Below the pieces are notes generated by a model. The model searched no databases. It was not told the DNA's origin and saw only the letters and a list, made by a program, of their open reading frames with translations. The translations under genes were made by a program, and so were the position numbers. Shown one piece after another: positions 1 through 64,000 of a DNA stretch of 64,000 nucleotides. The stretch comes from Mycobacterium sp. BK086 (GTDB lineage: Bacteria; Actinomycetota; Actinomycetes; Mycobacteriales; Mycobacteriaceae). Every line of letters begins with the position of its first letter. Position 1 is the first letter of the stretch. The stretch is taken from assembly GCA_004362315.1 (NCBI GenBank), contig SNWL01000004.1, positions 62,001 to 126,000 of the forward strand. Reading direction: 5' to 3'.

Positions 1-608
1 ACGGCGTGGTGGTGTTGCAGCAGCTCATCATGTGAAAGGTGCTGTCCTACTTCCACATTGAGGTAGAAGGTGAAGCGTGGGTGACGGCTCATCCGCTCGA
101 ACAGTCCCGTCACACCCTTGGTGTTCTGATGATCGGGGGCGACGCCGGCGCGCACCAGCCCGAACGGGGTGGGCAGCTTGTCGAAGACATTGACGCGCAC
201 GCCCTTCTGGGTGAGCAGCTCGTCGGCGGCGTACATGCCGGCGGGACCAGAGCCGACCACCGCCACCGTGAGGTCCGCTCCGCCGCGGCGCACCTGCGGC
301 GCGGGCAGCACCGGGGCGAGCTTGGAGGTGGGCGGCAGCTTCACCCCGGCGGGCTGCTCCGGGTAGAAGCCGGCGTTGAGTGGGATGAACGGGAGCTGCT
401 TGTCGGTGAGTTTGCTGTCGGGCGCGATGGCGCCGACCGGGCAGGCACTGACGCAGGCGCCGCAGTCCACGCAGGCCACCGGGTCGATATACAGCATCTC
501 GGCGGTCGCAAAACCCGGCTCGTCGGGACTGGGATGGATGCAGTTGACCGGGCAGGCGTAGACGCAGGACCCGTCGCTGCAGCACGACTGGGTGATGACG
601 TGGGGCAC
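1..608 (-). CDS. fprB: Ferredoxin/ferredoxin-NADP reductase, N-terminal part (runs off window)
   Basis: The visible 202 residues begin at GTG 608 and continue past base 1. The N-terminus holds two ferredoxin cysteine clusters, CCSDGSCVYACPVNC (residues about 9-23) and CVDCGACVSACP (about 43-54), giving a 7Fe or 2[4Fe-4S] domain. After a linker comes an FAD-binding GSGPAGMYAADELL motif and TPFGLVRAGVAPDHQ, which is diagnostic of adrenodoxin-reductase-type FprA/FprB. The family passes electrons between NADPH and iron-sulfur partners. It lies 17 bases downstream of the diiron-protein gene on the same strand, so the two are probably co-transcribed and FprB may supply that enzyme (inference). The C-terminal NADPH domain is outside the window. 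Confidence 0.93.
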   Translation of the reverse strand, partial: MPHVITQSCCSDGSCVYACPVNCIHPSPDEPGFATAEMLYIDPVACVDCGACVSACPVGAIAPDSKLTDKQLPFIPLNAGFYPEQPAGVKLPPTSKLAPVLPAPQVRRGGADLTVAVVGSGPAGMYAADELLTQKGVRVNVFDKLPTPFGLVRAGVAPDHQNTKGVTGLFERMSRHPRFTFYLNVEVGQHLSHDELLQHHHA

Positions 609-616
609 AGGCGTGA

Positions 617-2896
<2,280 letters not shown>

Positions 2897-2967
2897 GGTC
2901 TCCCGGCGTGTCCTAACCGTTATATTCCGTCGCCTGGGTTAAATTCCGGACGAACAAGGAGGTCGAC

Positions 2968-3771
2968 ATGCGAGAACTCAGGGTGATCGGACTCGATGTC
3001 GACGGCAGGCACATCATCTGTGAAGGTCCCGACCCGGCCGACAAGTTCACCCTGCAGGTCGACGACCGACTGCGCGCCGCCGTACGCGGCGACCGGTCGC
3101 TGGGCCAGACCCTGAGGGACAAAGAGGTCAAAGGCGTGTTGCGGCCCAGGGATATTCAAGCGCGCATCCGTGCGGGTGCATCCGTCGAGCAGGTTGCCAG
3201 TTCGTCCGGTATGGACATCAGCAAGGTCGAGCGGTTCGCCCACCCGGTGCTGCTGGAGCGCGCCCGGGCTGCGGAGCTGGCGTCGGCCGCCCATCCGGTG
3301 CTCGCCGACGGGCCTTCCGTGACGACGTTGCAGGAAACCATCACCAACGCCCTCGTCGCGAGGGGTCTGAGCCCCGAAGCTACGGAATGGGACGCCTGGC
3401 GCGGCGACGACGGCCGCTGGGTCGTGCAGATGGCATGGCAGGCCGGCTTGTCCGATAACGTCGCACATTTCCGCTTCAGCCCCGGCGCGCACGGCGGCAC
3501 GGTCTCTGCGCTCGACGACGCCGCCAGCGAGCTGATCGACCCGAAGTTCGAACGGCCGGTCCTGCGGCCGGTCGCCGCGGTCGCGCAGCTCGAACTCGAG
3601 GAGCCGGTCGCGCCGGTTCCGGCCCCGGCGCCGGTCGAGGAAACGCCGGCCCCCGCGCCTGCGGCTCCCAGCCCGGCTCCGGCACCCCGCGCGCGACGCG
3701 CCAAGGCCAAGCCCGCGGTGCCCGGCTGGGAAGACGTGCTGCTGGGCGTGCGCTCCAGCGGCGAGCGCTAA
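2968..3771 (+). CDS. sepH: Septation protein SepH (DUF3071)
   Basis: Encodes 267 aa. Residues about 1-165 form the conserved DUF3071 domain, with a helix-turn-helix-like stretch (RPRDIQARIRAGASVEQVASSSGMD, written here in overlapping pieces: RPRDIQARIRAG then ASVEQVASSSG). The centre is a Pro/Ala-rich linker (about 205-245). The basic C-terminus has a conserved tail, PGWEDVLLG. SepH in Streptomyces and mycobacteria binds FtsZ and promotes its bundling during division. AGGAGG sits seven bases before ATG 2968. The next gene converges with a four-base gap. Confidence 0.92.
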   Translation: MRELRVIGLDVDGRHIICEGPDPADKFTLQVDDRLRAAVRGDRSLGQTLRDKEVKGVLRPRDIQARIRAGASVEQVASSSGMDISKVERFAHPVLLERARAAELASAAHPVLADGPSVTTLQETITNALVARGLSPEATEWDAWRGDDGRWVVQMAWQAGLSDNVAHFRFSPGAHGGTVSALDDAASELIDPKFERPVLRPVAAVAQLELEEPVAPVPAPAPVEETPAPAPAAPSPAPAPRARRAKAKPAVPGWEDVLLGVRSSGER

Positions 3772-3775
3772 GCGT

Positions 3776-4048
3776 TTACTGCGCGGCGACCAACGCCAGC
3801 AGCGTCACCCAACCGCCGGCGACGCCGATGCCGGCGCCCAGGACGAACCACCGCCGTACCGGAATGCGCCGCCAGCCCCACAGCGTGGGTGCCAGTCCGC
3901 CAACCGCGATGAGGTTGAGCACGATCGCCACCAGCGGATGCACCCGGATCATGCCCAGGCTCAGCACCACGATCGCGGCGCCGGTGATCGCCGCGACGAA
4001 TGCCGCCACGGTCAGGCCGGTCCCCCACGGCGTCGTCTCCTCATTCAC
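3776..4048 (-). CDS. DUF2537 membrane protein
   Basis: Encodes 90 aa with three hydrophobic segments: roughly residues 10-32, 37-55 and 68-88 (ending VTLLALVAAQ). It matches the small actinobacterial DUF2537 membrane family (Rv0882-type); function unknown. The GTG start at 4048 overlaps the stop of the upstream methyltransferase gene by four bases (GTGA), so translation is probably coupled in the operon MarR - methyltransferase - DUF2537. Confidence 0.85.
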   Translation of the reverse strand: MNEETTPWGTGLTVAAFVAAITGAAIVVLSLGMIRVHPLVAIVLNLIAVGGLAPTLWGWRRIPVRRWFVLGAGIGVAGGWVTLLALVAAQ

Positions 4049-4881
4049 TGGGTAAACCTAACCCGCTCGTAGAACGCCAGCGCCGCGGCGGTCGCGACAT
4101 TCAGCGAATCGGTCCCCCGCGACATCGGGATGCGAACCCGGACATCGCTGGCCCGCATCGCGGTCTCGGTCAGCCCCGGGCCCTCAGCCCCGACCAGCAC
4201 CGCAACCCGCTCACCGGTCAGGCCGGCCATCGCATCGGCCAGGGTCTGCGCCGCCGGATCGGGGGTCATGGCCAGCAGCCGGAATCCGCGCCGGCGCAGC
4301 TCGTCGAGGTCGGCGGGCCACTGCTGCGCACGGGCGAACGGCACCAGCAGCGCGTGGCCCATCGACACCCGGACTGCGCGCCGGTACAGCGGATCGGCAC
4401 AGCCGGTGCCGAAGATGACCGCGTCGACACCGAGGCCGGCCGCGTTCCGGAAGATCGATCCGAGGTTCTCGTGGTCGTTGACGCCTTCGAGGACGGCGAC
4501 GGTGCGGGCGCCGTCAAGTACGTCGGCGGGCGTCAGTTCGGGGGCACGCCGCGCTGCGGCGAGCACACCGCGGTTGAGGTGGAAGCCGACCACGTCGGCC
4601 ATCACCTCCGGCGAGGCGCGATAGAACGGGGCTCGCACTCCCGCGAGGTCGTCACGCAGTTCGTCCAGACGACGGTCGGTGCCGAGGAAGGCGTGCGGGG
4701 TGAACCGCGAGGCGATCATGCGTTGGGCCACCAGCACGCCTTCGGCGATCACCAGCCCCTTGCCACTGGGCAGGTCAGGTCGGCGGTCGACACTGTTGAG
4801 GTCGCGGAAGTCGTCGACGCGGGGATCACCGGGATCGGTGATGTCGATTACGTCGAACGCCCCGAAAGCCTTGTCGCTCAC
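4045..4881 (-). CDS. SpoU/TrmH-family RNA 2'-O-methyltransferase (Rv0881-type)
   Basis: Encodes 278 aa. The C-terminal two thirds is the knotted SPOUT domain with its three motifs: [18 protein letters not shown] (motif 1, SAM/RNA binding), [14 protein letters not shown] (motif 2) and [18 protein letters not shown] (motif 3). The N-terminus is a substrate-binding domain. It methylates a ribose in rRNA or tRNA; the exact nucleotide cannot be read from sequence. GTG 4881 gives VSDKAFGAF; it overlaps the stop of the upstream MarR gene (GTGA), and longer versions run antisense into the promoter region. Confidence 0.92.
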
Positions 4882-5309
4882 GCGTCTTCGTCGACGAGCA
4901 CGGTCATCAGATCTGCCGCCCGCAGCAGGGTGCCACGATCCTCGCTGTCCAGTGTCGCCAGCCGGCCGCGCAACCATTCCTGACTGGCCTGGCGCTCACT
5001 GTCGACGAGCCCGGCCCCGGCCGGCGACACCGCCACCAAGACCTGACGCCCGTCGGCGGGATGCGAGGTGCGCACCACCAGACCGAGTTCGACCAGCGAG
5101 GCGATCACCCGGGTCATCGAGGGCGGCCGGACGCGTTCCTTGACGGCCAGTGCACCGGGCGTCATCGCCCCGTCTTTGGCCAGCGTGGCAAGGGCGGACA
5201 ACTGCGAAAGCGTGACCGGTGATTCGGGCCTGCGGAAGCGCAGCTGACGGGCCAGCCGCATGACGGCCAGCGACAAATCACTGGCAAGCCGCAGGTCACC
5301 GTCGTTCAC
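4878..5309 (-). CDS. MarR-family transcriptional regulator (Rv0880-type)
   Basis: Encodes 143 aa, the same length as its M. tuberculosis counterpart as I recall it. A winged helix is evident: [22 protein letters not shown], then the recognition helix region [18 protein letters not shown] and the wing [16 protein letters not shown] 5309 ([10 protein letters not shown]) was chosen by family alignment over the longer open frame. First gene of a translationally coupled operon with the RNA methyltransferase and DUF2537 protein. Ligand unknown. Confidence 0.9.
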
Positions 5310-5396
5310 ATCGCAAACAGTACGACACGACATCATCCGATCAATGATGAACCGGGCAAGTGTCGAGGTGCGGGGTGCCCCGGCTCCTGGATCGGT

Positions 5397-5402
5397 TAGG
5401 TT
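5397..5402 (+). promoter_or_regulatory. Probable -10 hexamer, leaderless DUF2530 gene
   Basis: TAGGTT ends eight bases before ATG 5411, with no Shine-Dalgarno sequence in between. This fits a leaderless transcript starting at or next to the initiation codon. Confidence 0.4.
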
Positions 5403-5410
5403 GGACCACA

Positions 5411-5692
5411 ATGCCTTCCGATCAGCCTGAACCCGAGCCGCCGGCGCTGCCCGCGGCCCTGCTGGATCCGTGGCCGGTGATCGTCGCCGGAGCCGTCCTG
5501 TGGTTGCTGGTCACCATCGCGGCCTTCACGATCGGCGCGCTGGAGTCGTGGCGCCCGATCGCGATCGCGGGGCTGGGCACCGGCGTGGTCGGCACGTCGA
5601 TATTCCTGTGGCAGCGCACCGCGGCCCGACGCGGTGCCCGGGGTGCGCAGACCGGCCTCGAGCGTTACCTCGACAACAACAAGGAGAAGTGA
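5411..5692 (+). CDS. DUF2530 membrane protein
   Basis: Encodes 93 aa: a Pro/Glu-rich cytoplasmic start, two hydrophobic segments (about residues 19-43 and 49-64) and a basic tail. It matches the actinobacterial DUF2530 family (Rv0879c-type), of unknown function. Its TGA stop shares one base with the ATG of the next gene (TGATG), so it is translationally coupled to the SRPBCC protein. Confidence 0.85.
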
Positions 5693-6144
5693 TGGCAGCG
5701 CCGCTATTGCAAGCCGAGATCGACATCGACGCGCCGGTGAGCAGGGTGTGGTCCCTGATCTCGGATCTGGGCAACATGCCCAAGTGGAGCCCGCAGTGCC
5801 GGATGATGAGGCCGCTCGGTCAGGTCAAGCCGGGCACTCGCACCGTCAACCTGAATCGGCGCAACAACTTGTTCTGGCCGACGACATCGACGATCACCGA
5901 GCTGATCCCGGAGCGCAAGCTGGCGTTCCGCGTCAACGCCAACAACACCGTCTGGAGCTATGAGCTCGAGCCGACCGCCACCGGCACCCGCGTCATCGAG
6001 ACCCGCCATGCCGAGAACGGCGTCAAGGCCGTGTCGACGATGACGGTCAACGCGGTGATGGGTGGGGTGCCGAACTTCGAGAAGGAACTCGTCGACGGCA
6101 TGAACACCTCGCTGGCGCGCATCAAGGCGGCCGCGGAAAGCTAA
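5692..6144 (+). CDS. SRPBCC-fold polyketide cyclase/lipid-binding protein
   Basis: Encodes 150 aa with the START-like pattern: beta-strand LLQAEIDIDAPVSRVWSLISD, a conserved WSP turn (LGNMPKWSPQC), the central sheet and a long C-terminal amphipathic helix. Such proteins bind hydrophobic ligands in a cavity, but no catalytic residues can be assigned. Its ATG is coupled to the upstream DUF2530 stop. The stop interlocks tail-to-tail with the DUF3027 gene (shared CTAA). Confidence 0.85.
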   Translation: MAAPLLQAEIDIDAPVSRVWSLISDLGNMPKWSPQCRMMRPLGQVKPGTRTVNLNRRNNLFWPTTSTITELIPERKLAFRVNANNTVWSYELEPTATGTRVIETRHAENGVKAVSTMTVNAVMGGVPNFEKELVDGMNTSLARIKAAAES

Positions 6145-7070
6145 GGCTGCTCTGCTGTTTCGGGATTCTCGACGGCCTCGACGGCGTCGGGAGCCTCGGC
6201 CGGTTCCGGAGCCTCGGCCGGTTCCGGAGCCTCGGCAGTCTCGGCCGGTTCCGGAGTCTCGACGACAGCCTCGACTTCGACAACCACCGGAGCCTCGACG
6301 ACCTCGAGCACGCCGTCGTCGTAGGGGTCGTACATCGGCGACCCGCTGCCCGGAGGCGGTGGGGTGTCCGAGTGCGCACCGCAGCCGTACTGGAAATCGA
6401 CGACGTGGGCGTCGGCCGACATCTCGTTGCAGCACACCCCGAACATCGCGCCGAGCCCACCGGCAAGCGGGACCATGAATCCGCAATCGCGGCACACCCG
6501 CTTGGTGCCGCGGGCCATCGGAGCGTCGGGACCGAAGTCGCCGTCATGCCAGCGCTGAGCGGCACCGTCGCGGCCCCATGCGGACAGCACCTGCCTGCGC
6601 CCGAACCCGACCTCGTAGGCGACGTCATCGATCGCGGGATCACCCGTCCCGGCGTAGCCGGGGGCCAGCCGCGGATCGTCCTTCACCGGCGCAAGCAGGT
6701 CACCGGGGCTCAGGTCACCCGGCTGGATGCGCTCTTCCCACGGCACCCAGGCCGGCGCCAGGAGTGCCGTCGGGCCGGGCACCAGGACGACTTCGCTGAC
6801 CGTCGCGTGATCGGCGCCGGGGCAGACCGCCACGACCACCGCCCACTGCCAGCCCTGATAACCGGGCATGTTCGCCAGGAAGCGATGGGTTGCCGCGCTC
6901 TCGTCCTCGAAGCTAACGCCGAGGTAATCGCCCACCGTGTCGCCACTGAACTCGACGATCGCCTGCCGTGCCTGCTCCACCGCGCCGCTCAATACGGCGG
7001 CAGCTGCGTCCGACGGCACGCCGAGTGGGGCCGGCGCGCTGTGTTCTGCGGAGTCGATCGAGCTGTCCAT
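6141..7070 (-). CDS. DUF3027 protein with Pro-Ala-Glu repeat tail
   Basis: Encodes 309 aa (Rv0877-type). The conserved DUF3027 body covers about residues 10-250 and includes WQWAVVVA, PWEERIQPGDLSPGDLL and a four-cysteine cluster (VCRDCGFMVP ... GVCCNEMSA) that could bind zinc. The final 60 residues are low complexity, built from PEPAEA units encoded by an 18-base tandem repeat at 6191-6263. Start ATG 7070 is used; GTG 7076, two codons upstream, has a better spaced GAGG and is a real alternative. Function unknown. Divergent from the MFS gene. Confidence 0.85.
   Translation of the reverse strand: MDSSIDSAEHSAPAPLGVPSDAAAAVLSGAVEQARQAIVEFSGDTVGDYLGVSFEDESAATHRFLANMPGYQGWQWAVVVAVCPGADHATVSEVVLVPGPTALLAPAWVPWEERIQPGDLSPGDLLAPVKDDPRLAPGYAGTGDPAIDDVAYEVGFGRRQVLSAWGRDGAAQRWHDGDFGPDAPMARGTKRVCRDCGFMVPLAGGLGAMFGVCCNEMSADAHVVDFQYGCGAHSDTPPPPGSGSPMYDPYDDGVLEVVEAPVVVEVEAVVETPEPAETAEAPEPAEAPEPAEAPDAVEAVENPETAEQP
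6191..6263. repeat. 18-base tandem repeat in DUF3027 coding tail
   Basis: The unit GAGCCTCGGCCGGTTCCG occurs twice head to tail (6191-6226) and again in diverged form to about 6263. In frame it encodes repeated PEPAEA-type hexapeptides, so copy number can change without a frameshift. Confidence 0.7.
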
Positions 7071-7157
7071 CGTCACCAATCTTGCCTCACGCCCGGTATG
7101 CGCAGCCACACCGGTCACGTGCGCGCCCCGCATGCCGGTATGGGGGACAATCGTGGC

Positions 7158-8849
7158 GTGTCTGCAAGCCGGCGTGACGAACCCCGCGGGAATCCGGCTT
7201 TCGGGCCGGATCGGCGCTCGTCGACCGGTCCATCCGACGAACACCCCGGCATGGCCAACTACCCCAGCGACGGCGAGGGCCTCCACCGTCCGGGAGCCAC
7301 CCGGCGGTCCAATCCGATTCCCAGTTCCAACCGCTACCTGCCGCCACTTGGCGATCAGAACCAGCGCACCGAGAACCTGTCGACCCCACCGCCGGGCTCG
7401 CGCGGTGCCGGCAACGGCGAACGGGTCACGGTCACCCGCGCGGCGGCCATGCGCAGCCGCGAGATGGGGTCGCGGATGTATTCGATGGTCCATCGGGCGG
7501 CCACCGCCGACGGCGCCGACAAGTCCGGACTGACCGCGCTCACCTGGCCGGTGGTCGCCAACTTCGCGGTGGACTCCGCGATGGCGGTCGCCCTGGCCAA
7601 CACGTTGTTCTTCGCCGCCGCGACCGGGGAGAGCAAGGGCAAGGTCGCGCTCTACCTGCTCATCACGATCGCGCCGTTCGCGGTGATCGCCCCGCTCATC
7701 GGTCCGGCGCTGGACCGCGTGCAGCACGGCAGGCGGGCGGCGTTGGCGATGTCGTTCATCCTGCGCACCGCGCTGGGAATCGTGCTGATCATGAACTACG
7801 ACGGCGCCAGCGGCAGCTACCCGTCGTGGGTGCTCTACCCCTGCGCACTCGGAATGATGGTGCTGTCCAAGTCATTCAGCGTGCTGCGCAGTGCGGTGAC
7901 CCCACGCGTCATGCCACCGACGATCGATCTGGTCCGGGTGAACTCCCGGTTGACGATGTTCGGTCTGATCGGTGGAACGATCGTCGGCGGCGGTATCGCC
8001 GCCGGGGCGGAATACCTGCTCACCACGGTCTTCCAACTGCCCGGCGCACTGTTCGTCGTCGTCTTCGTCTCGGTCGCGGGCGCGTCGTGGTCGATGCGGA
8101 TCCCGCGCTGGGTGGAGGTGACCGAGGGCGAGGTGCCGGCCACCCTGACCTATCACGGTGACACCGGTCCGCTGCGACGGTTCGACCACGAACCGCCCAA
8201 CAAGAAGGGCGCCCGGCGACAGCCGTTGGGCCGCAACATCATCACCTCGCTGTGGGGCAACTGCACGATCAAGGCGATGGTCGGGTTCCTGTTCCTGTAT
8301 CCGGCCTTCGTCGCCAAGTCCCATGAGGGCAACAGCTGGGAGCAGTTGGCCATGCTGGGCCTGATCGGCGCGGCGGCCGGGATCGGGAACTTCGCGGGAA
8401 ACTTCACCGCCGCCCGGATGAAGCTGGGCCGCCCGGCGATGCTGGTCGCGCGCACCACGGTCGCGGTGACGGTGATGGCCTTGGCCGCCGCCGTCACCGG
8501 CAACCTGATCGTGGTGGCGGTGACCGCGCTGATCACATCCGGAGCGACGGCGATCGCCAAGGCGTCGCTGGACGCGTCGCTGCAGGACGACCTGCCCGAG
8601 GAGTCCCGGGCCTCGGCCTTCGGCCGGTCGGAGTCGGTGCTGCAGCTGGCGTGGGTGCTCGGCGGGGCACTCGGGGTGCTGGTGTCCACCAATCTGTGGG
8701 TAGGCTTCACCGCGATCTCCGCCCTGCTGATCATCGGCCTGGCGCAGACCATCGTCAGCTATCGCGGCGATTCACTGATCCCCGGCTTCGGCGGTAACCG
8801 TCCGGTGCTGGCTGAACCTGAAGGGGCCTCAACGGTGACCAACCAGTGA
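7158..8849 (+). CDS. Major facilitator superfamily transporter (Rv0876c-type)
   Basis: Encodes about 563 aa. A long polar N-terminus (about 120 residues rich in Ser/Pro/Arg) precedes around 12 hydrophobic segments from LTWPVVANFAVDSAMAVALA to ISALLIIGLAQTIVSY. Loop residues DRVQHGRRAALAMS fit the MFS A-motif position between helices 2 and 3. Substrate unknown. GTG 7158 has GGGGGA ten bases upstream and gives a length near the usual 548; ATG 7251 (532 aa) lacks a ribosome site but is possible. The downstream DUF2771 gene overlaps by four bases. Confidence 0.87.
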   Translation: MSASRRDEPRGNPAFGPDRRSSTGPSDEHPGMANYPSDGEGLHRPGATRRSNPIPSSNRYLPPLGDQNQRTENLSTPPPGSRGAGNGERVTVTRAAAMRSREMGSRMYSMVHRAATADGADKSGLTALTWPVVANFAVDSAMAVALANTLFFAAATGESKGKVALYLLITIAPFAVIAPLIGPALDRVQHGRRAALAMSFILRTALGIVLIMNYDGASGSYPSWVLYPCALGMMVLSKSFSVLRSAVTPRVMPPTIDLVRVNSRLTMFGLIGGTIVGGGIAAGAEYLLTTVFQLPGALFVVVFVSVAGASWSMRIPRWVEVTEGEVPATLTYHGDTGPLRRFDHEPPNKKGARRQPLGRNIITSLWGNCTIKAMVGFLFLYPAFVAKSHEGNSWEQLAMLGLIGAAAGIGNFAGNFTAARMKLGRPAMLVARTTVAVTVMALAAAVTGNLIVVAVTALITSGATAIAKASLDASLQDDLPEESRASAFGRSESVLQLAWVLGGALGVLVSTNLWVGFTAISALLIIGLAQTIVSYRGDSLIPGFGGNRPVLAEPEGASTVTNQ

Positions 8850-9337
8850 CTCGGTTGGTCCGTTGGCTCCTGGTGGTGCTCGTCGTACTGGCGTCGATCG
8901 GCGCCGGGGTCGGCGCGTGGGCACTGACCCGCGACACCGGTTCGCAGCTGCCCGAGATCAGTGCCTACTCGCATGGACGAACGGTGCGGGTCGGCCCGTT
9001 CGTGTACTGCAACGTGGTGAACCTCAACGACTGCCAGAACCCGCAGACCCAAGGCGAACTCGCGGTCAACGAGCACAACCCGGTCCAGCTGTCCGTGCCG
9101 ACCGCGATCAGCCGGGCGCCGTGGCGGCTGCTCCGGGTGTACGAGGATGAGCGCAATTCGACGACCACCATCTACCGGCCCGATACCGAACTGGCCGTGA
9201 CGATTCCGACGGTCGATCCACAACGGGGCAAGCTCACCGGCGTGGTGGTGCAGCTACTCACCCTGGTGCAAGACCAGAACGGCGAGCTGCAGGACGCGCC
9301 GCACGCCGAGTGGTCGGTACGCCTGGTCTGGCCCTAG
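8846..9337 (+). CDS. DUF2771 secreted/lipoprotein-like protein
   Basis: Encodes 163 aa. The first 27 residues form an uncleaved or weakly cleaved signal anchor (LVRWLLVVLVVLASIGAGVG); no lipobox cysteine is seen. The remainder is a conserved extracytoplasmic domain with two cysteines (YCNVVNLNDC) that may form a disulfide. Matches DUF2771 (Rv0875c-type). The GTG start overlaps the MFS stop (GTGA), suggesting joint expression with the transporter. Its stop interlocks with the convergent hydrolase gene (shared CTAG). Confidence 0.85.
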   Translation: MTRLVRWLLVVLVVLASIGAGVGAWALTRDTGSQLPEISAYSHGRTVRVGPFVYCNVVNLNDCQNPQTQGELAVNEHNPVQLSVPTAISRAPWRLLRVYEDERNSTTTIYRPDTELAVTIPTVDPQRGKLTGVVVQLLTLVQDQNGELQDAPHAEWSVRLVWP

Positions 9338-10197
9338 CGCCAGTCCCGGATCGCTGCGGCGAATTGTTCAGGCGCATCGGACTGGACAAAGTGACCCGCA
9401 CCTTCGACGATCACGGTCTTGTGGTCGGTGAAGGTCTGTTCCCAGCGCCGTAACTCGTTGTCGCCGAAGGCGATATCGGCGTCACCCCAGATGATGAGCG
9501 CGGGCAGGTCCGCGATTCGGTCGAGCCCGGCCTCGACGTCGGCCAGAAAGGCTCGGCTCGCGGTGAGCTCACGCGGGAAGATGGCGGACGCGTTGCGCCG
9601 GCCGGGGGTGTCGAGCGCCTTCTGGTAATGCCTCATCTCGACGTCGCTGGGCTTGGCCAGCCGGTGCCCGGCCGGGACCATCAGGTTCACGAACAGGTTG
9701 AACTGTCGGATCAGCAGACGACCGAGGGGCCCGCCCATCACATGGGACATCACCTGGACGTGCGGCGCGCTGACCGGCCAGGCCCAGGTATTGGCCAGCA
9801 CCAGCCGGTCGAACACGCCCGGGTGCTCTTCAACCAGTGCGAGCCCGATGGGACCTCCCCAGTCGTGGGCGACCAGCGTCACCCGGCTCAGCCCGAGAGC
9901 CTCGATGAAGGCGCCCATGACCTGGGTGTGCTCGGTCGGTAGATACCGATAACCAGGGGCGGCCGCCGACAGCCCGAAACCCGGGTAATCGACTGCGATA
10001 CAACGAAATTCGTCACGCAGCGCCTCGATTACCCCGCGGTAGACGAACGACCACGTCGGATTGCCGTGCAGAAACAACAACACCGGCCCCGATCCTTCGT
10101 CCACGTAGTGCACGCTGTGGCCGTCGATCTCGACGAACCTGCTCTCGAATGGGAACAGCGTGCCGTCAACCCACGCCGGCCTTTCCGCAACCCTCAT
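9334..10197 (-). CDS. Haloalkane dehalogenase-like alpha/beta hydrolase
   Basis: Encodes 287 aa. The alpha/beta hydrolase fold has the HGNPTW oxyanion/halide loop (residues 44-49), an aspartate nucleophile in HDWGGP (Asp112) followed by the Trp that helps hold halide, and His269 in GAGHFVQSDAPE. The Asp nucleophile and the LFPFESRFVEIDG start resemble the DmbC (HLD-III) branch of mycobacterial dehalogenases, which cut carbon-halogen bonds to alcohols. Whether it accepts haloalkanes or acts as an epoxide or ester hydrolase cannot be told. ATG 10197 fits the family N-terminus. Divergent from an HxlR regulator with an AT-rich dyad between. Confidence 0.8.
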   Translation of the reverse strand: MRVAERPAWVDGTLFPFESRFVEIDGHSVHYVDEGSGPVLLFLHGNPTWSFVYRGVIEALRDEFRCIAVDYPGFGLSAAAPGYRYLPTEHTQVMGAFIEALGLSRVTLVAHDWGGPIGLALVEEHPGVFDRLVLANTWAWPVSAPHVQVMSHVMGGPLGRLLIRQFNLFVNLMVPAGHRLAKPSDVEMRHYQKALDTPGRRNASAIFPRELTASRAFLADVEAGLDRIADLPALIIWGDADIAFGDNELRRWEQTFTDHKTVIVEGAGHFVQSDAPEQFAAAIRDWR

Positions 10198-10223
10198 ATC
10201 TACCCCTGTCCGACACTGTTTGG

Positions 10224-10236
10224 TTGATATAATCAA
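10224..10236. promoter_or_regulatory. Dyad TTGAT-ATA-ATCAA, candidate HxlR operator
   Basis: A 5-bp inverted repeat with a 3-base centre lies in the 69-bp AT-rich gap between the divergent dehalogenase-like and HxlR genes. A further ATCAA half-site is at 10251-10255. Position and symmetry suit autoregulation by the adjacent regulator; binding is inferred. Confidence 0.5.
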
Positions 10237-10266
10237 GCTAACTTTAAATTATCAAGTGGAGTGTCG

Positions 10267-10887
10267 ATGAGTCGAGATTACGGGCAGTACTGCGGGCTGG
10301 CCCGGGCCCTGGATGTGGTGGGCGATCGCTGGAACCTGCTGATCGTGCGTCAGCTGTTGGTGGCACCGGCTCGCTACCGCGAGCTGCAGGACGGGCTGCC
10401 TGGCATCGCCACCAATCTGTTGACCGATCGGCTCCGCGATCTCGAAACCGCGGGCGTCCTGCAACGCCGGCTGTCAACCGAGGGCAATGCGACCACCTAT
10501 GCCCTCACCGAGTGGGGCGCACAACTGCGCGAGCCCATCGAGGGGCTGATCCGCTGGTCCACGCCGCTGATGATCCGCGGCGCGCAGGGCGACGACTTCC
10601 GCGCCGAATGGCTGCTGCTGGCCCTGCCCGCAGTGCTCGCCGGCCACAAGCCGACCCGTTCGGCCACAGTGGGTATCGACATCGATGGCGACGTGATTCA
10701 GCTCAGAAGCAGCCGGTCCGGTGTCGTGGTGAGCCTGCCCGACGGGCGCGAGTTCGACGCCAGCCTGCGCACCGATGCCCAGATCGCTCTCGGACTCGCC
10801 ACCGGCCTGCTGACACTCGACGACGTTGCCGCCCAGATCGACGTCGAGGGCGACCGGACCGCCGTACAAGCGGTGTTCGCGCGCTAG
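10267..10887 (+). CDS. HxlR-family transcriptional regulator
   Basis: Encodes 206 aa. The N-terminal 100 residues are an HxlR winged helix: CGLARALDVVGDRWNLLIVRQLL, then YRELQDGLPGIATNLLTDRLRDLETAGVLQRR. The C-terminal 100 residues form a separate SCP2-like/ligand domain seen in actinobacterial members. HxlR proteins usually sense small electrophiles or aldehydes. ATG 10267 has GGAG five bases before it; the GTG at 10261 is less likely. It probably controls the divergent hydrolase. Stop interlocks with the next convergent gene (CTAG). Confidence 0.87.
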   Translation: MSRDYGQYCGLARALDVVGDRWNLLIVRQLLVAPARYRELQDGLPGIATNLLTDRLRDLETAGVLQRRLSTEGNATTYALTEWGAQLREPIEGLIRWSTPLMIRGAQGDDFRAEWLLLALPAVLAGHKPTRSATVGIDIDGDVIQLRSSRSGVVVSLPDGREFDASLRTDAQIALGLATGLLTLDDVAAQIDVEGDRTAVQAVFAR

Positions 10888-11882
10888 AACTGGTCCGGGA
10901 CCCGTTCGCCCTCGCGCGTCGGCCCCGGCGGGGTGCCATCTCCGAAAGGCCTGCCGCCCAACGCTTCTCGTCCATGCGGTGTCAGCCAGCCGGAGAGGTC
11001 AGGTCCCTTCGGCACGATCTGAGTCGGATTGATGTCGGCGTGCACGATGTAGTAGTGCTGCTTGATCTGGACGAAGTCGGTGGTGTCGCCGAATCCAGGT
11101 GTCTGGAACAGGTCTCGGGCATAAGCCCACAGCACCGGCATCTCGGCCAGCTTGGACCGGTTGCACTTGAAGTGGCCGTGGTAGACGGGATCGAAACGGG
11201 CCAGCGTGGTGAACAGCCGGACGTCGGCCTCGGTGATCGTGTCGCCGACCAGGTAACGCTGATCGGCCAGCCGCTCCGAAAGCCAGTCCAGCGCAGTGAA
11301 CAACCGGTCGTAGGCCGCCTCGTACGACTCTTGTGACCCCGCGAAGCCGCAGCGGTACACGCCGTTGTTGACCTCGGTGTAGATCCGCCTGGCGACTTCG
11401 TCGATCTCGTCACGCAGCGGCTCGGGATACAGCTGGGGCGCGCCGTCGCGGTGATAGGCAGTCCACTCGGTGGAGAAGTCCAGTGTGATCTGCGCGAAGT
11501 CGTTGGTCACGACCTGGCCGGTGGCCACCTCGACGATCGCCGGGACGGTGATGCCCTTGGGATAGTCGGGGATCCGGGCGAAGTAGGCGTCCTGAAGCCG
11601 CGGGATCTTGAGCACCGGGTCGACGCCGCCGGGGTCGAGATCGAACGTCCAGCTGCGCTCGTCGTGTGTCGGCCCGCAGAACCCGATGGACAACACGTCC
11701 TCCAGGCCGAGCAGGCGGCGCACGATGATCGTCCGATTCGCCCACGGACATGCCCGCGCGACGATCAGCCGGTAGCGACCGGGCTCGACGGGATACCCGT
11801 CGGCACCGTCAGCGGTGATTCGCGTGGTGATGTAGTTGGTATCGCGTTTGAACTCGCCGCCGCCGGCGACATAGGCACCCAC
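10884..11882 (-). CDS. Xi-class glutathione S-transferase / glutathionyl-hydroquinone reductase homologue
   Basis: Encodes 332 aa. The thioredoxin-like half contains the catalytic ACPWANR motif (Cys45); the helical half has LSERLADQRYLVGDTITEADVRLFTTLARFD, the GST C-terminal signature, here split across residues about 205-235. The family (YqjG/ECM4) removes thiol from conjugated hydroquinones. Mycobacteria use mycothiol rather than glutathione, so the physiological thiol is probably different (inference). GTG 11882 start; M. tuberculosis synteny places cspB just upstream but I do not recall this gene there, so it looks inserted. Confidence 0.85.
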   Translation of the reverse strand: MGAYVAGGGEFKRDTNYITTRITADGADGYPVEPGRYRLIVARACPWANRTIIVRRLLGLEDVLSIGFCGPTHDERSWTFDLDPGGVDPVLKIPRLQDAYFARIPDYPKGITVPAIVEVATGQVVTNDFAQITLDFSTEWTAYHRDGAPQLYPEPLRDEIDEVARRIYTEVNNGVYRCGFAGSQESYEAAYDRLFTALDWLSERLADQRYLVGDTITEADVRLFTTLARFDPVYHGHFKCNRSKLAEMPVLWAYARDLFQTPGFGDTTDFVQIKQHYYIVHADINPTQIVPKGPDLSGWLTPHGREALGGRPFGDGTPPGPTREGERVPDQF

Positions 11883-11906
11883 GCGTCCAGTCTTGCGCGC
11901 CGGAAG

Positions 11907-12317
11907 CTAGGCGTCGAGCTCCCGGGCGACGGCCTTGACCACTTCCGAAACCCGCCGGGCCACCTTGCGATCCGGGTAGCGGCCCTTGCGCAGCTCGGGC
12001 TGCACCGCGCCCTCGAGCAGCGTGATCATGTCCTCGACCATGCCGTGCAGCTCGTCGGGGGTGTGTTTGCGCTCGACGGGGGTGGCCTCGCGCCGCGTCC
12101 GCGTCAGGCTCGGCGGCGGGTCGATCAGCTTGACGCTCAACGCCTGCGGGCCGCGCCGCCCCGAGGCAACACCGAATTCGACCTTCTGGCCGGCTTTGAG
12201 ACCCTCGACCCCCTCGGGCAGTGCCGACGCACGGACATAGACGTCCTCGCCGTCCTCCTGGGACAGGAAGCCGAATCCCTTCTCGGCGTCGTACCACTTC
12301 ACCTTGCCGGTCGGCAC
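11907..12317 (-). CDS. cspB: Cold-shock-domain protein with long C-terminal extension
   Basis: Encodes 136 aa. Residues 1-66 are the cold-shock domain with RNP1 KGFGFLS and RNP2-like DVYVRAS; the C-terminal half ([18 protein letters not shown] ... RELDA) is a mycobacterium-specific helical extension. Single-stranded RNA/DNA binding protein. GTG 12317 gives VPTGKVKWY, matching the homologue, with AGGTGAG upstream; GTG 12326 is the alternative. The leader contains an inverted repeat GCGTCC/GGACGC at 12362-12383, which could be a cold-responsive stem. Confidence 0.9.
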
Positions 12318-12464
12318 TGGTCTCACCTGCTTGTCTAACGGGTTCGTGACAACATGACGAAGCGTCCCGCCGGTGCAGGACGCGCGTCGGTGATCCTACT
12401 CGGGAACAGGTGTGCTCAGCACCCCTGTTTAGTTCTGTAGGCTGGGCAAACCGCTGGAGGGGAC

Positions 12465-12857
12465 ATGCGCCTGATCTTGAACGTCGTCTGGTTGCTGTTC
12501 GGCGGGCTCTGGCTTGCCCTCGGCTACCTGCTGGCCGCGCTCATCAGCTTCCTCTTGATCATCACGATTCCGTTCGGCTTCGCCGCGCTGCGGATCGCGA
12601 ACTACGCCCTGTGGCCCTTCGGGCGGACCATCGTCGACAAGCCGGGTCCTCGCCCGGGCGCCCTCGTGGGCAATGTCATCTGGGTGCTGCTCTTCGGAAT
12701 CTGGCTGGCGATCGGCCATGTCGTCAGCGCGGCCGCGATGGCCGTCACGATCATCGGTATCCCGCTGGCGCTGGCCAATCTCAAGCTCATTCCGGTCTCG
12801 CTGGTGCCACTCGGCAAAGAGATCGTCCCCGCCGGCCAGCCTCGGGTGGCGGCATGA
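12465..12857 (+). CDS. YccF-family inner membrane protein
   Basis: Encodes 130 aa with two DUF307/YccF repeats: each has a hydrophobic pair around the conserved IPFGFAALRIANYALWPFG and IPLALANLKLIPVSLVPLG motifs. About four membrane segments. Function unknown. GGAGGGG lies close before ATG 12465 and a TAGGCT hexamer is at 12438-12443. Its stop overlaps the moaA2 start (ATGA), so it is coupled to molybdenum cofactor genes, as in M. tuberculosis (Rv0870c-moaA2). Confidence 0.88.
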   Translation: MRLILNVVWLLFGGLWLALGYLLAALISFLLIITIPFGFAALRIANYALWPFGRTIVDKPGPRPGALVGNVIWVLLFGIWLAIGHVVSAAAMAVTIIGIPLALANLKLIPVSLVPLGKEIVPAGQPRVAA

Positions 12858-13918
12858 CGATGACCTCGCTCGGCCTGCCTGCGATCCGTCGCGACGCCGA
12901 AGTCCTTTCGGCCGACATGCCCCGCAGCGGCCCGATGGTCGACACCTTCGGCCGAGTCGCGACGGACCTGCGGGTCTCACTGACCGACCGGTGCAATCTG
13001 CGCTGTACCTATTGCATGCCAGCCGAGGGCCTGGACTGGCTGCCCGGTGACGAGCTGCTGAGCCGCGACGAGCTGGTCCGGCTGCTGACGCTGGCCGTCA
13101 CCCGGCTCGGAATCGACAGCGTCCGCTTCACCGGCGGGGAGCCGCTGCTCTACCGGGGGCTCGAGGATGTTGTGGCCGCGGTGGCCGCGCTGCGCCCCCG
13201 CCCCGAGATCGCGCTGACCACCAACGGGGTGGGCCTGGCCCGGCGGGCCCAGGCTCTCGCCGACGCGGGACTGGATCGGGTGAACGTCTCACTGGACAGC
13301 CTCGACGCCGCGCACTTCGCCGCCATCACCCGCCGTGACCGGCTCACCGATGTTCTGGACGGCCTGTCCGCCGCGGCCGCCGCCGGCTTGGGACCGGTGA
13401 AGGTCAATGCCGTCCTGGACCCCGTCAGCGGGCTGTCGGATGCCGTCGAACTGCTGGAGTACTGCCTGCGCTACGGCTACCAACTGCGCATCATCGAGCA
13501 GATGCCGCTGGACGCCGGCCACCTGTGGAGCAGAGACGCCAGCCTGAGCGCCGACGAGATCTTCGCGGCACTGGCCGCGCGCTTCGATCTGACCACCGAC
13601 CCGACGCCACGTGGATCGGCTCCAGCTCAGCTCTGGCAGGTCAACGGCGGGCCGGCCACGGTCGGCATCATCGCGTCGGTGTCGCATGCGTTCTGCTCGG
13701 CCTGCGACCGCACCCGCATGACCGCCGACGGCCAGATCAGGAACTGCCTGTTCGCCGCCGACGAAACCGACCTGCGGGCGCTGCTGCGGGGTGGCGCCGA
13801 CGACGACGCGCTGGAATTGGCCTGGCGCTCCGCGATGTGGCGCAAGGCCGCCGGACACGGCATCAACGACCCGGGATTCGTTCAGCCGCAACGGCCGATG
13901 AGCGCCATCGGTGGCTGA
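12854..13918 (+). CDS. moaA2: GTP 3',8-cyclase (radical SAM, molybdenum cofactor)
   Basis: Encodes 354 aa. The radical SAM cluster is CNLRCTYC (Cys47, 51, 54), followed by FTGGEPLL (SAM binding). A second [4Fe-4S] cluster is formed near the C-terminus by FCSACDRTRMTADG and RNCLF. The protein ends in Gly-Gly, which in MoaA is needed for the second catalytic step. With MoaC it converts GTP to cyclic pyranopterin phosphate. It overlaps yccF upstream and moaD2 downstream (8 bases), so the three are probably one operon. Confidence 0.96.
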   Translation: MTMTSLGLPAIRRDAEVLSADMPRSGPMVDTFGRVATDLRVSLTDRCNLRCTYCMPAEGLDWLPGDELLSRDELVRLLTLAVTRLGIDSVRFTGGEPLLYRGLEDVVAAVAALRPRPEIALTTNGVGLARRAQALADAGLDRVNVSLDSLDAAHFAAITRRDRLTDVLDGLSAAAAAGLGPVKVNAVLDPVSGLSDAVELLEYCLRYGYQLRIIEQMPLDAGHLWSRDASLSADEIFAALAARFDLTTDPTPRGSAPAQLWQVNGGPATVGIIASVSHAFCSACDRTRMTADGQIRNCLFAADETDLRALLRGGADDDALELAWRSAMWRKAAGHGINDPGFVQPQRPMSAIGG

Positions 13919-14168
13919 GATGGAAGTAACTGTGCGTTTCTTCGCTGCGGCCCGCGCCGCGGCCGGCGCGGACTCCGATCTGCTCAGCGTGCGCCAGGGT
14001 GCGACAGTCGCCGATGTGGTGAGCGAACTATGTTGCCGCAGTGACGAATTGGCACGGGTGTTACAACGGTGTTCGTATCTGTGCGACGGGATCGCGGTCC
14101 GAAATCAGGGCGCCGAGCTGCTGAACGGCCAAACGCTCGACGTGCTTCCCCCTTTCGCTGGCGGATGA
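13911..14168 (+). CDS. moaD2: Molybdopterin synthase small (sulfur carrier) subunit
   Basis: Encodes 85 aa, ubiquitin-like fold ending in the essential Gly-Gly (PPFAGG), which is thiocarboxylated and carries sulfur to cyclic pyranopterin in the complex with MoaE. GTG 13911 overlaps moaA2; ATG 13920 three codons on is an alternative. Its partner moaE2 lies on the other side of rpfA on the opposite strand. Confidence 0.95.
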   Translation: MAEMEVTVRFFAAARAAAGADSDLLSVRQGATVADVVSELCCRSDELARVLQRCSYLCDGIAVRNQGAELLNGQTLDVLPPFAGG

Positions 14169-14193
14169 TCGTGATTTACGTCACATCACGATC
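14167..14193. promoter_or_regulatory. Crp-type site nested in an 8-bp inverted repeat, upstream of rpfA
   Basis: CGTGATTTACGTCACA (14170-14185) matches the mycobacterial Crp (Rv3676) pattern GTGA-N6-TCAC. The same bases also belong to a larger perfect repeat, GATCGTGA at 14167-14174 with TCACGATC at 14186-14193. rpfA is a known Crp target in M. tuberculosis, which supports the reading. The first bases overlap the moaD2 stop codon. Confidence 0.75.
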
Positions 14194-14392
14194 AGGTAAC
14201 GAGATGGCCACCGCCAGTTTTACCGCCGGAATTACCTGGGCGAACGCCGAAATGTCATGGGGCTTTAAGCTTTTTTAAGGTTTGCCACTAGCAGAAACGC
14301 CCGAATTTGCAAAAGGTGACGGCACTCTCGCTTGCGGTTAGCGTCTCTGCCAGGTCAACCCCTCCCCCCGGGGAAAGACCCTCTTCGCTTCT

Positions 14393-15862
<1,470 letters not shown>

Positions 15863-15867
15863 TCAGC

Positions 15868-16293
15868 TCAGGCCGAGTTCACCCATTCGTCGGTTCCGTC
15901 GGCGAAGAACTGGTGCTTCCACACCGGTAGCCGCGCTTTGACGGTATCGACGAGCAACTCGCACGCCTTGAACGCCGCCCCGCGGTGGTCGGCCGCCACG
16001 GCGGCCACCAGGGCGGCATCCCCGATGTGCAGTGTGCCGACCCGATGGCTGGCCGCGATCGCCCGCACGCCGGTGGATTGAGCCGCCACCTCAGCGAGCG
16101 CTTCAAAGAGCGTCTGTTCGGCCTGCGGGTGTGCGGAGTACTCCAGCCGCACCACGTCACGACCGCCGTCGTGGTTGCGCACCACCCCGGAGAACCCGAC
16201 CACCGCACCGGCGGCGTCGCTGGCGACGAGCTCCTCGTGTTCGGTCAGCGAGATGGGGCCGTCGGTGAGCGCGGCCCGCAGGATGCGTGTCAT
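15868..16293 (-). CDS. moaE2: Molybdopterin synthase catalytic subunit
   Basis: Encodes 141 aa. Family motifs [41 protein letters not shown] (in part) and the catalytic lysine region [13 protein letters not shown] are present. With MoaD2 it inserts the dithiolene sulfurs into cyclic pyranopterin phosphate. ATG 16293 overlaps the mog stop (ATGA), making the operon moaC2-mog-moaE2. Converges on rpfA with a five-base gap. Confidence 0.95.
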
Positions 16294-16769
16294 GAGCGGT
16301 GATCTCCTCCGGACAGCTGGTCCAATGCGTGGTCGAGAACGTCGGCAAGCACCGAAAGGCCGTCACGTACCCCGCCGGTGGACCCAGGCAGGTTGACCAC
16401 CAGCGTGCGCCCCGCGACGCCGCACACGCCACGGGAGAGCACCGACGTCGGCACCTTCGGCAGGCCCGACCGGCGGATGGCGTCGGCCAGCCCGGGGATC
16501 TGGTAGTCGAGGACGCCGAGCGTCTCCTCAGGGGTGGCGTCGGTCGGCGAGATCCCGGTCCCGCCGGAGGTGATCACGACATCGGACTCGGCGTCGATCG
16601 CCGAGCGCAGGGCGTCCCCGACCGCGGCGCCGTCGACCACCACGATCGGGTCACCGACGCTGAAGCCACGATCCGCGAGCCAGGCGACGATGATGGGGCC
16701 GGTCTTGTCTTCGTAGACACCCGTCGCGGCCCGAGTGGACGCGATCACGACCCGGGCGGATCGGCTCAC
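16290..16769 (-). CDS. mog: Molybdopterin adenylyltransferase
   Basis: Encodes 159 aa. The MoeA/Mog signature [16 protein letters not shown] is followed by [21 protein letters not shown] and [15 protein letters not shown]. It adenylates molybdopterin before molybdate insertion. GTG 16769 ([11 protein letters not shown]) fits the homologue length of 160 and overlaps the moaC2 stop by four bases. Confidence 0.94.
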
Positions 16770-17254
16770 GTCTGGCGCACCCAGAGGCCGGTCTTGCCGC
16801 CCTCCTTGCGCAGCACCCGGATGTTCTCGATGCGGGCGGCGGGGTCGACGGCCTTGATCATGTCGTAGACGGTCAGGGCCGCGACGCTGACGGCGGTCAG
16901 CGCCTCCATCTCGACACCGGTGCGATCGGTGGTGCGCACCGATGCCGTGACACCCACTTCGGCCTCGCCGATCGCGAAGTCGATGTCGACCCCGGTCAAT
17001 GCGAGGTGATGACACAGCGGGATGAGGTCACTGGTGCGTTTGGCGGCCAGGATTCCGGCCACCCGGGCGGTGGCCAGAGCATCGCCCTTGGGCAGACCGC
17101 CGGACGCGATGAGGGTGACCACCTCGGCGGTGGTGTGAACGGTGCCTGCCGCCACCGCGGTGCGCGTGGTGGCGGCCTTCTCGGTGACATCGACCATGCG
17201 CGCCGCACCGTGCTCGTCAAGGTGCGAGAGGCGGGGCTGCGGTCCGCTGGTCAC
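16766..17254 (-). CDS. moaC2: Cyclic pyranopterin monophosphate synthase
   Basis: Encodes 162 aa. MoaC hallmarks: [35 protein letters not shown] (catalytic His pair region), [25 protein letters not shown] and the C-terminal KEGGKTG. Second step of molybdenum cofactor synthesis after MoaA2. GTG 17254. The small gene upstream ends three bases before it. Confidence 0.95.
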
Positions 17255-17257
17255 CGG

Positions 17258-17440
17258 TTACTTGTTGACGACGGTGACCGGGTGCAGGTACGGCAGCTCG
17301 GCGGCATCCAGCGGGAACGTGACGTCGCCGAACGGGGACAGCGCGCCGACCCGGTCGGCGGCCAGCTCGCTCACGGCGTGGTCGTCGGGATCGGTGGTCG
17401 GCCAGCCGTTGTCGACATACCTAGTCTTCTTCTCAGCCAC
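17258..17440 (-). CDS. Small conserved mycobacterial protein (Rv0863-type)
   Basis: Encodes 60 aa from GTG 17440. The sequence around [20 protein letters not shown] and [13 protein letters not shown] is strongly conserved next to moaC2 in mycobacteria. No known domain. It is the first gene of the moaC2 operon, and no clear ribosome site precedes the GTG, so the transcript may be leaderless. The homologue is longer at its N-terminus, so the start is uncertain. Confidence 0.75.
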
Positions 17441-17491
17441 GGCAACATTCTGACATTCCCACGGCCGGCTTGTGCACACAGGCGGCTGTTT

Positions 17492-17497
17492 TACGCT
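17492..17497 (+). promoter_or_regulatory. Probable -10 hexamer, leaderless start at 17506
   Basis: TACGCT ends eight bases before ATG 17506 and no Shine-Dalgarno sequence intervenes, consistent with transcription starting at the start codon. Confidence 0.4.
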
Positions 17498-17505
17498 GGT
17501 CAACA

Positions 17506-19758
17506 ATGAGTGAACCGTCCCTGCCGCTGGGCGCCTGGCTGGCCGATCTGCCCGACGAGCGGCTGATCCGCCTGTTGGAGCTGCGGCCGGATCTCGCCCA
17601 ACCCGCGCCGGGCAGCATTGCGGCCCTGGCCGCCCGGGCGGTGGCCCGGCAGTCGGTCAAGGCCGCCACCGACGAGCTGGACTTCCTGCGGCTCGCGGTT
17701 CTGGACGGGCTGCTGGTGCTGCATGCCGACGTCACGGCGGTGCCGGCGGCCAAGCTGGTGTCCCTCATCGGTGAGCGCGCGGACGAGCAGTCGGTGCTGG
17801 TCGCGCTGGACGATCTGCGCGAGCGCGCCCTGGCGTGGGGCGACGACACCGGGGTGCGGGTGTCGGCCGAGGCCGCGTCCGGGCTGCCCTGGTATCCCGG
17901 GCAGGCCATCCTCGAGGACTCCTCTCGCACGGGGGCGGAGATCTCGGCGGCCATCGATGCGCTCGACGAGCCCCAGACCGAACTACTGGAGCGACTGCTG
18001 TCGGGCTCGCCGGTGGGCCGCACCCGCGATGCCGCGCCGGGAGCGCCGGCCGACCGGCCGGTGCCCAGGCTGCTGGCGGCCGGTCTGTTGCGCCAGCTGG
18101 ACGCCGAGACGGTGATCCTGCCGCGTCAGGTCGGTCAGGTCCTGCGCGGTGAGGAACCCGGCCCGGTACATCTGCGCGCGCCCGACCCGGTGGCAAGCAC
18201 CACCACCGTCGCCGACGTCGACGCCGCCGCGGCCGGCGCCCTGCTGGACCTGATCCGCGAGATCGAGCTGATTATCGAAACCCTCTCTGCCGCACCGGTT
18301 CCCGAGCTGCGCAGCGGAGGCCTCGGGGTGCGCGAGGCCAAGCGGCTGAGCAAGCTCACCGGGATCGACGAACAACGCCTCGGGCTGGTGCTCGAGATCA
18401 GTTCGGCGGCCGGCCTGATCGCCAGCGGCACACCCGATCCCGAGCCGCCGGACGGCTCGGGCCCGTATTGGACACCGACGGTTGCAGCCGACCGGTTCCT
18501 CGAGACGCCCACCGCGGCGCGCTGGCACCTGCTGGCCACCACCTGGCTGGAGCTACCATCACGCCCCGGCCTCATCGGCAGCCGCGGTCCGGACGGTAAA
18601 CCCTATGCGGCACTGTCTGATTCGTTGTACTCCACGGCCGCGCCGCTGGACCGGCGACTGCTGTTGGACCTGCTGGCCGACCTGCCGCCCGGTTCGGGTG
18701 TGGATGCGCTGCACGCCTCACAGGCGTTGATCTGGCGACGGCCCCGGTGGGCGGCGCGGCTGCAGCCGGAGCCCGTCGCACATCTGCTCGACGAGGCGCA
18801 CACCCTGGGCCTGGTCGGCCGCGGCGCCTTGAGTACACCGGCACGGGTGCTGCTGGCCGGCGACGAGGACGCCGGCGCCGACGCGATGGACAAGGTCCTG
18901 CCCGCGCCGATCGACCACTTCCTGGTCCAGGCCGACCTGACCGTGGTGGTTCCCGGGCCGCTGCAACGCGACCTTGCCGACGAGCTCGCGGCGGTGGCGT
19001 CAGTGGAATCCGCGGGTGCGGCGATGGTCTACCGGGTCAGCGAAGCGTCGATCCGGCACGCACTGGACACCGGCCGTACCGCGGGCGCGCTGCACGCGTT
19101 CTTCGATCGGCATTCGAAAACGTCTGTCCCCCAAGGTTTGACGTACTTGATCAACGATGTGGCCCGTCGGCACGGGCAGCTGCGCGTCGGCATGGCATCG
19201 TCGTTCCTGCGCTGCGAGGACCCGACGCTGCTCGCCAACGCGGTGGCGGCGCAGGCTCTCGAGCATCTCGAGGTGCGGTTGCTGGCACCGACGGTGGCGG
19301 TGTCCCAGGCACCGATCGGTGAGCTGCTCGCCGCGCTGCGGGCGGCGGGCTTCGCGCCGGCCGCCGAGGATTCCTCCGGAGCGATCGTCGATCTGCGTCA
19401 GCGCGGCGCGCGAGTGTCCACCCCACAACACCGGCGCCTGTTCCGCGCACTGCCCAAGCCCAGCCACGAGACACTGGCGTCGGTGGTCTCAGTGCTTCGC
19501 CGGATGGCCTCCACCACTCCGTTCGCCAACGTCCGCCTGGATCCCGCGGTGTCGATGGCGCTGCTGCAGCAGGCCGCCATGGAACAGAAGGACGTCGTCA
19601 TCGGTTATGTCGATGCCGCGGGCGTGGCCACCCAGCGGGTGGTGCGCCCACTCACAGTGAGCGGCGGGCAGCTGCTGGCCTGGGATCCCACGCAGGGCCG
19701 CCCGCGCGAGTTCGCGGTACATCGCGTGACGTCGGTGATGTCGGCCGACGCTGGATAA
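17506..19758 (+). CDS. Helicase-associated (XPB/Ssl2-like) domain protein (Rv0862c-type)
   Basis: Encodes 750 aa. It contains N-terminal repeats of winged-helix-like character (residues 1-240), an XPB/Ssl2-like N-terminal domain around 470-620 ([10 protein letters not shown] region, [15 protein letters not shown]) and a C-terminal WYL-like strand segment ([21 protein letters not shown]). No Walker motifs, so it is not a helicase itself. It sits nine bases upstream of xpb in the same direction, as in other mycobacteria, and probably acts with that helicase. Confidence 0.88.
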
Positions 19759-19767
19759 TGGAGCGTT

Positions 19768-21420
19768 ATGAGTTCTGAAGGCCCCTTGATCGTGCAGTCC
19801 GACAAGACGGTGCTGCTGGAGGTCGACCACGAACTGGCCGGTGCGGCCAGGGCCGCGATCGCCCCGTTCGCGGAGCTGGAGCGCGCGCCCGAGCACATCC
19901 ACACCTACCGCATCACTCCCCTGGCGTTGTGGAACGCCCGCGCCGCCGGCCACGACGCCGAGCAGGTGGTCGACGCGCTGGTCAGCTTCTCCCGCTATGC
20001 CGTGCCGCAGCCGCTACTCGTCGACATCGTCGACACGATGGCCCGCTACGGGCGCCTGCAGCTGGTCAAGCATCCGACGCAAGGTCTCACCCTGGTCAGC
20101 CTCGATCGGGCGGTCCTCGAAGAGGTCCTGCGCAACAAGAAGATCGCCCCGATGCTGGGCGCCCGCATCGACGACGACACCGTGGTGGTCCACCCCAGCG
20201 AGCGTGGCCGGGTCAAGCAGATGCTGCTCAAGATCGGCTGGCCGGCCGAGGACCTGGCGGGTTACGTCAACGGCGAGGCCCACCCGATCGACCTTCAGCA
20301 AGACGGCTGGGAGCTCCGCGACTACCAGCAGATGGCGGCCGACTCGTTCTGGGACGGCGGCTCAGGTGTTGTCGTGCTGCCCTGCGGGGCGGGCAAGACA
20401 CTGGTCGGTGCGGCCGCGATGGCCAAGGCCGGGGCGACGACGCTGATCCTGGTCACCAACACGGTGGCGGGGCGGCAGTGGAAGCGCGAGCTGATCGCCC
20501 GGACATCGCTGACCGAAGAGGAGATCGGCGAGTATTCGGGCGAGCGCAAGGAGATTCGGCCGGTCACCATCGCGACCTATCAGGTGATCACCCGGCGTAC
20601 CAAGGGCGAGTACCGGCATCTGGAGCTGTTCGACAGCCGCGACTGGGGCCTGATCATCTACGACGAGGTGCACCTGCTGCCCGCACCGGTGTTCCGGATG
20701 ACGGCCGACCTGCAGTCGCGTCGCCGGCTCGGTCTCACCGCGACACTGATCCGCGAGGACGGCCGCGAGGGCGACGTCTTCAGCCTGATCGGCCCCAAGC
20801 GCTACGACGCGCCGTGGAAGGACATCGAAGCTCAGGGCTGGATCGCGCCTGCGGAGTGCATCGAGGTTCGCGTCACGATGACCGACAACGAGCGGATGCT
20901 GTACGCGGTCGCCGAACCCGAGGAGCGCTACAAGCTGTGCTCGACGGCGCATTCCAAGATCGCGGTGGTGAAATCGATTCTGGCCAAACACCCAGACGAG
21001 CCGACGCTGGTGATCGGCGCCTACCTCGACCAGCTCGACGAACTGGGCACCGAGCTCAATGCACCGGTGATCCAGGGCTCGACCAAGAACGCCGAGCGCG
21101 AGGAGCTGTTCGACGCGTTCCGGCGGGGCGAGATCAAGACGTTGGTCGTGTCCAAGGTGGCGAACTTCTCCATCGATCTTCCGGAAGCCTCAGTGGCCGT
21201 TCAGGTTTCGGGAACGTTTGGCTCACGGCAGGAAGAGGCGCAGCGGCTGGGCCGGCTGCTTCGCCCCAAACACGACGGCGGCGGCGCGGTGTTCTACTCC
21301 GTGGTCTCCCGCGACAGCCTGGACGCCGAGTACGCCGCACATCGGCAACGCTTCCTGGCCGAGCAGGGCTACGGCTACATCATCCAGGACGCCGACGACC
21401 TGCTCGGGCCTGCGATCTGA
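19768..21420 (+). CDS. xpb: XPB-type superfamily 2 DNA helicase
   Basis: Encodes 550 aa. N-terminal damage-recognition-like domain (1-170), then RecA domain 1 with Walker A PCGAGKT (residues 205-211, Lys210), DEVH box (299-302) and the XPB-specific RED motif (LIREDGREGD). RecA domain 2 has VIGAYLDQLDELG and motif VI QEEAQRLGRLLRPK. A 3'-to-5' ATP-dependent DNA translocase, called ercC3 or radD-like in mycobacteria; its repair role is not established. A strong hairpin follows the stop. Confidence 0.95.
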   Translation: MSSEGPLIVQSDKTVLLEVDHELAGAARAAIAPFAELERAPEHIHTYRITPLALWNARAAGHDAEQVVDALVSFSRYAVPQPLLVDIVDTMARYGRLQLVKHPTQGLTLVSLDRAVLEEVLRNKKIAPMLGARIDDDTVVVHPSERGRVKQMLLKIGWPAEDLAGYVNGEAHPIDLQQDGWELRDYQQMAADSFWDGGSGVVVLPCGAGKTLVGAAAMAKAGATTLILVTNTVAGRQWKRELIARTSLTEEEIGEYSGERKEIRPVTIATYQVITRRTKGEYRHLELFDSRDWGLIIYDEVHLLPAPVFRMTADLQSRRRLGLTATLIREDGREGDVFSLIGPKRYDAPWKDIEAQGWIAPAECIEVRVTMTDNERMLYAVAEPEERYKLCSTAHSKIAVVKSILAKHPDEPTLVIGAYLDQLDELGTELNAPVIQGSTKNAEREELFDAFRRGEIKTLVVSKVANFSIDLPEASVAVQVSGTFGSRQEEAQRLGRLLRPKHDGGGAVFYSVVSRDSLDAEYAAHRQRFLAEQGYGYIIQDADDLLGPAI

Positions 21421-21447
21421 CGTTGCCACCCCTGCCGGGCAGCAAAA

Positions 21448-21470
21448 GTTCACCTCGCGATTAGGTGAAC
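21448..21470 (+). terminator. Hairpin downstream of xpb
   Basis: GTTCACCT (21448-21455) pairs perfectly with AGGTGAAC (21463-21470) around a 7-base loop, 28 bases after the xpb stop. No U-tract follows, as is common for mycobacterial terminators. Confidence 0.55.
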
Positions 21471-21560
21471 GCCGGGCTCGGGAAACAAATGTGACAGCGA
21501 ACTATTGACGGACCCGCTAGTCTTCGCCACAACACGTGGTCGGGTGACAAAGGGGCGTTC

Positions 21561-23282
21561 GTGAGGGCAGCAGGCTTCATCGGTCGGGTTGGCGGGTTGG
21601 CGGTTGCGCTGGGGGTCGGCGCGGCGGCATTCAGCGGAGCGGTGGCCTGGGCCGACAGCGCCGGCCCGGGCGACTCGTCGCATGCGACATCCGCCCGCTC
21701 GACGCCGAACGACGCCACGTCCACCACCGGCCCGAAGAAGTCGGCGCCCAAAGCGACGTCGGCGCGCACCCGTCCGACCACGACGGTGCGGGCGCAGTCC
21801 GTCACCTCCGTGGCCACCGCCAAGTCAGCCGCCGCGGACCCGTCAGCACCCGAGGCACCCCCTGCCGACGCATCGGTGGAGTTGGCGGCGCTGGCCTACA
21901 GCCGGCGCGACACGGGCCTCTCGGCGCGCCCGGCCGCCGGGGTATCGCTCGCCGCGGAGGGCTCCGTCCAGACGCTCGCCGCCCAGAACACCGCACTGAT
22001 CATGGGGCCCAGCGGTGTTCCGATCCCGAAGCCGACGTACATCCAGAGCGTTTTCAATCTCTACATCAGCCCGAGCTACCCCGGCTCGATCCCGTTTCAG
22101 CTCGACACCCCCGAAGGGCTCTACCCGATCACCGGCGTCAAGAGCCTGCCGCTGAACGTCTCTGTGCAGCAAGGCATCGACATCCTCGCCGCGGCCATCG
22201 CCGAACAGGTCGCGGCGGGCAACACCGCCACCGTGTTCGGCTACTCGCAGAGCGCCATCATCTCGTCGCTGATCATGAGTCAGCTGCCCGCGGACACTCC
22301 GGTGAACTTCGTCCTGGTCGGCAACGAGATGAACCCCAACGGCGGAATGCTCTCGCGATTCCCCGGCCTGAACCTACCGAGCCTCGGGCTGCCCTTCTAC
22401 GGTGCGACACCCGAAAATGCCTTCCCTACAACGAACTACACCCTCGAGTACGACGGATTCGCCGACTTCCCGCGCTACCCGCTCAATGTCCTGTCGGTGC
22501 TCAACGCCGGCATGGGCATCATCTTCGTCCACACCAAATACGCCCAACTCACCCAACAGCAGGTCGACACGGCCATCGCCTTGCCCACCACGGACCCGAC
22601 GCAGAAGTACTACATCATCCCGACCGAGAACCTGCCGCTACTGGAGCCGCTGCGCCTGATCCCGGTGATCGGCAACCCGATCGCCGATCTTCTGCAGCCG
22701 GCACTGAAGGTCATCGTCAACCTGGGCTATGGCGACCCGCAGTACGGCTGGTCCAACGAGGGATTCGCCAACCAGCAGACGACGTTCGGTATTCTGCCGG
22801 ATGTCAACTGGGGCAGCGTTGTTCAGCAGTTTCTCGCGGGCATCGAACAGGGTGTCCAGGATTTCGTGACCGACGTCAGCCCCGGCGGAATCATGTGGCA
22901 AGAGCTCGCCGCGCTGAAGCTCCCGACCCCGGGACCGGCGCCCGTCCTGCCCACCCCGACGGGGATCATCTCGACGCTGCAGACGCTGACCACCGACATC
23001 GCCTACAACATCTCCAATTCCACCGCGGCGCTGTATGCAGCCGTGCTGCCGACGGTGGACATCGTCAACGCGATCGTCACGATGCTGCCGGCCTACGGAA
23101 TCAACCTGTTCCTCGGCGGGATTGCCCAAGCGCTGTCCGGCGACGTGATCAACGGACTGGTCAATGCGATCGGCTTGCCGATCGCAGCCGCCGCCGGGCT
23201 GGTCACCACGGCCGGCCTGATCGAGGTGCTCGTCCTGATTCAGGCCGCCCAGGGATTCCTGGGCCAGGAGACCAACGTCTAG
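21561..23282 (+). CDS. Exported PE-PPE-domain serine hydrolase
   Basis: Encodes 573 aa from GTG 21561 (AGGGG seven bases before). Residues 1-31 look like a Sec signal peptide (GLAVALGVGAAAFSGAVAWA-DS); about 32-150 is a Ser/Thr/Pro-rich linker. The PE-PPE domain (about 160-410) is an alpha/beta hydrolase with nucleophile Ser229 in GYSQS and the typical start LIMGPSGVPIPKPTYIQSV. The C-terminus is hydrophobic with several possible membrane-associating helices. PE-PPE domains are usually fused to PE or PPE modules for type VII secretion; here neither is present. Likely a lipase/esterase at the cell surface. Stop interlocks with the next gene (CTAG). Confidence 0.85.
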   Translation: MRAAGFIGRVGGLAVALGVGAAAFSGAVAWADSAGPGDSSHATSARSTPNDATSTTGPKKSAPKATSARTRPTTTVRAQSVTSVATAKSAAADPSAPEAPPADASVELAALAYSRRDTGLSARPAAGVSLAAEGSVQTLAAQNTALIMGPSGVPIPKPTYIQSVFNLYISPSYPGSIPFQLDTPEGLYPITGVKSLPLNVSVQQGIDILAAAIAEQVAAGNTATVFGYSQSAIISSLIMSQLPADTPVNFVLVGNEMNPNGGMLSRFPGLNLPSLGLPFYGATPENAFPTTNYTLEYDGFADFPRYPLNVLSVLNAGMGIIFVHTKYAQLTQQQVDTAIALPTTDPTQKYYIIPTENLPLLEPLRLIPVIGNPIADLLQPALKVIVNLGYGDPQYGWSNEGFANQQTTFGILPDVNWGSVVQQFLAGIEQGVQDFVTDVSPGGIMWQELAALKLPTPGPAPVLPTPTGIISTLQTLTTDIAYNISNSTAALYAAVLPTVDIVNAIVTMLPAYGINLFLGGIAQALSGDVINGLVNAIGLPIAAAAGLVTTAGLIEVLVLIQAAQGFLGQETNV

Positions 23283-24424
23283 AGCGAAAGGATTGTCGCC
23301 GAGGCGGTTCCGGGCGCACCGTAAACCTGGGCCAGCCCGATGCGCGGGTTACCCGGCACCTGACGCTCCCCTGCCTCACCGCGCAGCTGACGCACCAGCT
23401 CGTGCATCTGCCGCAGGCCCGACGCGCCGATCGGCTCGCCGTTGGCGATCAGTCCGCCGTCGGTGTTGATCGGCAACGAGCCGTGGATTTCGGTGGCACC
23501 ATCGGCCAGCAGTTTCTCCTGCTCGCCGTCGGCGCACAGACCGGTTTCGGCCATGTGGATGATCTCGGCGCCGGCGTCAGTGTCCTGCAGCTGCGCGATG
23601 TCGACGTCCTCGGGCCCGATCCCGGCCGCCTCGTAGGCAGCCTTGGCGGCGTAGACGGTCGGCGACACATCCTCATCCAGCGGTGCCGACGTGCCGTGCA
23701 CCTCGTAGGCGCCAAACGTCCGGGTGCGAATCTCGCTGGCCCGCACGTACACCGGCTTGTCGGTGAACCGATGGGCGATCTCGGCGCGGCACATGATGAC
23801 CGCCGCGGCACCCTCGTCGGGGGCGCAGAACATGTACTGCCGCAGCGGGTAGTTCAGCACCGGCGAGGCCATGATCTCCTCGACGGAGATCTCCTTGCGG
23901 CGGAACGCATTCGGGTTCAGCACGCCGTTGCGGAAGTTCTTGTTGGCCACCCGCGCCAGCGTCTCCTCGGAGATGCCGTGATCGTGGATGTACCGGTTGG
24001 CCTTGATACCGAAGAACTTGGTGGTGACGAACTGACCGTTCTGCGCATACCACTGCGGCAGAGCCAGTTTCGCCGGGTCGTCGGTGAACGCCCCGCGCGG
24101 GTGCTTGTCCAGGCCGACCGCGATACCGATGTCGTACTTGCCGAGCCGAATGGTGTCGGCGGTCTGCTGGATCGCGCTGGCGGCGGTGGCACAGGCGTTG
24201 AAGACGTTGGTGAACGTGATGCCGGTGAGGCCGACCAGTCGGGTCACCGCGTCAGGGTTCGACACCTCGTAGCTGCCACCGAAACCGAACTGGATGTCTT
24301 TCCACTCCGCGCCGGAGTCCTTGAGCGCCAGCGCGATTGCCTCGGCACCCATCTCCATGGCGGTCTTCTCGAACCGGCCGAACGGGTGCAGGCCGACACC
24401 GATTATCGCGACGTCGTTACTCAT
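23279..24424 (-). CDS. Thiolase-fold lipid-transfer protein (Ltp-type, probable acyl-CoA aldolase or thiolase)
   Basis: Encodes 381 aa. Thiolase fold with the nucleophile-elbow motif NVFNACATAASAIQQ and a C-terminal NGEPIGASGLRQMHE. In true thiolases the latter reads GHPxGATG; here Glu replaces the His. Length and pattern match the Ltp/SCP2-thiolase group (Rv1627c and Ltp2), whose members work with a DUF35 partner, and Ltp2 is a retro-aldolase in steroid side-chain loss. The DUF35 gene lies two bases upstream, so a complex is expected. Substrate unknown. Confidence 0.85.
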   Translation of the reverse strand: MSNDVAIIGVGLHPFGRFEKTAMEMGAEAIALALKDSGAEWKDIQFGFGGSYEVSNPDAVTRLVGLTGITFTNVFNACATAASAIQQTADTIRLGKYDIGIAVGLDKHPRGAFTDDPAKLALPQWYAQNGQFVTTKFFGIKANRYIHDHGISEETLARVANKNFRNGVLNPNAFRRKEISVEEIMASPVLNYPLRQYMFCAPDEGAAAVIMCRAEIAHRFTDKPVYVRASEIRTRTFGAYEVHGTSAPLDEDVSPTVYAAKAAYEAAGIGPEDVDIAQLQDTDAGAEIIHMAETGLCADGEQEKLLADGATEIHGSLPINTDGGLIANGEPIGASGLRQMHELVRQLRGEAGERQVPGNPRIGLAQVYGAPGTASATILSL

Positions 24425-24426
24425 GC

Positions 24427-24846
24427 TCAGGCCCCCACAGGTGCGAAGGCGAAGGTGACGACCTCGTTGCCCTCGGCGTCAGTGGCGAACGGGATCATCG
24501 TGAGCTCGACGTCCATGCCCCACTTCAGCTTTTCCGGGTCGTTCTCGGTGAGCCGGCCCTCGACGCGCACCACGTCGTCCAGCTGCACCAGGCCGACACC
24601 GAACGGGACGAAGTCCTTACCCGTGGGGCCGATGTAGGGCGCTCCCGGCGGGAAGCCCTGGGTGGTCCAGGCCACCAGGGTGCCGCGCCGAGGCAGCTTG
24701 ACCTCGCTCATACCGGCCGCACTGCAATGCGGGCAGCGGTCCTGACTGGGAAAGACCACGGCCGAACAGCTCGCGCATTCGCTGCCGATCAGCTGCGGGT
24801 TCTCCTCCGGCCAAGTGGAGATTTCGGGCGCCAGGGCCTTTTGCAT
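24427..24846 (-). CDS. DUF35 / ChsH2-type OB-fold zinc-ribbon acyl-CoA-binding protein
   Basis: Encodes 139 aa. The N-terminal zinc ribbon is CASCSAVVFPSQDRCPHC (four Cys); the OB fold follows (RRGTLVAWTTQGF ... VPFGVGLVQLDDVVRVEGRL). These proteins bind acyl-CoA and present it to a partner thiolase/aldolase. ATG 24846 has AAGGA eight bases upstream. Probably co-transcribed with the downstream Ltp-type gene. Confidence 0.88.
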   Translation of the reverse strand: MQKALAPEISTWPEENPQLIGSECASCSAVVFPSQDRCPHCSAAGMSEVKLPRRGTLVAWTTQGFPPGAPYIGPTGKDFVPFGVGLVQLDDVVRVEGRLTENDPEKLKWGMDVELTMIPFATDAEGNEVVTFAFAPVGA

Positions 24847-24934
24847 AGCGGCATCCTTCCAAGTCGGTGACCGGATCGTACAACACCCTTGGCAAGAGAT
24901 GGAAACCGCATTCTCATCTGAATGCACGCCCTTT

Positions 24935-25924
24935 TCACGTGAGCGCGGGCAGCACCTCACGCTCGAACAGCTCGATACCGGATCGGTCGTAGGCAGCCTC
25001 CGGGAAGTACAGAATCGCGTACTCGCAGCCCAGGTCGCGCAGCGCTGTCAGGCTCGCGACCACCTGCTCGGGCGTACCCGCGGCAGAGCCCGGCCCGGTG
25101 GCGTTCGCCATCATCGCGTCAGCCGCAGCGTCCCCGCAGTGGCCGGCCAGCCGGTCGCGCACCCGCTTGACCCGCTGCGCGACGTCGTCGGCCGAGGTGC
25201 CGATGATCGCGTTGACATTGGCCGAGCGGACGATCGAATCGAAGTCGGTGCCCACCGTCCGACAGTGCTCGGCGAGCACCTTCGACTTGTGCTCGAAGCC
25301 CTCGGGCTCAGAGGTGAAGTTGGTGTACTGCGCATACTTCGCCGCGATCTTGAGCGTCACCTTCTCGCCGCCGCCCGCGATCCACAGCGGAATTCCTTTC
25401 TCCTGCAACGGCTTGGGCGCCACGATTGCGCCGTCGACCTGATACTCCTTGCCGGCGAAACTCACCTTGCCGTCCCGCCACGCGTCGCGCATGATCTGCA
25501 CGCCCTCGTCGAGCCGGGCCAGCCGCACACCCGCGGAGGGGAACCCGTAGCCGTAGGCACGCCACTCGTGCTCGTACCAGCCGCCGCCGATACCCATCTG
25601 CACGCGGCCGCCGGAGATGATGTCGGTGGTCGCCGCGACCTTGGCGAGGTAGACGGGATTGCGGTAACTCATCGCGGTGCACATCTGGCCGAGCTTGATC
25701 CGCGAGGTGCTCGCGGCATAGGCGGCCATCAGGGTCCACGCCTCGTGGGTGGCTTCGTCGGTGGGCATCGGCACGGTGTGGAAATGGTCGTAGACCCACA
25801 GCGAGTCCCACGGGCCCGCGTCGGCGTGATCGGCGAGATCACGCATTACCTGCCAGTGGTTTTCAGTGGGGATGCCGACCAGATCCAATCGCCAACCCTG
25901 GGGAATGAAGAGTCCGAATCGCAT
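24935..25924 (-). CDS. LLM-class F420-dependent oxidoreductase (Rv1855c-like)
   Basis: Encodes 329 aa, TIM-barrel luciferase-like. Starts MRFGLFIPQGWRLDLVG; contains WDSLWVYDHFHTVP, IKLGQMCTAMSYRNPVYLAK and GRVQMGIGGGWYEHEW, all typical of the Rv1855c family. It should use coenzyme F420 (or FMN) for hydride transfer; substrate unknown. The amidase gene ends ten bases upstream of its ATG, suggesting co-transcription. Confidence 0.87.
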   Translation of the reverse strand: MRFGLFIPQGWRLDLVGIPTENHWQVMRDLADHADAGPWDSLWVYDHFHTVPMPTDEATHEAWTLMAAYAASTSRIKLGQMCTAMSYRNPVYLAKVAATTDIISGGRVQMGIGGGWYEHEWRAYGYGFPSAGVRLARLDEGVQIMRDAWRDGKVSFAGKEYQVDGAIVAPKPLQEKGIPLWIAGGGEKVTLKIAAKYAQYTNFTSEPEGFEHKSKVLAEHCRTVGTDFDSIVRSANVNAIIGTSADDVAQRVKRVRDRLAGHCGDAAADAMMANATGPGSAAGTPEQVVASLTALRDLGCEYAILYFPEAAYDRSGIELFEREVLPALT

Positions 25925-25934
25925 AGCGCCGACT

Positions 25935-27329
25935 CTACGGCGGCGGGCGCCATCCGCCGAGGGCCGCCTCGAGATGCGCGGCCACCGCCAGGGCCGTGGC
26001 GTCCTGCCATGGCCGGGCCGCGATCTGGACCCCGATCGGCAGCCCTTCCGGCGACGTTCCGCACCGGACGACGACGGCGGGCCAGCCGGTGAGGTTGTGT
26101 GCCATCAGGTGGGAGAAGTCGCTGATCTCCACCAGCCCGTGGTGGTGCGGCTTGGCCGGGCCGGGCATGGCCGGTCCGATGATCACGTCGTAGTCGGCCA
26201 TGAAGGCCAGCATGTCGAGTCGGAACGTATCGATATCGACCAGCCGATTCCTGGCTTCAGTCAACGTGAACTCGACATCGCGGGCCTGCCGCAGAAACTC
26301 GGCCAGCTCTTCGGAGGGATCGGTGGCGCCGATGGCGACTAGGTCGGCCTCGAAGCCCTGGCCCCGGTCACCGCCGAGAAACACCGATTTCCAGAGCAAT
26401 TCGATGGTCCGGTCCAGACAGTCGGGCTGATCCCAGCGGACGGCCGCGCCGCTGTCGGCGATCGCCTGTGCTGCCGCGGTGACGACGGCGGCGACCTGGG
26501 CCTCCGGCTCGGAGATGCCGTCGACGAGATAGGCCGCGACCCGAAGCGAGGCGACGTCCACGTCGCCGGGATCGTCGACCGGCGCGGCTGCCGCATACGG
26601 GTCGCCGAGATCCGGTCCGCTCATGATGGACAGCCCCAGCGCCAGGTCGGCGACCGAACGGGCCAGTGGCCCATAGCAGTTGAAGGGACTGAAGATTCCC
26701 GGGGCGTCGCCGAACACACTGCCCGTCCGGGGAATGCGCCCGTGCGTCGGCTTGAGGCCCGCGATACCGCAGTTGTGCGACGGCTGGCGGATGCTGCCAC
26801 CGCCGTCTGAGCCCACGCTCAACGCCGCCCCGCCGGCACTGATGAGGGCGGCCGAGCCGCCGCTGCTACCGCCCGGGGTCCGGGCGGGATCGAACGGATT
26901 GTTGGTGCGCCCATACAGATTGTTGTTGGACTCACCGCCACGTCCCATCTCCGGCACATTGGTCATGCCCAGCACGATCGCGCCTTCCACGCGGAGCCGG
27001 GACACCACGGTCGCGTCCCGGTCGGCAACCGCCTGCAGCGCGGGGCTGCCTCCCGAGCACACCAGTCCGGACACCAGCATCACGTCCTTGACCACCACCG
27101 GCAGCCCATGTGCCCGGCCGACCGGTTCGCCCCGGGCAACCCGCTGGTCGGCCTCGTCGGCGGACCGCCGCAGCGCCTTCGGGTCAGCCGCGGCAACCAG
27201 TGCGTTGAGACCGGGATTGACGGCATCGATGCGGGCCAGATGGGCGTCGAGAACCTCGCGGCAGGACACGGCGCCGGTGGTCATCAGGCGGACGAGCTCA
27301 TGCGCGGGCAGGTGACAGAGGTCGGCCAT
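25935..27329 (-). CDS. Amidase-signature hydrolase
   Basis: Encodes 464 aa. The catalytic Lys-cisSer-Ser triad can be placed: Lys81 in VVVKD, Ser155 in GGSSGGSAAL and nucleophile Ser179 in GSDGGGSIRQP, with the usual 24-residue spacing between the serines. It hydrolyses amide (or ester) bonds; substrate not predictable. ATG 27329 gives MADLCHLPAHELVRLM, a typical family start. Upstream lies a structured, gene-free region. Confidence 0.9.
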   Translation of the reverse strand: MADLCHLPAHELVRLMTTGAVSCREVLDAHLARIDAVNPGLNALVAAADPKALRRSADEADQRVARGEPVGRAHGLPVVVKDVMLVSGLVCSGGSPALQAVADRDATVVSRLRVEGAIVLGMTNVPEMGRGGESNNNLYGRTNNPFDPARTPGGSSGGSAALISAGGAALSVGSDGGGSIRQPSHNCGIAGLKPTHGRIPRTGSVFGDAPGIFSPFNCYGPLARSVADLALGLSIMSGPDLGDPYAAAAPVDDPGDVDVASLRVAAYLVDGISEPEAQVAAVVTAAAQAIADSGAAVRWDQPDCLDRTIELLWKSVFLGGDRGQGFEADLVAIGATDPSEELAEFLRQARDVEFTLTEARNRLVDIDTFRLDMLAFMADYDVIIGPAMPGPAKPHHHGLVEISDFSHLMAHNLTGWPAVVVRCGTSPEGLPIGVQIAARPWQDATALAVAAHLEAALGGWRPPP

Positions 27330-27350
27330 GCCCGCAATGGTGATACGCAA

Positions 27351-27426
27351 AGGGCGCGACTTCCCCGGTTTGCCCGAAGAACCCGCGCCCTGGACGGCAA
27401 TCGGCCCCTCCCGTCTGGGAGGGGCC
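27351..27426. other. Two tandem stem-loops upstream of the amidase
   Basis: Stem 1: AGGGCGCG (27351-27358) with CGCGCCCT (27384-27391), enclosing an inner CTTC/GAAG pairing. Stem 2: GGCCCCTCCC (27403-27412) with GGGAGGGGCC (27417-27426), ten perfect base pairs around GTCT. Both would be in the 5' leader if the amidase is transcribed from the low-GC region; alternatively stem 2 ends a transcript from either side. No U-tract follows on either strand. Confidence 0.6.
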
Positions 27427-27429
27427 AAT

Positions 27430-27872
27430 GCTCCCCCTTGCCTCCTCATATCCCCTGGCGTAAGGCTGCAACAAAGGAAAATATAGCTGAGAACAACCTG
27501 AGATGCATCAATTCAGCAAAAATTTTTCGACGGCTAGGCAAATGCATTCCGGACGGTTGTCCAGTTATCCGATTTTGACAAATGTCGAGATCAGAAGCAC
27601 TTACCCGAATCTTTGACGACGGCAAATCATGCACCAACGCAGCAACAGGGCTATTCACCCAGCAACTGAGGTCTCGAATTGGCAACGCACGTGACGCATC
27701 GATGTTTGCCAATCCCGTCTGGCTCTACGTTTGTCGCAGCTCATGATGCAACAAAAGTCCGCATAGCGGATTTGCGACTTTGCGGCGCTTAGTCGGCGGC
27801 AGGCATCGGCCTCAACGCCGGCGGCCGGCGCTTGCGCCGCTGCCCTGGCAATGACCTGACAGGGGGTGTCGG
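27430..27872. other. Low-GC gene-free stretch between amidase and ligase
   Basis: About 440 bases without a convincing gene. Between roughly 27460 and 27780 the sequence is visibly AT-rich (AAAATATAGC, CAAAAATTTTTCG, CCGATTTTGACAAATG) compared with the rest of the window. Small dyads are present: TCCGC-ATA-GCGGA at 27758-27770 and CGGCGC/GCGCCG near 27825-27838; the latter lies about 35 bases past the ligase stop and could terminate it. A minus-strand frame at 27446-27712 starts with TTG and has no coding character. Confidence 0.6.
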
Positions 27873-29369
27873 CTACGACGTGCCGCCGGCGTACATCGCG
27901 GCCACTTCCCGAAGGGCGACCTTCAGCGACGGGTTTCGTGGCAACTCGTCGACGACCACCACGGCGACCGGCACGCAGTGCTTGGGCAGCGCATCGCGAA
28001 CCATACCGACAAGCTCGGCCGGGTCGGGGGCCGGACACCCCGCGATCGCTTCCACGGCCGCGAACGGCACCTCGCCCAGCCGGGCATCGGGCACGCCGAC
28101 CACCGCGGCATCGCGTACCGACGGATGCGAGACGAGCACCCGGCGGACGGCCTCCGGCAGCACCTTGAATCCGCCGCGGTTGATCGCTCCGTCGGCGCGG
28201 CCGTGCAGCGTGATGAAGCCGTCGACGTCGATGGCGGCGAGGTCGTTGGTGCGGATCCAGTCCGGCCCGATGGCCGCGATCCTGGCTTCCAGCACGCCGT
28301 GCTCGCCGACAGGCACCTCGTCACCGGTCTGCGGGTCGATGATGCGCACCTCGGTGTTCGGCATGACACGTCCCGAACTCGCCCGCTTGACGGCACCGAA
28401 CTCACGGTAGAGCTCGGGGGTCCATGTGCACACCGAACCGGCGAATTCCGTTGCGCCGTACGCTAACAGCACCGGCACACCGTAGCGTTCCTCGAAGGCA
28501 TCCCGGGTCTCGGAATCCAGCGGGCCGGCCGCACTGATCACGTACTCGAGCGATGCCAGGTCCTCGCGCGGCAGATCGGCGTCGAGCAGCATCCGCACCG
28601 CCGCAGGCTGCAGGCCGCACCGGGCGATGCCGTAGGTCTTCACCACCCGCACCCATTCGGCAACGCTGAACTTCTCCAGCAGGGCGATCCGCTTACCGAG
28701 GTAGGCGCCGGTGATCACCTGGCATACCCCGCCGATACCACCGAGCGGCCAATACATCAGCTCGGGCGGATCGTCGGCGCGGGCACCCCCGATCGCCACG
28801 CTGGCCACCGTGTGCTCCAGCACCGACGCGGGGATGACATGCCGTTTGGGCGGTCCGGTCGTCCCGCTGGTGAGCACCTGAAGACCGGTCGAGCCGTCCC
28901 GGCCGGCCGCGCGCAGCCGGTCCGACACCCGCTCGAGTCCGGAAACGAGTTCCACGGTGGGCGGTTTCAGCGACACCGCGATACCCGCCGTGCCCACGCG
29001 TTGCGCCGCCGCGATCGCCGGCTCGGTCCAGTCCTCGGAATCGGCGACCACCGCGGCCAGCTCCAGCGCTTCGATATCGCGCCCGATCGCCTCCGGCGAC
29101 TGAAACGAATAGATCATCGACACCCACCGGCCCGCACCGAGCAAGCCCACCACGGCCGCCGCGTGCGGTGGCCGATTTCGGGCCACCACCCCCACCGCCG
29201 CACCATCGGCGACGCCGGCCGCACGCAGTGCCTCCTCGATGCCGTCGGCATAGGCGGCGATCTCGTCGCCGGTGTACCAGCGGCCGCCGAACTCGATGCA
29301 CGGCGCGGAGCCGTATCCAGCCAGGCTGGCAGCCAGTGTGCTGCTGATCGTCGCGGCGGCATCGCTCAC
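27873..29369 (-). CDS. AMP-dependent acyl-CoA synthetase / ligase
   Basis: Encodes 498 aa. ANL-superfamily motifs: A3 LTSGTTGPPKRH, A5 YGATEFAG, A7/A8 region with IRTNDLAAIDVDGFITLHGRADGAINRGG (in parts) and the A10 lysine near NPSLKVALREV. It adenylates a carboxylic acid and transfers it to CoA or another thiol. GTG 29369 (VSDAAATISS) is used; the frame is open to ATG 29417, which would place the start inside the divergent promoter dyad. Divergent from a methyltransferase gene. Confidence 0.86.
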   Translation of the reverse strand: MSDAAATISSTLAASLAGYGSAPCIEFGGRWYTGDEIAAYADGIEEALRAAGVADGAAVGVVARNRPPHAAAVVGLLGAGRWVSMIYSFQSPEAIGRDIEALELAAVVADSEDWTEPAIAAAQRVGTAGIAVSLKPPTVELVSGLERVSDRLRAAGRDGSTGLQVLTSGTTGPPKRHVIPASVLEHTVASVAIGGARADDPPELMYWPLGGIGGVCQVITGAYLGKRIALLEKFSVAEWVRVVKTYGIARCGLQPAAVRMLLDADLPREDLASLEYVISAAGPLDSETRDAFEERYGVPVLLAYGATEFAGSVCTWTPELYREFGAVKRASSGRVMPNTEVRIIDPQTGDEVPVGEHGVLEARIAAIGPDWIRTNDLAAIDVDGFITLHGRADGAINRGGFKVLPEAVRRVLVSHPSVRDAAVVGVPDARLGEVPFAAVEAIAGCPAPDPAELVGMVRDALPKHCVPVAVVVVDELPRNPSLKVALREVAAMYAGGTS

Positions 29370-29418
29370 GGGCCCCACGCTAACCGTGGCTCTGACAGGA
29401 GACGCCGCGTGGGCCATA

Positions 29419-29434
29419 GTTAGGGTTACCTAAC
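29419..29434. promoter_or_regulatory. Dyad GTTAGG-GTTA-CCTAAC in divergent promoter
   Basis: Six-base perfect arms with a 4-base centre lie between the divergent ligase and methyltransferase genes, directly before the AGGAG of the latter. The half-sites resemble those of the iron regulator IdeR, but the spacing differs from the TTAGG-N9-CCTAA box, so an iron link is doubtful. Confidence 0.45.
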
Positions 29435-29446
29435 TTAGGAGTGCGA

Positions 29447-30049
29447 ATGCCGACAACCATCCTCGACACGATGCTGCGGCGCGCCCGCGCCGGCATCGGC
29501 ACCTTCCCGTATCCCCATCAGGCCGCGGCGCTGCTGGACAATCCGCTGCGCAGAAGAATGGAGAACCCGGCCCAGACCATCGACGTGATCGAGCTGACCG
29601 GTACCGAGCGTGTCCTCGAAATTGGACCGGGCCCAGGCTTTTTCAGTGTCGAGCTGGCCGGGCGCCTGGGCTCGGGACAGCTGGACCTCTTCGACATCCA
29701 ACCGCAGATGCTGGCGAAGGCCCGACGCAAGCTGGAGGCGGCCGGCCACCATGATGTCGGCTACACCGCGGGCCAGGCCGGTGCGGCATTGCCGTTCCCC
29801 GCAGGCACTTTCGACGCCGCGTTCCTCGCCGAAGTCATCGGCGAGGTGCCGGACAAGCAGGCTTGCGTTCGCTCGCTCGCGGTCGTGCTCAAACCCGGCG
29901 GCAAGCTGGTGTTCCACGAGGCCTTCCCCGATCCCGATCGCCTCAGCGTCACCGAGCTGCGGGAGCTGTGCGAGCCGGCCGGGTTCGTTCTGGACCGGTC
30001 CGTGCAATCCCGGTGGAAGGACATCGTCCGCTTCCGCCGCACTCCGTAG
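29447..30049 (+). CDS. Class I SAM-dependent methyltransferase
   Basis: Encodes 200 aa. SAM-binding motif I VLEIGPGPGFFSVELA, acidic motif II DLFDIQPQML and the post-motif VLKPGGKLVFHE are clear. AGGAG five bases before ATG 29447. Substrate unknown; the divergent ligase suggests a lipid or small acid pathway (inference only). Confidence 0.86.
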   Translation: MPTTILDTMLRRARAGIGTFPYPHQAAALLDNPLRRRMENPAQTIDVIELTGTERVLEIGPGPGFFSVELAGRLGSGQLDLFDIQPQMLAKARRKLEAAGHHDVGYTAGQAGAALPFPAGTFDAAFLAEVIGEVPDKQACVRSLAVVLKPGGKLVFHEAFPDPDRLSVTELRELCEPAGFVLDRSVQSRWKDIVRFRRTP

Positions 30050-30119
30050 CGCGCGGGTTCACAGCAGACCCCCAGCTCATCGACACACAGCCGCCTCGCA
30101 GCTGTGTGACGATCTGCCG

Positions 30120-31067
30120 ATGTCGCCGTCCGATGCCCGGCTCGCGGCCGCCCCGCGACGGGTACCCGCCAGCTTCCTGCTCGCCGAGCTGTTGCCGTTT
30201 CGCTGGTGGTACCTCTGGGGCATGTTCATGATCGCGGTCGCGCTGATCGCGCTCTGGGGCGCATTCCCGCTGGCCTTCACGATCACTGCGGTGGCGGCGC
30301 TCGTGGCCATCTACGCCTATCAGCTCTACGGCGCCGCCCAGCGGCTGGCACTGCTGAAATGGGGCGAGGTGGCGACCGTCGACAATGCCGAAACCCTCAC
30401 CCGGGGAACGTATTACAGCGGCACCACGTGGTACAACGCCTATCTGCCGGTGGCCAGCGGTTGGACCGTGCAGCGACCCCGCTACAGCGGCCCGAGCACC
30501 AAGACCAAGGTCGGCTACCGGCTGGACGGCTATCACGGTGAGATCGTCGTGCGCGGCCGTGAATACACCGACGGAGTCGTACTGGCCGACCCGCGCAAGC
30601 CCAGCCGGGCGTTGTGCGTCACCGCGTTCGCCTACGACCTGGATCGTGACGAGTCCGGCAATTGGGTTGGGCGCCTTCGGCCCCGGCTGGTGGTCGGCAT
30701 GGTCGTCTGGCTGGTGGTGATGATCGGCTGGCTGACGTTGGCCGGGTTCGTGGCGGTCGCGGCGAAGAACCAGAGCGACACCGCGCCCAGCGCCACACCG
30801 AGTCACGGGGTCGACGTCATCGGCAACGACCAGATGAGCACCTATGCCTGCGCGGGCGGCGATATCGACATCGTCGGTAACGACAACGCGGTCACCGTCA
30901 CCGGCCATTGCCGCAAGGTGCGGGTCTCCGGCGACGACAACTCGGTCACGCTGGAAACCGCGGACAGCGTCCGCACGTCCGGTGAGCACAACGTCGTCAC
31001 CTACGCGACCGGCTCGCCCGCCGTCACCAACTTCGACGACTCCAACCAGGTGATCCAGGAGGGCTGA
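30120..31067 (+). CDS. DUF3060-domain membrane protein
   Basis: Encodes 315 aa. Two hydrophobic segments near the N-terminus (about 34-70, WGMFMIAVALIALWGAF and AFTITAVAALVAIYAY), a soluble middle domain, another membrane helix (about 197-225) and a C-terminal DUF3060 beta-repeat region (about 240-315) with recurring V-x-GNDN/GDDNSV units that would stack as a parallel beta structure. Function unknown; likely surface-exposed C-terminus. No good ribosome site is visible before ATG 30120. Confidence 0.75.
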   Translation: MSPSDARLAAAPRRVPASFLLAELLPFRWWYLWGMFMIAVALIALWGAFPLAFTITAVAALVAIYAYQLYGAAQRLALLKWGEVATVDNAETLTRGTYYSGTTWYNAYLPVASGWTVQRPRYSGPSTKTKVGYRLDGYHGEIVVRGREYTDGVVLADPRKPSRALCVTAFAYDLDRDESGNWVGRLRPRLVVGMVVWLVVMIGWLTLAGFVAVAAKNQSDTAPSATPSHGVDVIGNDQMSTYACAGGDIDIVGNDNAVTVTGHCRKVRVSGDDNSVTLETADSVRTSGEHNVVTYATGSPAVTNFDDSNQVIQEG

Positions 31068-31074
31068 CGCGAAA

Positions 31075-31103
31075 GGCCCGGAGAATCAACGATTCTCCGG
31101 GCC
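31075..31103. terminator. Bidirectional terminator hairpin
   Basis: GGCCCGGAGAATC (31075-31087) pairs without mismatch to GATTCTCCGGGCC (31091-31103) around AAC: 13 base pairs. It lies between the convergent stops of the DUF3060 gene (31067) and fadB (31120) and can serve both. Confidence 0.85.
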
Positions 31104-31119
31104 CACGCGTACAGAACAG

Positions 31120-33255
31120 TTACAGCAGTGATGCCGGCGGGTTGAACCGATCACCGTACTTGGCGGCCAGTTCCTTGGCCCGCGCCACGAACCCGGCCTT
31201 GCCACCGTGCGGGTAGCCGACGATCAGCTGGGCGGCACCACCGGTCCACGGCGGGAAGCCGATGCCCATGATCGAGCCGATGTTGGCATCGGCCGTCGAG
31301 GTGATCACGCCCTCGTCGAAGCACTTCTGGGTTTCCAGCGCTTCGGCGAACAGCATCCGGTCGATCATGTCCTGCAACGGCGGGGTCGAGGTGCCGGAGT
31401 TGAAGGTCTCCCGCAGCCCCGGCCACAGGCCGGTGCGTTTGCCGTCGACGTACTCATAGAAGCCGGCGCCGGAAAGCCGTGAGGGACGCCCGATTTCGAT
31501 CATCTTCTCGACGACGGCCTCGGCCGGGTGCGGCTCGTAGATGCCACCGGCGTCCTCGACGCCCTTGCGAGTCGCGAGCGCGATCTTGTGCATCAGCTCG
31601 AGATTCAGCTCATCGGACAGCTGCAGCGGCGAAGCCGGGTAGCCGGCCTGGGTGCCAGCGTGCTCGATCGACGCCGGTTCGACACCCTCACCGAGCATCG
31701 CCAGGGCCTCGTTGACGAAGGTGCCGATGACGCGGCTGGTGTAGAAGCCGCGGCTGTCGTTGACCACGATCGGGGTCTTGCCGATGGCCAGCGTGTAGTC
31801 GAACACCCGGGCCAGCGCGTCGTCAGACGTCTTCTCGCCCTTGATGATCTCCACCAGCGGCATCTTGTCGACCGGTGAGAAGAAGTGGATCCCGATGAAG
31901 TCTTCCTGACGCTTCACCCCACTGGCCAGGCCGGTGATCGGCATGGTCGAGGTGTTGGAGCCCAGGATGGCATTCGGCTCGACGATGTCCTCGATCTCCT
32001 GGAACACCTTGTGCTTGAGTTCCTGGTTCTCGAAGACGGCCTCGATGACGAAGTCCACACCCTTGAAATCGGCCGGGTCACCGGTCGGGGTGATGCGGCC
32101 CAGCAGCGCCGCCGACTTCTCGGCCGTGGTCTTGCCACGCTCGAGGGCCTTGGCCTCCAGCTTCTCGGAGTAGCTCTTGCCCTTCTGCGCGGCCTCGAGC
32201 GAAACGTCCTTGAGCACAACGTCGAATCCGGCCTTGGCCGAGACGTAGGCGATGCCCGCGCCCATCATGCCCGCGCCCAGCACGCCGATCTTGGTGATCG
32301 GGGTCTTGCCGATACCCTCGGGCCGCGAACCACCGGAGTTGATGGTCTGCAGGTCGAAGAAGATCGCCTGGATCATGTTCTTGGCGATCGGCCCGGTGAC
32401 CAGCTCGGTGAAGTAGCGGCTCTCGATGCGGCACGCGGTCTCGAAGTCCACCTGCGCACCCTCGACCGCAGCGGCCAGGATGGCCCGCGGGGCCGGCATC
32501 GGCGCGCCCTTGAGCTGCTTGCGCAGCAGCGACGGGAACGACGGCAGGATCGCCGCAAGCGCCGGGGTGGCGGGGGTGCCGCCAGGCATCTTGTAGCCCT
32601 TGGCATCCCACGGCTGGGTGAACGATTCCGGGTTGGCCTTGATCCACGCCTTGGCGGCCGGAACCAATTCCTCGACGCTGCCCACGAGTTCGTCGACCAG
32701 GCCGTTGTCCTTGGCCGCGGCGGGCTTGAAGCGGGTGCCCTGCGACAGCACGTTCACGAAGCCGTTCTGGATACCCAGCATCCGCGTGATGCGGGCGACG
32801 CCACCGCCGCCGGGCAGCAGGCCCAGCGTCACCTCGGGCAGGCCGATCTGAACGCCCTTGACGTCAGCCACAATCCGGTGGTGACACGCCAGCGCGATCT
32901 CCAGGCCACCGCCGAGTGCGGCGCCGTTGATGGCGGCCACGACGGGCTTGCCCAGGGTCTCCAGCACCCGCAGGTCAGCCTTGATGTCCTGCACCTCGGC
33001 GAAGATCTCGCCGGCATTCTCCGGACCCGCGGTGATCATGGCCTTGAGGTCACCACCGGCGAAGAAGGTCTTCTTGCCGCTGGTGATCACCACACCGGTG
33101 ATCGAATCCTTCTCCGCGACAAGACGTTCTACGGCCTTGTGCATGGATTCCTTGTAGTGCTCGTTCATCACGTTGGCCGAACCGGTCGGGTCGTCCAGCG
33201 TCAGCGTGACGATGCCGTCGGCATCCTTGTCCCACGCAATCGTGTTCTCTGCCAT
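31120..33255 (-). CDS. fadB: Fatty-acid oxidation multifunctional protein, alpha chain (enoyl-CoA hydratase / 3-hydroxyacyl-CoA dehydrogenase)
   Basis: Encodes 711 aa. The N-terminal crotonase domain (1-190) has the oxyanion sequences FFAGGDLK and NGAALGGGLEIALACH with LPEVTLGLLPGGGG; the NAD-binding HADH domain starts at IGVLGAGMMGAGIA (about residue 325) and contains IHFFSPVDKMPLVEII. Together with FadA it forms the trifunctional beta-oxidation complex (hydration, dehydrogenation, thiolysis). fadA lies nine bases upstream. Confidence 0.97.
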   Translation of the reverse strand: MAENTIAWDKDADGIVTLTLDDPTGSANVMNEHYKESMHKAVERLVAEKDSITGVVITSGKKTFFAGGDLKAMITAGPENAGEIFAEVQDIKADLRVLETLGKPVVAAINGAALGGGLEIALACHHRIVADVKGVQIGLPEVTLGLLPGGGGVARITRMLGIQNGFVNVLSQGTRFKPAAAKDNGLVDELVGSVEELVPAAKAWIKANPESFTQPWDAKGYKMPGGTPATPALAAILPSFPSLLRKQLKGAPMPAPRAILAAAVEGAQVDFETACRIESRYFTELVTGPIAKNMIQAIFFDLQTINSGGSRPEGIGKTPITKIGVLGAGMMGAGIAYVSAKAGFDVVLKDVSLEAAQKGKSYSEKLEAKALERGKTTAEKSAALLGRITPTGDPADFKGVDFVIEAVFENQELKHKVFQEIEDIVEPNAILGSNTSTMPITGLASGVKRQEDFIGIHFFSPVDKMPLVEIIKGEKTSDDALARVFDYTLAIGKTPIVVNDSRGFYTSRVIGTFVNEALAMLGEGVEPASIEHAGTQAGYPASPLQLSDELNLELMHKIALATRKGVEDAGGIYEPHPAEAVVEKMIEIGRPSRLSGAGFYEYVDGKRTGLWPGLRETFNSGTSTPPLQDMIDRMLFAEALETQKCFDEGVITSTADANIGSIMGIGFPPWTGGAAQLIVGYPHGGKAGFVARAKELAAKYGDRFNPPASLL

Positions 33256-33264
33256 GACTTTTCC

Positions 33265-34476
33265 TTAAACCCTCTCGATGATGGTGGCGACACCCATGCC
33301 GCCGCCGATGCACAGCGTGATGAGCGCGCGCTTGGCGCCGCGGCGCTCGAGCTCGTCGACCATGGTGCCGGTGATCATGGCGCCGGTGGCACCCAGCGGG
33401 TGGCCCATCGCGATCGCGCCGCCGTTGACGTTCAGCTTCTCGTTGGGGATGTTCAGGTCCTTCTGGAACTTCAGCACCACCGACGCGAAGGCCTCGTTGA
33501 GCTCGAACAGGTCGATGTCGTCGACCGTCAGTCCGGCGCGGTCGAGCACCTTCTTGGTGGCCGGCGTCGGGCCGGTCAGCATGATCGTGGCGTCGGCGCC
33601 GCTGGTGGCGGTGGCCACGACGCGGGCCCGCGGCGTCAGTCCCTGCGACTTGCCTGCAGCCTCGCTACCGATCAGCACCAGCGCGGCGCCGTCGACGATG
33701 CCGGAGCTGTTGCCACCGGTGTGGACGTGGTTGATCTTCTCGACCCAGTGGTACTTCTGCAGCGCCACATCGTCGAAGCCGGCCATCGCGGCCAGGCCCT
33801 CGAAGGCGGACTTCAGCTTGCCGAGGCTTTCGACCGTGGTGCCGGGGCGCATGTGCTCGTCGTGGTCGAGGATGACCAGGCCGTTCTGGTCCTTCACCGG
33901 GACGACGGACTTGGCGAAGTAGCCGCCGGACCATGCTGCGGCCGCGCGCTCCTGGGACTGCTCGGCGTAGCGGTCCACATCCTCGCGGGAGAAGCCCTCG
34001 ATGGTGGCGATCAGGTCGGCGCCGATGCCCTGCGGAACGATGAAGTTGTCGAACACGGTCGCCGGGTCGGTGAACATCGCACCGCCGTCGGCGCCCATCG
34101 GGACGCGGCTCATGGACTCCACGCCACCGGCGATGACCAGATCGTCCCAGCCGGAGCGGACCTTCTGTGCGGCGGTGTTGACGGCTTCCAGGCCCGAGGC
34201 GCAGAAGCGGTTGAGCTGCACGCCGCCGACGGTGTCGGGCATGCCGGCCGCGATCACGGCGGTGCGGGCGATGTCGGCGCCCTGATCGCCGACCGGGGAG
34301 ACGCAGCCCAGGATCACGTCGCTGATCAGGTTCTCGTCGAGGTCGGGGAAGCGCGAGCGGAACTCGTTGATCAGCCCGACGACCAGGTTGAGAGGCTTGA
34401 CCTCGTTCAGCGAACCGCCGCGTTGCTTACCGCGCGGGGTGCGGATGGCCTCATAGATGAAGGCTTCTTCGGACAT
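33265..34476 (-). CDS. fadA: Acetyl-CoA acyltransferase (thiolase), beta chain of the FAO complex
   Basis: Encodes 403 aa, the usual length. Nucleophile Cys92 in [10 protein letters not shown], catalytic His in [15 protein letters not shown] and second Cys in TLCIGGGMG are all intact. It releases acetyl-CoA in the last beta-oxidation step. ATG 34476 is preceded by GGAG at eight bases. First gene of the fadA-fadB operon. Confidence 0.97.
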
Positions 34477-34562
34477 GTGTGTTTTCTCCAGGTCCTGTTC
34501 GGAATTGGGTGTGACGATCCGTGCGACGGTCGTCCTCTGAACGCGAAGCCTACCAAGGCCAG

Positions 34563-34578
34563 CCAACCGGATGGTTGG
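34563..34578. terminator. Hairpin CCAACC-GGAT-GGTTGG between C39-like gene and fadA
   Basis: Six-base perfect arms around GGAT, 13 bases past the stop of the upstream minus-strand gene and about 90 bases before fadA. It may terminate the upstream gene or be an operator for fadAB; sequence alone does not decide. Confidence 0.4.
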
Positions 34579-34591
34579 GCAGTCGCTCAGG

Positions 34592-35242
34592 TCAGGAAGC
34601 GGCGGTAACGATGATCCCGTCGTTCGAGGTGTCCCAGGCCTTCATGAAGGTGGCGACCGGGATCTTGGTATTCGCCTCGTCGGCGCCCGGGTCGTTCAGG
34701 TGGACGACGTTCTTATTGGTGTCCACCCCGGTGACGACGACGAAATGATCGGCGGCCGTCCGCTGATCGCTGGTGTCCCAGATGATCGCGGAGTTGACGT
34801 AGGCGATGACCTTGCGGCCCGAGCCGAGGTACTTCTCCAGGGCATTCAGGCCGGTCGCCTCCGGGCCCGAGGTGTCGCTGTTCACCGATGTGATGCCGTA
34901 CTGCTTGAACAGCACCGGCAGATCGCCGACCGAGATACCGCCGGTGTTGGGCGTGTAGATCTTGGTGCCGGGATTCATCTCCGAGGGCGTCTGCTCGGCC
35001 TTCATCAGGACCTGCGCCTCGGTCGGCCGGTCACCGGTGAGCTGGCCGACGATATCGGCCACCGACATGGCCCCGCAGTTGTCCTCGAGGGACTGCGCCT
35101 GCCAATACGGGGCAGCCGCCGCCGGGTCGCCGTAGACGCCGCTGTCGGAACCGGACGGATCGGCCTGTGCGATACCGGGCCCGAGCACGATCGCCAGTAC
35201 CGCGACGATCACCGCCACACCCGAGCGCAGAAGTGAAGCCAT
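34592..35242 (-). CDS. Secreted C39-like cysteine-peptidase-fold protein
   Basis: Encodes 216 aa. Signal peptide of about 26 residues ([20 protein letters not shown]). The peptidase C39-like domain keeps a Cys in [14 protein letters not shown], a His in [12 protein letters not shown] and a following Asp/Asn in HLNDPG, giving a papain-like triad. Could process an exported peptide or cell-wall protein. Start ATG 35242; divergent from dapC. Confidence 0.82.
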
Positions 35243-35300
35243 CGGGCGATGGTAATTGACCAACCTGCAGATAATCGGTGTCCCGCTAAGCTCGCGCGCT

Positions 35301-36482
35301 ATGACGGTCCAACGGCTGCAGCCGTACGCGGTCACCATCTTCGCCGAGATGTCGGCGCTGGCCGCGCGCATCGGCGCGGTGAACCTGGGCCAGGGTTTCC
35401 CCGACGAGGACGGCCCGGCCGGCATGTTGGAGGCGGCGCAGAAGGCGATCGCCGAGGGCGTCAACCAATACCCGCCGGGGTTGGGCATCGCCCCGCTGCG
35501 CGAGGCCATCGCCGGTCAGCGCAAGCGGCGCTACGGCGTGGAGTACGACCCCGAGTCCGAGGTGATCGTGACCGTCGGCGCCACCGAAGCGATCGCGGCC
35601 GCCGTCATCGGCCTTGTCGAGCCGGGCTCGGAGGTGCTGCTGATCGAGCCGTTCTACGACTCGTACTCCCCCGTCGTCGCGATGGCCGGCTGCCAGCGGG
35701 TGGCGGTGCCGTTGGTGCCCGACGGACGCGGTTTCGCCCTCGACATCGAGGCGCTCCGGGCCGCGATCACACCGAAGACCAAAGCGCTGATCGTCAACTC
35801 ACCGCACAACCCCACGGGCATGGTGCTGGCGGATCGCGACCTTCAGGCCCTGGCGGCACTGGCCGTCGAAGCCGACCTGCTGGTGATCACCGACGAGGTC
35901 TACGAGCACCTGGTGTTCGACGACAAGAAGCATCTGCCGCTGGCGGCCTACCCCGGGATGGCGCAGCGCACGGTGACGATCTCGAGTGCGGCCAAGATGT
36001 TCAACTGCACCGGCTGGAAGATCGGCTGGGCCTGTGGCGCTCCGGATTTGATCGCTGGGGTGCGCGCCGCCAAGCAGTACCTCACGTATGTGGGCGGTGC
36101 TCCGTTCCAGCCCGCGGTGGCCTACGCGCTGAACGCCGAAGAGGCGTGGGTGGACTCGCTGCGTGCTTCGTTGCAGGCCAAGCGCGACCGGCTGGCGGCG
36201 GCGTTGGCGGACTTGGGCTTCGGGGTTCACGACAGTGCGGGCACCTACTTCTTGTGCGCAGACCCGCGACCGCTGGGCTACTCCGACAGCACCGCGTTCT
36301 GCGCCGAACTCCCGGAGAAGGCCGGGGTGGCTGCCATCCCGATGTCGGCGTTCTGCGACCCGTCGTCTCCGCACATCGGGGCGTGGAATCACTTGGTGCG
36401 CTTCGCTTTCTGCAAACGCGACGACACCCTCGACGAGGCGATCCGGCGCCTCGGTGCGGCCGATCTACCCCGGCGCGGCTGA
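35301..36482 (+). CDS. dapC: N-succinyldiaminopimelate aminotransferase
   Basis: Encodes 393 aa, class I/II PLP aminotransferase. Motifs: VNLGQGFPDEDGP, TVGATEAIAAAV, NSPHNPTGMVL, ITDEVYEHLVFD and the PLP-lysine region SSAAKMFNCTGWKIGW. It matches M. tuberculosis DapC (Rv0858c) throughout and sits in the same place beside fadA. Lysine/diaminopimelate pathway. ATG 35301 fits the homologue. Tail overlaps the convergent SRPBCC gene by 18 bases. Confidence 0.94.
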   Translation: MTVQRLQPYAVTIFAEMSALAARIGAVNLGQGFPDEDGPAGMLEAAQKAIAEGVNQYPPGLGIAPLREAIAGQRKRRYGVEYDPESEVIVTVGATEAIAAAVIGLVEPGSEVLLIEPFYDSYSPVVAMAGCQRVAVPLVPDGRGFALDIEALRAAITPKTKALIVNSPHNPTGMVLADRDLQALAALAVEADLLVITDEVYEHLVFDDKKHLPLAAYPGMAQRTVTISSAAKMFNCTGWKIGWACGAPDLIAGVRAAKQYLTYVGGAPFQPAVAYALNAEEAWVDSLRASLQAKRDRLAAALADLGFGVHDSAGTYFLCADPRPLGYSDSTAFCAELPEKAGVAAIPMSAFCDPSSPHIGAWNHLVRFAFCKRDDTLDEAIRRLGAADLPRRG

Positions 36483-36917
36483 CGTTCTGCCGTTGAGGAC
36501 GAACCGGCGCAGACCCTCGGTCGCGGCGGCGAGCACCGTCTTCTTGGCCCGCTTCACCAGGAATTGCGGCAGCGGCGCGGACGGCTCGACGGTGACGTCG
36601 AAGCGGACGCGCGTGGCGTCTCCCTCACGCTGCAGGGTGTACTCGACGTGCTGGGCGTGCTGTTGCACGGTGCGATCGGCGTCCCAGACGACCCAGTCCG
36701 GGCCCCAGTGGTATTCCAGGATCTCGTGATCCAGGAACCCGAGCATGCGGATGGTGACCTTGACGCGCCGCGGCCTGCCGTCGTCGTAGCGATCCACGAC
36801 ATGGGCATGCTTGTGAATCGGCGACCACGTCGGCACTGACTCGACATCGGCGAGCGCGTCGAGAACAGCCTCCGGCGGGGCGTCGATCACGATTTCCCGC
36901 GATGCCCGAACCGCCAT
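36465..36917 (-). CDS. SRPBCC-fold protein (Rv0857-type)
   Basis: Encodes 150 aa with the START-like pattern SREIVIDAPPEAVLDALADVESVPTWSP (in parts) and a C-terminal helix FLVKRAKKTVLAAATEGLRRF. It is a paralogue of the protein at 38073-38516, and the two flank the CoA transferase in one direction, likely one operon. Probably binds a hydrophobic ligand or acyl-CoA; no catalytic residues assigned. ATG 36917 chosen by alignment with the paralogue. Confidence 0.84.
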   Translation of the reverse strand: MAVRASREIVIDAPPEAVLDALADVESVPTWSPIHKHAHVVDRYDDGRPRRVKVTIRMLGFLDHEILEYHWGPDWVVWDADRTVQQHAQHVEYTLQREGDATRVRFDVTVEPSAPLPQFLVKRAKKTVLAAATEGLRRFVLNGRTSAAPG

Positions 36918-36975
36918 ACCAGCAAACATAACCACCGAAACGGCCGACCGTGTCGGCTTTGACGCAGTTCGCCGA

Positions 36976-38058
36976 TTACCAGCCGATCTCGGCCAGTGGA
37001 GTTGTTTCCTGTGGCGGCGCTCCGACGGGTCCGGCGGCGCTGCGGGAAAACCTCGGCGCGGGCGCGGCCTGCCGGGTGCCGTCGACGTCGACGAGCGTTC
37101 GGCGGGCCAAAAGGTGTTCGTTGGAGGCGGCCTCGGCCCAGCTCAGCACTGGCGTGACGCAGGCGTCAGTGCCCTCGAAGACCGCTGTCCACTCGTCGCG
37201 GGTCTTGCTGGCGAACGCCGCGGTGAATTGCTCCCGCATCTGCGGGTAGCGGGCGACGTCGGATTGGCCCGGTACCTCGTCCGCCGACAACCCGAGTCCT
37301 TTCAGCAACTGGGCGAAGAACTGCGGTTCGATCGCACCGACCGCCAGGTATCCGCCGTCGGCGGTCTCATAGGTCCGGTAGAACGGCGCGCCGCCGTCGA
37401 GCAGGAAGGACTCGCGCTGGTCCTTCAGGCTTCCCGTCGCCTTCATCGTCCACATCATCTGCGACAGGATGCTGACCCCGTCGACCATGGCGGCGTCGAT
37501 CACCTGGCCCTGGCCGGACTTCTCCCGTTCGTAGAGGGCGGCGACGATACCGAGGACCACCAGCATCGAGCCGCCACCGAAGTCGGCGACGAGGTTCAGC
37601 GGCGCGACCGGCGGGCGGTCGCGGAATCCGATGGCGCTCAATGCACCGGTCTGGGACAGGTAGTTGATGTCGTGGCCGGCGGTCGAGGCCAACGGGCCGT
37701 CCTGCCCCCACCCGGTCATCCGCGCGAAGATCAGCCGCGGATTGACCGCAGCGCAGTCGTCGGGCCCGATGCCGAGTCGCTCACAGGTGCCGGGCCGGAA
37801 GCAGTCCAGCAGCACATCGGCTTTGGCCGCCAGGTCCAGCAGGGCAGCCGGTTCGGATTTCACGTCGAGGTCCACCACTCGTTTGCCGCGGTGTAGCAGA
37901 TCGATGTTCTCGGCGGGCATGGTCAGTCCACCGGCGGGCCTGCGCACCCTCACCACGTCGGCGCCGAGGTCGGCCAGGATCATGCCGGCGTGCGGCCCCG
38001 GGCCGATCCCACCCAGCTCGATCATCCTCACCCCGGCCAGGGGTCCGGTATTCGTCAC
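36976..38058 (-). CDS. far: Alpha-methylacyl-CoA racemase / family III CoA transferase (Far-type)
   Basis: Encodes 360 aa. Starts LAGVRMIELGGIGPGPHAGMILADLGADVV, the racemase signature; GHDINYLSQTGAL carries the catalytic His, and LVADFGGGSMLVVLGI and DAAMVDG follow. The M. tuberculosis enzyme (MCR) epimerises 2-methyl-branched acyl-CoAs so that they can enter beta-oxidation. GTG 38058. Flanked by SRPBCC genes as in the Rv0854-Rv0857 block, of which one SRPBCC member is missing here. Confidence 0.9.
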   Translation of the reverse strand: MTNTGPLAGVRMIELGGIGPGPHAGMILADLGADVVRVRRPAGGLTMPAENIDLLHRGKRVVDLDVKSEPAALLDLAAKADVLLDCFRPGTCERLGIGPDDCAAVNPRLIFARMTGWGQDGPLASTAGHDINYLSQTGALSAIGFRDRPPVAPLNLVADFGGGSMLVVLGIVAALYEREKSGQGQVIDAAMVDGVSILSQMMWTMKATGSLKDQRESFLLDGGAPFYRTYETADGGYLAVGAIEPQFFAQLLKGLGLSADEVPGQSDVARYPQMREQFTAAFASKTRDEWTAVFEGTDACVTPVLSWAEAASNEHLLARRTLVDVDGTRQAAPAPRFSRSAAGPVGAPPQETTPLAEIGW

Positions 38059-38072
38059 GGCCGTAAGGTAAC

Positions 38073-38516
38073 TCAGCCGTTCTTCTTCAGGTCCAGCACC
38101 TGCTTACGCAGTCCGTCGGTACCGCTTTCCATCGCGCCTTTGATGATGCGCTTGACGACGAATCCGGGCAGCGGCACCGCCAGGTCGATGGACAGGTCGA
38201 AGCGCACCTTGGTCTTGTCGCCGTCGGGCGTCAGCGTGTATTTGCCGTCCTGGGAACGCAATTGGCTGGCCTTGACCAGTGTCCAGGTCACCACATTGTC
38301 GGCCCACTGGTATTCGACGATCTGCTCGTCGGTCAGACCGGCGGCCTTGATCTTCACCTTGACCTTGTGCGGCTTGCCGTCGTCGTAGGCCTCCAGCACC
38401 TCCGCACTCTGGTACTGCGGTGAGCGGACCGGCGTCGACTCGACGTCGGCGACCACCGCGAGGATCTCCTCAGGGCTGGCCTCGATCACGACCTCACGGG
38501 AATCTTTAGTTGCCAT
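38073..38516 (-). CDS. SRPBCC-fold protein (Rv0854-type)
   Basis: Encodes 147 aa, the length of its M. tuberculosis homologue as recalled. Pattern SREVVIEASPEEILAVVADVE ... SPQYQSAEVLEAYDDGKP ... IIKGAMESGTDGLRKQVLDL. First gene of the leftward operon with the CoA transferase (14-base gap) and the second SRPBCC protein. ATG 38516. Confidence 0.88.
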   Translation of the reverse strand: MATKDSREVVIEASPEEILAVVADVESTPVRSPQYQSAEVLEAYDDGKPHKVKVKIKAAGLTDEQIVEYQWADNVVTWTLVKASQLRSQDGKYTLTPDGDKTKVRFDLSIDLAVPLPGFVVKRIIKGAMESGTDGLRKQVLDLKKNG

Positions 38517-38541
38517 GGCGTGACCCTAGTTGCCGAACCAG

Positions 38542-38555
38542 ACCCGTATACGGGT
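38542..38555. promoter_or_regulatory. 14-bp perfect palindrome ACCCGTATACGGGT
   Basis: Lies in the 54-bp gap between the divergent SRPBCC and zinc-finger genes. A TAAGCT hexamer at 38558-38563, seven bases before ATG 38571, suggests a leaderless rightward transcript, so a protein bound here would cover the -10 to -35 interval. Confidence 0.5.
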
Positions 38556-38570
38556 TCTAAGCTCACAGAC

Positions 38571-38924
38571 ATGGGTGAAGCGGTCGATCCATCGGTTCCA
38601 CCGAGCGGCACGGGTTGCGTCGAATGCGATGCCAACGGCGGGTGGTGGGTGCACCTGCGACGCTGTGCGGCCTGCGGTCACATCGGCTGTTGCGACGATT
38701 CGCTGATGCGGCACGCCGCCGCGCACTGGCGGGAGACCGGGCATCCGATCATCCGGTCGTTCGAACCGGGCGAGGACTGGTTCTGGGACTACCAGACTGG
38801 CCAGTACTACGACGGGCCGGACCTGGCGCCGCCCGAGAGCCGCCCGGCCGAGGAGACCACGCCGGGCCCACGCGGGCGGGTACCTGCCGACTGGGCCGAG
38901 CTCCTACGCAACCGCGCCGACTGA
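38571..38924 (+). CDS. UBP-type zinc-finger protein
   Basis: Encodes 117 aa. Zinc ligands follow the ZnF-UBP pattern: CVECDANGGWWVHLRRCAACGHIGCCD (in parts: CVEC, CAAC, CC) and then HAAAHWRETGHPIIRSFEPGE. In eukaryotes this module binds ubiquitin C-termini; in actinobacteria it appears as a small stand-alone protein of unknown role. The last 118 bases are overlapped by a minus-strand hypothetical gene. Confidence 0.85.
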   Translation: MGEAVDPSVPPSGTGCVECDANGGWWVHLRRCAACGHIGCCDDSLMRHAAAHWRETGHPIIRSFEPGEDWFWDYQTGQYYDGPDLAPPESRPAEETTPGPRGRVPADWAELLRNRAD

Positions 38925-39208
38925 GTCAGCGCATGTGCGCCGCTGCGCACACAGACCGTGGCGCACGCGTTGTCGGTCAGTAAGTCGTCGTCGACGATGA
39001 TGCGTTTCTTGCGGAGCACCGAGCGACCGCACGCGATGAACGGCACCGGGGTCGCTCCGTTGTCAGCACAGATCTGCACCGAGTCCGCGAAGCGGGTGCC
39101 GAGCTCGCCGGGCTCGAAGTACACGATATAGCGGATGGTGAAAAGCCAAGTGCCGTCAGGACGCTGCTCCCCGCAGACGATCAGGGTGTCGTCACCGATC
39201 CTCGCCAT
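38807..39208 (-). CDS. Hypothetical protein, 3' end antisense to the zinc-finger gene
   Basis: Encodes 133 aa. The first 95 codons have strong G/C third positions and read like a real small domain (DGTWLFTIRYIVYFEPGEL, CGRSVLRKKRIIVDDDLLTD). The last 40 codons overlap the zinc-finger gene and are low complexity (Arg/Ser/Pro), so the natural protein may be shorter or the stop may have been lost by mutation. No family recognised. Confidence 0.45.
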   Translation of the reverse strand: MARIGDDTLIVCGEQRPDGTWLFTIRYIVYFEPGELGTRFADSVQICADNGATPVPFIACGRSVLRKKRIIVDDDLLTDNACATVCVRSGAHALTQSARLRRSSAQSAGTRPRGPGVVSSAGRLSGGARSGPS

Positions 39209-39261
39209 GCATTAGATCGTCCTCCGGTCGGCGGCCGAAGTGCGGAAGCACACGCCGGGAT

Positions 39262-39654
39262 TTACGCCAATCCGGCCGCGGCCATTTCCTTTTCAAATTC
39301 CACGGCCATCAGCTCGGCGAACTTGGTCACGGCCTTGAGCGGGCGGAGCATCACGGTGAACTCGTCGATGAGGCCGTCTTCACGGACGTGCAGGAAGTCG
39401 CAGCCGTTGATGTCGAGGCCGCCGACCTTGGCGGTGAAGACCAGCGCGTGGTCGGCCTGCCCCTCGCCACCGATCTCCTTGATGTAAGTCAGATCGACGA
39501 AGACCCGCGACACTGCCCGCAGGATGACGCCGATCTGATCGCGGCCCTGGTACGGCTTGTGGGCGATCGGGCTGCGGAAGACGACGTCCTCGGTGCACAG
39601 GGCGGGCAGAGCATCGAAATCACCGGCTTCGACGGCGGCGCGAAAAGCATGCAT
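39262..39654 (-). CDS. SnoaL/NTF2-like protein
   Basis: Encodes 130 aa with the cone-shaped NTF2 pattern: MHAFRAAVEAGDFDALPALCTEDVVFRSP, GRDQIGVILRAVSRVF, and FLHVREDGLIDEFTVMLRPL. Members are small-molecule isomerases, hydrolases or binding proteins; function unassigned. It lies 25 bases downstream of the TetR gene on the same strand. Confidence 0.78.
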   Translation of the reverse strand: MHAFRAAVEAGDFDALPALCTEDVVFRSPIAHKPYQGRDQIGVILRAVSRVFVDLTYIKEIGGEGQADHALVFTAKVGGLDINGCDFLHVREDGLIDEFTVMLRPLKAVTKFAELMAVEFEKEMAAAGLA

Positions 39655-39679
39655 GGCCTCAGCATGCCACGGGGCCGAT

Positions 39680-40297
39680 CTACCCTTCGATGATCCCGCC
39701 ACGCAGCGACTCGAGCGCGGTGCGGCACAGCCGCGCCAGCTCGGCCAGCGACCGGTCTTCGCCGACCATCCACAGCTCCATCGCGCCGAAGACGGCCGCG
39801 GCGATACACCGGGCCGTGACGATGACACGCAGGCGCTCGTCGGGAGTGGTCGGCGGGGTGCTCAGTGACAGCTGGTCGGCGATCGCATCGGCGAACTCCG
39901 CTTCCACCTGCCGGGTGTGCCGCACGATACGGCCGGGGTCGAGCTCCTTGGCCCGCAGCGAAGCGATCTGCGCGACGGCCTCGGGGTCGTAGGGCGAGGC
40001 GTCGATGGCCGACTGCACCGACTCGATGATCGATTCCCCCGGCGCGCGGGCGTTCAGCGCGGCGCGGAACCACTCGAGGCCGACGTCGTAGTCGGCGAAC
40101 AGCAGGTCGTGTTTGGAGGTGAAGTGCCGATAGAACGTGCGCAGCGAGACCCCGGCGTCATCGGCGATCTGTTCGGCGGAGGTGTCCTCCACGCCTTGGG
40201 CGAGGAAGCGCACGAGAGCAGCACGGCGCAGCGCATCGCGCGTGCGCTCGCTGCGCGCCGTCTGAGCAGGCCGAACCACGGGGGTAACGTACCGCAC
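39680..40297 (-). CDS. TetR-family transcriptional regulator
   Basis: Encodes 205 aa from GTG 40297. N-terminal helix-turn-helix SAEQIADDAGVSLRTFYRHFTSKHDLLFADYD is typical; the C-terminal helices hold an unknown ligand. A perfect dyad (40304-40319) lies immediately before the start. Likely autoregulates and controls the divergent DUF2834 membrane protein. An internal GTG (VVRPAQTARSERTR) five codons on is an alternative start. Confidence 0.88.
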   Translation of the reverse strand: MRYVTPVVRPAQTARSERTRDALRRAALVRFLAQGVEDTSAEQIADDAGVSLRTFYRHFTSKHDLLFADYDVGLEWFRAALNARAPGESIIESVQSAIDASPYDPEAVAQIASLRAKELDPGRIVRHTRQVEAEFADAIADQLSLSTPPTTPDERLRVIVTARCIAAAVFGAMELWMVGEDRSLAELARLCRTALESLRGGIIEG

Positions 40298-40303
40298 AAT
40301 TAA

Positions 40304-40319
40304 TTGTCAAAATTGACAA
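40304..40319. promoter_or_regulatory. TetR operator candidate TTGTCAA-AA-TTGACAA
   Basis: Perfect 7-bp arms with a 2-base centre in the 56-bp gap between the divergent TetR and DUF2834 genes. Each arm contains TTGACA, the -35 consensus, on one strand, so binding would block both promoters. Confidence 0.7.
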
Positions 40320-40353
40320 AACGTAGGCCGATCTTCACTACAGTTGCGAAGCC

Positions 40354-40842
40354 ATGACGCTTCTCGTTCATGCAGTGCTGGCTGTGCTCGTCATCGCGTG
40401 GATCATCGGATCCAACTCGTCGATCTTCAAACGGCCGGCCACCGGACCCGCCGTCAGTGCGCTCGAGATCCTCTACTACGTCGTCGGCCTGGCGTCGATC
40501 GCTCTGGGCTGGTACTTCAATATCCAGTTCGTGCACCAGTACGCCGATGGCAGCGGCAACGTCTTCACGGGCGCAGGCAGCTGGTGGCAGTTCATCACGC
40601 TGGGGTACGCCAACCCGGCCGCGGCATCAGCCAGTCAGGACTACACGATCGGCAATGTGATCCTGCTGCCGTTGTTCACGATCATCGACGGCTACCGGCG
40701 CGGGATTCGCCGGCCGTGGCTGTTCTTCGTGTCCAGCCTGTTCACCAGCTTCGCGTTCGCCTGGGCGTTCTATCTCGCCACCGTGGAACGCCAGCGGCTG
40801 CATGAGAAGTCGGGTCAGCCGATCGGCGCCAGCGTCGGGTAG
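40354..40842 (+). CDS. DUF2834 membrane protein
   Basis: Encodes 162 aa with four hydrophobic stretches (about residues 2-20, 35-55, 95-112 and 122-142). It matches actinobacterial DUF2834; function unknown. Divergent from and probably regulated by the TetR protein. Its tail overlaps the convergent old yellow enzyme gene by 28 bases. Confidence 0.78.
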   Translation: MTLLVHAVLAVLVIAWIIGSNSSIFKRPATGPAVSALEILYYVVGLASIALGWYFNIQFVHQYADGSGNVFTGAGSWWQFITLGYANPAAASASQDYTIGNVILLPLFTIIDGYRRGIRRPWLFFVSSLFTSFAFAWAFYLATVERQRLHEKSGQPIGASVG

Positions 40843-41906
40843 TCGACATAGCCGGCGGGACCCGGCGAGTAGAACGTGGCCACATCGGGCTCGGTCAACT
40901 CGGCGCCGGTGCGCAACCGCTCGATCAGGTCGGGGTTGGCCAGGTAGGCCCGCCCGACTGCTGCCGCGCTGATGGCACCCCAGTCGGTCATGTTCTCCAG
41001 CTGGCAGAACGTCGTGTCGACATCGCGGCCGGTGTTCAGGACGAACGGCCCGGGCCACAGCGCCCGCACAACGCCGAACTCGGGCGCGTCCGGGTCGATC
41101 AAGACGTGCAGGTAGGCCAGTCCGAGATGCGAGATCCGTTGCAGCAGAGCCTCATAGGCCGAGACGGTGTCGATCTCGTGCATATCGCCCGCGGAGTTTC
41201 CCGGCGAGATACGCAGCCCGACGCGATCAGGACCGATCTCGTCGGCCACCGCCTCGACGACCTCGGCGGCCAGCCGCGCACGATTCTCCGCAGACCCGCC
41301 GTACCGATCGGTGCGAGTGTTCGTGGTGTCGGAGAGGAACTGGTGCAGGAGATAGCCGTTGGCAGAATGGATTTCGACGCCGTCGAGCCCTGCATCGATG
41401 GCGCGGCGCGCGGCCTTGCGGAACTGGCCCACAACGCCGGCGATTTCGTCGGCACCCAATGCCCGCGGCACCGGCAGCGGCTTCTTGCCGTCGGGCGTGT
41501 GGGCGAGCATCTTCGCCGCGATCGGCGAGGGAGCCACCGACTCAGCGCCGTTGATGTCCGGGTGCGCCATCCGGCCGACGTGCCAGATCTGCATGAACAT
41601 CAGCCCGTCCTGAGCGTGGACGGCGGCAGCGACCTCGGCCCACTTCTCCTGGTGGCGGTCGGTGTAGATGCCCGGGGTGTTGACGTAGGCGCCGTTGCCG
41701 ACCTGCGAGATGGCGGTGGCTTCGGTGATGATCACGCCGGCCGATGCACGCTGTGAGTAGTACTCGACCTGCAGGTCACTGGGGGTGCCGTCCGCCTGCG
41801 CACGCGAGCGGGTCAGCGGTGCCATGAACAGCCGATTCCGGGCGGTGTTGGCCCCGATGGTGATCGGCTGGAGCAGGGCTGAGTCGTCGGTCAGCGTGAA
41901 CGTCAT
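40815..41906 (-). CDS. Old yellow enzyme-family NADH:flavin oxidoreductase
   Basis: Encodes 363 aa, FMN TIM barrel. Typical elements: LLQPITIGANTARNRLFMAPLTRSRA (in part), FMQIWHVGRMAHP, the substrate-binding pair in EIHSANGYLLHQFLSD (His and Asn) and TDRYGGSAENRARL. Reduces activated C=C bonds or nitro compounds with NAD(P)H. ATG 41906 is used; GTG 41924 is an alternative. Confidence 0.92.
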   Translation of the reverse strand: MTFTLTDDSALLQPITIGANTARNRLFMAPLTRSRAQADGTPSDLQVEYYSQRASAGVIITEATAISQVGNGAYVNTPGIYTDRHQEKWAEVAAAVHAQDGLMFMQIWHVGRMAHPDINGAESVAPSPIAAKMLAHTPDGKKPLPVPRALGADEIAGVVGQFRKAARRAIDAGLDGVEIHSANGYLLHQFLSDTTNTRTDRYGGSAENRARLAAEVVEAVADEIGPDRVGLRISPGNSAGDMHEIDTVSAYEALLQRISHLGLAYLHVLIDPDAPEFGVVRALWPGPFVLNTGRDVDTTFCQLENMTDWGAISAAAVGRAYLANPDLIERLRTGAELTEPDVATFYSPGPAGYVDYPTLAPIG

Positions 41907-41949
41907 GCTTGCTTGGAACTGCACGACCGTGCCGATTCATTCCCTCGGG

Positions 41950-43230
41950 TCACGGGTCGTCGTCCTTCGGCAGGAAACGTTCAGGGTGGTGGTAGTCGTT
42001 GGTGCCACCGCGTAGCGGGACGTCGGATGGCGGGATCCATTGGGTCTGGCCATCTGCGAGTTGGCGGGTGGCCCACCCGTCGTTCTCGACCAACAGGTTG
42101 TCGCATTTACAGGCGAGGGTCAGGTCGTCGATGTCGGTGGCACCACCGTGCTTCCAGTCTTTGGCAGCATGGTGCACTTGGCTGTTGTAGCCGTTGACCG
42201 TGCACCCCGGTGCGGTGCAGCCACGATACTTGGCCAACAGCATGATTCGCTGATCCGCCGACGCCAGCCGCTTGCTGCGCCCCAGCCATAGCGACTGTCC
42301 GGTGATGCCGTCGAACACCGCCAGGTAGTTGTTCGAGGGAGCGTTCATTCGGATCAGGTCGGTGATCGGGATGAGCGTCCCGCCCGCGGTCACGGCCTGT
42401 CCGGCGCCCTTCTGAAGGTCTTGCAGCGTGGTGGTGACGATCATGGTGACCGGAAGTCCGTTGTGTTGCCCCAGTTTCGGATCGCCAAGGCGGCTGCCCA
42501 CTAACTCTGTCAACGCATCGTGCTGGCGTTGGGCATGGCTGCGCAGATCGTCGGGCTGCGGTGCGGCGAATTTCGCGAACCACGCATCCAGTTGCGCTCG
42601 CAGCAGTGGATCAGCGATCAGCTTTGCGACGCTCATGCCGTCCGGTCGTTGACCCCCGCACCACTGGAAGCCGCGCTTGCGTGCTCGGTCCTCCTCCGAG
42701 AAGGTCCCGTCGGGATTCAGATGAGTCGCAAGCCGGTCCGCCACCTTCTCCAACTGATCAGGCCGCATGGTCTGCGCATGCTCGGCCAGGGCGCGTTCGG
42801 CCTTCTCGATCTCGACCGGACCGACATGATCGGGTAGCTCGCGAAAGAATCTCTGAATCACCCGCACATGCTCACCATCGAGATGACCGGCCTCCCACGC
42901 CTTGGCAGTCTCGGGCAACGGCGGTGCGAGCGACTCACCGGTCAACGTGATGCGCGGCGTCAACTGCTCGGCATCACGAACCCGGCGCTTGGCCGCCGCC
43001 CGGCTGATCCTCAACACGTCAGCCAACACGATCGGGATCGGCGGGCAGCCCTCGTAGCACTCCAGATGGGTGATCTGATCGTGCGAGACCGCAACCTGAC
43101 GACGCACCGCACGTTCCAGCCGTTCGATCACCGCGAAGCGCTTCGGCGCGGGCAGCTCCTCGATATCAGCGGCACCCAGTAGTTCGACCGCGGCATCGAG
43201 CGCATCCAGTGCCACATCGATCGAACCCAT
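41950..43230 (-). CDS. DUF222 / HNH endonuclease protein (REP13E12-like), SOS-controlled
   Basis: Encodes 426 aa. Residues 1-310 are the helical DUF222 domain; the C-terminus has the HNH nuclease motif with CTAPGCTVNGYNSQVHHAAKDW (first His pair; quoted only in part elsewhere), TDIDDLTLACKCDN and further Cys ligands. Related genes occur in many copies in mycobacteria (13E12 repeat family). ATG 43230 lies four bases after a perfect LexA box, so DNA damage should induce it. Role unknown; could be a domesticated mobile-element gene. Confidence 0.86.
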   Translation of the reverse strand: MGSIDVALDALDAAVELLGAADIEELPAPKRFAVIERLERAVRRQVAVSHDQITHLECYEGCPPIPIVLADVLRISRAAAKRRVRDAEQLTPRITLTGESLAPPLPETAKAWEAGHLDGEHVRVIQRFFRELPDHVGPVEIEKAERALAEHAQTMRPDQLEKVADRLATHLNPDGTFSEEDRARKRGFQWCGGQRPDGMSVAKLIADPLLRAQLDAWFAKFAAPQPDDLRSHAQRQHDALTELVGSRLGDPKLGQHNGLPVTMIVTTTLQDLQKGAGQAVTAGGTLIPITDLIRMNAPSNNYLAVFDGITGQSLWLGRSKRLASADQRIMLLAKYRGCTAPGCTVNGYNSQVHHAAKDWKHGGATDIDDLTLACKCDNLLVENDGWATRQLADGQTQWIPPSDVPLRGGTNDYHHPERFLPKDDDP

Positions 43231-43233
43231 GTA

Positions 43234-43249
43234 TCGAACACTAGTTCGA
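43234..43249. promoter_or_regulatory. Mycobacterial SOS (LexA) box TCGAAC-ACTA-GTTCGA
   Basis: Matches the mycobacterial LexA consensus TCGAAC-N4-GTTCGA at all twelve defined bases and ends four bases before the HNH gene's ATG 43230. Confidence 0.88.
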
Positions 43250-43330
43250 ACAACTGACAAAAAGCGGCAGCGGGATCAAATCTGTGGATGAATCGGAGTC
43301 TGGGGATAAACCCAATCCCCCCAACCGAAC

Positions 43331-44359
43331 TCAGACCGCGCGAACCTCATCCAAGAAGGCGCGCACGGTGTCTTCCGAGGCCGACGACGGCAGCCCGACC
43401 ATCACCCGGTCGATGATGCCGTCGCAGCGTTCCCGCAACGCGCCGGCCAGTCCGTCCAACGGCGCGACGACGGCGAAGGTTTCCAGGATTTCATCGGAGA
43501 TCAGCGTGGCCATGGTGTCCCACTGGCCCTCCAGCGACAGCCGGTGCAACTCAGTCTGCAGATCACCCCAGCCGTGCAGATCCAACACCTTCCGATACGC
43601 GGGAGTCGACGCGTAGAAGGCGATCTGCTTGCGCGAGGCGGCCGCCGCAGTGGCCAGCTCCGCCTCGTCCGAGCCGGTGACCACGAACACCGGCGCCATC
43701 ACCTGGAAGTCGTCTCGCGAACGCCCCGACTTGGCCATCCCCCGCTGCAGCGTCGGGATCGTCACCTCGTCGAAATACCGCTTGGTGGTGAAGGCATGCG
43801 CGATCAGGCCGTCGGCGACCTCGCCGCACATCTCCGTCATCAGCTCACCGACCGCCGCGATCATGACCTTCGGCGACCCGTAGCCATGCGGCTCCGGCAC
43901 GAACATCGGCGTCATCAGCCGGTGGGTGTAGAACTCCCCGTCGAAACTGAGCTTGGTGCCGTCCCGCCAGCAATCCCAAATGGCATGCAGCGCAAGGACG
44001 AACTCCCGCATCCGCCGTGCCGGCTGGCTCCACGGCATGCTGAATCGCTTCTCGATGTGCGGCTTGATCTGCGTGCCCAGGCCGAGCAGCAGACGCCCTT
44101 GCGAAAAGTCCTGCAGATCCCAGCCGATATTGGCCACGGTCATCGGGGTACGCGCAAAGGCAACCGCGATCGACGTGCCCAATTCGACCTGCGTGGTGTG
44201 CTCAGCGGCCAGCGTCAGCGGCAGGAATGGGTCGTGGCTGATCTCGGCGGTCCAGCAGCCGTCGTAGCCCAGCCGCTCCACCTCACGCGCCGCGTCTGCG
44301 ACGGCGCCGAGCCTGCTGATGACACCCCGGTCGACCTTGAGACCGCCGACCTCGCCCAT
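43331..44359 (-). CDS. LLM-class F420-dependent oxidoreductase
   Basis: Encodes 342 aa. Luciferase-like barrel: VERLGYDGCWTAEISHDPFLPL, VELGTSIAVAFARTPMTVA, GRLLLGLGTQIKPHIEKRF. ATG 44359 gives MGEVGGLKVDRGV. Its promoter region carries a degenerate copy of the shared 17-bp dyad (44373-44389), placing it in the predicted catabolic regulon. Substrate unknown. Confidence 0.85.
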   Translation of the reverse strand: MGEVGGLKVDRGVISRLGAVADAAREVERLGYDGCWTAEISHDPFLPLTLAAEHTTQVELGTSIAVAFARTPMTVANIGWDLQDFSQGRLLLGLGTQIKPHIEKRFSMPWSQPARRMREFVLALHAIWDCWRDGTKLSFDGEFYTHRLMTPMFVPEPHGYGSPKVMIAAVGELMTEMCGEVADGLIAHAFTTKRYFDEVTIPTLQRGMAKSGRSRDDFQVMAPVFVVTGSDEAELATAAAASRKQIAFYASTPAYRKVLDLHGWGDLQTELHRLSLEGQWDTMATLISDEILETFAVVAPLDGLAGALRERCDGIIDRVMVGLPSSASEDTVRAFLDEVRAV

Positions 44360-44372
44360 GGCGGCAGACGCT

Positions 44373-44389
44373 ACAGTAAGCACTTCAGT
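44373..44389. promoter_or_regulatory. Shared-operator copy 1 (ACAGTAAGCACTTCAGT)
   Basis: Matches 11 of the 14 defined bases of ACTGTAA-N3-TTACAGT. It lies between the divergent LLM and carboxyltransferase genes, 13 bases before the LLM start. TACAGT at 44372-44377 and its complement could act as -10 hexamers. Confidence 0.5.
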
Positions 44390-44421
44390 ATGGTCAACGC
44401 CGCCACGGTTAGGACACGTCG

Positions 44422-45921
44422 ATGAGCAACGCGCAGGACTGGCAGGAGACGCTCCACGACCTCAGCCGGCGGCGTCAGCACTCGCACGGCATGGGCGGTG
44501 AGGAGCGCGTCGCCAAGCACCACGGCAAGGGAAAGCTCGACGCCCGGGGCCGAATCGACCATCTCCTCGATCCGGGCACCTTCCAGGAGTTCGGCACCCT
44601 GGTCGGCGGGGACATCGCTTCCGACGGACTCGTCTCGGGCGCGGGCCGCATCAACGGAACACCGGTCATGGTGGGCGCCGAGGACTTCACCACCCTGGCC
44701 GGCAGCATCGGCCCGGGCGGCAACGCCAAGCGCTATCGACTTGCCGAGTTGGCCCTGCGCAACAAGATCCCGCTGGTGATGCTGTTGGAGGGCGCCGGTT
44801 TCCGCGCCGCGGGCGGTGAGCACTACGGCCGCACCCCGACCGACCTGATCGCGCAGGCACAGTGTTCCGGCAAGGTCCCCACCATCTCCGCGGTCCTCGG
44901 CCCGTCGGCCGGTCACGGTGCCCTCGTCGCACCGGTCTGCGACTTCTCCGTCATGAGCAGCCAGGGCGCCATCTTCACCGCAGGCCCCCCGGTCGTGAAA
45001 GAGGCCACCGGAGAGGACATCTCGAAGGAGGACCTCGGCGGGCCGACGGTTGCGTTGCCCAGCGGCGTCATCCACAACGTCGCCGAGACCGACGAAGAGG
45101 TGCTCGACGACATTCGGCGCTACCTGTCCTACTTCCCTTCCAGCGCATGGTCGTATCCCCCGACCCGGCTGTACGACGACGAGGCCGGTCTGCGTCCCAC
45201 CCCTGAGTTGCTCGACATCATCTCGCGGGACAACCGCAACATCTACGACATGCGCACCGTCTTGGACGTGGTCTTCGACGACACCGACTGGCTCGAGATC
45301 CAGCCGAAGTACGGCCAGGCCATCATCTGCGCGCTGGCTCACCTGGGTGGCTATCCGGTCGCGGTCGTCGCCAACCAGCCCACCCAGATCGCGGGGTCGA
45401 TCGACTCCGACGCCGCGGACAAGGCCGCGCATTTCATCATGGTCGCCGACTCGTTCCACCTGCCGTTGGTGTTCCTCGCCGACAACCCGGGCATGCTGCC
45501 GGGCAGCCAGTCCGAGCGCGACGGCGTATTGCGAAGCGGCGCACGGATGTTCGCCGCGCAAACGGCGGCGACGACGTTGAAGCTGCATGTCACCTTGCGC
45601 AAGGCCTTCGGCTTTGGCTCGATGGTGATGTCACTGCTGGGATTCGACAACCAACTGGCGACATTCGCCTTCCCCGGCGCCACCATGGGGGCGATGAGCG
45701 CTGCCGCGCTGAGTCGCGCCTCCCATGCCGACGAGGATGTCACCGAGATCCTGAAGAACATGGAACTCGAGGCGTCGTACCGCTCGGCGGGGCACCTCGG
45801 CTTCGACGAGCTGATCTCACCGGAGGAGACCCGTAACGCCCTGCTGCTGGCACTGCAGCGCGGCATCTTCAGCCGTCAGGAAGTCGCCGAGCCCGTGAGC
45901 CGGACCGTCATCACGCCCTAG
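44422..45921 (+). CDS. Acyl-CoA carboxylase beta (carboxyltransferase) subunit
   Basis: Encodes 499 aa with both crotonase-like carboxyltransferase halves: GGNAKRYRLAELALRNKIPLVMLLEGAGFRAAGGE (quoted in part: LLEGAGFR) with LGPSAGHGALVAPVCDF, and the C-terminal FLADNPGMLPGSQSERDGVLRSGAR (in part). It transfers CO2 from carboxybiotin to an acyl-CoA. No biotin carboxylase/BCCP gene is next to it, so it must borrow an alpha subunit. Position in the regulon suggests a degradative acyl-CoA substrate. Stop interlocks with the next gene (CTAG). Confidence 0.87.
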   Translation: MSNAQDWQETLHDLSRRRQHSHGMGGEERVAKHHGKGKLDARGRIDHLLDPGTFQEFGTLVGGDIASDGLVSGAGRINGTPVMVGAEDFTTLAGSIGPGGNAKRYRLAELALRNKIPLVMLLEGAGFRAAGGEHYGRTPTDLIAQAQCSGKVPTISAVLGPSAGHGALVAPVCDFSVMSSQGAIFTAGPPVVKEATGEDISKEDLGGPTVALPSGVIHNVAETDEEVLDDIRRYLSYFPSSAWSYPPTRLYDDEAGLRPTPELLDIISRDNRNIYDMRTVLDVVFDDTDWLEIQPKYGQAIICALAHLGGYPVAVVANQPTQIAGSIDSDAADKAAHFIMVADSFHLPLVFLADNPGMLPGSQSERDGVLRSGARMFAAQTAATTLKLHVTLRKAFGFGSMVMSLLGFDNQLATFAFPGATMGAMSAAALSRASHADEDVTEILKNMELEASYRSAGHLGFDELISPEETRNALLLALQRGIFSRQEVAEPVSRTVITP

Positions 45922-47063
45922 AGCCGCCGCAGCCCGCGCAGCACCTTGCTGAACGGCAGCATGGTAGCCACTCCCTTGCGCACATTCGGTTGCATGGGGC
46001 CGAAATTCACGACGACGAGGTGGCGCACGCCGTGGTCGCGCCATACCGCGGCCTGTTCGACGACGTCGTCGACGGTGCCGGTCAGCATCATCGCCTTCAC
46101 GACCGATAGCGGAACCTGCGCGGCAGCCGTGTGCACCGCGGCCTCGTCCATCGTGAAGTTCGAATGATCCTGCATGCCCGTGCAATCCGGCCCCAGCGGA
46201 TGTGATGCCCCGTGGTCGGCGAAGAACTGGGCCGGCGTATTGAGGGCCCACGCTTTGACCACCGTGGTGTCGAGACCCTCGGCGACCGCGGCTCGGCTCC
46301 GGCCTGCGAACACCGGTATCCAGAACGCGGGCGTGATCGACATGGGGTCACGCCCGGCATCTGATGCGGCCGACCGGATCACCTCGAGGCGCTGTGCGTA
46401 ATCCTGCGGCCGGTGCGCGAACCCGGGAAACCAGCCGTCGCCATAACGACCTGTTACCCGGAGCATCCGCGGTCCGTGGGCGGCCACCCAGATCGGCGGC
46501 CACTTTCCCTTGTAGGGCGGCAGGTCGAAGATCGCGTCACGTAGTGGAAAGAAGGGTGAATCCCGGTTTACCACATCCCCTTTGGAATCCCACAGCGCAC
46601 GAATGGTCGCCAGCGCCTCTTCGAATCTGCCGACCGGCTTGGACCAGTCCACCCCGTAGGGTTCATTGCCGACCCGCTCCCCCGGACCGATGCCGAGCAC
46701 CGCACGCCCGCGGGTCAGCAGGTTCAGCGTCGCGGCGGACTGTGCGGTGACGGCGGGGTGACGCTTGCCCGTGTCGGTGACTCCGATCCCGAGGCTGATC
46801 CGGCTGAATCGTCGGCGTGCCGCGAGGCTGCCGAGCAGGGTCCAGGCCTCCATCGCGGCGTCGGGCGACTGCAGAAGCCGTGCCGCCGCTGTGTATTTCG
46901 GATCCCACAGGGGTCGCGGGGTCTGACCATTGATGTGGTCGGGCACCCAGTACGAATCGACCCGGCCCGCCACCGCGGACAGATAGTTGGCCCGGCTGAA
47001 CGCGTCGGCCCTCGCGCGCGCGGCCATCACCGGGTCCATCAGACCCACACGCAGACGGGACAA
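45918..47063 (-). CDS. LLM-class oxidoreductase, phthiodiolone ketoreductase-like (Rv2951c family)
   Basis: Encodes 381 aa if TTG 47063 is the start, the same length as Rv2951c as I recall it. LRVGLMD at the start aligns with its LRFGFVD. Also shared: DSYWVPDHING, ISLGIGVTDTGKRHPAVTAQ, GIGPGERVGNEPYGV and LPPYKGKWPPIWVAAHGPRMLR. Rv2951c reduces phthiodiolone using F420; this copy is in a catabolic setting, so the substrate is likely another ketone. ATG 47039 is a shorter alternative. Last gene of the operon beginning at 49526. Confidence 0.8.
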   Translation of the reverse strand: MSRLRVGLMDPVMAARARADAFSRANYLSAVAGRVDSYWVPDHINGQTPRPLWDPKYTAAARLLQSPDAAMEAWTLLGSLAARRRFSRISLGIGVTDTGKRHPAVTAQSAATLNLLTRGRAVLGIGPGERVGNEPYGVDWSKPVGRFEEALATIRALWDSKGDVVNRDSPFFPLRDAIFDLPPYKGKWPPIWVAAHGPRMLRVTGRYGDGWFPGFAHRPQDYAQRLEVIRSAASDAGRDPMSITPAFWIPVFAGRSRAAVAEGLDTTVVKAWALNTPAQFFADHGASHPLGPDCTGMQDHSNFTMDEAAVHTAAAQVPLSVVKAMMLTGTVDDVVEQAAVWRDHGVRHLVVVNFGPMQPNVRKGVATMLPFSKVLRGLRRL

Positions 47064-47068
47064 TTCGG

Positions 47069-48112
47069 CTATTTGTCGGACTGGCGATAAGCCGCGACGA
47101 CCGGCTCCAGTTCGTCGGGTGTGGCGCCGTGCAGGATCACCGCGTCGGCACCGTAGTCGAATTCCTTGCGAATCCGGTCGGCACATTGTTGCGCCGAACC
47201 CGTCGCCGACGGTTCCAGCCATTCCTCGGGGATCAGCGTCGCGATGTGCTCGATCTGCTCGGCGGTCGCCTTGTGATCGATACCGCCACCGACGGACTGC
47301 ACCACGGAATCCGCCCGGAAACGTTCCAACACAGCGGGATCCCAGTTGTTGGTGCTTACCAGGAGATCGCCGTAACCCTGCAGATAGGTGGCCAGGCGTG
47401 CAACGGTCTTCTTCAACCGCAGTTCCTCAGGCAGGTGGTCTCCCACGGTCGCGAAGCACGACCACACCCGCACGCTGTTCGGATCACGGCCGGCCTGTTC
47501 GGCGGCATCCTTGACGGTCTTGACCGCACGCGTCAGCGTCTCGGGCGTGAAGTACGTGTGCAGGATGACGTCGTCGAACTCCCGCCCACCCAGCTTCAGG
47601 GTCTCGGGGCCGAACGCCACGATGGCCTGCCGGATGTCCTCGTTGAAGTCCGGGTCAAGGAATAAAATCGGGTACTTGCCCAGCGGCCCATCATGGTTGA
47701 AGATCAGCTCGCCGTGCCACAGCCGGCGCATCACCTGGGCGAAGTCTTCCATCTGCGCGGTGGTGACCGGCGGGATGCCGAATGCCCCGTAGATCGCCGC
47801 GATACCCCGGCCGATACCCAGGGTGAACCGGCCGCCGGAGAGCCGGTGCATGGTGGTGGCCCACGAGCCGATGATCAGCGGATGGCGCGTGTTGTGATTC
47901 GTTGCCGCCGTGGCGATCTGCATGCGATTGGTGACCGCGAGGGCCGCACCCACCAGTGAGGACGCTTCCTTGACGTTCCAGCGTTCGGAGATGAACCCGG
48001 TGCCGAAACCCAGTTCCTCACCGCGCCGCGCCTCGTCCATGAGAGTGGCGGGCCCTTCACCGCCCGCGCCGGCCAATAGGTAATAGCCAAGTTCGTCCAA
48101 TACCCGGGTCAT
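47069..48112 (-). CDS. LLM-class F420-dependent oxidoreductase
   Basis: Encodes 347 aa: LGYYLLAGAGGEGPATLMDEARRGEELG (in part), FISERWNVKEASSLVGAALA, IATAATNHNTRHPLIIGSWATT and GGRFTLGIGRGIAA. ATG 48112 overlaps the stop of the NTF2-like gene (ATGA). Third gene of the operon kinase - NTF2 - LLM - LLM. Substrate unknown. Confidence 0.85.
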   Translation of the reverse strand: MTRVLDELGYYLLAGAGGEGPATLMDEARRGEELGFGTGFISERWNVKEASSLVGAALAVTNRMQIATAATNHNTRHPLIIGSWATTMHRLSGGRFTLGIGRGIAAIYGAFGIPPVTTAQMEDFAQVMRRLWHGELIFNHDGPLGKYPILFLDPDFNEDIRQAIVAFGPETLKLGGREFDDVILHTYFTPETLTRAVKTVKDAAEQAGRDPNSVRVWSCFATVGDHLPEELRLKKTVARLATYLQGYGDLLVSTNNWDPAVLERFRADSVVQSVGGGIDHKATAEQIEHIATLIPEEWLEPSATGSAQQCADRIRKEFDYGADAVILHGATPDELEPVVAAYRQSDK

Positions 48113-48483
48113 GCCCAAACTCCTTGTTTGTAGCCACAATTCCAGACCTCGGTGATCCTGCCGTCGATCACCCGAAAGATCTCCATGCTGCCGACGTCCA
48201 CCTTCGTGCCGTCGTTGAGAGTCATCGGCGACTGGTAGACGATCGCAACGTGCACACCGTCGTCACCCGCCACTACGAGATTCAGATCGAACCGGATCTC
48301 TTGGAACATCTCCAAGTGGTCGACCACACGCTTGACGGCCTCGTCGTGGGTGAGCACCACTGCCTCGCCGACCTCATGGCGAATCACGCTGTCGCCCAGC
48401 AACTCTTCGGCGAGCGCCACGTCGCGCGTATTCCAGACCACCAGGTTGTACAGCTCGACGACTTCGCGCGCCGTGCGGCTCAT
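48109..48483 (-). CDS. NTF2/SnoaL-like protein
   Basis: Encodes 124 aa with the NTF2-like fold pattern (VVELYNLVVWNTRDVALAEELLGDSVIRHE, IRFDLNLVVAGDDGVHVAIVYQSP, FRVIDGRITEVWNCGYKQG; each quoted in part of a longer run). Could be an isomerase or hydrolase acting on the same substrate as the flanking enzymes. Its ATG shares a base with the kinase stop (TGATG), and its stop overlaps the LLM start. Confidence 0.78.
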   Translation of the reverse strand: MSRTAREVVELYNLVVWNTRDVALAEELLGDSVIRHEVGEAVVLTHDEAVKRVVDHLEMFQEIRFDLNLVVAGDDGVHVAIVYQSPMTLNDGTKVDVGSMEIFRVIDGRITEVWNCGYKQGVWA

Positions 48484-49526
48484 CAGAACACCTCCAGTGC
48501 GTCGATATCGGCAATCGTGGCCACCGCCCGGTCGGTGAGCGTCAGGCACAGGTCACGTGACCGTTGCGGTAGCGCGTCCCAGCCGATCAGCGTGATCACC
48601 GGAAGCACCATCAGGAAGCCAGCCGCCAAGCGGTAGTGCCGCCACGCTTCGTCGAACGAATACCCTATGTCACCAAGGCTGTTCAGATAGTCGCGGAGCA
48701 GTGCTTCGTCCTGGCCCCGACGCACGTCCGTGGGCAGTCCCTGGCTCACCAGATACGCGATATCGGCCGCACCCGCGCCCACGCAGGCGAACTGGTAGTC
48801 CACCACCTTCATCCGGTCACCGGCGAAGAACATGTTGTCGGCCCTGATATCGCCGTGTAGCAGCATCGACCGTTCGGTCAGGCCATCCAGCGCGGTGGCG
48901 GCGTGTTCGGTGAATCGTTCCGCGAACCCCGCGATCGCATCGGGAACAGGCTGCCGCGAATGCGTGCGGTAGATATCCCACCCGGGACCGAACGCCGGCA
49001 CCAGCAGATCACGCACCGCGGGCATGTCGAAGCTCGGAAATGCCTGCAGCACTGGGCTGTTCGCTGGAAGCACCGACCAGGCGTGCAGGCCCGCCAGCTG
49101 CGCAATACACAATCGCGCGCGCTCGAGCGACAAGCCGGCGAGGTGGTCGGCGTTGTCCCAGTCCTTCAAGTCCTCCAACAACAGCACGAAGTCCGCGGAG
49201 TCCTCGGCCATCCGAGCGGCGTAGACCTGCGGGGCGTCCATCGGCGCCCGGCCGGCGATATCGCGATAGAACGCCAGCTCGCGACGGTAGCCGCCGAGCA
49301 GCTCCATGGCGCCACGCGCTTCCGACTGCGCAGCCAGCTTGGCGATCATCGTCTCCGGAACACCCTCACCGGTCAGGTGCAGGCGATACAGCAGCGACGA
49401 GAATCCGCTGTCCTGGGCGATCTGTTCGGCGACGACCGCGGTGACGGTCACGCCCAGCGCGTCGGTGAGCCACGCCGGATCGACGGCGTCAATGCCGGAC
49501 GGCACCGCTGCCGTGGCTGAAGTCAC
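48483..49526 (-). CDS. APH-fold phosphotransferase
   Basis: Encodes 347 aa. Aminoglycoside-phosphotransferase/ecdysteroid-kinase fold: catalytic loop LLHGDIRADNMFF and metal site VVDYQFACVG, with an N-lobe lysine in MIAKLAA. Such kinases occur widely in mycobacterial catabolic clusters and may phosphorylate a hydroxylated substrate; drug resistance is not implied. GTG 49526 sits seven bases after a TATCTT hexamer (minus strand, 49534-49539), so it is probably leaderless. First gene of a four-gene operon, divergent from a TetR gene. Confidence 0.83.
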   Translation of the reverse strand: MTSATAAVPSGIDAVDPAWLTDALGVTVTAVVAEQIAQDSGFSSLLYRLHLTGEGVPETMIAKLAAQSEARGAMELLGGYRRELAFYRDIAGRAPMDAPQVYAARMAEDSADFVLLLEDLKDWDNADHLAGLSLERARLCIAQLAGLHAWSVLPANSPVLQAFPSFDMPAVRDLLVPAFGPGWDIYRTHSRQPVPDAIAGFAERFTEHAATALDGLTERSMLLHGDIRADNMFFAGDRMKVVDYQFACVGAGAADIAYLVSQGLPTDVRRGQDEALLRDYLNSLGDIGYSFDEAWRHYRLAAGFLMVLPVITLIGWDALPQRSRDLCLTLTDRAVATIADIDALEVF

Positions 49527-49533
49527 GCTCGCA

Positions 49534-49558
49534 AAGATAGTTGTCGTGTGTTTAATAT
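49534..49558. promoter_or_regulatory. Divergent leaderless promoters of kinase and TetR genes
   Basis: TATCTT on the minus strand (49534-49539) is seven bases before GTG 49526; TAATAT on the plus strand (49553-49558) is six bases before GTG 49565. Neither gene has a Shine-Dalgarno sequence, so both are likely leaderless. The shared 17-bp dyad is absent here. Confidence 0.5.
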
Positions 49559-49564
49559 GCAAGG

Positions 49565-50173
49565 GTGCCTTCTCCCGCACGCGGATTGACGCAACCCGAA
49601 CGGGTCGAGACCTCCCGTCGCCGGCTGATGGAGGCCGCCGCCGAGCTCATCGTCGAGAAGGGCTGGGACGCAACCACCGCCGCCGAGATCGGCCGCCGGG
49701 CCGGGTACAGCCGCACGATGGTGCACGCCCGCTTCGGCGGCAAGGAAGCCATCCTGGAGGACTTCCTCGGAGAGTATGTCGGCAGGCTCAACCCGCACCC
49801 CAACCCCAAGGCCACGGGGATGGACCAGGTGGTCGCCCACTTCGACCGCATCCGCGATCTGTACGCCCATGACCCCGACGTGCTGCGGGCCATGTTCGTC
49901 TCCAGCTTCGAGGCCATGAAGACCACGTCTCCACTGCGCGAACGGATGACCGACCAACTGCAGGGTGGGATCGCCAATGTTGCCGATGGTCTGCGAAAGG
50001 GTCAGCGGGACAAGTCGGTTCGCAAGGGTATCGACCTGGATCGCGCGGTCAGCGATATCACCGCGGTATTTTTTGGTATCGCGTTCCTGTGGGTCGCGCT
50101 CCCGTCCGGCTTCGACCTGGATGCCGAGCTGGCGCACGCCCGCCAGAAGATCGTGCGGGACTACGGCGCCTGA
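49565..50173 (+). CDS. TetR-family transcriptional regulator
   Basis: Encodes 202 aa. Helix-turn-helix TTAAEIGRRAGYSRTMVHARFGGKEAILEDF near the N-terminus (residues about 35-65), C-terminal ligand domain with a TetR_C pattern. It lies inside the catabolic region and is the only regulator visible between 43 and 64 kb, so it is a candidate for the shared operator; its own promoter lacks that dyad, which argues against or means no autoregulation. Tail overlaps the convergent hydrolase gene by 13 bases. Confidence 0.87.
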   Translation: MPSPARGLTQPERVETSRRRLMEAAAELIVEKGWDATTAAEIGRRAGYSRTMVHARFGGKEAILEDFLGEYVGRLNPHPNPKATGMDQVVAHFDRIRDLYAHDPDVLRAMFVSSFEAMKTTSPLRERMTDQLQGGIANVADGLRKGQRDKSVRKGIDLDRAVSDITAVFFGIAFLWVALPSGFDLDAELAHARQKIVRDYGA

Positions 50174-51264
50174 GTGAGCGCGCCAAGGAACCGTTCGGTC
50201 TCCGCCTGCACGGCCCCCGAGAACAGGTGCCCGACGTGACCGCCGTCGTGCCAGTACAACTCACCGCCCCAGCGCTCGTGCATGGCCAGTGCGCACTGCC
50301 GGTACGCCATCTGGTCGTGCCAGGCACCGACGATCAGCCGGCGCTCCGGCGGCGGCAACGGGTCAAGCGCCAGAGGATCGATCACCGACGTCAGATCCGA
50401 CACGATGTCGGATGCCATTGCCGCGCCGACGGTATCGGCCCTCGGACCCCACCGATGCAGATGCCGGGCGATCATCCCGTTGAGGCCGAGGATCGGCGTG
50501 TACAGCGCAACCGCGTCGACTCGCTCGTCCAGGCCGGCGACCAATGCCGCGACCGCACTGCCCAACGACAATCCGGAGACCGCGATCGCCGTCGAGTCGG
50601 GCTCGATCCAGCCGATCACCGCCCGCACTTCTGAGACGGCCCGAACCATGCCCGCGACGTTGGCCACCGGATCCGTTCCGGGATAGGCGGGCCAGCGGTC
50701 ACGACGTGGCCCGTGCCCGGGCTGGACCGGCAGGGCCACATTGAAGCCGAGCTCCCGATGAATGCGGCCGACCCTGGCCACCAGGATGTCCGACATACCG
50801 CCCTGGCCGGCACCGTGTACCCACACCAGCCACGGCCGCGGCCCGTCGTCGTGGCGGAACAACACCACCTCCGCACCCGCGGGCCCGTCGTGCTCCTCGG
50901 CCAGCACCGGCACCAGCTTGGGGTCGTGGTCGTAGCTCATCCGCTCGTAGGAGAGCACCCCGGCTTTGACCGGACGAATCCCCTTGACCTGCAATGGCTC
51001 CGGATCGTGATGCACACCGGTGACCCCGAGGGACGACAACTCCGCGGCCATTCCTGCGTAGTCGTCGACCTGCCGCTCCATCTTCGGCGGCGACGACATC
51101 AGGGTCATGCCGGTGACCACCAGCTCGTCGAGCGCGACCTCGGCGACCTGACGCATGCCACGCCCGGACAGTGGATTCCAGTCCTCACCCTGCAGCGCGG
51201 ACACCGACCGCGGCAAGACTCCCCCGAGCTGCGTGGCCAGCCGGTGCGCGTTGCTCAGCCGCAT
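50161..51264 (-). CDS. Alpha/beta hydrolase (possible lactone/ester hydrolase)
   Basis: Encodes 367 aa. The alpha/beta hydrolase core starts near residue 130 (PWLVWVHGAGQGG); nucleophile Ser in VSGLSLGSAVAAL and C-terminal His in HDGGHVGHLF are present. About 120 N-terminal residues are unusual for the fold. Its ATG shares a base with the monooxygenase stop (TGATG), so the two are coupled: a Baeyer-Villiger-type enzyme followed by a hydrolase is the classic ester/lactone-forming and opening pair. Confidence 0.82.
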   Translation of the reverse strand: MRLSNAHRLATQLGGVLPRSVSALQGEDWNPLSGRGMRQVAEVALDELVVTGMTLMSSPPKMERQVDDYAGMAAELSSLGVTGVHHDPEPLQVKGIRPVKAGVLSYERMSYDHDPKLVPVLAEEHDGPAGAEVVLFRHDDGPRPWLVWVHGAGQGGMSDILVARVGRIHRELGFNVALPVQPGHGPRRDRWPAYPGTDPVANVAGMVRAVSEVRAVIGWIEPDSTAIAVSGLSLGSAVAALVAGLDERVDAVALYTPILGLNGMIARHLHRWGPRADTVGAAMASDIVSDLTSVIDPLALDPLPPPERRLIVGAWHDQMAYRQCALAMHERWGGELYWHDGGHVGHLFSGAVQAETERFLGALTQAP

Positions 51265-52874
51265 CACGCCAGCTTGAAGCCGACGTAACCGCCGTCGGCG
51301 ATCTCGTCGCAGCGCCGACGGTATTCGGGAATACCTGCCGTGAAGCCCATGTACATCCGTTTCTTGCCGGGAACGTTGGCGCCGTTGTACCACGAATTGC
51401 AGCTCGGGTGCACCAGGACAGTCGGCGCCACAAGGGATGTGGTGAGCTCGATCCAGTCCTGCTGCGCATCAGGCAGCGCGTCGATGCTGCGGTAACCGTT
51501 CGCCTTCAGGTACGCGATGCAGGCGCCGATCCACTCGATGTGCTGCTCGAGCGCGGAGACGAAATTCGTGGCCGCGGCCGGGCTGCCCGGACCCTGCACC
51601 GTGAAGAGATTGGGGAACCCGGCGACCGCAAGCCCCAGGTAGGACACCGGCCCCTCGTCGGCCCACACGTCACGCAACAACGCCCCACCACGGCCCCGCA
51701 CATCCATGCGGGTGAGCGCACCGGTCATGGCGTCGAACCCGGTGGCGTAGATGATCACGTCGAGGTCGTAGTGCTGCGCCGACGTGTCGATGCCATCCTG
51801 GGTCACCGACGTGATCGGGTCCGTGCGCAGGTCGACCAGAGTCACGTTGTCGCGGTTGTAGGTCTCGTAGTAGCCCTGGTCAATGATCGGGCGCTTGCAG
51901 CCGAAGGGGTGGCTGGGCACCAGCGCCGCCGCCGTCTCGGGATCGTCAACGATCCGCGCGATCGCCTCGCCGTACAGTTCGGTGGCCATCCGGTTGGCCT
52001 CGATGTCGAAGAAGATGTCGCCCCAGTTGAGTGCGCCCATCACCCCGCGCTCCTCGACCGCGCGCAGTTTCTCCTCCGGCGTCGCGGACTTGATCGGCGG
52101 GCTCACGAGCATGTCGATCAGGACCGAGAATGCCGACAGCCGGGCCGCACCCACCGGATGCTGCCGCTGGGCGTCGCGGATCTCGGCGTAGTTCGCCTTC
52201 ATCTCGTCGAGCTCACCGGGTTCGAACTGCCGCACCTCCCATGGCAGCGTGAACGCGGGCGAACGCTGGAAGACGTAGAGCTGCTCCACATCCCGGGCGA
52301 TCACCGGAATCATCTGTACGCCGGTCGAACCCGTCCCGACCACGCCGACACGCTTGCCGGAGAGATCGAACCCACCCTCGGGCCACCGGCTGGTGAACAG
52401 TGACTCCCCCGCGAAGGCTGCCATGCCGGGAATGTCGGGCTCCAGCGGGACCGACAGGATGCCCGAGGCCGCGACGACGAACGGCGCGACGAACGTCTCG
52501 CCGGTGTCGGTCTGTAGTGTCCACGTCGCGCTGTCCTCGTCGAAGGTCATCGCCGTGACATCGGTGTTGAAGCGGATATCGCGGCGCAGGTCGAGCCGAT
52601 CGGCGACGAAGTTCAGATACGCCTCGATCTCGGGCTGGGCCGGCATGGTCTCGGTCCAGACCCACTCCTGCTGGATCTCCTCGGAGAAGCTGTAGGAGTA
52701 TTCGATGCTCTCGATATCGCAGCGCGCGCCCGGGTACCGGTTGAACAGCCAAGTGCCGCCGACCTTTTCGGCCTTCTCCAGCACCTGGACCCGCATGCCG
52801 AGCTCGCGCAACCGGTGCAGCATGTAGAGACCGGAGAACCCGGCACCGATCACCAGCACATCAGCATTGTCCAT
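51264..52874 (-). CDS. Baeyer-Villiger-type FAD/NADPH monooxygenase
   Basis: Encodes 536 aa. FAD Rossmann motif VIGAGFSGLYMLHRL (residues 8-22), the GGTWLFNRYPGARCD motif and NADPH motif VVGTGSTGVQMI (178-189). The BVMO fingerprint FxGxxxHxxxWP appears as FAGESLFTSRWP (154-165), with Phe160 where His is expected. C-terminal YATGFDAMTG is typical. It inserts oxygen beside a ketone to give an ester or lactone. GAAGGG precedes ATG 52874 at seven bases. A perfect copy of the shared dyad lies 36 bases upstream. Confidence 0.88.
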   Translation of the reverse strand: MDNADVLVIGAGFSGLYMLHRLRELGMRVQVLEKAEKVGGTWLFNRYPGARCDIESIEYSYSFSEEIQQEWVWTETMPAQPEIEAYLNFVADRLDLRRDIRFNTDVTAMTFDEDSATWTLQTDTGETFVAPFVVAASGILSVPLEPDIPGMAAFAGESLFTSRWPEGGFDLSGKRVGVVGTGSTGVQMIPVIARDVEQLYVFQRSPAFTLPWEVRQFEPGELDEMKANYAEIRDAQRQHPVGAARLSAFSVLIDMLVSPPIKSATPEEKLRAVEERGVMGALNWGDIFFDIEANRMATELYGEAIARIVDDPETAAALVPSHPFGCKRPIIDQGYYETYNRDNVTLVDLRTDPITSVTQDGIDTSAQHYDLDVIIYATGFDAMTGALTRMDVRGRGGALLRDVWADEGPVSYLGLAVAGFPNLFTVQGPGSPAAATNFVSALEQHIEWIGACIAYLKANGYRSIDALPDAQQDWIELTTSLVAPTVLVHPSCNSWYNGANVPGKKRMYMGFTAGIPEYRRRCDEIADGGYVGFKLA

Positions 52875-52909
52875 TCACGGACCCTTCTCTTCCTCGCACA
52901 GCGGATGCT

Positions 52910-52926
52910 ACTGTAACTATTACAGT
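52910..52926. promoter_or_regulatory. Shared-operator copy 2 (perfect): ACTGTAA-CTA-TTACAGT
   Basis: Perfect 7-bp arms with a 3-base centre between the divergent monooxygenase and LLM genes. TACAGT, a TANNNT -10 hexamer, is present on both strands within the dyad (52921-52926 for the LLM gene, 52910-52915 for the monooxygenase). Confidence 0.8.
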
Positions 52927-52938
52927 ATTGGAGGCCAA

Positions 52939-53862
52939 TTGCGGTACACCCTGGAATATCCGAGCGAGCTACCGACCGCGCCCGACGAATTCCTGGAACC
53001 CGACGTCATCCGAGATGTCGTGACGCGGGCCGAGGCTGCGGGGTTCTCCGCGATCGCGCTGTCCGAACATCCGGCACCCTCGCTGAAATGGCGGCGCAAC
53101 GGCGGCCACGACACCCTCGACCCGATCGCGGCATTGAGCTTCATGGCCGGGGTGACCACCGACATCAAGCTGATGACCAACCTGTACGTGCTGCCGTTCC
53201 GCAACCCGTACCTGTCCGCCAAGTCCCTGGGCAGCCTCGACATCCTGTCGGCGGGACGGTTGATCGCCGGCGTGGGAGCGGGCTACCTGCGTTCGGAGTT
53301 CGCCGCGCTCGGCGTCGACGTCGACGACCGCGCCCAGCTGCTCGACGAAGCGCTCGCAGCACTGACCTCGATCTGGACCGACCCTGAGACACCGGTCAGC
53401 GGAAAGGGTTTCAGCGCGACCAGCCCGATGTGGCTGCAGCCGCCGGTACAGCGTCCGCATCCGCCAATCTGGATCGGGGGCAACACCGCGGCCTCGGTGC
53501 GCCGGGTAGTCCAGTACGGCAGCGGCTGGATGCCGCTCATCGCGCCAGCCGGCATGGCATCGGCGATCGGCACCGCGGCGCTTGAGACAGCCGCGCAGTT
53601 CGGCGCCCAGCTCACGCGGCTGCGGGACGCGCTCGCCGATGCCGGGCGCGATCCGCTGTCCCTCGACGTCCAGGTGATCTGCCCGTTCATCGACCTCGAC
53701 GACGACGCCTCGCTGCGGCAGGCACAGGACGTGCTCGGCGAACTGGCCGAGCACGGCGCGAACTGGGCCGTCGCCCACGTCCAAGCGCCCACCCCGCGCG
53801 AGGCGAAAGACTACATCGACGCGTTCGGCGAGGCCGTCATCGCCGGCAATCTGGTCAGCTGA
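52939..53862 (+). CDS. LLM-class F420-dependent oxidoreductase (Rv2161c-like)
   Basis: Encodes 307 aa. Features: AGFSAIALSEHPAPSLKW, TNLYVLPFRNPYLSAKSLG, GRLIAGVGAGYLRSEFAALGVD and RPHPPIWIGGN, as in the Rv2161c family. No ATG or GTG is available near the conserved N-terminus; TTG 52939 follows GGAGG by four bases and gives LRYTLEYPSE. In the predicted regulon. Tail overlaps the convergent SnoaL gene by eight bases. Confidence 0.83.
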   Translation: MRYTLEYPSELPTAPDEFLEPDVIRDVVTRAEAAGFSAIALSEHPAPSLKWRRNGGHDTLDPIAALSFMAGVTTDIKLMTNLYVLPFRNPYLSAKSLGSLDILSAGRLIAGVGAGYLRSEFAALGVDVDDRAQLLDEALAALTSIWTDPETPVSGKGFSATSPMWLQPPVQRPHPPIWIGGNTAASVRRVVQYGSGWMPLIAPAGMASAIGTAALETAAQFGAQLTRLRDALADAGRDPLSLDVQVICPFIDLDDDASLRQAQDVLGELAEHGANWAVAHVQAPTPREAKDYIDAFGEAVIAGNLVS

Positions 53863-54292
53863 ACCGCAACAGGGTGCGGGTCAGATGCAGCGACGCGATC
53901 TGCCATCGGCCGTCCCGCTTCTCGTAGGTCTCGTGGTAGTGGCCGGCGCCGTGCAGTTGCGTGCCGTCGGGGAAGAACAGCAGATCCTCCATGGCCCAGA
54001 TGCCGCTGGCCGTGGTCGCCGAGGTGAGCGCGAGCTCCGGCGTGTGACAGTGATGCACCGTCGCCACACCCTCCAGCGTCCCGATCACCATCGGCACGAA
54101 CTCGTCGACGCCCTGGATGGGCGGGCCGGTCTTCGGGTCCGCCCCGCCGGTCGATACCGCGCCGTCGAGCAGCACAGTCAGATCAGGGGCGAAGACACTG
54201 CGCCACGACTCGACATCCTTGGTGTCCAGGAATCGGCAATATCGCGCCTTGAGCTGGCGAATCGCCTCGAGCTCGTCACTGCCATCGCCCAT
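53855..54292 (-). CDS. SnoaL-like / ring-hydroxylating-dioxygenase-beta-like protein
   Basis: Encodes 145 aa: LEAIRQLKARYCRFLDTKDVESWRSVFAPD, VHHCHTPELALTSATTASGIWAMED and HGAGHYHETYEKRDGRWQIASLHLTR (each in part). This is the SnoaL_4 pattern shared with small subunits of aromatic dioxygenases and with limonene-epoxide-hydrolase-like folds. It is divergent from the Rieske gene and shares its operator region. Confidence 0.78.
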   Translation of the reverse strand: MGDGSDELEAIRQLKARYCRFLDTKDVESWRSVFAPDLTVLLDGAVSTGGADPKTGPPIQGVDEFVPMVIGTLEGVATVHHCHTPELALTSATTASGIWAMEDLLFFPDGTQLHGAGHYHETYEKRDGRWQIASLHLTRTLLRFS

Positions 54293-54327
54293 CGAACGCC
54301 TCCCATTAGCATCAGCCGGAAAGCACT

Positions 54328-54344
54328 ACTGTAATACTCTTAGT
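54328..54344. promoter_or_regulatory. Shared-operator copy 3 (degenerate): ACTGTAATACTCTTAGT
   Basis: The left arm ACTGTAA is perfect and the right arm keeps T..xAGT, 11 of 14 defined bases. It lies between the divergent SnoaL-like and Rieske genes, with TACTCT (54335-54340) as a possible -10 for the latter. Confidence 0.55.
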
Positions 54345-54371
54345 ACGGCCCTGAGTTCGAGGAGGATCCAC

Positions 54372-55376
54372 GTGAAGGTCCCGTTCACCTGGAAGGTCAC
54401 CGGCTGGTTCATGATCGGCTGGTCAGCTGAGTACGAGGTCGGTGACGTCCGGTCGCTGCGCTACTTCGGCGAGGACCTCGTCATCTACCGCGACCAGGCC
54501 GGTGAACTGCACCTGCTCGAGGGCCACTGCAAGCACCTCGGCGCGCACATCGGGCACGGCGGCACCGTGGTCGGCGACTGCGTCGAATGCCCGTTCCACG
54601 GCTGGCGGTGGGGCCCCGACGGCGCCAACACCTACATCCCCTATCAGCCGGACCGGCCCAACAAGGGTCTGCGGCTGCGGGCTTACCCGGTTCAAGAGCA
54701 GCATGGCTGCATCTTCATGTGGCATCACCCCGGTGGCGAGCCACCACGGTGGGAGCTGCCCGACATGTTCACCAAGTTCCCGCAATTCACCGCCGCCCCC
54801 GACGCGTACTACCGGCCCTACCCCGAATTCTCCCGGTTCGCCGAGAACGAGCCGGTGCATCCGCAGATCGTGGCCGAAAATGGCCCGGACAGTGCGCATT
54901 TCCACTACGTCCACAAGGCGACGGTCACGCCGGTGTGCCTGGAGTGGGAGGCGGTCGACGAAGAATGGCGGTTCCTCACCGGCTGGCCCGACGCCCGCAG
55001 CGACGACCCGAACAAGATGGCGCTGCGCATCCACAGCCACTTCTCCGGGCTCGGTTTCGCGATCAGTGTGTTCGAGGGCTCGTCGAACCACCGGCTGATC
55101 TTCGCCTGCACACCCGTCGACGACGAGGTGTCCAACATGTTCTATTCGATCTGGTGGCCGCGAAAAGACGGTGACACCAGTGATATTCCGCCTGACGACG
55201 TCCGCGAGCGGGTGGAGAAGCAGTACCTCGGCACGGTGTGGGACGACCTCGAGATCTGGCGCTACCAGAAGTACGTCGAGCACCCCGCACTGGCCAAGAT
55301 CGACGCGAAACCCTATATGGCGATGCGGAAGTGGGCGTTGCAGTTCTACGACGTGACGGCAGCAGCACCGGTATGA
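54372..55376 (+). CDS. Rieske non-heme iron oxygenase, KshA-like
   Basis: Encodes 334 aa. Rieske [2Fe-2S] ligands: Cys53-x-His55 in CKHLGAH and Cys73-xx-His76 in CPFHGW. The mononuclear iron site is in NGPDSAHFHYVH (Asp/His/His). Overall layout resembles 3-ketosteroid 9-alpha-hydroxylase oxygenase KshA and related terpenoid/steroid oxygenases. Needs a reductase, none of which is adjacent. GGAGGATC precedes GTG 54372. Its stop overlaps the next ATG (ATGA), in an operon with the isochorismatase-fold protein and the P450. Confidence 0.88.
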   Translation: MKVPFTWKVTGWFMIGWSAEYEVGDVRSLRYFGEDLVIYRDQAGELHLLEGHCKHLGAHIGHGGTVVGDCVECPFHGWRWGPDGANTYIPYQPDRPNKGLRLRAYPVQEQHGCIFMWHHPGGEPPRWELPDMFTKFPQFTAAPDAYYRPYPEFSRFAENEPVHPQIVAENGPDSAHFHYVHKATVTPVCLEWEAVDEEWRFLTGWPDARSDDPNKMALRIHSHFSGLGFAISVFEGSSNHRLIFACTPVDDEVSNMFYSIWWPRKDGDTSDIPPDDVRERVEKQYLGTVWDDLEIWRYQKYVEHPALAKIDAKPYMAMRKWALQFYDVTAAAPV

Positions 55377-55981
55377 AGACCAATCTGGTAAACCCGGCAC
55401 ACACCGCGATCGTGACCCAGGAGTTGCAGGGCGCGGTCGTCGGGCCCAATGCCGGGCTGGCCGCGCTGGCCCGCGAGGCCGAGCGCGAGGCGCTGCCCAA
55501 TATCGCACGCCTGCTCCCGGTCGCACGCGCGGCCGGGGTGAAGGTGGTGCACTGCCTGGTGCAGCGTCGCCCCGACGGGCTGGGCGCCAACCACAACGCC
55601 AAGCTGTTCGCGATCGGCGCCAGCGGCGTGGACATCGCACCGGGCAGCCCGGGTGCCACACTGCTTCCCCAATTCGGGCCGGAGCCCAGCGATCTCACGC
55701 TGGCCCGCTGGCACGGTCTCGGCCCGATGGGCGGCACCGACCTCGATGCGATCCTGCGCAACCTCGGCGTGACAACGATCGTCGCCGTCGGGGTGTCCCT
55801 CAACGTCGCGATCCCCAACCTCGTCATGGACGCCGTTAACGCCGCGTACCGGGTCGTCCTGCCGCGCGATGCGGTGGCCGGCGTCCCCGCCGAGTACGGC
55901 GCGGCGATCATCGACAACACGCTGGGACTGCTGACCACCCTCACCACCACCGACGAGCTGATCGCTGCCTGGGAGGCATGA
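55373..55981 (+). CDS. Isochorismatase-fold protein lacking the catalytic triad
   Basis: Encodes 202 aa with the cysteine-hydrolase fold: VTQELQGAVVG where VxDxQ is usual (Glu for Asp), WHGLGPMGGTDLDAILR where the lysine is expected, and VGVSLNVAIPNLVMDA where active members have the nucleophilic Cys; there is no Cys at that site. It is therefore probably a non-hydrolytic or differently working member, yet is retained between the Rieske and P450 genes with four-base overlaps on both sides. Confidence 0.8.
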   Translation: MKTNLVNPAHTAIVTQELQGAVVGPNAGLAALAREAEREALPNIARLLPVARAAGVKVVHCLVQRRPDGLGANHNAKLFAIGASGVDIAPGSPGATLLPQFGPEPSDLTLARWHGLGPMGGTDLDAILRNLGVTTIVAVGVSLNVAIPNLVMDAVNAAYRVVLPRDAVAGVPAEYGAAIIDNTLGLLTTLTTTDELIAAWEA

Positions 55982-57183
55982 TGGACACCGACACCGCCGT
56001 GCCACAACTGCCCACCGGCTACCAGCGTGACCCGTACCCGTTCTTCGCCGAGATGCGCGACGGCCCTGGGGTTTTCCGCGGCACCGTCATGGACTACTCG
56101 AAGACACCCGAGTCGCTGCGTCCCACGAACACCTTCGCCGCGGTGTCGTTCGACGCTGTCAACAAGGTGTTCCGCGACGGCAAGGTGTTCAACTCCAAGA
56201 TCTACGACGCCACCATCGGCCTGTTCATCGGCCCGTCGCTGCTCGCGATGGAAGGCAAGACGCACTGGGACCACCGCAACCTGGTCTCGGCGGCGTTCAA
56301 GTCGAAGTCGTTGTCGCGCTGGGAGCCTGAGATCGTGCGTCCGATCGTGAACGGGCTCATCGACGAGTTCATCGCCGACGGGCAGGCCGACCTGGTGAAG
56401 GCATTCACCTTTGAGTTCCCCACCCGTGTCATCACCCGACTGCTCGGGCTGCCCGAGGAGGATCTGGCCGACTTCCGGCGGCGAGCGGTCCAGTTGATCA
56501 GCTATGCGGTCAATTACAAGAAGGCATTCGAGGCGTCGGCGGCACTCAAGGAATACTTCATGGACCAGATCGACAAGCGCCGCTCGAAGCCCACCGACGA
56601 CATCATCGGCGATCTGGTGACCGCCGACATCGGCGGCGAGAAGCTCTCCGACGAGGCCATCTATTCATTCCTGCGACTGTTGCTGCCCGCCGGCCTGGAG
56701 ACCACCTACCGGTCATCGGGCAACCTGCTGTACCTGCTGCTCACCCACCCCGAACAGTTCGCCGCAGTCCAAGCCGATCGGGATCTGATCGGACCCGCGA
56801 TCGAGGAGGGTCTGCGCTACGAGACGCCGCTGACCACGGTGCAACGGTTCGCCACCGAGGACAGTGAGCTGGAAGGTGTTGCGATACCGGCTGGTTCGGT
56901 CATCGACCTGTGCATCGGGTCGGCCAACCGCGATCAGAACCGCTGGCCGAACTCCGAGGATTTCGACATCTCCCGCAAGCACACGCCCCACATCTCGTTC
57001 GCCGCGGGCGAGCACACCTGCATGGGTCTGCACCTAGCGCGGATGGAGACCAGGGTGGCCATCGAGTCACTGCTGGACCGGCTGACGAACATCACGCTGC
57101 TCGCCGACGACGACCCACACATTCACGGGCAACCGTTCCGGTCACCGACATCGCTTCCGGTGACCTTCGACGCCGTTCGCTAA
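55978..57183 (+). CDS. Cytochrome P450
   Basis: Encodes 401 aa. I-helix AGLETTYRS (oxygen-binding threonine), ExxR in the K-helix as EEGLR, and heme-ligand loop FAAGEHTCMG with Cys348. Soluble bacterial class; needs a ferredoxin that is not nearby. ATG 55978 overlaps the upstream stop; ATG 55981 is equally possible. Last gene of the Rieske operon, stop interlocked with the SDR gene (CTAA). I cannot assign a CYP family. Confidence 0.92.
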   Translation: MMDTDTAVPQLPTGYQRDPYPFFAEMRDGPGVFRGTVMDYSKTPESLRPTNTFAAVSFDAVNKVFRDGKVFNSKIYDATIGLFIGPSLLAMEGKTHWDHRNLVSAAFKSKSLSRWEPEIVRPIVNGLIDEFIADGQADLVKAFTFEFPTRVITRLLGLPEEDLADFRRRAVQLISYAVNYKKAFEASAALKEYFMDQIDKRRSKPTDDIIGDLVTADIGGEKLSDEAIYSFLRLLLPAGLETTYRSSGNLLYLLLTHPEQFAAVQADRDLIGPAIEEGLRYETPLTTVQRFATEDSELEGVAIPAGSVIDLCIGSANRDQNRWPNSEDFDISRKHTPHISFAAGEHTCMGLHLARMETRVAIESLLDRLTNITLLADDDPHIHGQPFRSPTSLPVTFDAVR

Positions 57184-58028
57184 CCTTTCCAAGGCTTGGC
57201 TTTGACGAATCCGCCCGCGTCGATACGCAATTGGGTACCGGTGATGAAGCGGGCGTCGTCACTGGCCAGGAAGACCACGGCGGCCGACACATCGTAGGGC
57301 TCGATGTAGGGCACCGGCATCGCCTGCATTGCCGGGAAGGACAGCTCGGCATCGAGCCGGGTCGGCGAGGCCAGGTCTGGCCGGAACACCCGGTACATAC
57401 CCTCGTTGTGCAGCATATCGGTGTTGACGTTCGTGGGATGCAGCGCGTTGACCCGAATCATCCTCTTGGCCAATTGGATTGACAGATCGTTGACGTAGTG
57501 GGCGACCATCTGTTTGGCCAGGCTGTAGGCCGATCCGCCGGGGCCCTGGTTGCTGGCGCTCCCCAACTGCGCGGCAAGCGATCCGGTGGCGATCACCGAC
57601 GCACCGTCGTTGAGGTGCGGCATGCTGGCCTGGATCACGTTGAACACCCCGACCAGGTCGGTGTCGATGGTGTCCGACCACGACTGCAGGGTCTGGCCCT
57701 TGCCCATCGGGCAGATGCCCGCATTGGCGACCACGATGTCGAGGTGGCCCATCTCCTCGACCGCCTCGGCGATCGTCTGCCACACCGCACCGCGTTCACG
57801 GACATCGCAGATCGTCGAGAAGACCCGCGCACCTTCCTTTTCCACCAACAGGGCGGTCTCGTCGAGGTCTTCGGGCCGAGCCAGCGGGTAGGTGTTGCCG
57901 TCGAGATCGGCGCAGATGTCGAAGATGATGACGTCGGCGCCCTCGGCGGCCAGCGCGATCGCGTGCGAACGGCCCTGTCCCCGCGCGGCTCCCGACACGA
58001 CGGCGACTTTGTTGTCCAACTTGCCCAC
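57180..58028 (-). CDS. Mycofactocin-dependent-type short-chain dehydrogenase
   Basis: Encodes 282 aa. NAD motif VSGAARGQGRSHAIALA, NAG motif VVANAGI and catalytic YSLAK. The insertion IFDICADLDGNTYPLARPEDLDETALLVEKEGARV (positions about 35-70) is typical of the SDR group whose NAD stays bound and is re-oxidised by mycofactocin. It would oxidise a secondary alcohol to a ketone. GTG 58028 follows AAGGAA; the ALDH gene ends 18 bases upstream, so the two form an operon. Confidence 0.87.
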   Translation of the reverse strand: MGKLDNKVAVVSGAARGQGRSHAIALAAEGADVIIFDICADLDGNTYPLARPEDLDETALLVEKEGARVFSTICDVRERGAVWQTIAEAVEEMGHLDIVVANAGICPMGKGQTLQSWSDTIDTDLVGVFNVIQASMPHLNDGASVIATGSLAAQLGSASNQGPGGSAYSLAKQMVAHYVNDLSIQLAKRMIRVNALHPTNVNTDMLHNEGMYRVFRPDLASPTRLDAELSFPAMQAMPVPYIEPYDVSAAVVFLASDDARFITGTQLRIDAGGFVKAKPWKG

Positions 58029-58046
58029 TGGGGTTCCTTTCAAAAG

Positions 58047-59594
58047 TCAGGACGTGCGCGGAGCGCGGTATGCGACGGTCTTGGTTTCCAGGTATTGCTG
58101 GAAACCCTCGATGCCACACTGGCGTCCGACACCGCTGTTCTTGAAGCCGCCGAACGGCGCGTCGGCACCGTAGAACATTCCCCCGTTGACACCGATCGAC
58201 CCGGTCCGGATCCGGCGTGCGACGGACATGCCGCGGTCGATCGATCCCGACAGCACCGCGCCTGCCAGTCCGTAGGCGCTGTTGTTGGCGATGCGGACGG
58301 CTTCGTCGTCGTCCCGGAACGTCAGGACCACCAGGACGGGCCCGAAGATCTCCTCTTGGGCGATCGCGGAATCCGGTTCGGCGCCGATGATCACCGTCGG
58401 CTGAACGAAATGTCCGCCGGCCAGATAGTCGGACAGGCCGTCGAAAGCTCCTCCCCCGACCACGATTTCGGCGCCGTCGCGGCGAGCCCGATCGCAGGCG
58501 TCGAGAACGCGCTGCTTCTGCTTCGCGCTGACGACGGGGCCGACGAAGGTCCCCGGCAGCGCCGGATCTCCGACCGGAATGGCCTGATAGGCCGCGGTGA
58601 TGGCGGCCAGTGCCTCCGGGTAGAGCGATTCGTGGATCACCAGTCGGGTGGTCAGCGCGCAGGCCTGCCCGGCGTGCACACACACCCCGACCGCACCGCC
58701 GATGACGTGGGCCGGGTTGGCGTCCTCGAGCACGATCAGCGCGGACTTACCGCCCAACTCCAGGAAGGTGCGCTTCATGGTGTCGGCGCCGTCGCGCATC
58801 AGCTGCTTACCGACTGCGGTGGAACCGGTGAACGAGACCATGTCCACCCGTGGGTCGGTCGCCAGCTGGCCTGCGACCTCGTTGGATGGCGTGGGGACGA
58901 CGTTCAGGACGCCGGCCGGAATGTCGGTGTGGTCGGCGACGAGCCGGCCGATGCGAGTGGCGTTCCATGGTGTGTTGGGATCCGGTTTGAGGATGACGGT
59001 GTTGCCGGTGGCCAGCGCGGGACCCAGCTTGTTGAGGATGACCTCGACGGGGTAGTTGGACGGTGTGATTGCGGCGACGACCCCGACCGGTTCCTTGACC
59101 ACGGTGCGCACATTGCGCTCACCGAACAACCCGCCGCCCTCGAGGGTTCGCTCCCAGTCGAATTCGTCGATCAGACGGGCCGGGTAGCGTAGCGACTCGG
59201 CCAGCGGCCACTCCAGCTGGGCGTCGCCCGTCGACATCACCGGGCAACCGACCTCGGCGACCAGTTCTTCTCTCAGATCTTCCTTCTCGGCTTCCAGCGC
59301 GGACTGCAGCTGGGCCAGGCACCTCTTGCGCAGCTCGGCATTGGTGGACCAGTCGGTCTCGTCGAAGGCGCGTCGGGCCGCGCCGATCGCACGGTCCATA
59401 TCGGCGGGCCCGGCGGCGGCGGCGACCCCGAGCACCCGGCCGGTGGCGGGGCTCAGATTGTCGAACTCCGCGCCGTCCTGCGCCGCGGACAGTTTTCCGT
59501 CGATCAGCATCCGGGTCTCGGCCCGCTGCGCCGCACGCAACCCGAGCTCGACGCTCGTCGCACCCTGCTCGCCCACTACAGGCACCACCTTCAT
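58047..59594 (-). CDS. NAD(P)-dependent aldehyde dehydrogenase
   Basis: Encodes 515 aa. Catalytic motifs LELGGKSALIV (general base Glu) and HAGQACALTTR (nucleophile Cys), plus cofactor motifs ITPSNYPVEVILNKLGPALATGN (in part) and FTGSTAVGKQLM. Oxidises an aldehyde to an acid. Start ATG 59594 lies 15 bases from the shared dyad. First gene of the ALDH-SDR operon. Confidence 0.93.
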   Translation of the reverse strand: MKVVPVVGEQGATSVELGLRAAQRAETRMLIDGKLSAAQDGAEFDNLSPATGRVLGVAAAAGPADMDRAIGAARRAFDETDWSTNAELRKRCLAQLQSALEAEKEDLREELVAEVGCPVMSTGDAQLEWPLAESLRYPARLIDEFDWERTLEGGGLFGERNVRTVVKEPVGVVAAITPSNYPVEVILNKLGPALATGNTVILKPDPNTPWNATRIGRLVADHTDIPAGVLNVVPTPSNEVAGQLATDPRVDMVSFTGSTAVGKQLMRDGADTMKRTFLELGGKSALIVLEDANPAHVIGGAVGVCVHAGQACALTTRLVIHESLYPEALAAITAAYQAIPVGDPALPGTFVGPVVSAKQKQRVLDACDRARRDGAEIVVGGGAFDGLSDYLAGGHFVQPTVIIGAEPDSAIAQEEIFGPVLVVLTFRDDDEAVRIANNSAYGLAGAVLSGSIDRGMSVARRIRTGSIGVNGGMFYGADAPFGGFKNSGVGRQCGIEGFQQYLETKTVAYRAPRTS

Positions 59595-59609
59595 GTTCTG
59601 GGACGGTCA

Positions 59610-59626
59610 ACTGTAAAGGTTACAGT
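59610..59626. promoter_or_regulatory. Shared-operator copy 4 (perfect): ACTGTAA-AGG-TTACAGT
   Basis: Perfect 7-bp arms with a 3-base centre between the divergent ALDH and CoA-transferase genes. TACAGT hexamers on both strands sit inside the dyad, well placed as -10 elements (predicted leader of about 9 bases for ALDH, about 87 for the CoA transferase). Confidence 0.8.
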
Positions 59627-59719
59627 AGGAAACTGCAGCAGTCTCGGGGCCCATTCCCCGGCCCGCGGAAGCCGGAGTGTGAGAATGTGGTTACCACCGC
59701 ACGAGAATGGGAGATCGCG

Positions 59720-60943
59720 TTGATCAAGGTGATGGATGGCATCCGAGTACTGGAGGTCGCGCAGTTCACGTTCGTGCCGGCGGCAGGGGCGATCCTGGCC
59801 GACTGGGGCGCCGACGTCATCAAGATCGAGCACCCGGTTCGCGGGGACACCCAGCGCGGCTTCATCAACATGGGCGGCTTTCAGCTCGACCCCAACCGGC
59901 ACCCCCTGATCGAGCACCCCAACCGGGGTAAGCGCAGCGTCGGCATCGACGTGTCCACGCCAGAGGGTCAGGAGGTGCTCTACGAGATCGCCAAGACGGC
60001 CGACGTCTTCCTGACCAACTACATGCCTGCGCAGCGCCAGAAGAACAAGTTCGATATCGAGCACATCCGCGCGGTGAATCCGAACATCATCTACGCCCGC
60101 GGCAGCGCCTACGGCGACAAGGGCCCCGAGCGAGGGGTGGGCGGCTTCGACGGCACCGCATTCTGGACGCGCAGCGGCGTCGGCCATGCCCTGACTCCAG
60201 AGGAACTCGGAGGCGCACTCCCCCAAGGCATTCCGGCGTTCGGTGATTCGATCGGCGGCATGAACATCGCAGGCGGCATCTCCGCGGCACTGTTCCACCG
60301 GGAACGCACCGGCGAAGCGGTCGAGCTCGACGTGTCGCTGCTGAGCACCGCGTGGTGGGCCGCGGGTGCCAGCGTCACCCAGGGTATGGAGACCGGGGAG
60401 ACCATGCGGTCGCTGATGCCGGGCACCACCACATCGGTCAACCCGTTCATGGCCAACTACCTGACCTCGGACGGCGGCACCATCAACCTGTGCATCGTCA
60501 GCCCGACCGGATACATCCGGGACACGTGGGAGCATCTCGGCCTGCCCGAACTCGCCGACGACCCACGGTTCTCCGATGTGATGCCGCTGATCCAGAATGC
60601 CGAAGCCGGCGTGGAACTCATCGCCGAGGCGATCGCCGCCAAGCCGTTCGAGTACTGGCGCCAGCACCTCAAGACGATGAAGGGTCAGTGGGCGCCCTTC
60701 CAAAGCCTGGTCGATCTGGCCACCGACGAGCAGGCCATCGCCAACGACATGATCGTCGAAGTGGAGTCCGCCGACGGCGGGGCGCCGTTCAAGGTGGTCC
60801 GCGGACCTGTGCAGTTCAACCACGAGCCGCTGGAGACCACCCGCGCGCCTCAGGCCAGCGAGCACACCGAGATCGTGTTGATGGAGATCGGCATCGACTG
60901 GGACCGGATTGAGGCGCTCAAGGAGTCGGGCGCGATCGCTTAG
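59720..60943 (+). CDS. Family III CoA transferase (CaiB/BaiF)
   Basis: Encodes 407 aa. Typical start GIRVLEVAQFTFVPAAGAILADWGADVIKIEHP (in part) and body RGKRSVGIDVSTPEGQ, ARGSAYGDKGPE, GGISAALFHRERTGE, ELDVSLL. It moves CoA onto an acid, fitting activation of the product of the adjacent aldehyde dehydrogenase. TTG 59720 follows GGGAG by six bases; GTG 59729 and ATG 59732 are alternatives. Stop interlocks with the molybdoenzyme gene (TTAG). Confidence 0.86.
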   Translation: MIKVMDGIRVLEVAQFTFVPAAGAILADWGADVIKIEHPVRGDTQRGFINMGGFQLDPNRHPLIEHPNRGKRSVGIDVSTPEGQEVLYEIAKTADVFLTNYMPAQRQKNKFDIEHIRAVNPNIIYARGSAYGDKGPERGVGGFDGTAFWTRSGVGHALTPEELGGALPQGIPAFGDSIGGMNIAGGISAALFHRERTGEAVELDVSLLSTAWWAAGASVTQGMETGETMRSLMPGTTTSVNPFMANYLTSDGGTINLCIVSPTGYIRDTWEHLGLPELADDPRFSDVMPLIQNAEAGVELIAEAIAAKPFEYWRQHLKTMKGQWAPFQSLVDLATDEQAIANDMIVEVESADGGAPFKVVRGPVQFNHEPLETTRAPQASEHTEIVLMEIGIDWDRIEALKESGAIA

Positions 60944-63138
60944 CTGGTCACGGCCTCACGGACCCTCTCGACGCGAACCGGGACGCCGGTCAGCCACGCC
61001 ATGCCCGACAACGCCTCGACGTCCTCGGGCGCGCTCGACGTCAGCCGGTTGACGTTGGAGCCACCCGCCCGGTTGGCCAGTTTCCACGTCCCGGTTCCGG
61101 TGTGCCCCCAGCCGTGCGGCACGGCGATCACACCGGCCATCAGATCTTTGGTGATCATCACCTCGACGGTGATCTCGCCGTAAGGCGACGACACCCGCAC
61201 CACATCACCGTCAGCGATGCTCATCTCGGCCGCATCGTCTGCGTGGATGAGTGCGCGGTGCCCGCGCTCGCCCCGCATCAGCAGCGGCGAGTTGTGCATC
61301 CACGAGTTCTCCGAGCGCGGCTCCCGCATACCGATCATCCGCAACGGATAGCCGTCGGGATGGCCTGCGCGCGACAGCTTGTCGACCTCGGAGGCTATCC
61401 CGCTGTGGCGCAGCCGGATACGGCGCGACAGGTAGGCCACCGAATTGCGCAGCACCCCGGTGCGGATATGCGGTGCCACGACCACACCGTGCGGGTGTTC
61501 CTCGGTCAGTCGGCGATGCGTGAGGCCGCCGCGACGCAGCCCGAACAGGTCGCCACCCTGTGACGTCCTGATCAGAGCGTCGATCATCAGTCGAGGTTTG
61601 AGAGCTACCCCGAAGCGGCCCAATATCTTTCGCATGCCCCCGAGTACTGCGAACGCGCGCACATCGCTGGCCATCCGGACCATGAGATCGGAGACGATGT
61701 CCCATTCCGAACGGGCCTCGCCGGCCGGCGCGACGACCGCTTCGGTGGCCTGCCGGAACGGCGTGGCCTGGAAGGCCTGGAATGTGTACGGGAAGTCGTC
61801 GCGTTCGTACATCGTGGTCACCGGCAGGATGTAGTCGCATCGGCCGGTCGTCTCGGTGACGTAGAAGTCAAGGGCCACAGACAGTTCCAGGGAATCGAAG
61901 GCCGCTTCGAGCTCGTCACCGTTGGGCACCGACAACACCGGGTTGCCCGCTGAGACGAACATCGCCCGGATCTGCCGATCGCCCGGCGTGGCGATCTCCT
62001 TGGCCATCAGCGCGGCCGGTTCCATCGCGACGGAGATGGGGATCCCGCCGATCCGAGACCTGTTGCGATACGACCGGCGCATCGCAAGGCCCATCATCGT
62101 GGCCTGCCAGCGACCGCCGACGGTCTCCATCGAACTGAACACCGACCCGCCAGGAGCATCGAGATTGCCCGCGACGAGGTTCACCGCATCGATCAGGTAG
62201 GTGGTCAGCGTGCCGTACCGGCCGACGCAGGTCCCGAGCCTGCCGTAGACGGCCGCTCGCGGTTCGCGCGCCAAGTCCCGCGCGAGCGCGCGGACACTGT
62301 CCGCGTCGATGCCGGTGTGGGCCGCGGTGAACTCCGGGGTGAACCGCGCGCACAGCGACTGTAGCCATTCCAGGCCGTCGGCCTGTGTTTTCACCCGCGC
62401 GGTGTCGACCAGGCCCTCGGCGAACATCACCTGCAGAAGCGAGAGCAGCAGGAAGGAGTCGGCGTCGGGCACGATACCCAGCCATTCGAACTGGGCCGCG
62501 GTCTCGGTCTTGCGAGGATCGACCACGACGACTCGTCCGCCCCGCTTGACGATATCGTGCATGCGGTCCTTGATCCGCGGCGCGGTCAGGAAACTGCCAT
62601 GGGAGACAACGGGATTGGCTCCCATCATCACCAGAAGCTCGGTGCGGGTCAGATCGGGAATCGGCACCGACGTCGGCGCACCGTACAGCATCTGGCTGGC
62701 GATCAGCCTGCTGTTGGTGTCTTGAGACGATGCCGTGAAGTAGTGGCTGTCGCGCCCGAGGCTCTTGATGAAGCCCAGCGCCGCGAACGTATGCGCGTAG
62801 CTGAAGGCCCCTGGGTTGCCCATGTACCAGCCGACCGCCCCCGATCCGCGGGCCGTGAGGATCGCGGTCAGCCGGGCGGCGATATCCGAGAGTGCCTCGT
62901 CCCAACTGACCTGCACATACCCGTTCGGGGTCTTGCGCAGGGGCGTCGTGACCCGGTCCGGATCGTTCTGCACCTCGGTGAACGCGATGCCCTTCTGGCA
63001 GGCGAAACCCGCGGAGAGCGGGTGGTCTTTGTCCGGGCGCAGGGCCGTCAGACGGCCGTCCTCGACGGTGGCCACCATGCCGCACAGCGGCTCGCAGATC
63101 CGGCAGAACGTGGTCTTGTGCTCGATGTTCGACGCCAC
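60940..63138 (-). CDS. Molybdopterin oxidoreductase (DMSO-reductase/formate-dehydrogenase superfamily)
   Basis: Encodes 732 aa. N-terminal [4Fe-4S] ligands Cys12, 15, 19 and 47 (CRICEPLC ... FACQKG). Bis-MGD binding regions YMGNPGAFSYAH, MMGANPVVSHG, VVVVDPRKTETA and the C-terminal domain VIAVPHGWGHTG. No signal peptide, so cytoplasmic. Mo-ligand not identifiable by eye. No subunit partner is adjacent. GTG 63138 is the best start because the cluster begins only 11 residues in. It requires the cofactor made by the moa genes earlier in the window. A near-perfect shared dyad is 13 bases upstream. Confidence 0.88.
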   Translation of the reverse strand: MASNIEHKTTFCRICEPLCGMVATVEDGRLTALRPDKDHPLSAGFACQKGIAFTEVQNDPDRVTTPLRKTPNGYVQVSWDEALSDIAARLTAILTARGSGAVGWYMGNPGAFSYAHTFAALGFIKSLGRDSHYFTASSQDTNSRLIASQMLYGAPTSVPIPDLTRTELLVMMGANPVVSHGSFLTAPRIKDRMHDIVKRGGRVVVVDPRKTETAAQFEWLGIVPDADSFLLLSLLQVMFAEGLVDTARVKTQADGLEWLQSLCARFTPEFTAAHTGIDADSVRALARDLAREPRAAVYGRLGTCVGRYGTLTTYLIDAVNLVAGNLDAPGGSVFSSMETVGGRWQATMMGLAMRRSYRNRSRIGGIPISVAMEPAALMAKEIATPGDRQIRAMFVSAGNPVLSVPNGDELEAAFDSLELSVALDFYVTETTGRCDYILPVTTMYERDDFPYTFQAFQATPFRQATEAVVAPAGEARSEWDIVSDLMVRMASDVRAFAVLGGMRKILGRFGVALKPRLMIDALIRTSQGGDLFGLRRGGLTHRRLTEEHPHGVVVAPHIRTGVLRNSVAYLSRRIRLRHSGIASEVDKLSRAGHPDGYPLRMIGMREPRSENSWMHNSPLLMRGERGHRALIHADDAAEMSIADGDVVRVSSPYGEITVEVMITKDLMAGVIAVPHGWGHTGTGTWKLANRAGGSNVNRLTSSAPEDVEALSGMAWLTGVPVRVERVREAVTS

Positions 63139-63150
63139 ACTCCCGACAAT

Positions 63151-63167
63151 ACTGTGAGTCTTACAGT
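63151..63167. promoter_or_regulatory. Shared-operator copy 5: ACTGTGA-GTC-TTACAGT
   Basis: Thirteen of 14 defined bases match the consensus. It lies between the divergent molybdoenzyme and SCP2 genes; TACAGT at 63162-63167 could be the -10 for the rightward transcript. Confidence 0.75.
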
Positions 63168-63267
63168 TGTTCTCTCTTTTTCGGACAGGAGGGCCTCCGT
63201 ACCCCTTCGGGGATACAAACAGTCCCCACTCGGGTCTGACCGGGAGGCCACGGTCGGTGGTTGCATC

Positions 63268-63711
63268 GTGAGCATCGCGACAACCGAGCTGAAAGCGACT
63301 GGGACCATGGGCTTTTTCACCGATCAGGCAGAACTCGACACATACATCGGCGGGGTGTTCCGCGAGGCCGGCGAACACCCGGAATCGGGTCCCAAGCTCA
63401 AGGCCGCCAACATCGTCATGCGAGTGATCTACACCGACCCGGACTGCGAGATGACGATGGCGTTTCGCGACGACTACCAGGTCATCTCCGGCCCCACCGA
63501 CGTCAAGGCCGATGTCACACTGCTGATGCGCGGGGATACCGCAGACCAGTTCTGGCGCGGCGACTACAACCTGGCGATCGGACTGGCCAAGGGCCAGGTC
63601 AAGGCCAAGGGGCCGGTGAACAAGATCCTGAAGCTCGTTCCGCTCACCAAGCCGCTGTTTCCGATGTACCGCAGCAAGATCGCCGAGAAGGACGCCGCCG
63701 CCAATGCCTGA
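63268..63711 (+). CDS. SCP2 sterol-transfer-family protein
   Basis: Encodes 147 aa from GTG 63268 or 134 aa from ATG 63307 (MGFFTDQAELDTYIGG). SCP2 fold: IVMRVIYTDPDCEMTMAFRDDY, DVTLLMRGDTADQFWRGDYNLAIGLAKGQVKAKGP (in part). Such proteins bind lipids or hydrophobic acyl-CoAs and support steroid-like catabolism. Overlaps the next gene by eight bases. Confidence 0.82.
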   Translation: MSIATTELKATGTMGFFTDQAELDTYIGGVFREAGEHPESGPKLKAANIVMRVIYTDPDCEMTMAFRDDYQVISGPTDVKADVTLLMRGDTADQFWRGDYNLAIGLAKGQVKAKGPVNKILKLVPLTKPLFPMYRSKIAEKDAAANA

Positions 63712-64000
63712 CGTCATGCGAGCCGCGGTGCTGCGAGCACCGCATGAGGTCGAGGTGGCCGAGGTCCCGGTCCCCACGATCACCAACCCCACCGACGTCC
63801 TCGTTCGCGTGGAGCAGACCGCCATCTGCGGGACCGATCTGCACCCGTACGAGGGCCGCCTGGAGGTCGAGCCCGACATCGTGCTCGGACACGAATTCCT
63901 GGGGACCGTGGTCGCCGCCGGGGATGCGGTGGGACAGTTCTCCGTCGGTGACCGCGTGGTGAGTTCGTGTGTGGTCAGCTGCGGATCCTGCTATCAGTGC
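63704..64000 (+). CDS. Zinc-dependent alcohol dehydrogenase, N-terminal part (runs off window)
   Basis: The first 99 residues are visible. Catalytic-zinc ligands in AICGTDLHPYEG (Cys) and VLGHEFLG (His/Glu), and the start of the structural-zinc lobe CGSCYQC. Medium-chain dehydrogenase family; oxidises an alcohol to an aldehyde or ketone with NAD(P). ATG 63704 overlaps the SCP2 gene, so it is in the same operon and predicted regulon. NAD domain is outside the window. Confidence 0.9.
   Translation, partial: MPDVMRAAVLRAPHEVEVAEVPVPTITNPTDVLVRVEQTAICGTDLHPYEGRLEVEPDIVLGHEFLGTVVAAGDAVGQFSVGDRVVSSCVVSCGSCYQC

Follow-up and report, generated by a model that had tools for sequence, protein, structure and literature searches.

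The question raised by this locus is what reads the dyad ACTGTAA-N3-TTACAGT, which recurs between the divergent catabolic genes of the 64,000-nucleotide stretch of Mycobacterium sp. BK086, apparently an environmental mycobacterium, analysed here (the window). In the original prediction, the dyad was a shared operator through which one repressor controls the divergent promoters of a catabolic regulon, and this is still the reading that the sequences best support. With a probability of roughly 0.83, we propose that a TetR-type repressor, T11, has (T/A)ACTGTAA-N3-TTACAGT(A/T) as its operator, and that it would act over catabolic promoters and be released by an inducer; DNA binding, repression, inducer and substrate are predicted here from sequence. 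All five dyads lie at the positions and have the sequences originally given for them (Table 1).

Table 1. Dyads and genes of the cluster; positions beyond 64,000 continue the window numbering (extended), and G000 is the genome under study
Feature	Position	Strand	Remarks
Dyad	44373..44389	.	3 mismatches, ACAGTAAGCACTTCAGT; between F420/LLM enzyme (-) and carboxyltransferase (+)
Dyad	52910..52926	.	perfect; between BVMO operon (-) and LLM enzyme (+)
Dyad	54328..54344	.	3 mismatches; between SnoaL-like gene (-) and Rieske oxygenase (+)
Dyad	59610..59626	.	perfect; between ALDH-SDR operon (-) and CoA-transferase (+)
Dyad	63151..63167	.	1 mismatch; precedes molybdopterin oxidoreductase (-)
Dyad	extended 67491 (G000:C2:129491-129507)		perfect; beyond window end
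Dyad variant at T11's own promoter	extended 85661-85677 (G000:C2:147661-147677)
LLM F420-dependent oxidoreductase, TIGR03617 (MSMEG_2256 type)	43331..44383	-	start probably 44359
Carboxyltransferase	44422..45921	+
TetR-type gene T16	49565..50173	+	second TetR inside cluster; rejected as binder
Baeyer-Villiger monooxygenase (BVMO)	51264..52874	-	phenylacetone/steroid monooxygenase group by sequence
LLM F420-dependent oxidoreductase (TIGR03619)	52867..53862	+	longest ORF; start probably 52939
SnoaL-like protein	53855..54292	-
Rieske oxygenase, KshA_C domain	54117..55376	+	longest ORF; start probably GTG 54372
Isochorismatase-family hydrolase	55238..55981	+	longest ORF
Cytochrome P450	55978..57183	+
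Mycofactocin-coupled SDR	57180..58043	-	TIGR03971, above its cut-off
Aldehyde dehydrogenase (ALDH)	58047..59594	-
CoA-transferase family III	59687..60943	+
Molybdopterin oxidoreductase	60940..63879	-	longest ORF; start probably GTG 63138
GAF-LuxR regulator	extended 66313-67428		faces perfect 67491 dyad
SCP2-type thiolase	extended 67549-68694		behind 67491 dyad
TetR gene T11	extended 85797-86531 (G000:C2:147797-148531)		~22 kb right of window end

First, we examined if the dyads could have arisen by chance. Scanning of the window with up to three mismatches gave six matches versus a mean of 0.22 in dinucleotide shuffles, and none of 100 shuffles reached six. The sixth match (62358-62374, three mismatches) is a chance occurrence, since it lies within the molybdoenzyme coding sequence and its dyad is kept in none of nine aligned relatives. 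The earlier impression, gained by eye, that the window contains no further copy thus overlooked this match. Close relatives keep the five reported sites, 54328 being kept in fewer of them. The 44373 dyad shows three mismatches in all ten aligned relatives having T11, five of which carry a single-base change in an arm position already off consensus. The 52910 dyad is perfect in 8/8 relatives aligned across the site, with a varying spacer (a ninth, G053, aligned only at the flank), and 59610 has at most one mismatch in 9/9 (a tenth, G176, aligned only at the flank). The 54328 dyad is identical in three relatives (G018, G043 and G184) and has four mismatches, i.e. one base further off, in G136; five others aligned only at the flank. 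Conservation in related mycobacteria, proposed originally as a check, therefore came out favourably for the strong sites.

The genome scan, likewise proposed, also came out favourably for the strong sites, although at three mismatches the genome as a whole was not enriched over the control. In the whole genome (6.93 Mb, 11 contigs), seven sites with up to two mismatches were found versus three for a reversed-pattern control, and five of the seven fall in C2:114910-147677. Relaxing the scan to three mismatches over 19 bases returned 18 sites versus 16 for the control, hence the lack of overall enrichment; nine of these 18 cluster in 64 kb (C2:106372-170460). Using a matrix trained on 61 sites taken from other genomes, we obtained 11 matches scoring more than 8 bits within the 136-kb region that surrounds the cluster, whereas 0.05 were expected from a Markov model. 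Among 198 genomes of the genus, 372 sites with at most one mismatch were detected versus 28 for the reversed control, strong sites being present in 138 genomes. When genes were called crudely as longest ORFs, 18 of 58 strong sites were placed within the core of a called gene, and just 31 of the 58 between divergent calls. The view that the dyads are chance or low-complexity palindromes can draw on the 62358 match and on the near-equality with the control at three mismatches, yet the window and matrix counts and the conservation of sites in relatives make it close to untenable, and for sites with 0-1 mismatch the genus-wide count already refutes it. The five reported dyads of the window are real and not chance.

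Several additional matches were encountered. Weak matrix matches at extended positions 82992, 87763, 90143 and 108443 all lie just upstream of called genes; we regard them as tentative and did not count them, and the one at 87763 recurs in only one (G043) of 29 other T11 loci. A site at C3:844432 (two mismatches) precedes an SDR gene, and another at C7:139079 (two mismatches) precedes a P450-ferredoxin operon. Together with the ACTGTAACGCTAACAGT sites of G034, G020 and G049, the latter seems to represent a single recurring operator. The stretch at C7:139079 also contains a second inverted repeat, AGCGTTAC/GTAACGCT, and another regulator might therefore be at work there. These sites were left out of the regulon, the strong ones among them still being included in the 372.

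The regulon continues past the window end as far as T11. In all nine relatives with both flanks, the molybdoenzyme and thiolase flanks adjoin at a single perfect dyad, while a 4.3-kb insert parts 63151 from 67491 in this genome. Judging from this comparison, 63151 (left) and 67491 (right) are two copies of one ancestral molybdoenzyme/thiolase divergent operator. The list of genes originally assigned to divergent promoters has to be amended in this region: the ADH at 63704 belongs to the inserted segment, its ORF starting at a distance of about 540 bp from 63151, and the SCP2 gene is indeed present as an SCP2-type thiolase, only it lies behind 67491 beyond the window end and not at 63151.

The GAF-LuxR gene adjoins the perfect 67491 dyad, and the arms CTGTA/TACAG are reminiscent of lux boxes, so its product might be the binder. 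However, orthologs (55-62% identity) were present in just four of 147 other genomes searched, and, as for a conserved lux-box system, no spacer-3 dyad (up to three mismatches) accompanies the LuxR gene in the 23-60 kb around any of the four; a single spacer-4 match with three mismatches was seen near the ortholog in G098. Sites occur in 4/5 genomes with an ortholog versus 134/193 others (p=1; 148 of the 198 genomes were included in the LuxR search). Furthermore, the gene lies within the segment missing between the flanks in 9/9 aligned relatives. Because the orthologs have no nearby spacer-3 dyad and the segment is absent from these relatives, we rejected GAF-LuxR as a highly improbable binder. 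A search of the genome contigs with its protein gave one remote Burkholderiales match only.

T11 combines an N-terminal TetR_N HTH domain (PF00440, 45.7 bits, cut-off 24) with a C-terminal ligand domain (PF02909 TetR_C_1, 46.2 bits, cut-off 21). It is located 22-41 kb from the window sites and neighbours a hydratase and a thiolase. A dyad with up to three mismatches is present at its promoter in 30/30 ortholog loci examined (the 30 best-scoring matches), and none of 300 random 320-base sequences contained a dyad as good as that at the T11 promoter. A T11 match was detected in 159 of the 198 genus genomes. With orthologs defined by a best E<1e-90, T11 was assigned to 149 genomes, 133 of which had a site, versus 5 of the 49 others (Fisher 7e-25, a value not to be taken as a probability because T11 and the catabolic cluster co-occur and the genomes are related), and 365 of the 372 sites belonged to T11-ortholog genomes. 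The thiolase ortholog (E<1e-220) was found in none of the 39 genomes without a T11 match.

The exceptions were of two kinds: i) genomes with a site and no T11 ortholog call, or ii) genomes with the ortholog and no strong site. As for i), a partial match to T11 (85% over residues 2-146) is present in G133 and a weaker one (1.0e-84) in the 700-contig assembly of G148, and G067, G075 and G115, with no T11 match, contain one strong site each, a number at or below the control rate. As for ii), all 16 such genomes (of 149) also lack the cluster thiolase ortholog (E<1e-220), and the four of them included among the 30 loci (G010, G029, G172 and G176) possess the T11-promoter dyad. Moreover, in T11-less G098 the carboxyltransferase operator has five mismatches versus three in T11-bearing relatives, and the hydratase promoter of T11-less G067 retains a TATAGT arm, the other arm being gone; from this, operators at the same orthologous promoters appear to have decayed in both. 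Outside the genus, no dyad with up to three mismatches was seen at the start of the T11 homolog in G428, G217 and G462, and some T11 homologs, including that on Rhodococcus plasmid pYLL1, sit among dyads of the same layout. By these comparisons, T11 and the dyads recur together across the genus, T11 is the best candidate regulator, and the dyads are very probably its landing site.

The other TetR-type gene, T16, is situated inside the cluster, and sites occur in 39 of 43 genomes that carry it (p=6e-4), as might be expected if T16 were the repressor. Nevertheless, 99 of 155 genomes without T16 also have sites, no dyad was found when the T16 promoter was inspected, and G098 possesses T16 with neither T11 nor a strong site. 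Given this weaker association than that of T11, the promoter without a dyad and the G098 counterexample, T16 was rejected as an improbable binder.

According to the model with T11 as repressor, a T11 dimer would occupy each dyad when no inducer is available. As the dyads overlap or adjoin the core promoters of divergent genes, transcription would be silenced in both directions, and T11 would also silence its own promoter. An intermediate of the pathway, possibly a ketone or an acyl-CoA, would then free T11 from DNA, switching on an oxidative degradation pathway composed of P450, Rieske, BVMO, F420/LLM enzymes, ALDH, SDR, CoA-transferases, thiolase and molybdoenzyme. For two LLM genes, ALDH and molybdoenzyme, the probable start codon follows the dyad after 12-15 bp, a spacing fitting repression by promoter covering. 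Some TetR-type proteins are activators, and T11 might bind the dyad and activate instead. We consider this unlikely: a dyad so close to the probable starts disfavours an activator upstream of -35, both arms contain TANNNT hexamers, and it is the TATAGT arm that T11-less G067 has retained (one case).

The segment VGVTSIYWYFR is identical in all T11 orthologs from which it was extracted (28 of 30), seven in-cluster paralogs and seven homologs from other genera (those whose sequences were compared), while the ligand domains of paralogs and other-genus homologs are 27-54% identical to that of T11. The promoter of one paralog, located at the beta-oxidation end, carries a dyad, and a second paralog is co-directional with and just downstream of the P450 gene; only the first paralog was found adjoining the cluster in this species. 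We tentatively suggest, at somewhat less than even odds, that the genus-wide regulon is read by two TetR paralogs with the same DNA-reading head and different ligand domains (41-53% identical). If so, and if the two are competitors for one set of operators, the pathway would be gated, through a single DNA code, by two chemical signals, one being an early substrate and the other a late acyl-CoA. The operator/regulator pair could also be useful for studying site sharing among paralogous repressors.

In the literature searched, which left most subscription papers outside, no regulator, operator or substrate was found described for the cluster, and MSMEG_2249-2256 (LLM family names) had only unrelated mentions in the accessible text (PMC6529629). 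A candidate repressor with a precise operator makes the pathway testable and could reveal the inducing compound, which would tell what these mycobacteria eat with P450, KshA-like Rieske, BVMO and F420 enzymes.

Among known systems, the closest solved sequences to T11 are tetracycline-resistance TetRs of class A-D (best 5mru, E 3.9e-13), which share the C-terminal family TetR_C_1; however, the similarity is remote, no drug pump lies beside T11 and the dyad genes are catabolic. A TetR-type regulator of P450 and dehydrogenase operons is also represented by Rv0767c/motif X, proposed for 14 operons of Mycobacterium sp. VKM Ac-1817D; these include P450s as well as dehydrogenases for alcohols and aldehydes, and the majority of the operons are phytosterol-induced (PMC6593523). 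The best Rv0768-type ALDH of this genome has a TetR gene divergent from it, which we equate with the Rv0767c ortholog solely from its position. The surrounding 16 kb (C2:249000-265000) contain no dyad even when four mismatches are allowed, and the stretch separating this pair of genes holds palindromes of the TGGACATGTGTCCA type. Rv0767c ChIP sites are reported to favour GAC/GTC and to be poor in TAA/TTA (PMC10312376). By this indirect evidence, comparing neighbouring sequence and ChIP composition rather than the printed motif, the dyad differs from the Rv0767c/motif X operator. As for KstR of sterol catabolism, its core TnnAACnnGTTnnA has a 2-base spacer (PMC1995591), whereas the present dyad comprises 17 bases with a 3-base spacer, and neither a spacer-2 nor a spacer-4 form (up to three mismatches) occurs in the 136-kb region surrounding the cluster, in line with the original view that the motif is not that of KstR. 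The ends ACT...AGT are common to both, and some KstR sites begin ACTGTAAC (PMC1995591). KstR is a TetR-type, autoregulated repressor with a palindrome over many catabolic operon promoters (PMC1995591), and it is this organisation that T11 is predicted to resemble.

All five dyads of the original prediction (ACTGTAA-N3-TTACAGT, 17 bp) were located by pattern scan where they had been placed. When up to 3 mismatches were allowed, the window contained 6 matches, whereas dinucleotide shuffles gave 0.22 on average and in 0 of 100 cases as many as 6. No further copy had been noticed by eye; a sixth match, 62358, is in fact present, but it is coding and its dyad was kept in 0 of 9 relatives. In 136 kb around the cluster, ten matches with up to 3 mismatches had a spacer of 3 and one with 2 mismatches a spacer of 1, and none with up to 3 mismatches had a spacer of 2, 4 or 5. 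A matrix trained on 61 sites from other genomes, with the present genome left out, gave 11 hits above 8 bits in the same 136 kb, where a Markov model expects 0.05; its seven highest scores fell on 52910, 67491, 59610, 63151, 85661, 54328 and 44373. The second and fifth of these lie beyond the window end, and 67491 (C2:129491) is a further perfect dyad. The whole assembly (6.93 Mb) contained 7 sites with up to 2 mismatches, compared with 3 for the reversed control; five of the 7 were situated within 33 kb of contig C2. Looser matching was uninformative genome-wide, since the 19-base form with up to 3 mismatches gave 18 sites against 16 for the control; nine of the 18 fell in one 64 kb containing the cluster.

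Footprints were compared in 11 close relatives, the counts covering those that align at each site. As the prediction required, the strong dyads were conserved: 52910 was perfect in all 8 relatives aligned across it, with the spacer altered in several, and 59610 had at most 1 mismatch in 9 of 9. The 44373 dyad was present in 10 of 10, five of these relatives differing by one base where the sequence already departs from consensus. The 54328 dyad was identical in three relatives and carried one further mismatch in a fourth (G136); five aligned in the flanks only. In all 9 relatives having both, the left flank of 63151 and the right flank of 67491 were adjacent, and one perfect dyad separates the molybdoenzyme from the thiolase. 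In the present genome, these two genes are parted by about 4.3 kb (ADH, ferredoxin and the GAF-LuxR gene), with a dyad on each side. The window also contains another SCP2-type thiolase, which shares 77% identity with that behind 67491; the window scan gave no dyad near it at up to 3 mismatches.

Across the genus, strong sites, defined as dyads with at most 1 mismatch, occurred 372 times in 138 of 198 genomes, compared with 28 times in 25 genomes for the reversed dyad of the same base composition. Twenty 20-kb stretches, picked from 18 genomes for having sites, were mapped. In 18 of the 20, the window P450 had an ortholog-grade relative, and relatives of the ALDH, SCP2-type thiolase, Rieske protein, BVMO, isochorismatase-family hydrolase, molybdoenzyme and CoA-transferase recurred in varying subsets. 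Of 58 strong sites (mapped stretches and the present genome), a crude longest-ORF caller placed 40 outside gene cores and 31 between divergent calls; 18 lay inside a called core, at least some of them perhaps because the caller extends starts. Invariance of the arms is built into the selection of these 58 sites; independent of it are the freely varying spacer and the A or T immediately flanking the dyad in 98% of sites.

Three candidate regulators were compared, namely the TetR genes T11 and T16 and the GAF-LuxR protein. The last is unlikely: its orthologs (55-62% identity) occurred in 4 of 147 other genomes, and the 23-60 kb retrieved around them contained no spacer-3 dyad. T16 is the weaker candidate. 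It is associated with sites (present in 39 of 43 genomes with T16, p=6e-4), but sites are also found in 99 of 155 genomes lacking it. T11 orthologs (best E<1e-90) were found in 149 of the 198 genomes; 133 of these had a strong site versus 5 of the 49 others (Fisher 7e-25, ignoring kinship), and 365 of the 372 strong sites fell in T11 genomes. Two of the five exceptions have a T11 match, partial in G133 and weaker in G148. The other three contain one site each, which makes 3 sites for the 39 genomes lacking any T11 match, compared with 28 control sites in 198. In none of the 16 T11 genomes without strong sites did the thiolase of the cluster have an ortholog at E<1e-220. The promoter of T11 itself carried a dyad with at most 3 mismatches in 30 of 30 loci, these being the best-scoring matches and leaning towards close relatives; in 27 it had the form ACTGTAA-N3-CTATMGT. 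The best match in 300 random sequences (320 bases, 66% G+C) never had fewer than 4 mismatches. Judged by sequence comparison, T11 would be the best-fitting regulator of the three. In L209 (G172) and L210 (G176), T11, its promoter dyad and T16 are kept and much of the intervening catabolic cluster is missing. A second TetR, 48-58% identical to T11 and with an identical recognition segment, lies just downstream of the P450 in 7 of the 20 stretches.

Coordinates of genes, predicted starts and sites discussed in the text
Feature	Window or extended position	Contig position	Remark
T11, TetR gene		C2:147797-148531	about 22 kb right of window end
T16, TetR gene	49565-50173		
Segment between molybdoenzyme and thiolase	63168-67490	C2:125168-129490	
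Second SCP2-type thiolase	23282-24418	C2:85282-86418	
LLM start	44359		13 bp from dyad
BVMO start	52874		35 bp from dyad
LLM start	52939		12 bp from dyad
ALDH start	59594		15 bp from dyad
Molybdoenzyme start	63138		12 bp from dyad
Second TetR by P450			L087, L088, L090, L093, L097, L101, L105
Recurrent dyad ACTGTTAGCGTTACAGT		C7:139079-139095	L013:5080
GGACAC/GTGTCC palindromes		C2:256348, C2:256495	L246

Two genomes without T11 were compared. G098 possesses the carboxyltransferase (82%) and T16 (70%), whereas strong sites are absent and T11 has no match there at E<=1e-20; the well-aligned carboxyltransferase promoter of G098 reads ACAGTGGGCGCTTCAGT compared with ACAGTAAGCACTTCAGT in the present genome (5 mismatches versus 3). 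In G067, which has no T11, there is a relative (79%) of the hydratase whose promoter is shared with T11 in the present genome; the promoter of this relative keeps CTATAGTAGGTT and not the other arm. The kept arm looks like a -10 hexamer (TATAGT), and the missing one like the part that only a dimeric DNA-binding protein would require. T11 was presumably once present in both genomes and later lost; the comparison covers these two cases.

A search of 298 genomes in the order revealed relatives of T11 (E<=1e-45) in 37 genomes, belonging to 5 of 76 genera, and dyads of the same layout were found near some homologs outside the genus. A dyad with 1 mismatch precedes a P450 near the T11 homolog in G428 and G217, and a thiolase in G217; in G274, one with 2 mismatches lies directly at the homolog. 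In 40 kb of plasmid pYLL1 of Rhodococcus sp. YL-1 (NZ_CP017303.1), 5 matches with 3 mismatches were found, four of them preceding the TetR gene, a hydratase, a thiolase and a dehydrogenase, together with 3 GTAA-N3-TTAC cores versus 0.19 expected. G462 had only 3-mismatch matches and G358 one match, inside an ORF; no dyad stood at the homolog's own start in G428, G217 and G462. The head segment VGVTSIYWYFR was identical in the other-genus homologs read, although their ligand domains were as little as 27% identical to that of T11.

The dyads lie close to predicted starts (see table; start codons are our own reading of the sequence). The arms do contain the proposed TANNNT hexamers, perfect arms supplying TACTGT or TACAGT. 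A dimer bound to the dyad would lie over promoters and not recruit polymerase, which would make repression in both directions the natural reading. As for the genes, the BVMO is closest to phenylacetone and steroid monooxygenases, the Rieske protein contains KshA_C and among solved structures matches KshA best (E 5e-32), the mycofactocin-coupled SDR scores over the family cut-off, and the P450 lacks a close match among solved structures (best E 2.6e-56). Beyond the window follow thiolases, hydratases, a DHDPS-family protein and, by eye, further acyl-CoA genes. This content suggests a pathway in which a compound, at a guess alicyclic or terpenoid-like, is oxidised, ring-opened and then passed to beta-oxidation.

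Taken together, the dyads represent a real genus-wide TetR-type regulon, apparently undescribed, for which comparative evidence identifies T11 as the putative regulator. No description of the dyad was found in the literature searched; the accessible part of a survey of mycobacterial TetR motifs tabulates them under M. tuberculosis gene numbers, with logos as images (PMC4482099). A recurrent dyad with 2 mismatches on contig C7, with like sites in G034, G020 and G049, lies in front of a P450-ferredoxin operon, overlapping another inverted repeat; it is perhaps the operator of a different regulator. In Mycobacterium sp. VKM Ac-1817D, motif X, ascribed to the Rv0767c ortholog, is printed as a figure only in the part available (PMC6593523). 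In the present genome, 16 kb around the best Rv0768-type ALDH contained no dyad with up to 4 mismatches. Palindromes of the TGGACATGTGTCCA type, a candidate operator of the Rv0767c ortholog, lie between this ALDH and the divergent TetR gene and agree with the GAC/GTC enrichment of Rv0767c ChIP sites reported in the accessible text of PMC10312376. For these reasons, motif X is probably another operator. Finally, the motif had not been recognised as that of KstR, and this stands: as far as PMC1995591 is accessible, KstR operators have an AAC/GTT core and a spacer of 2 bases, whereas that of the dyad is 3.
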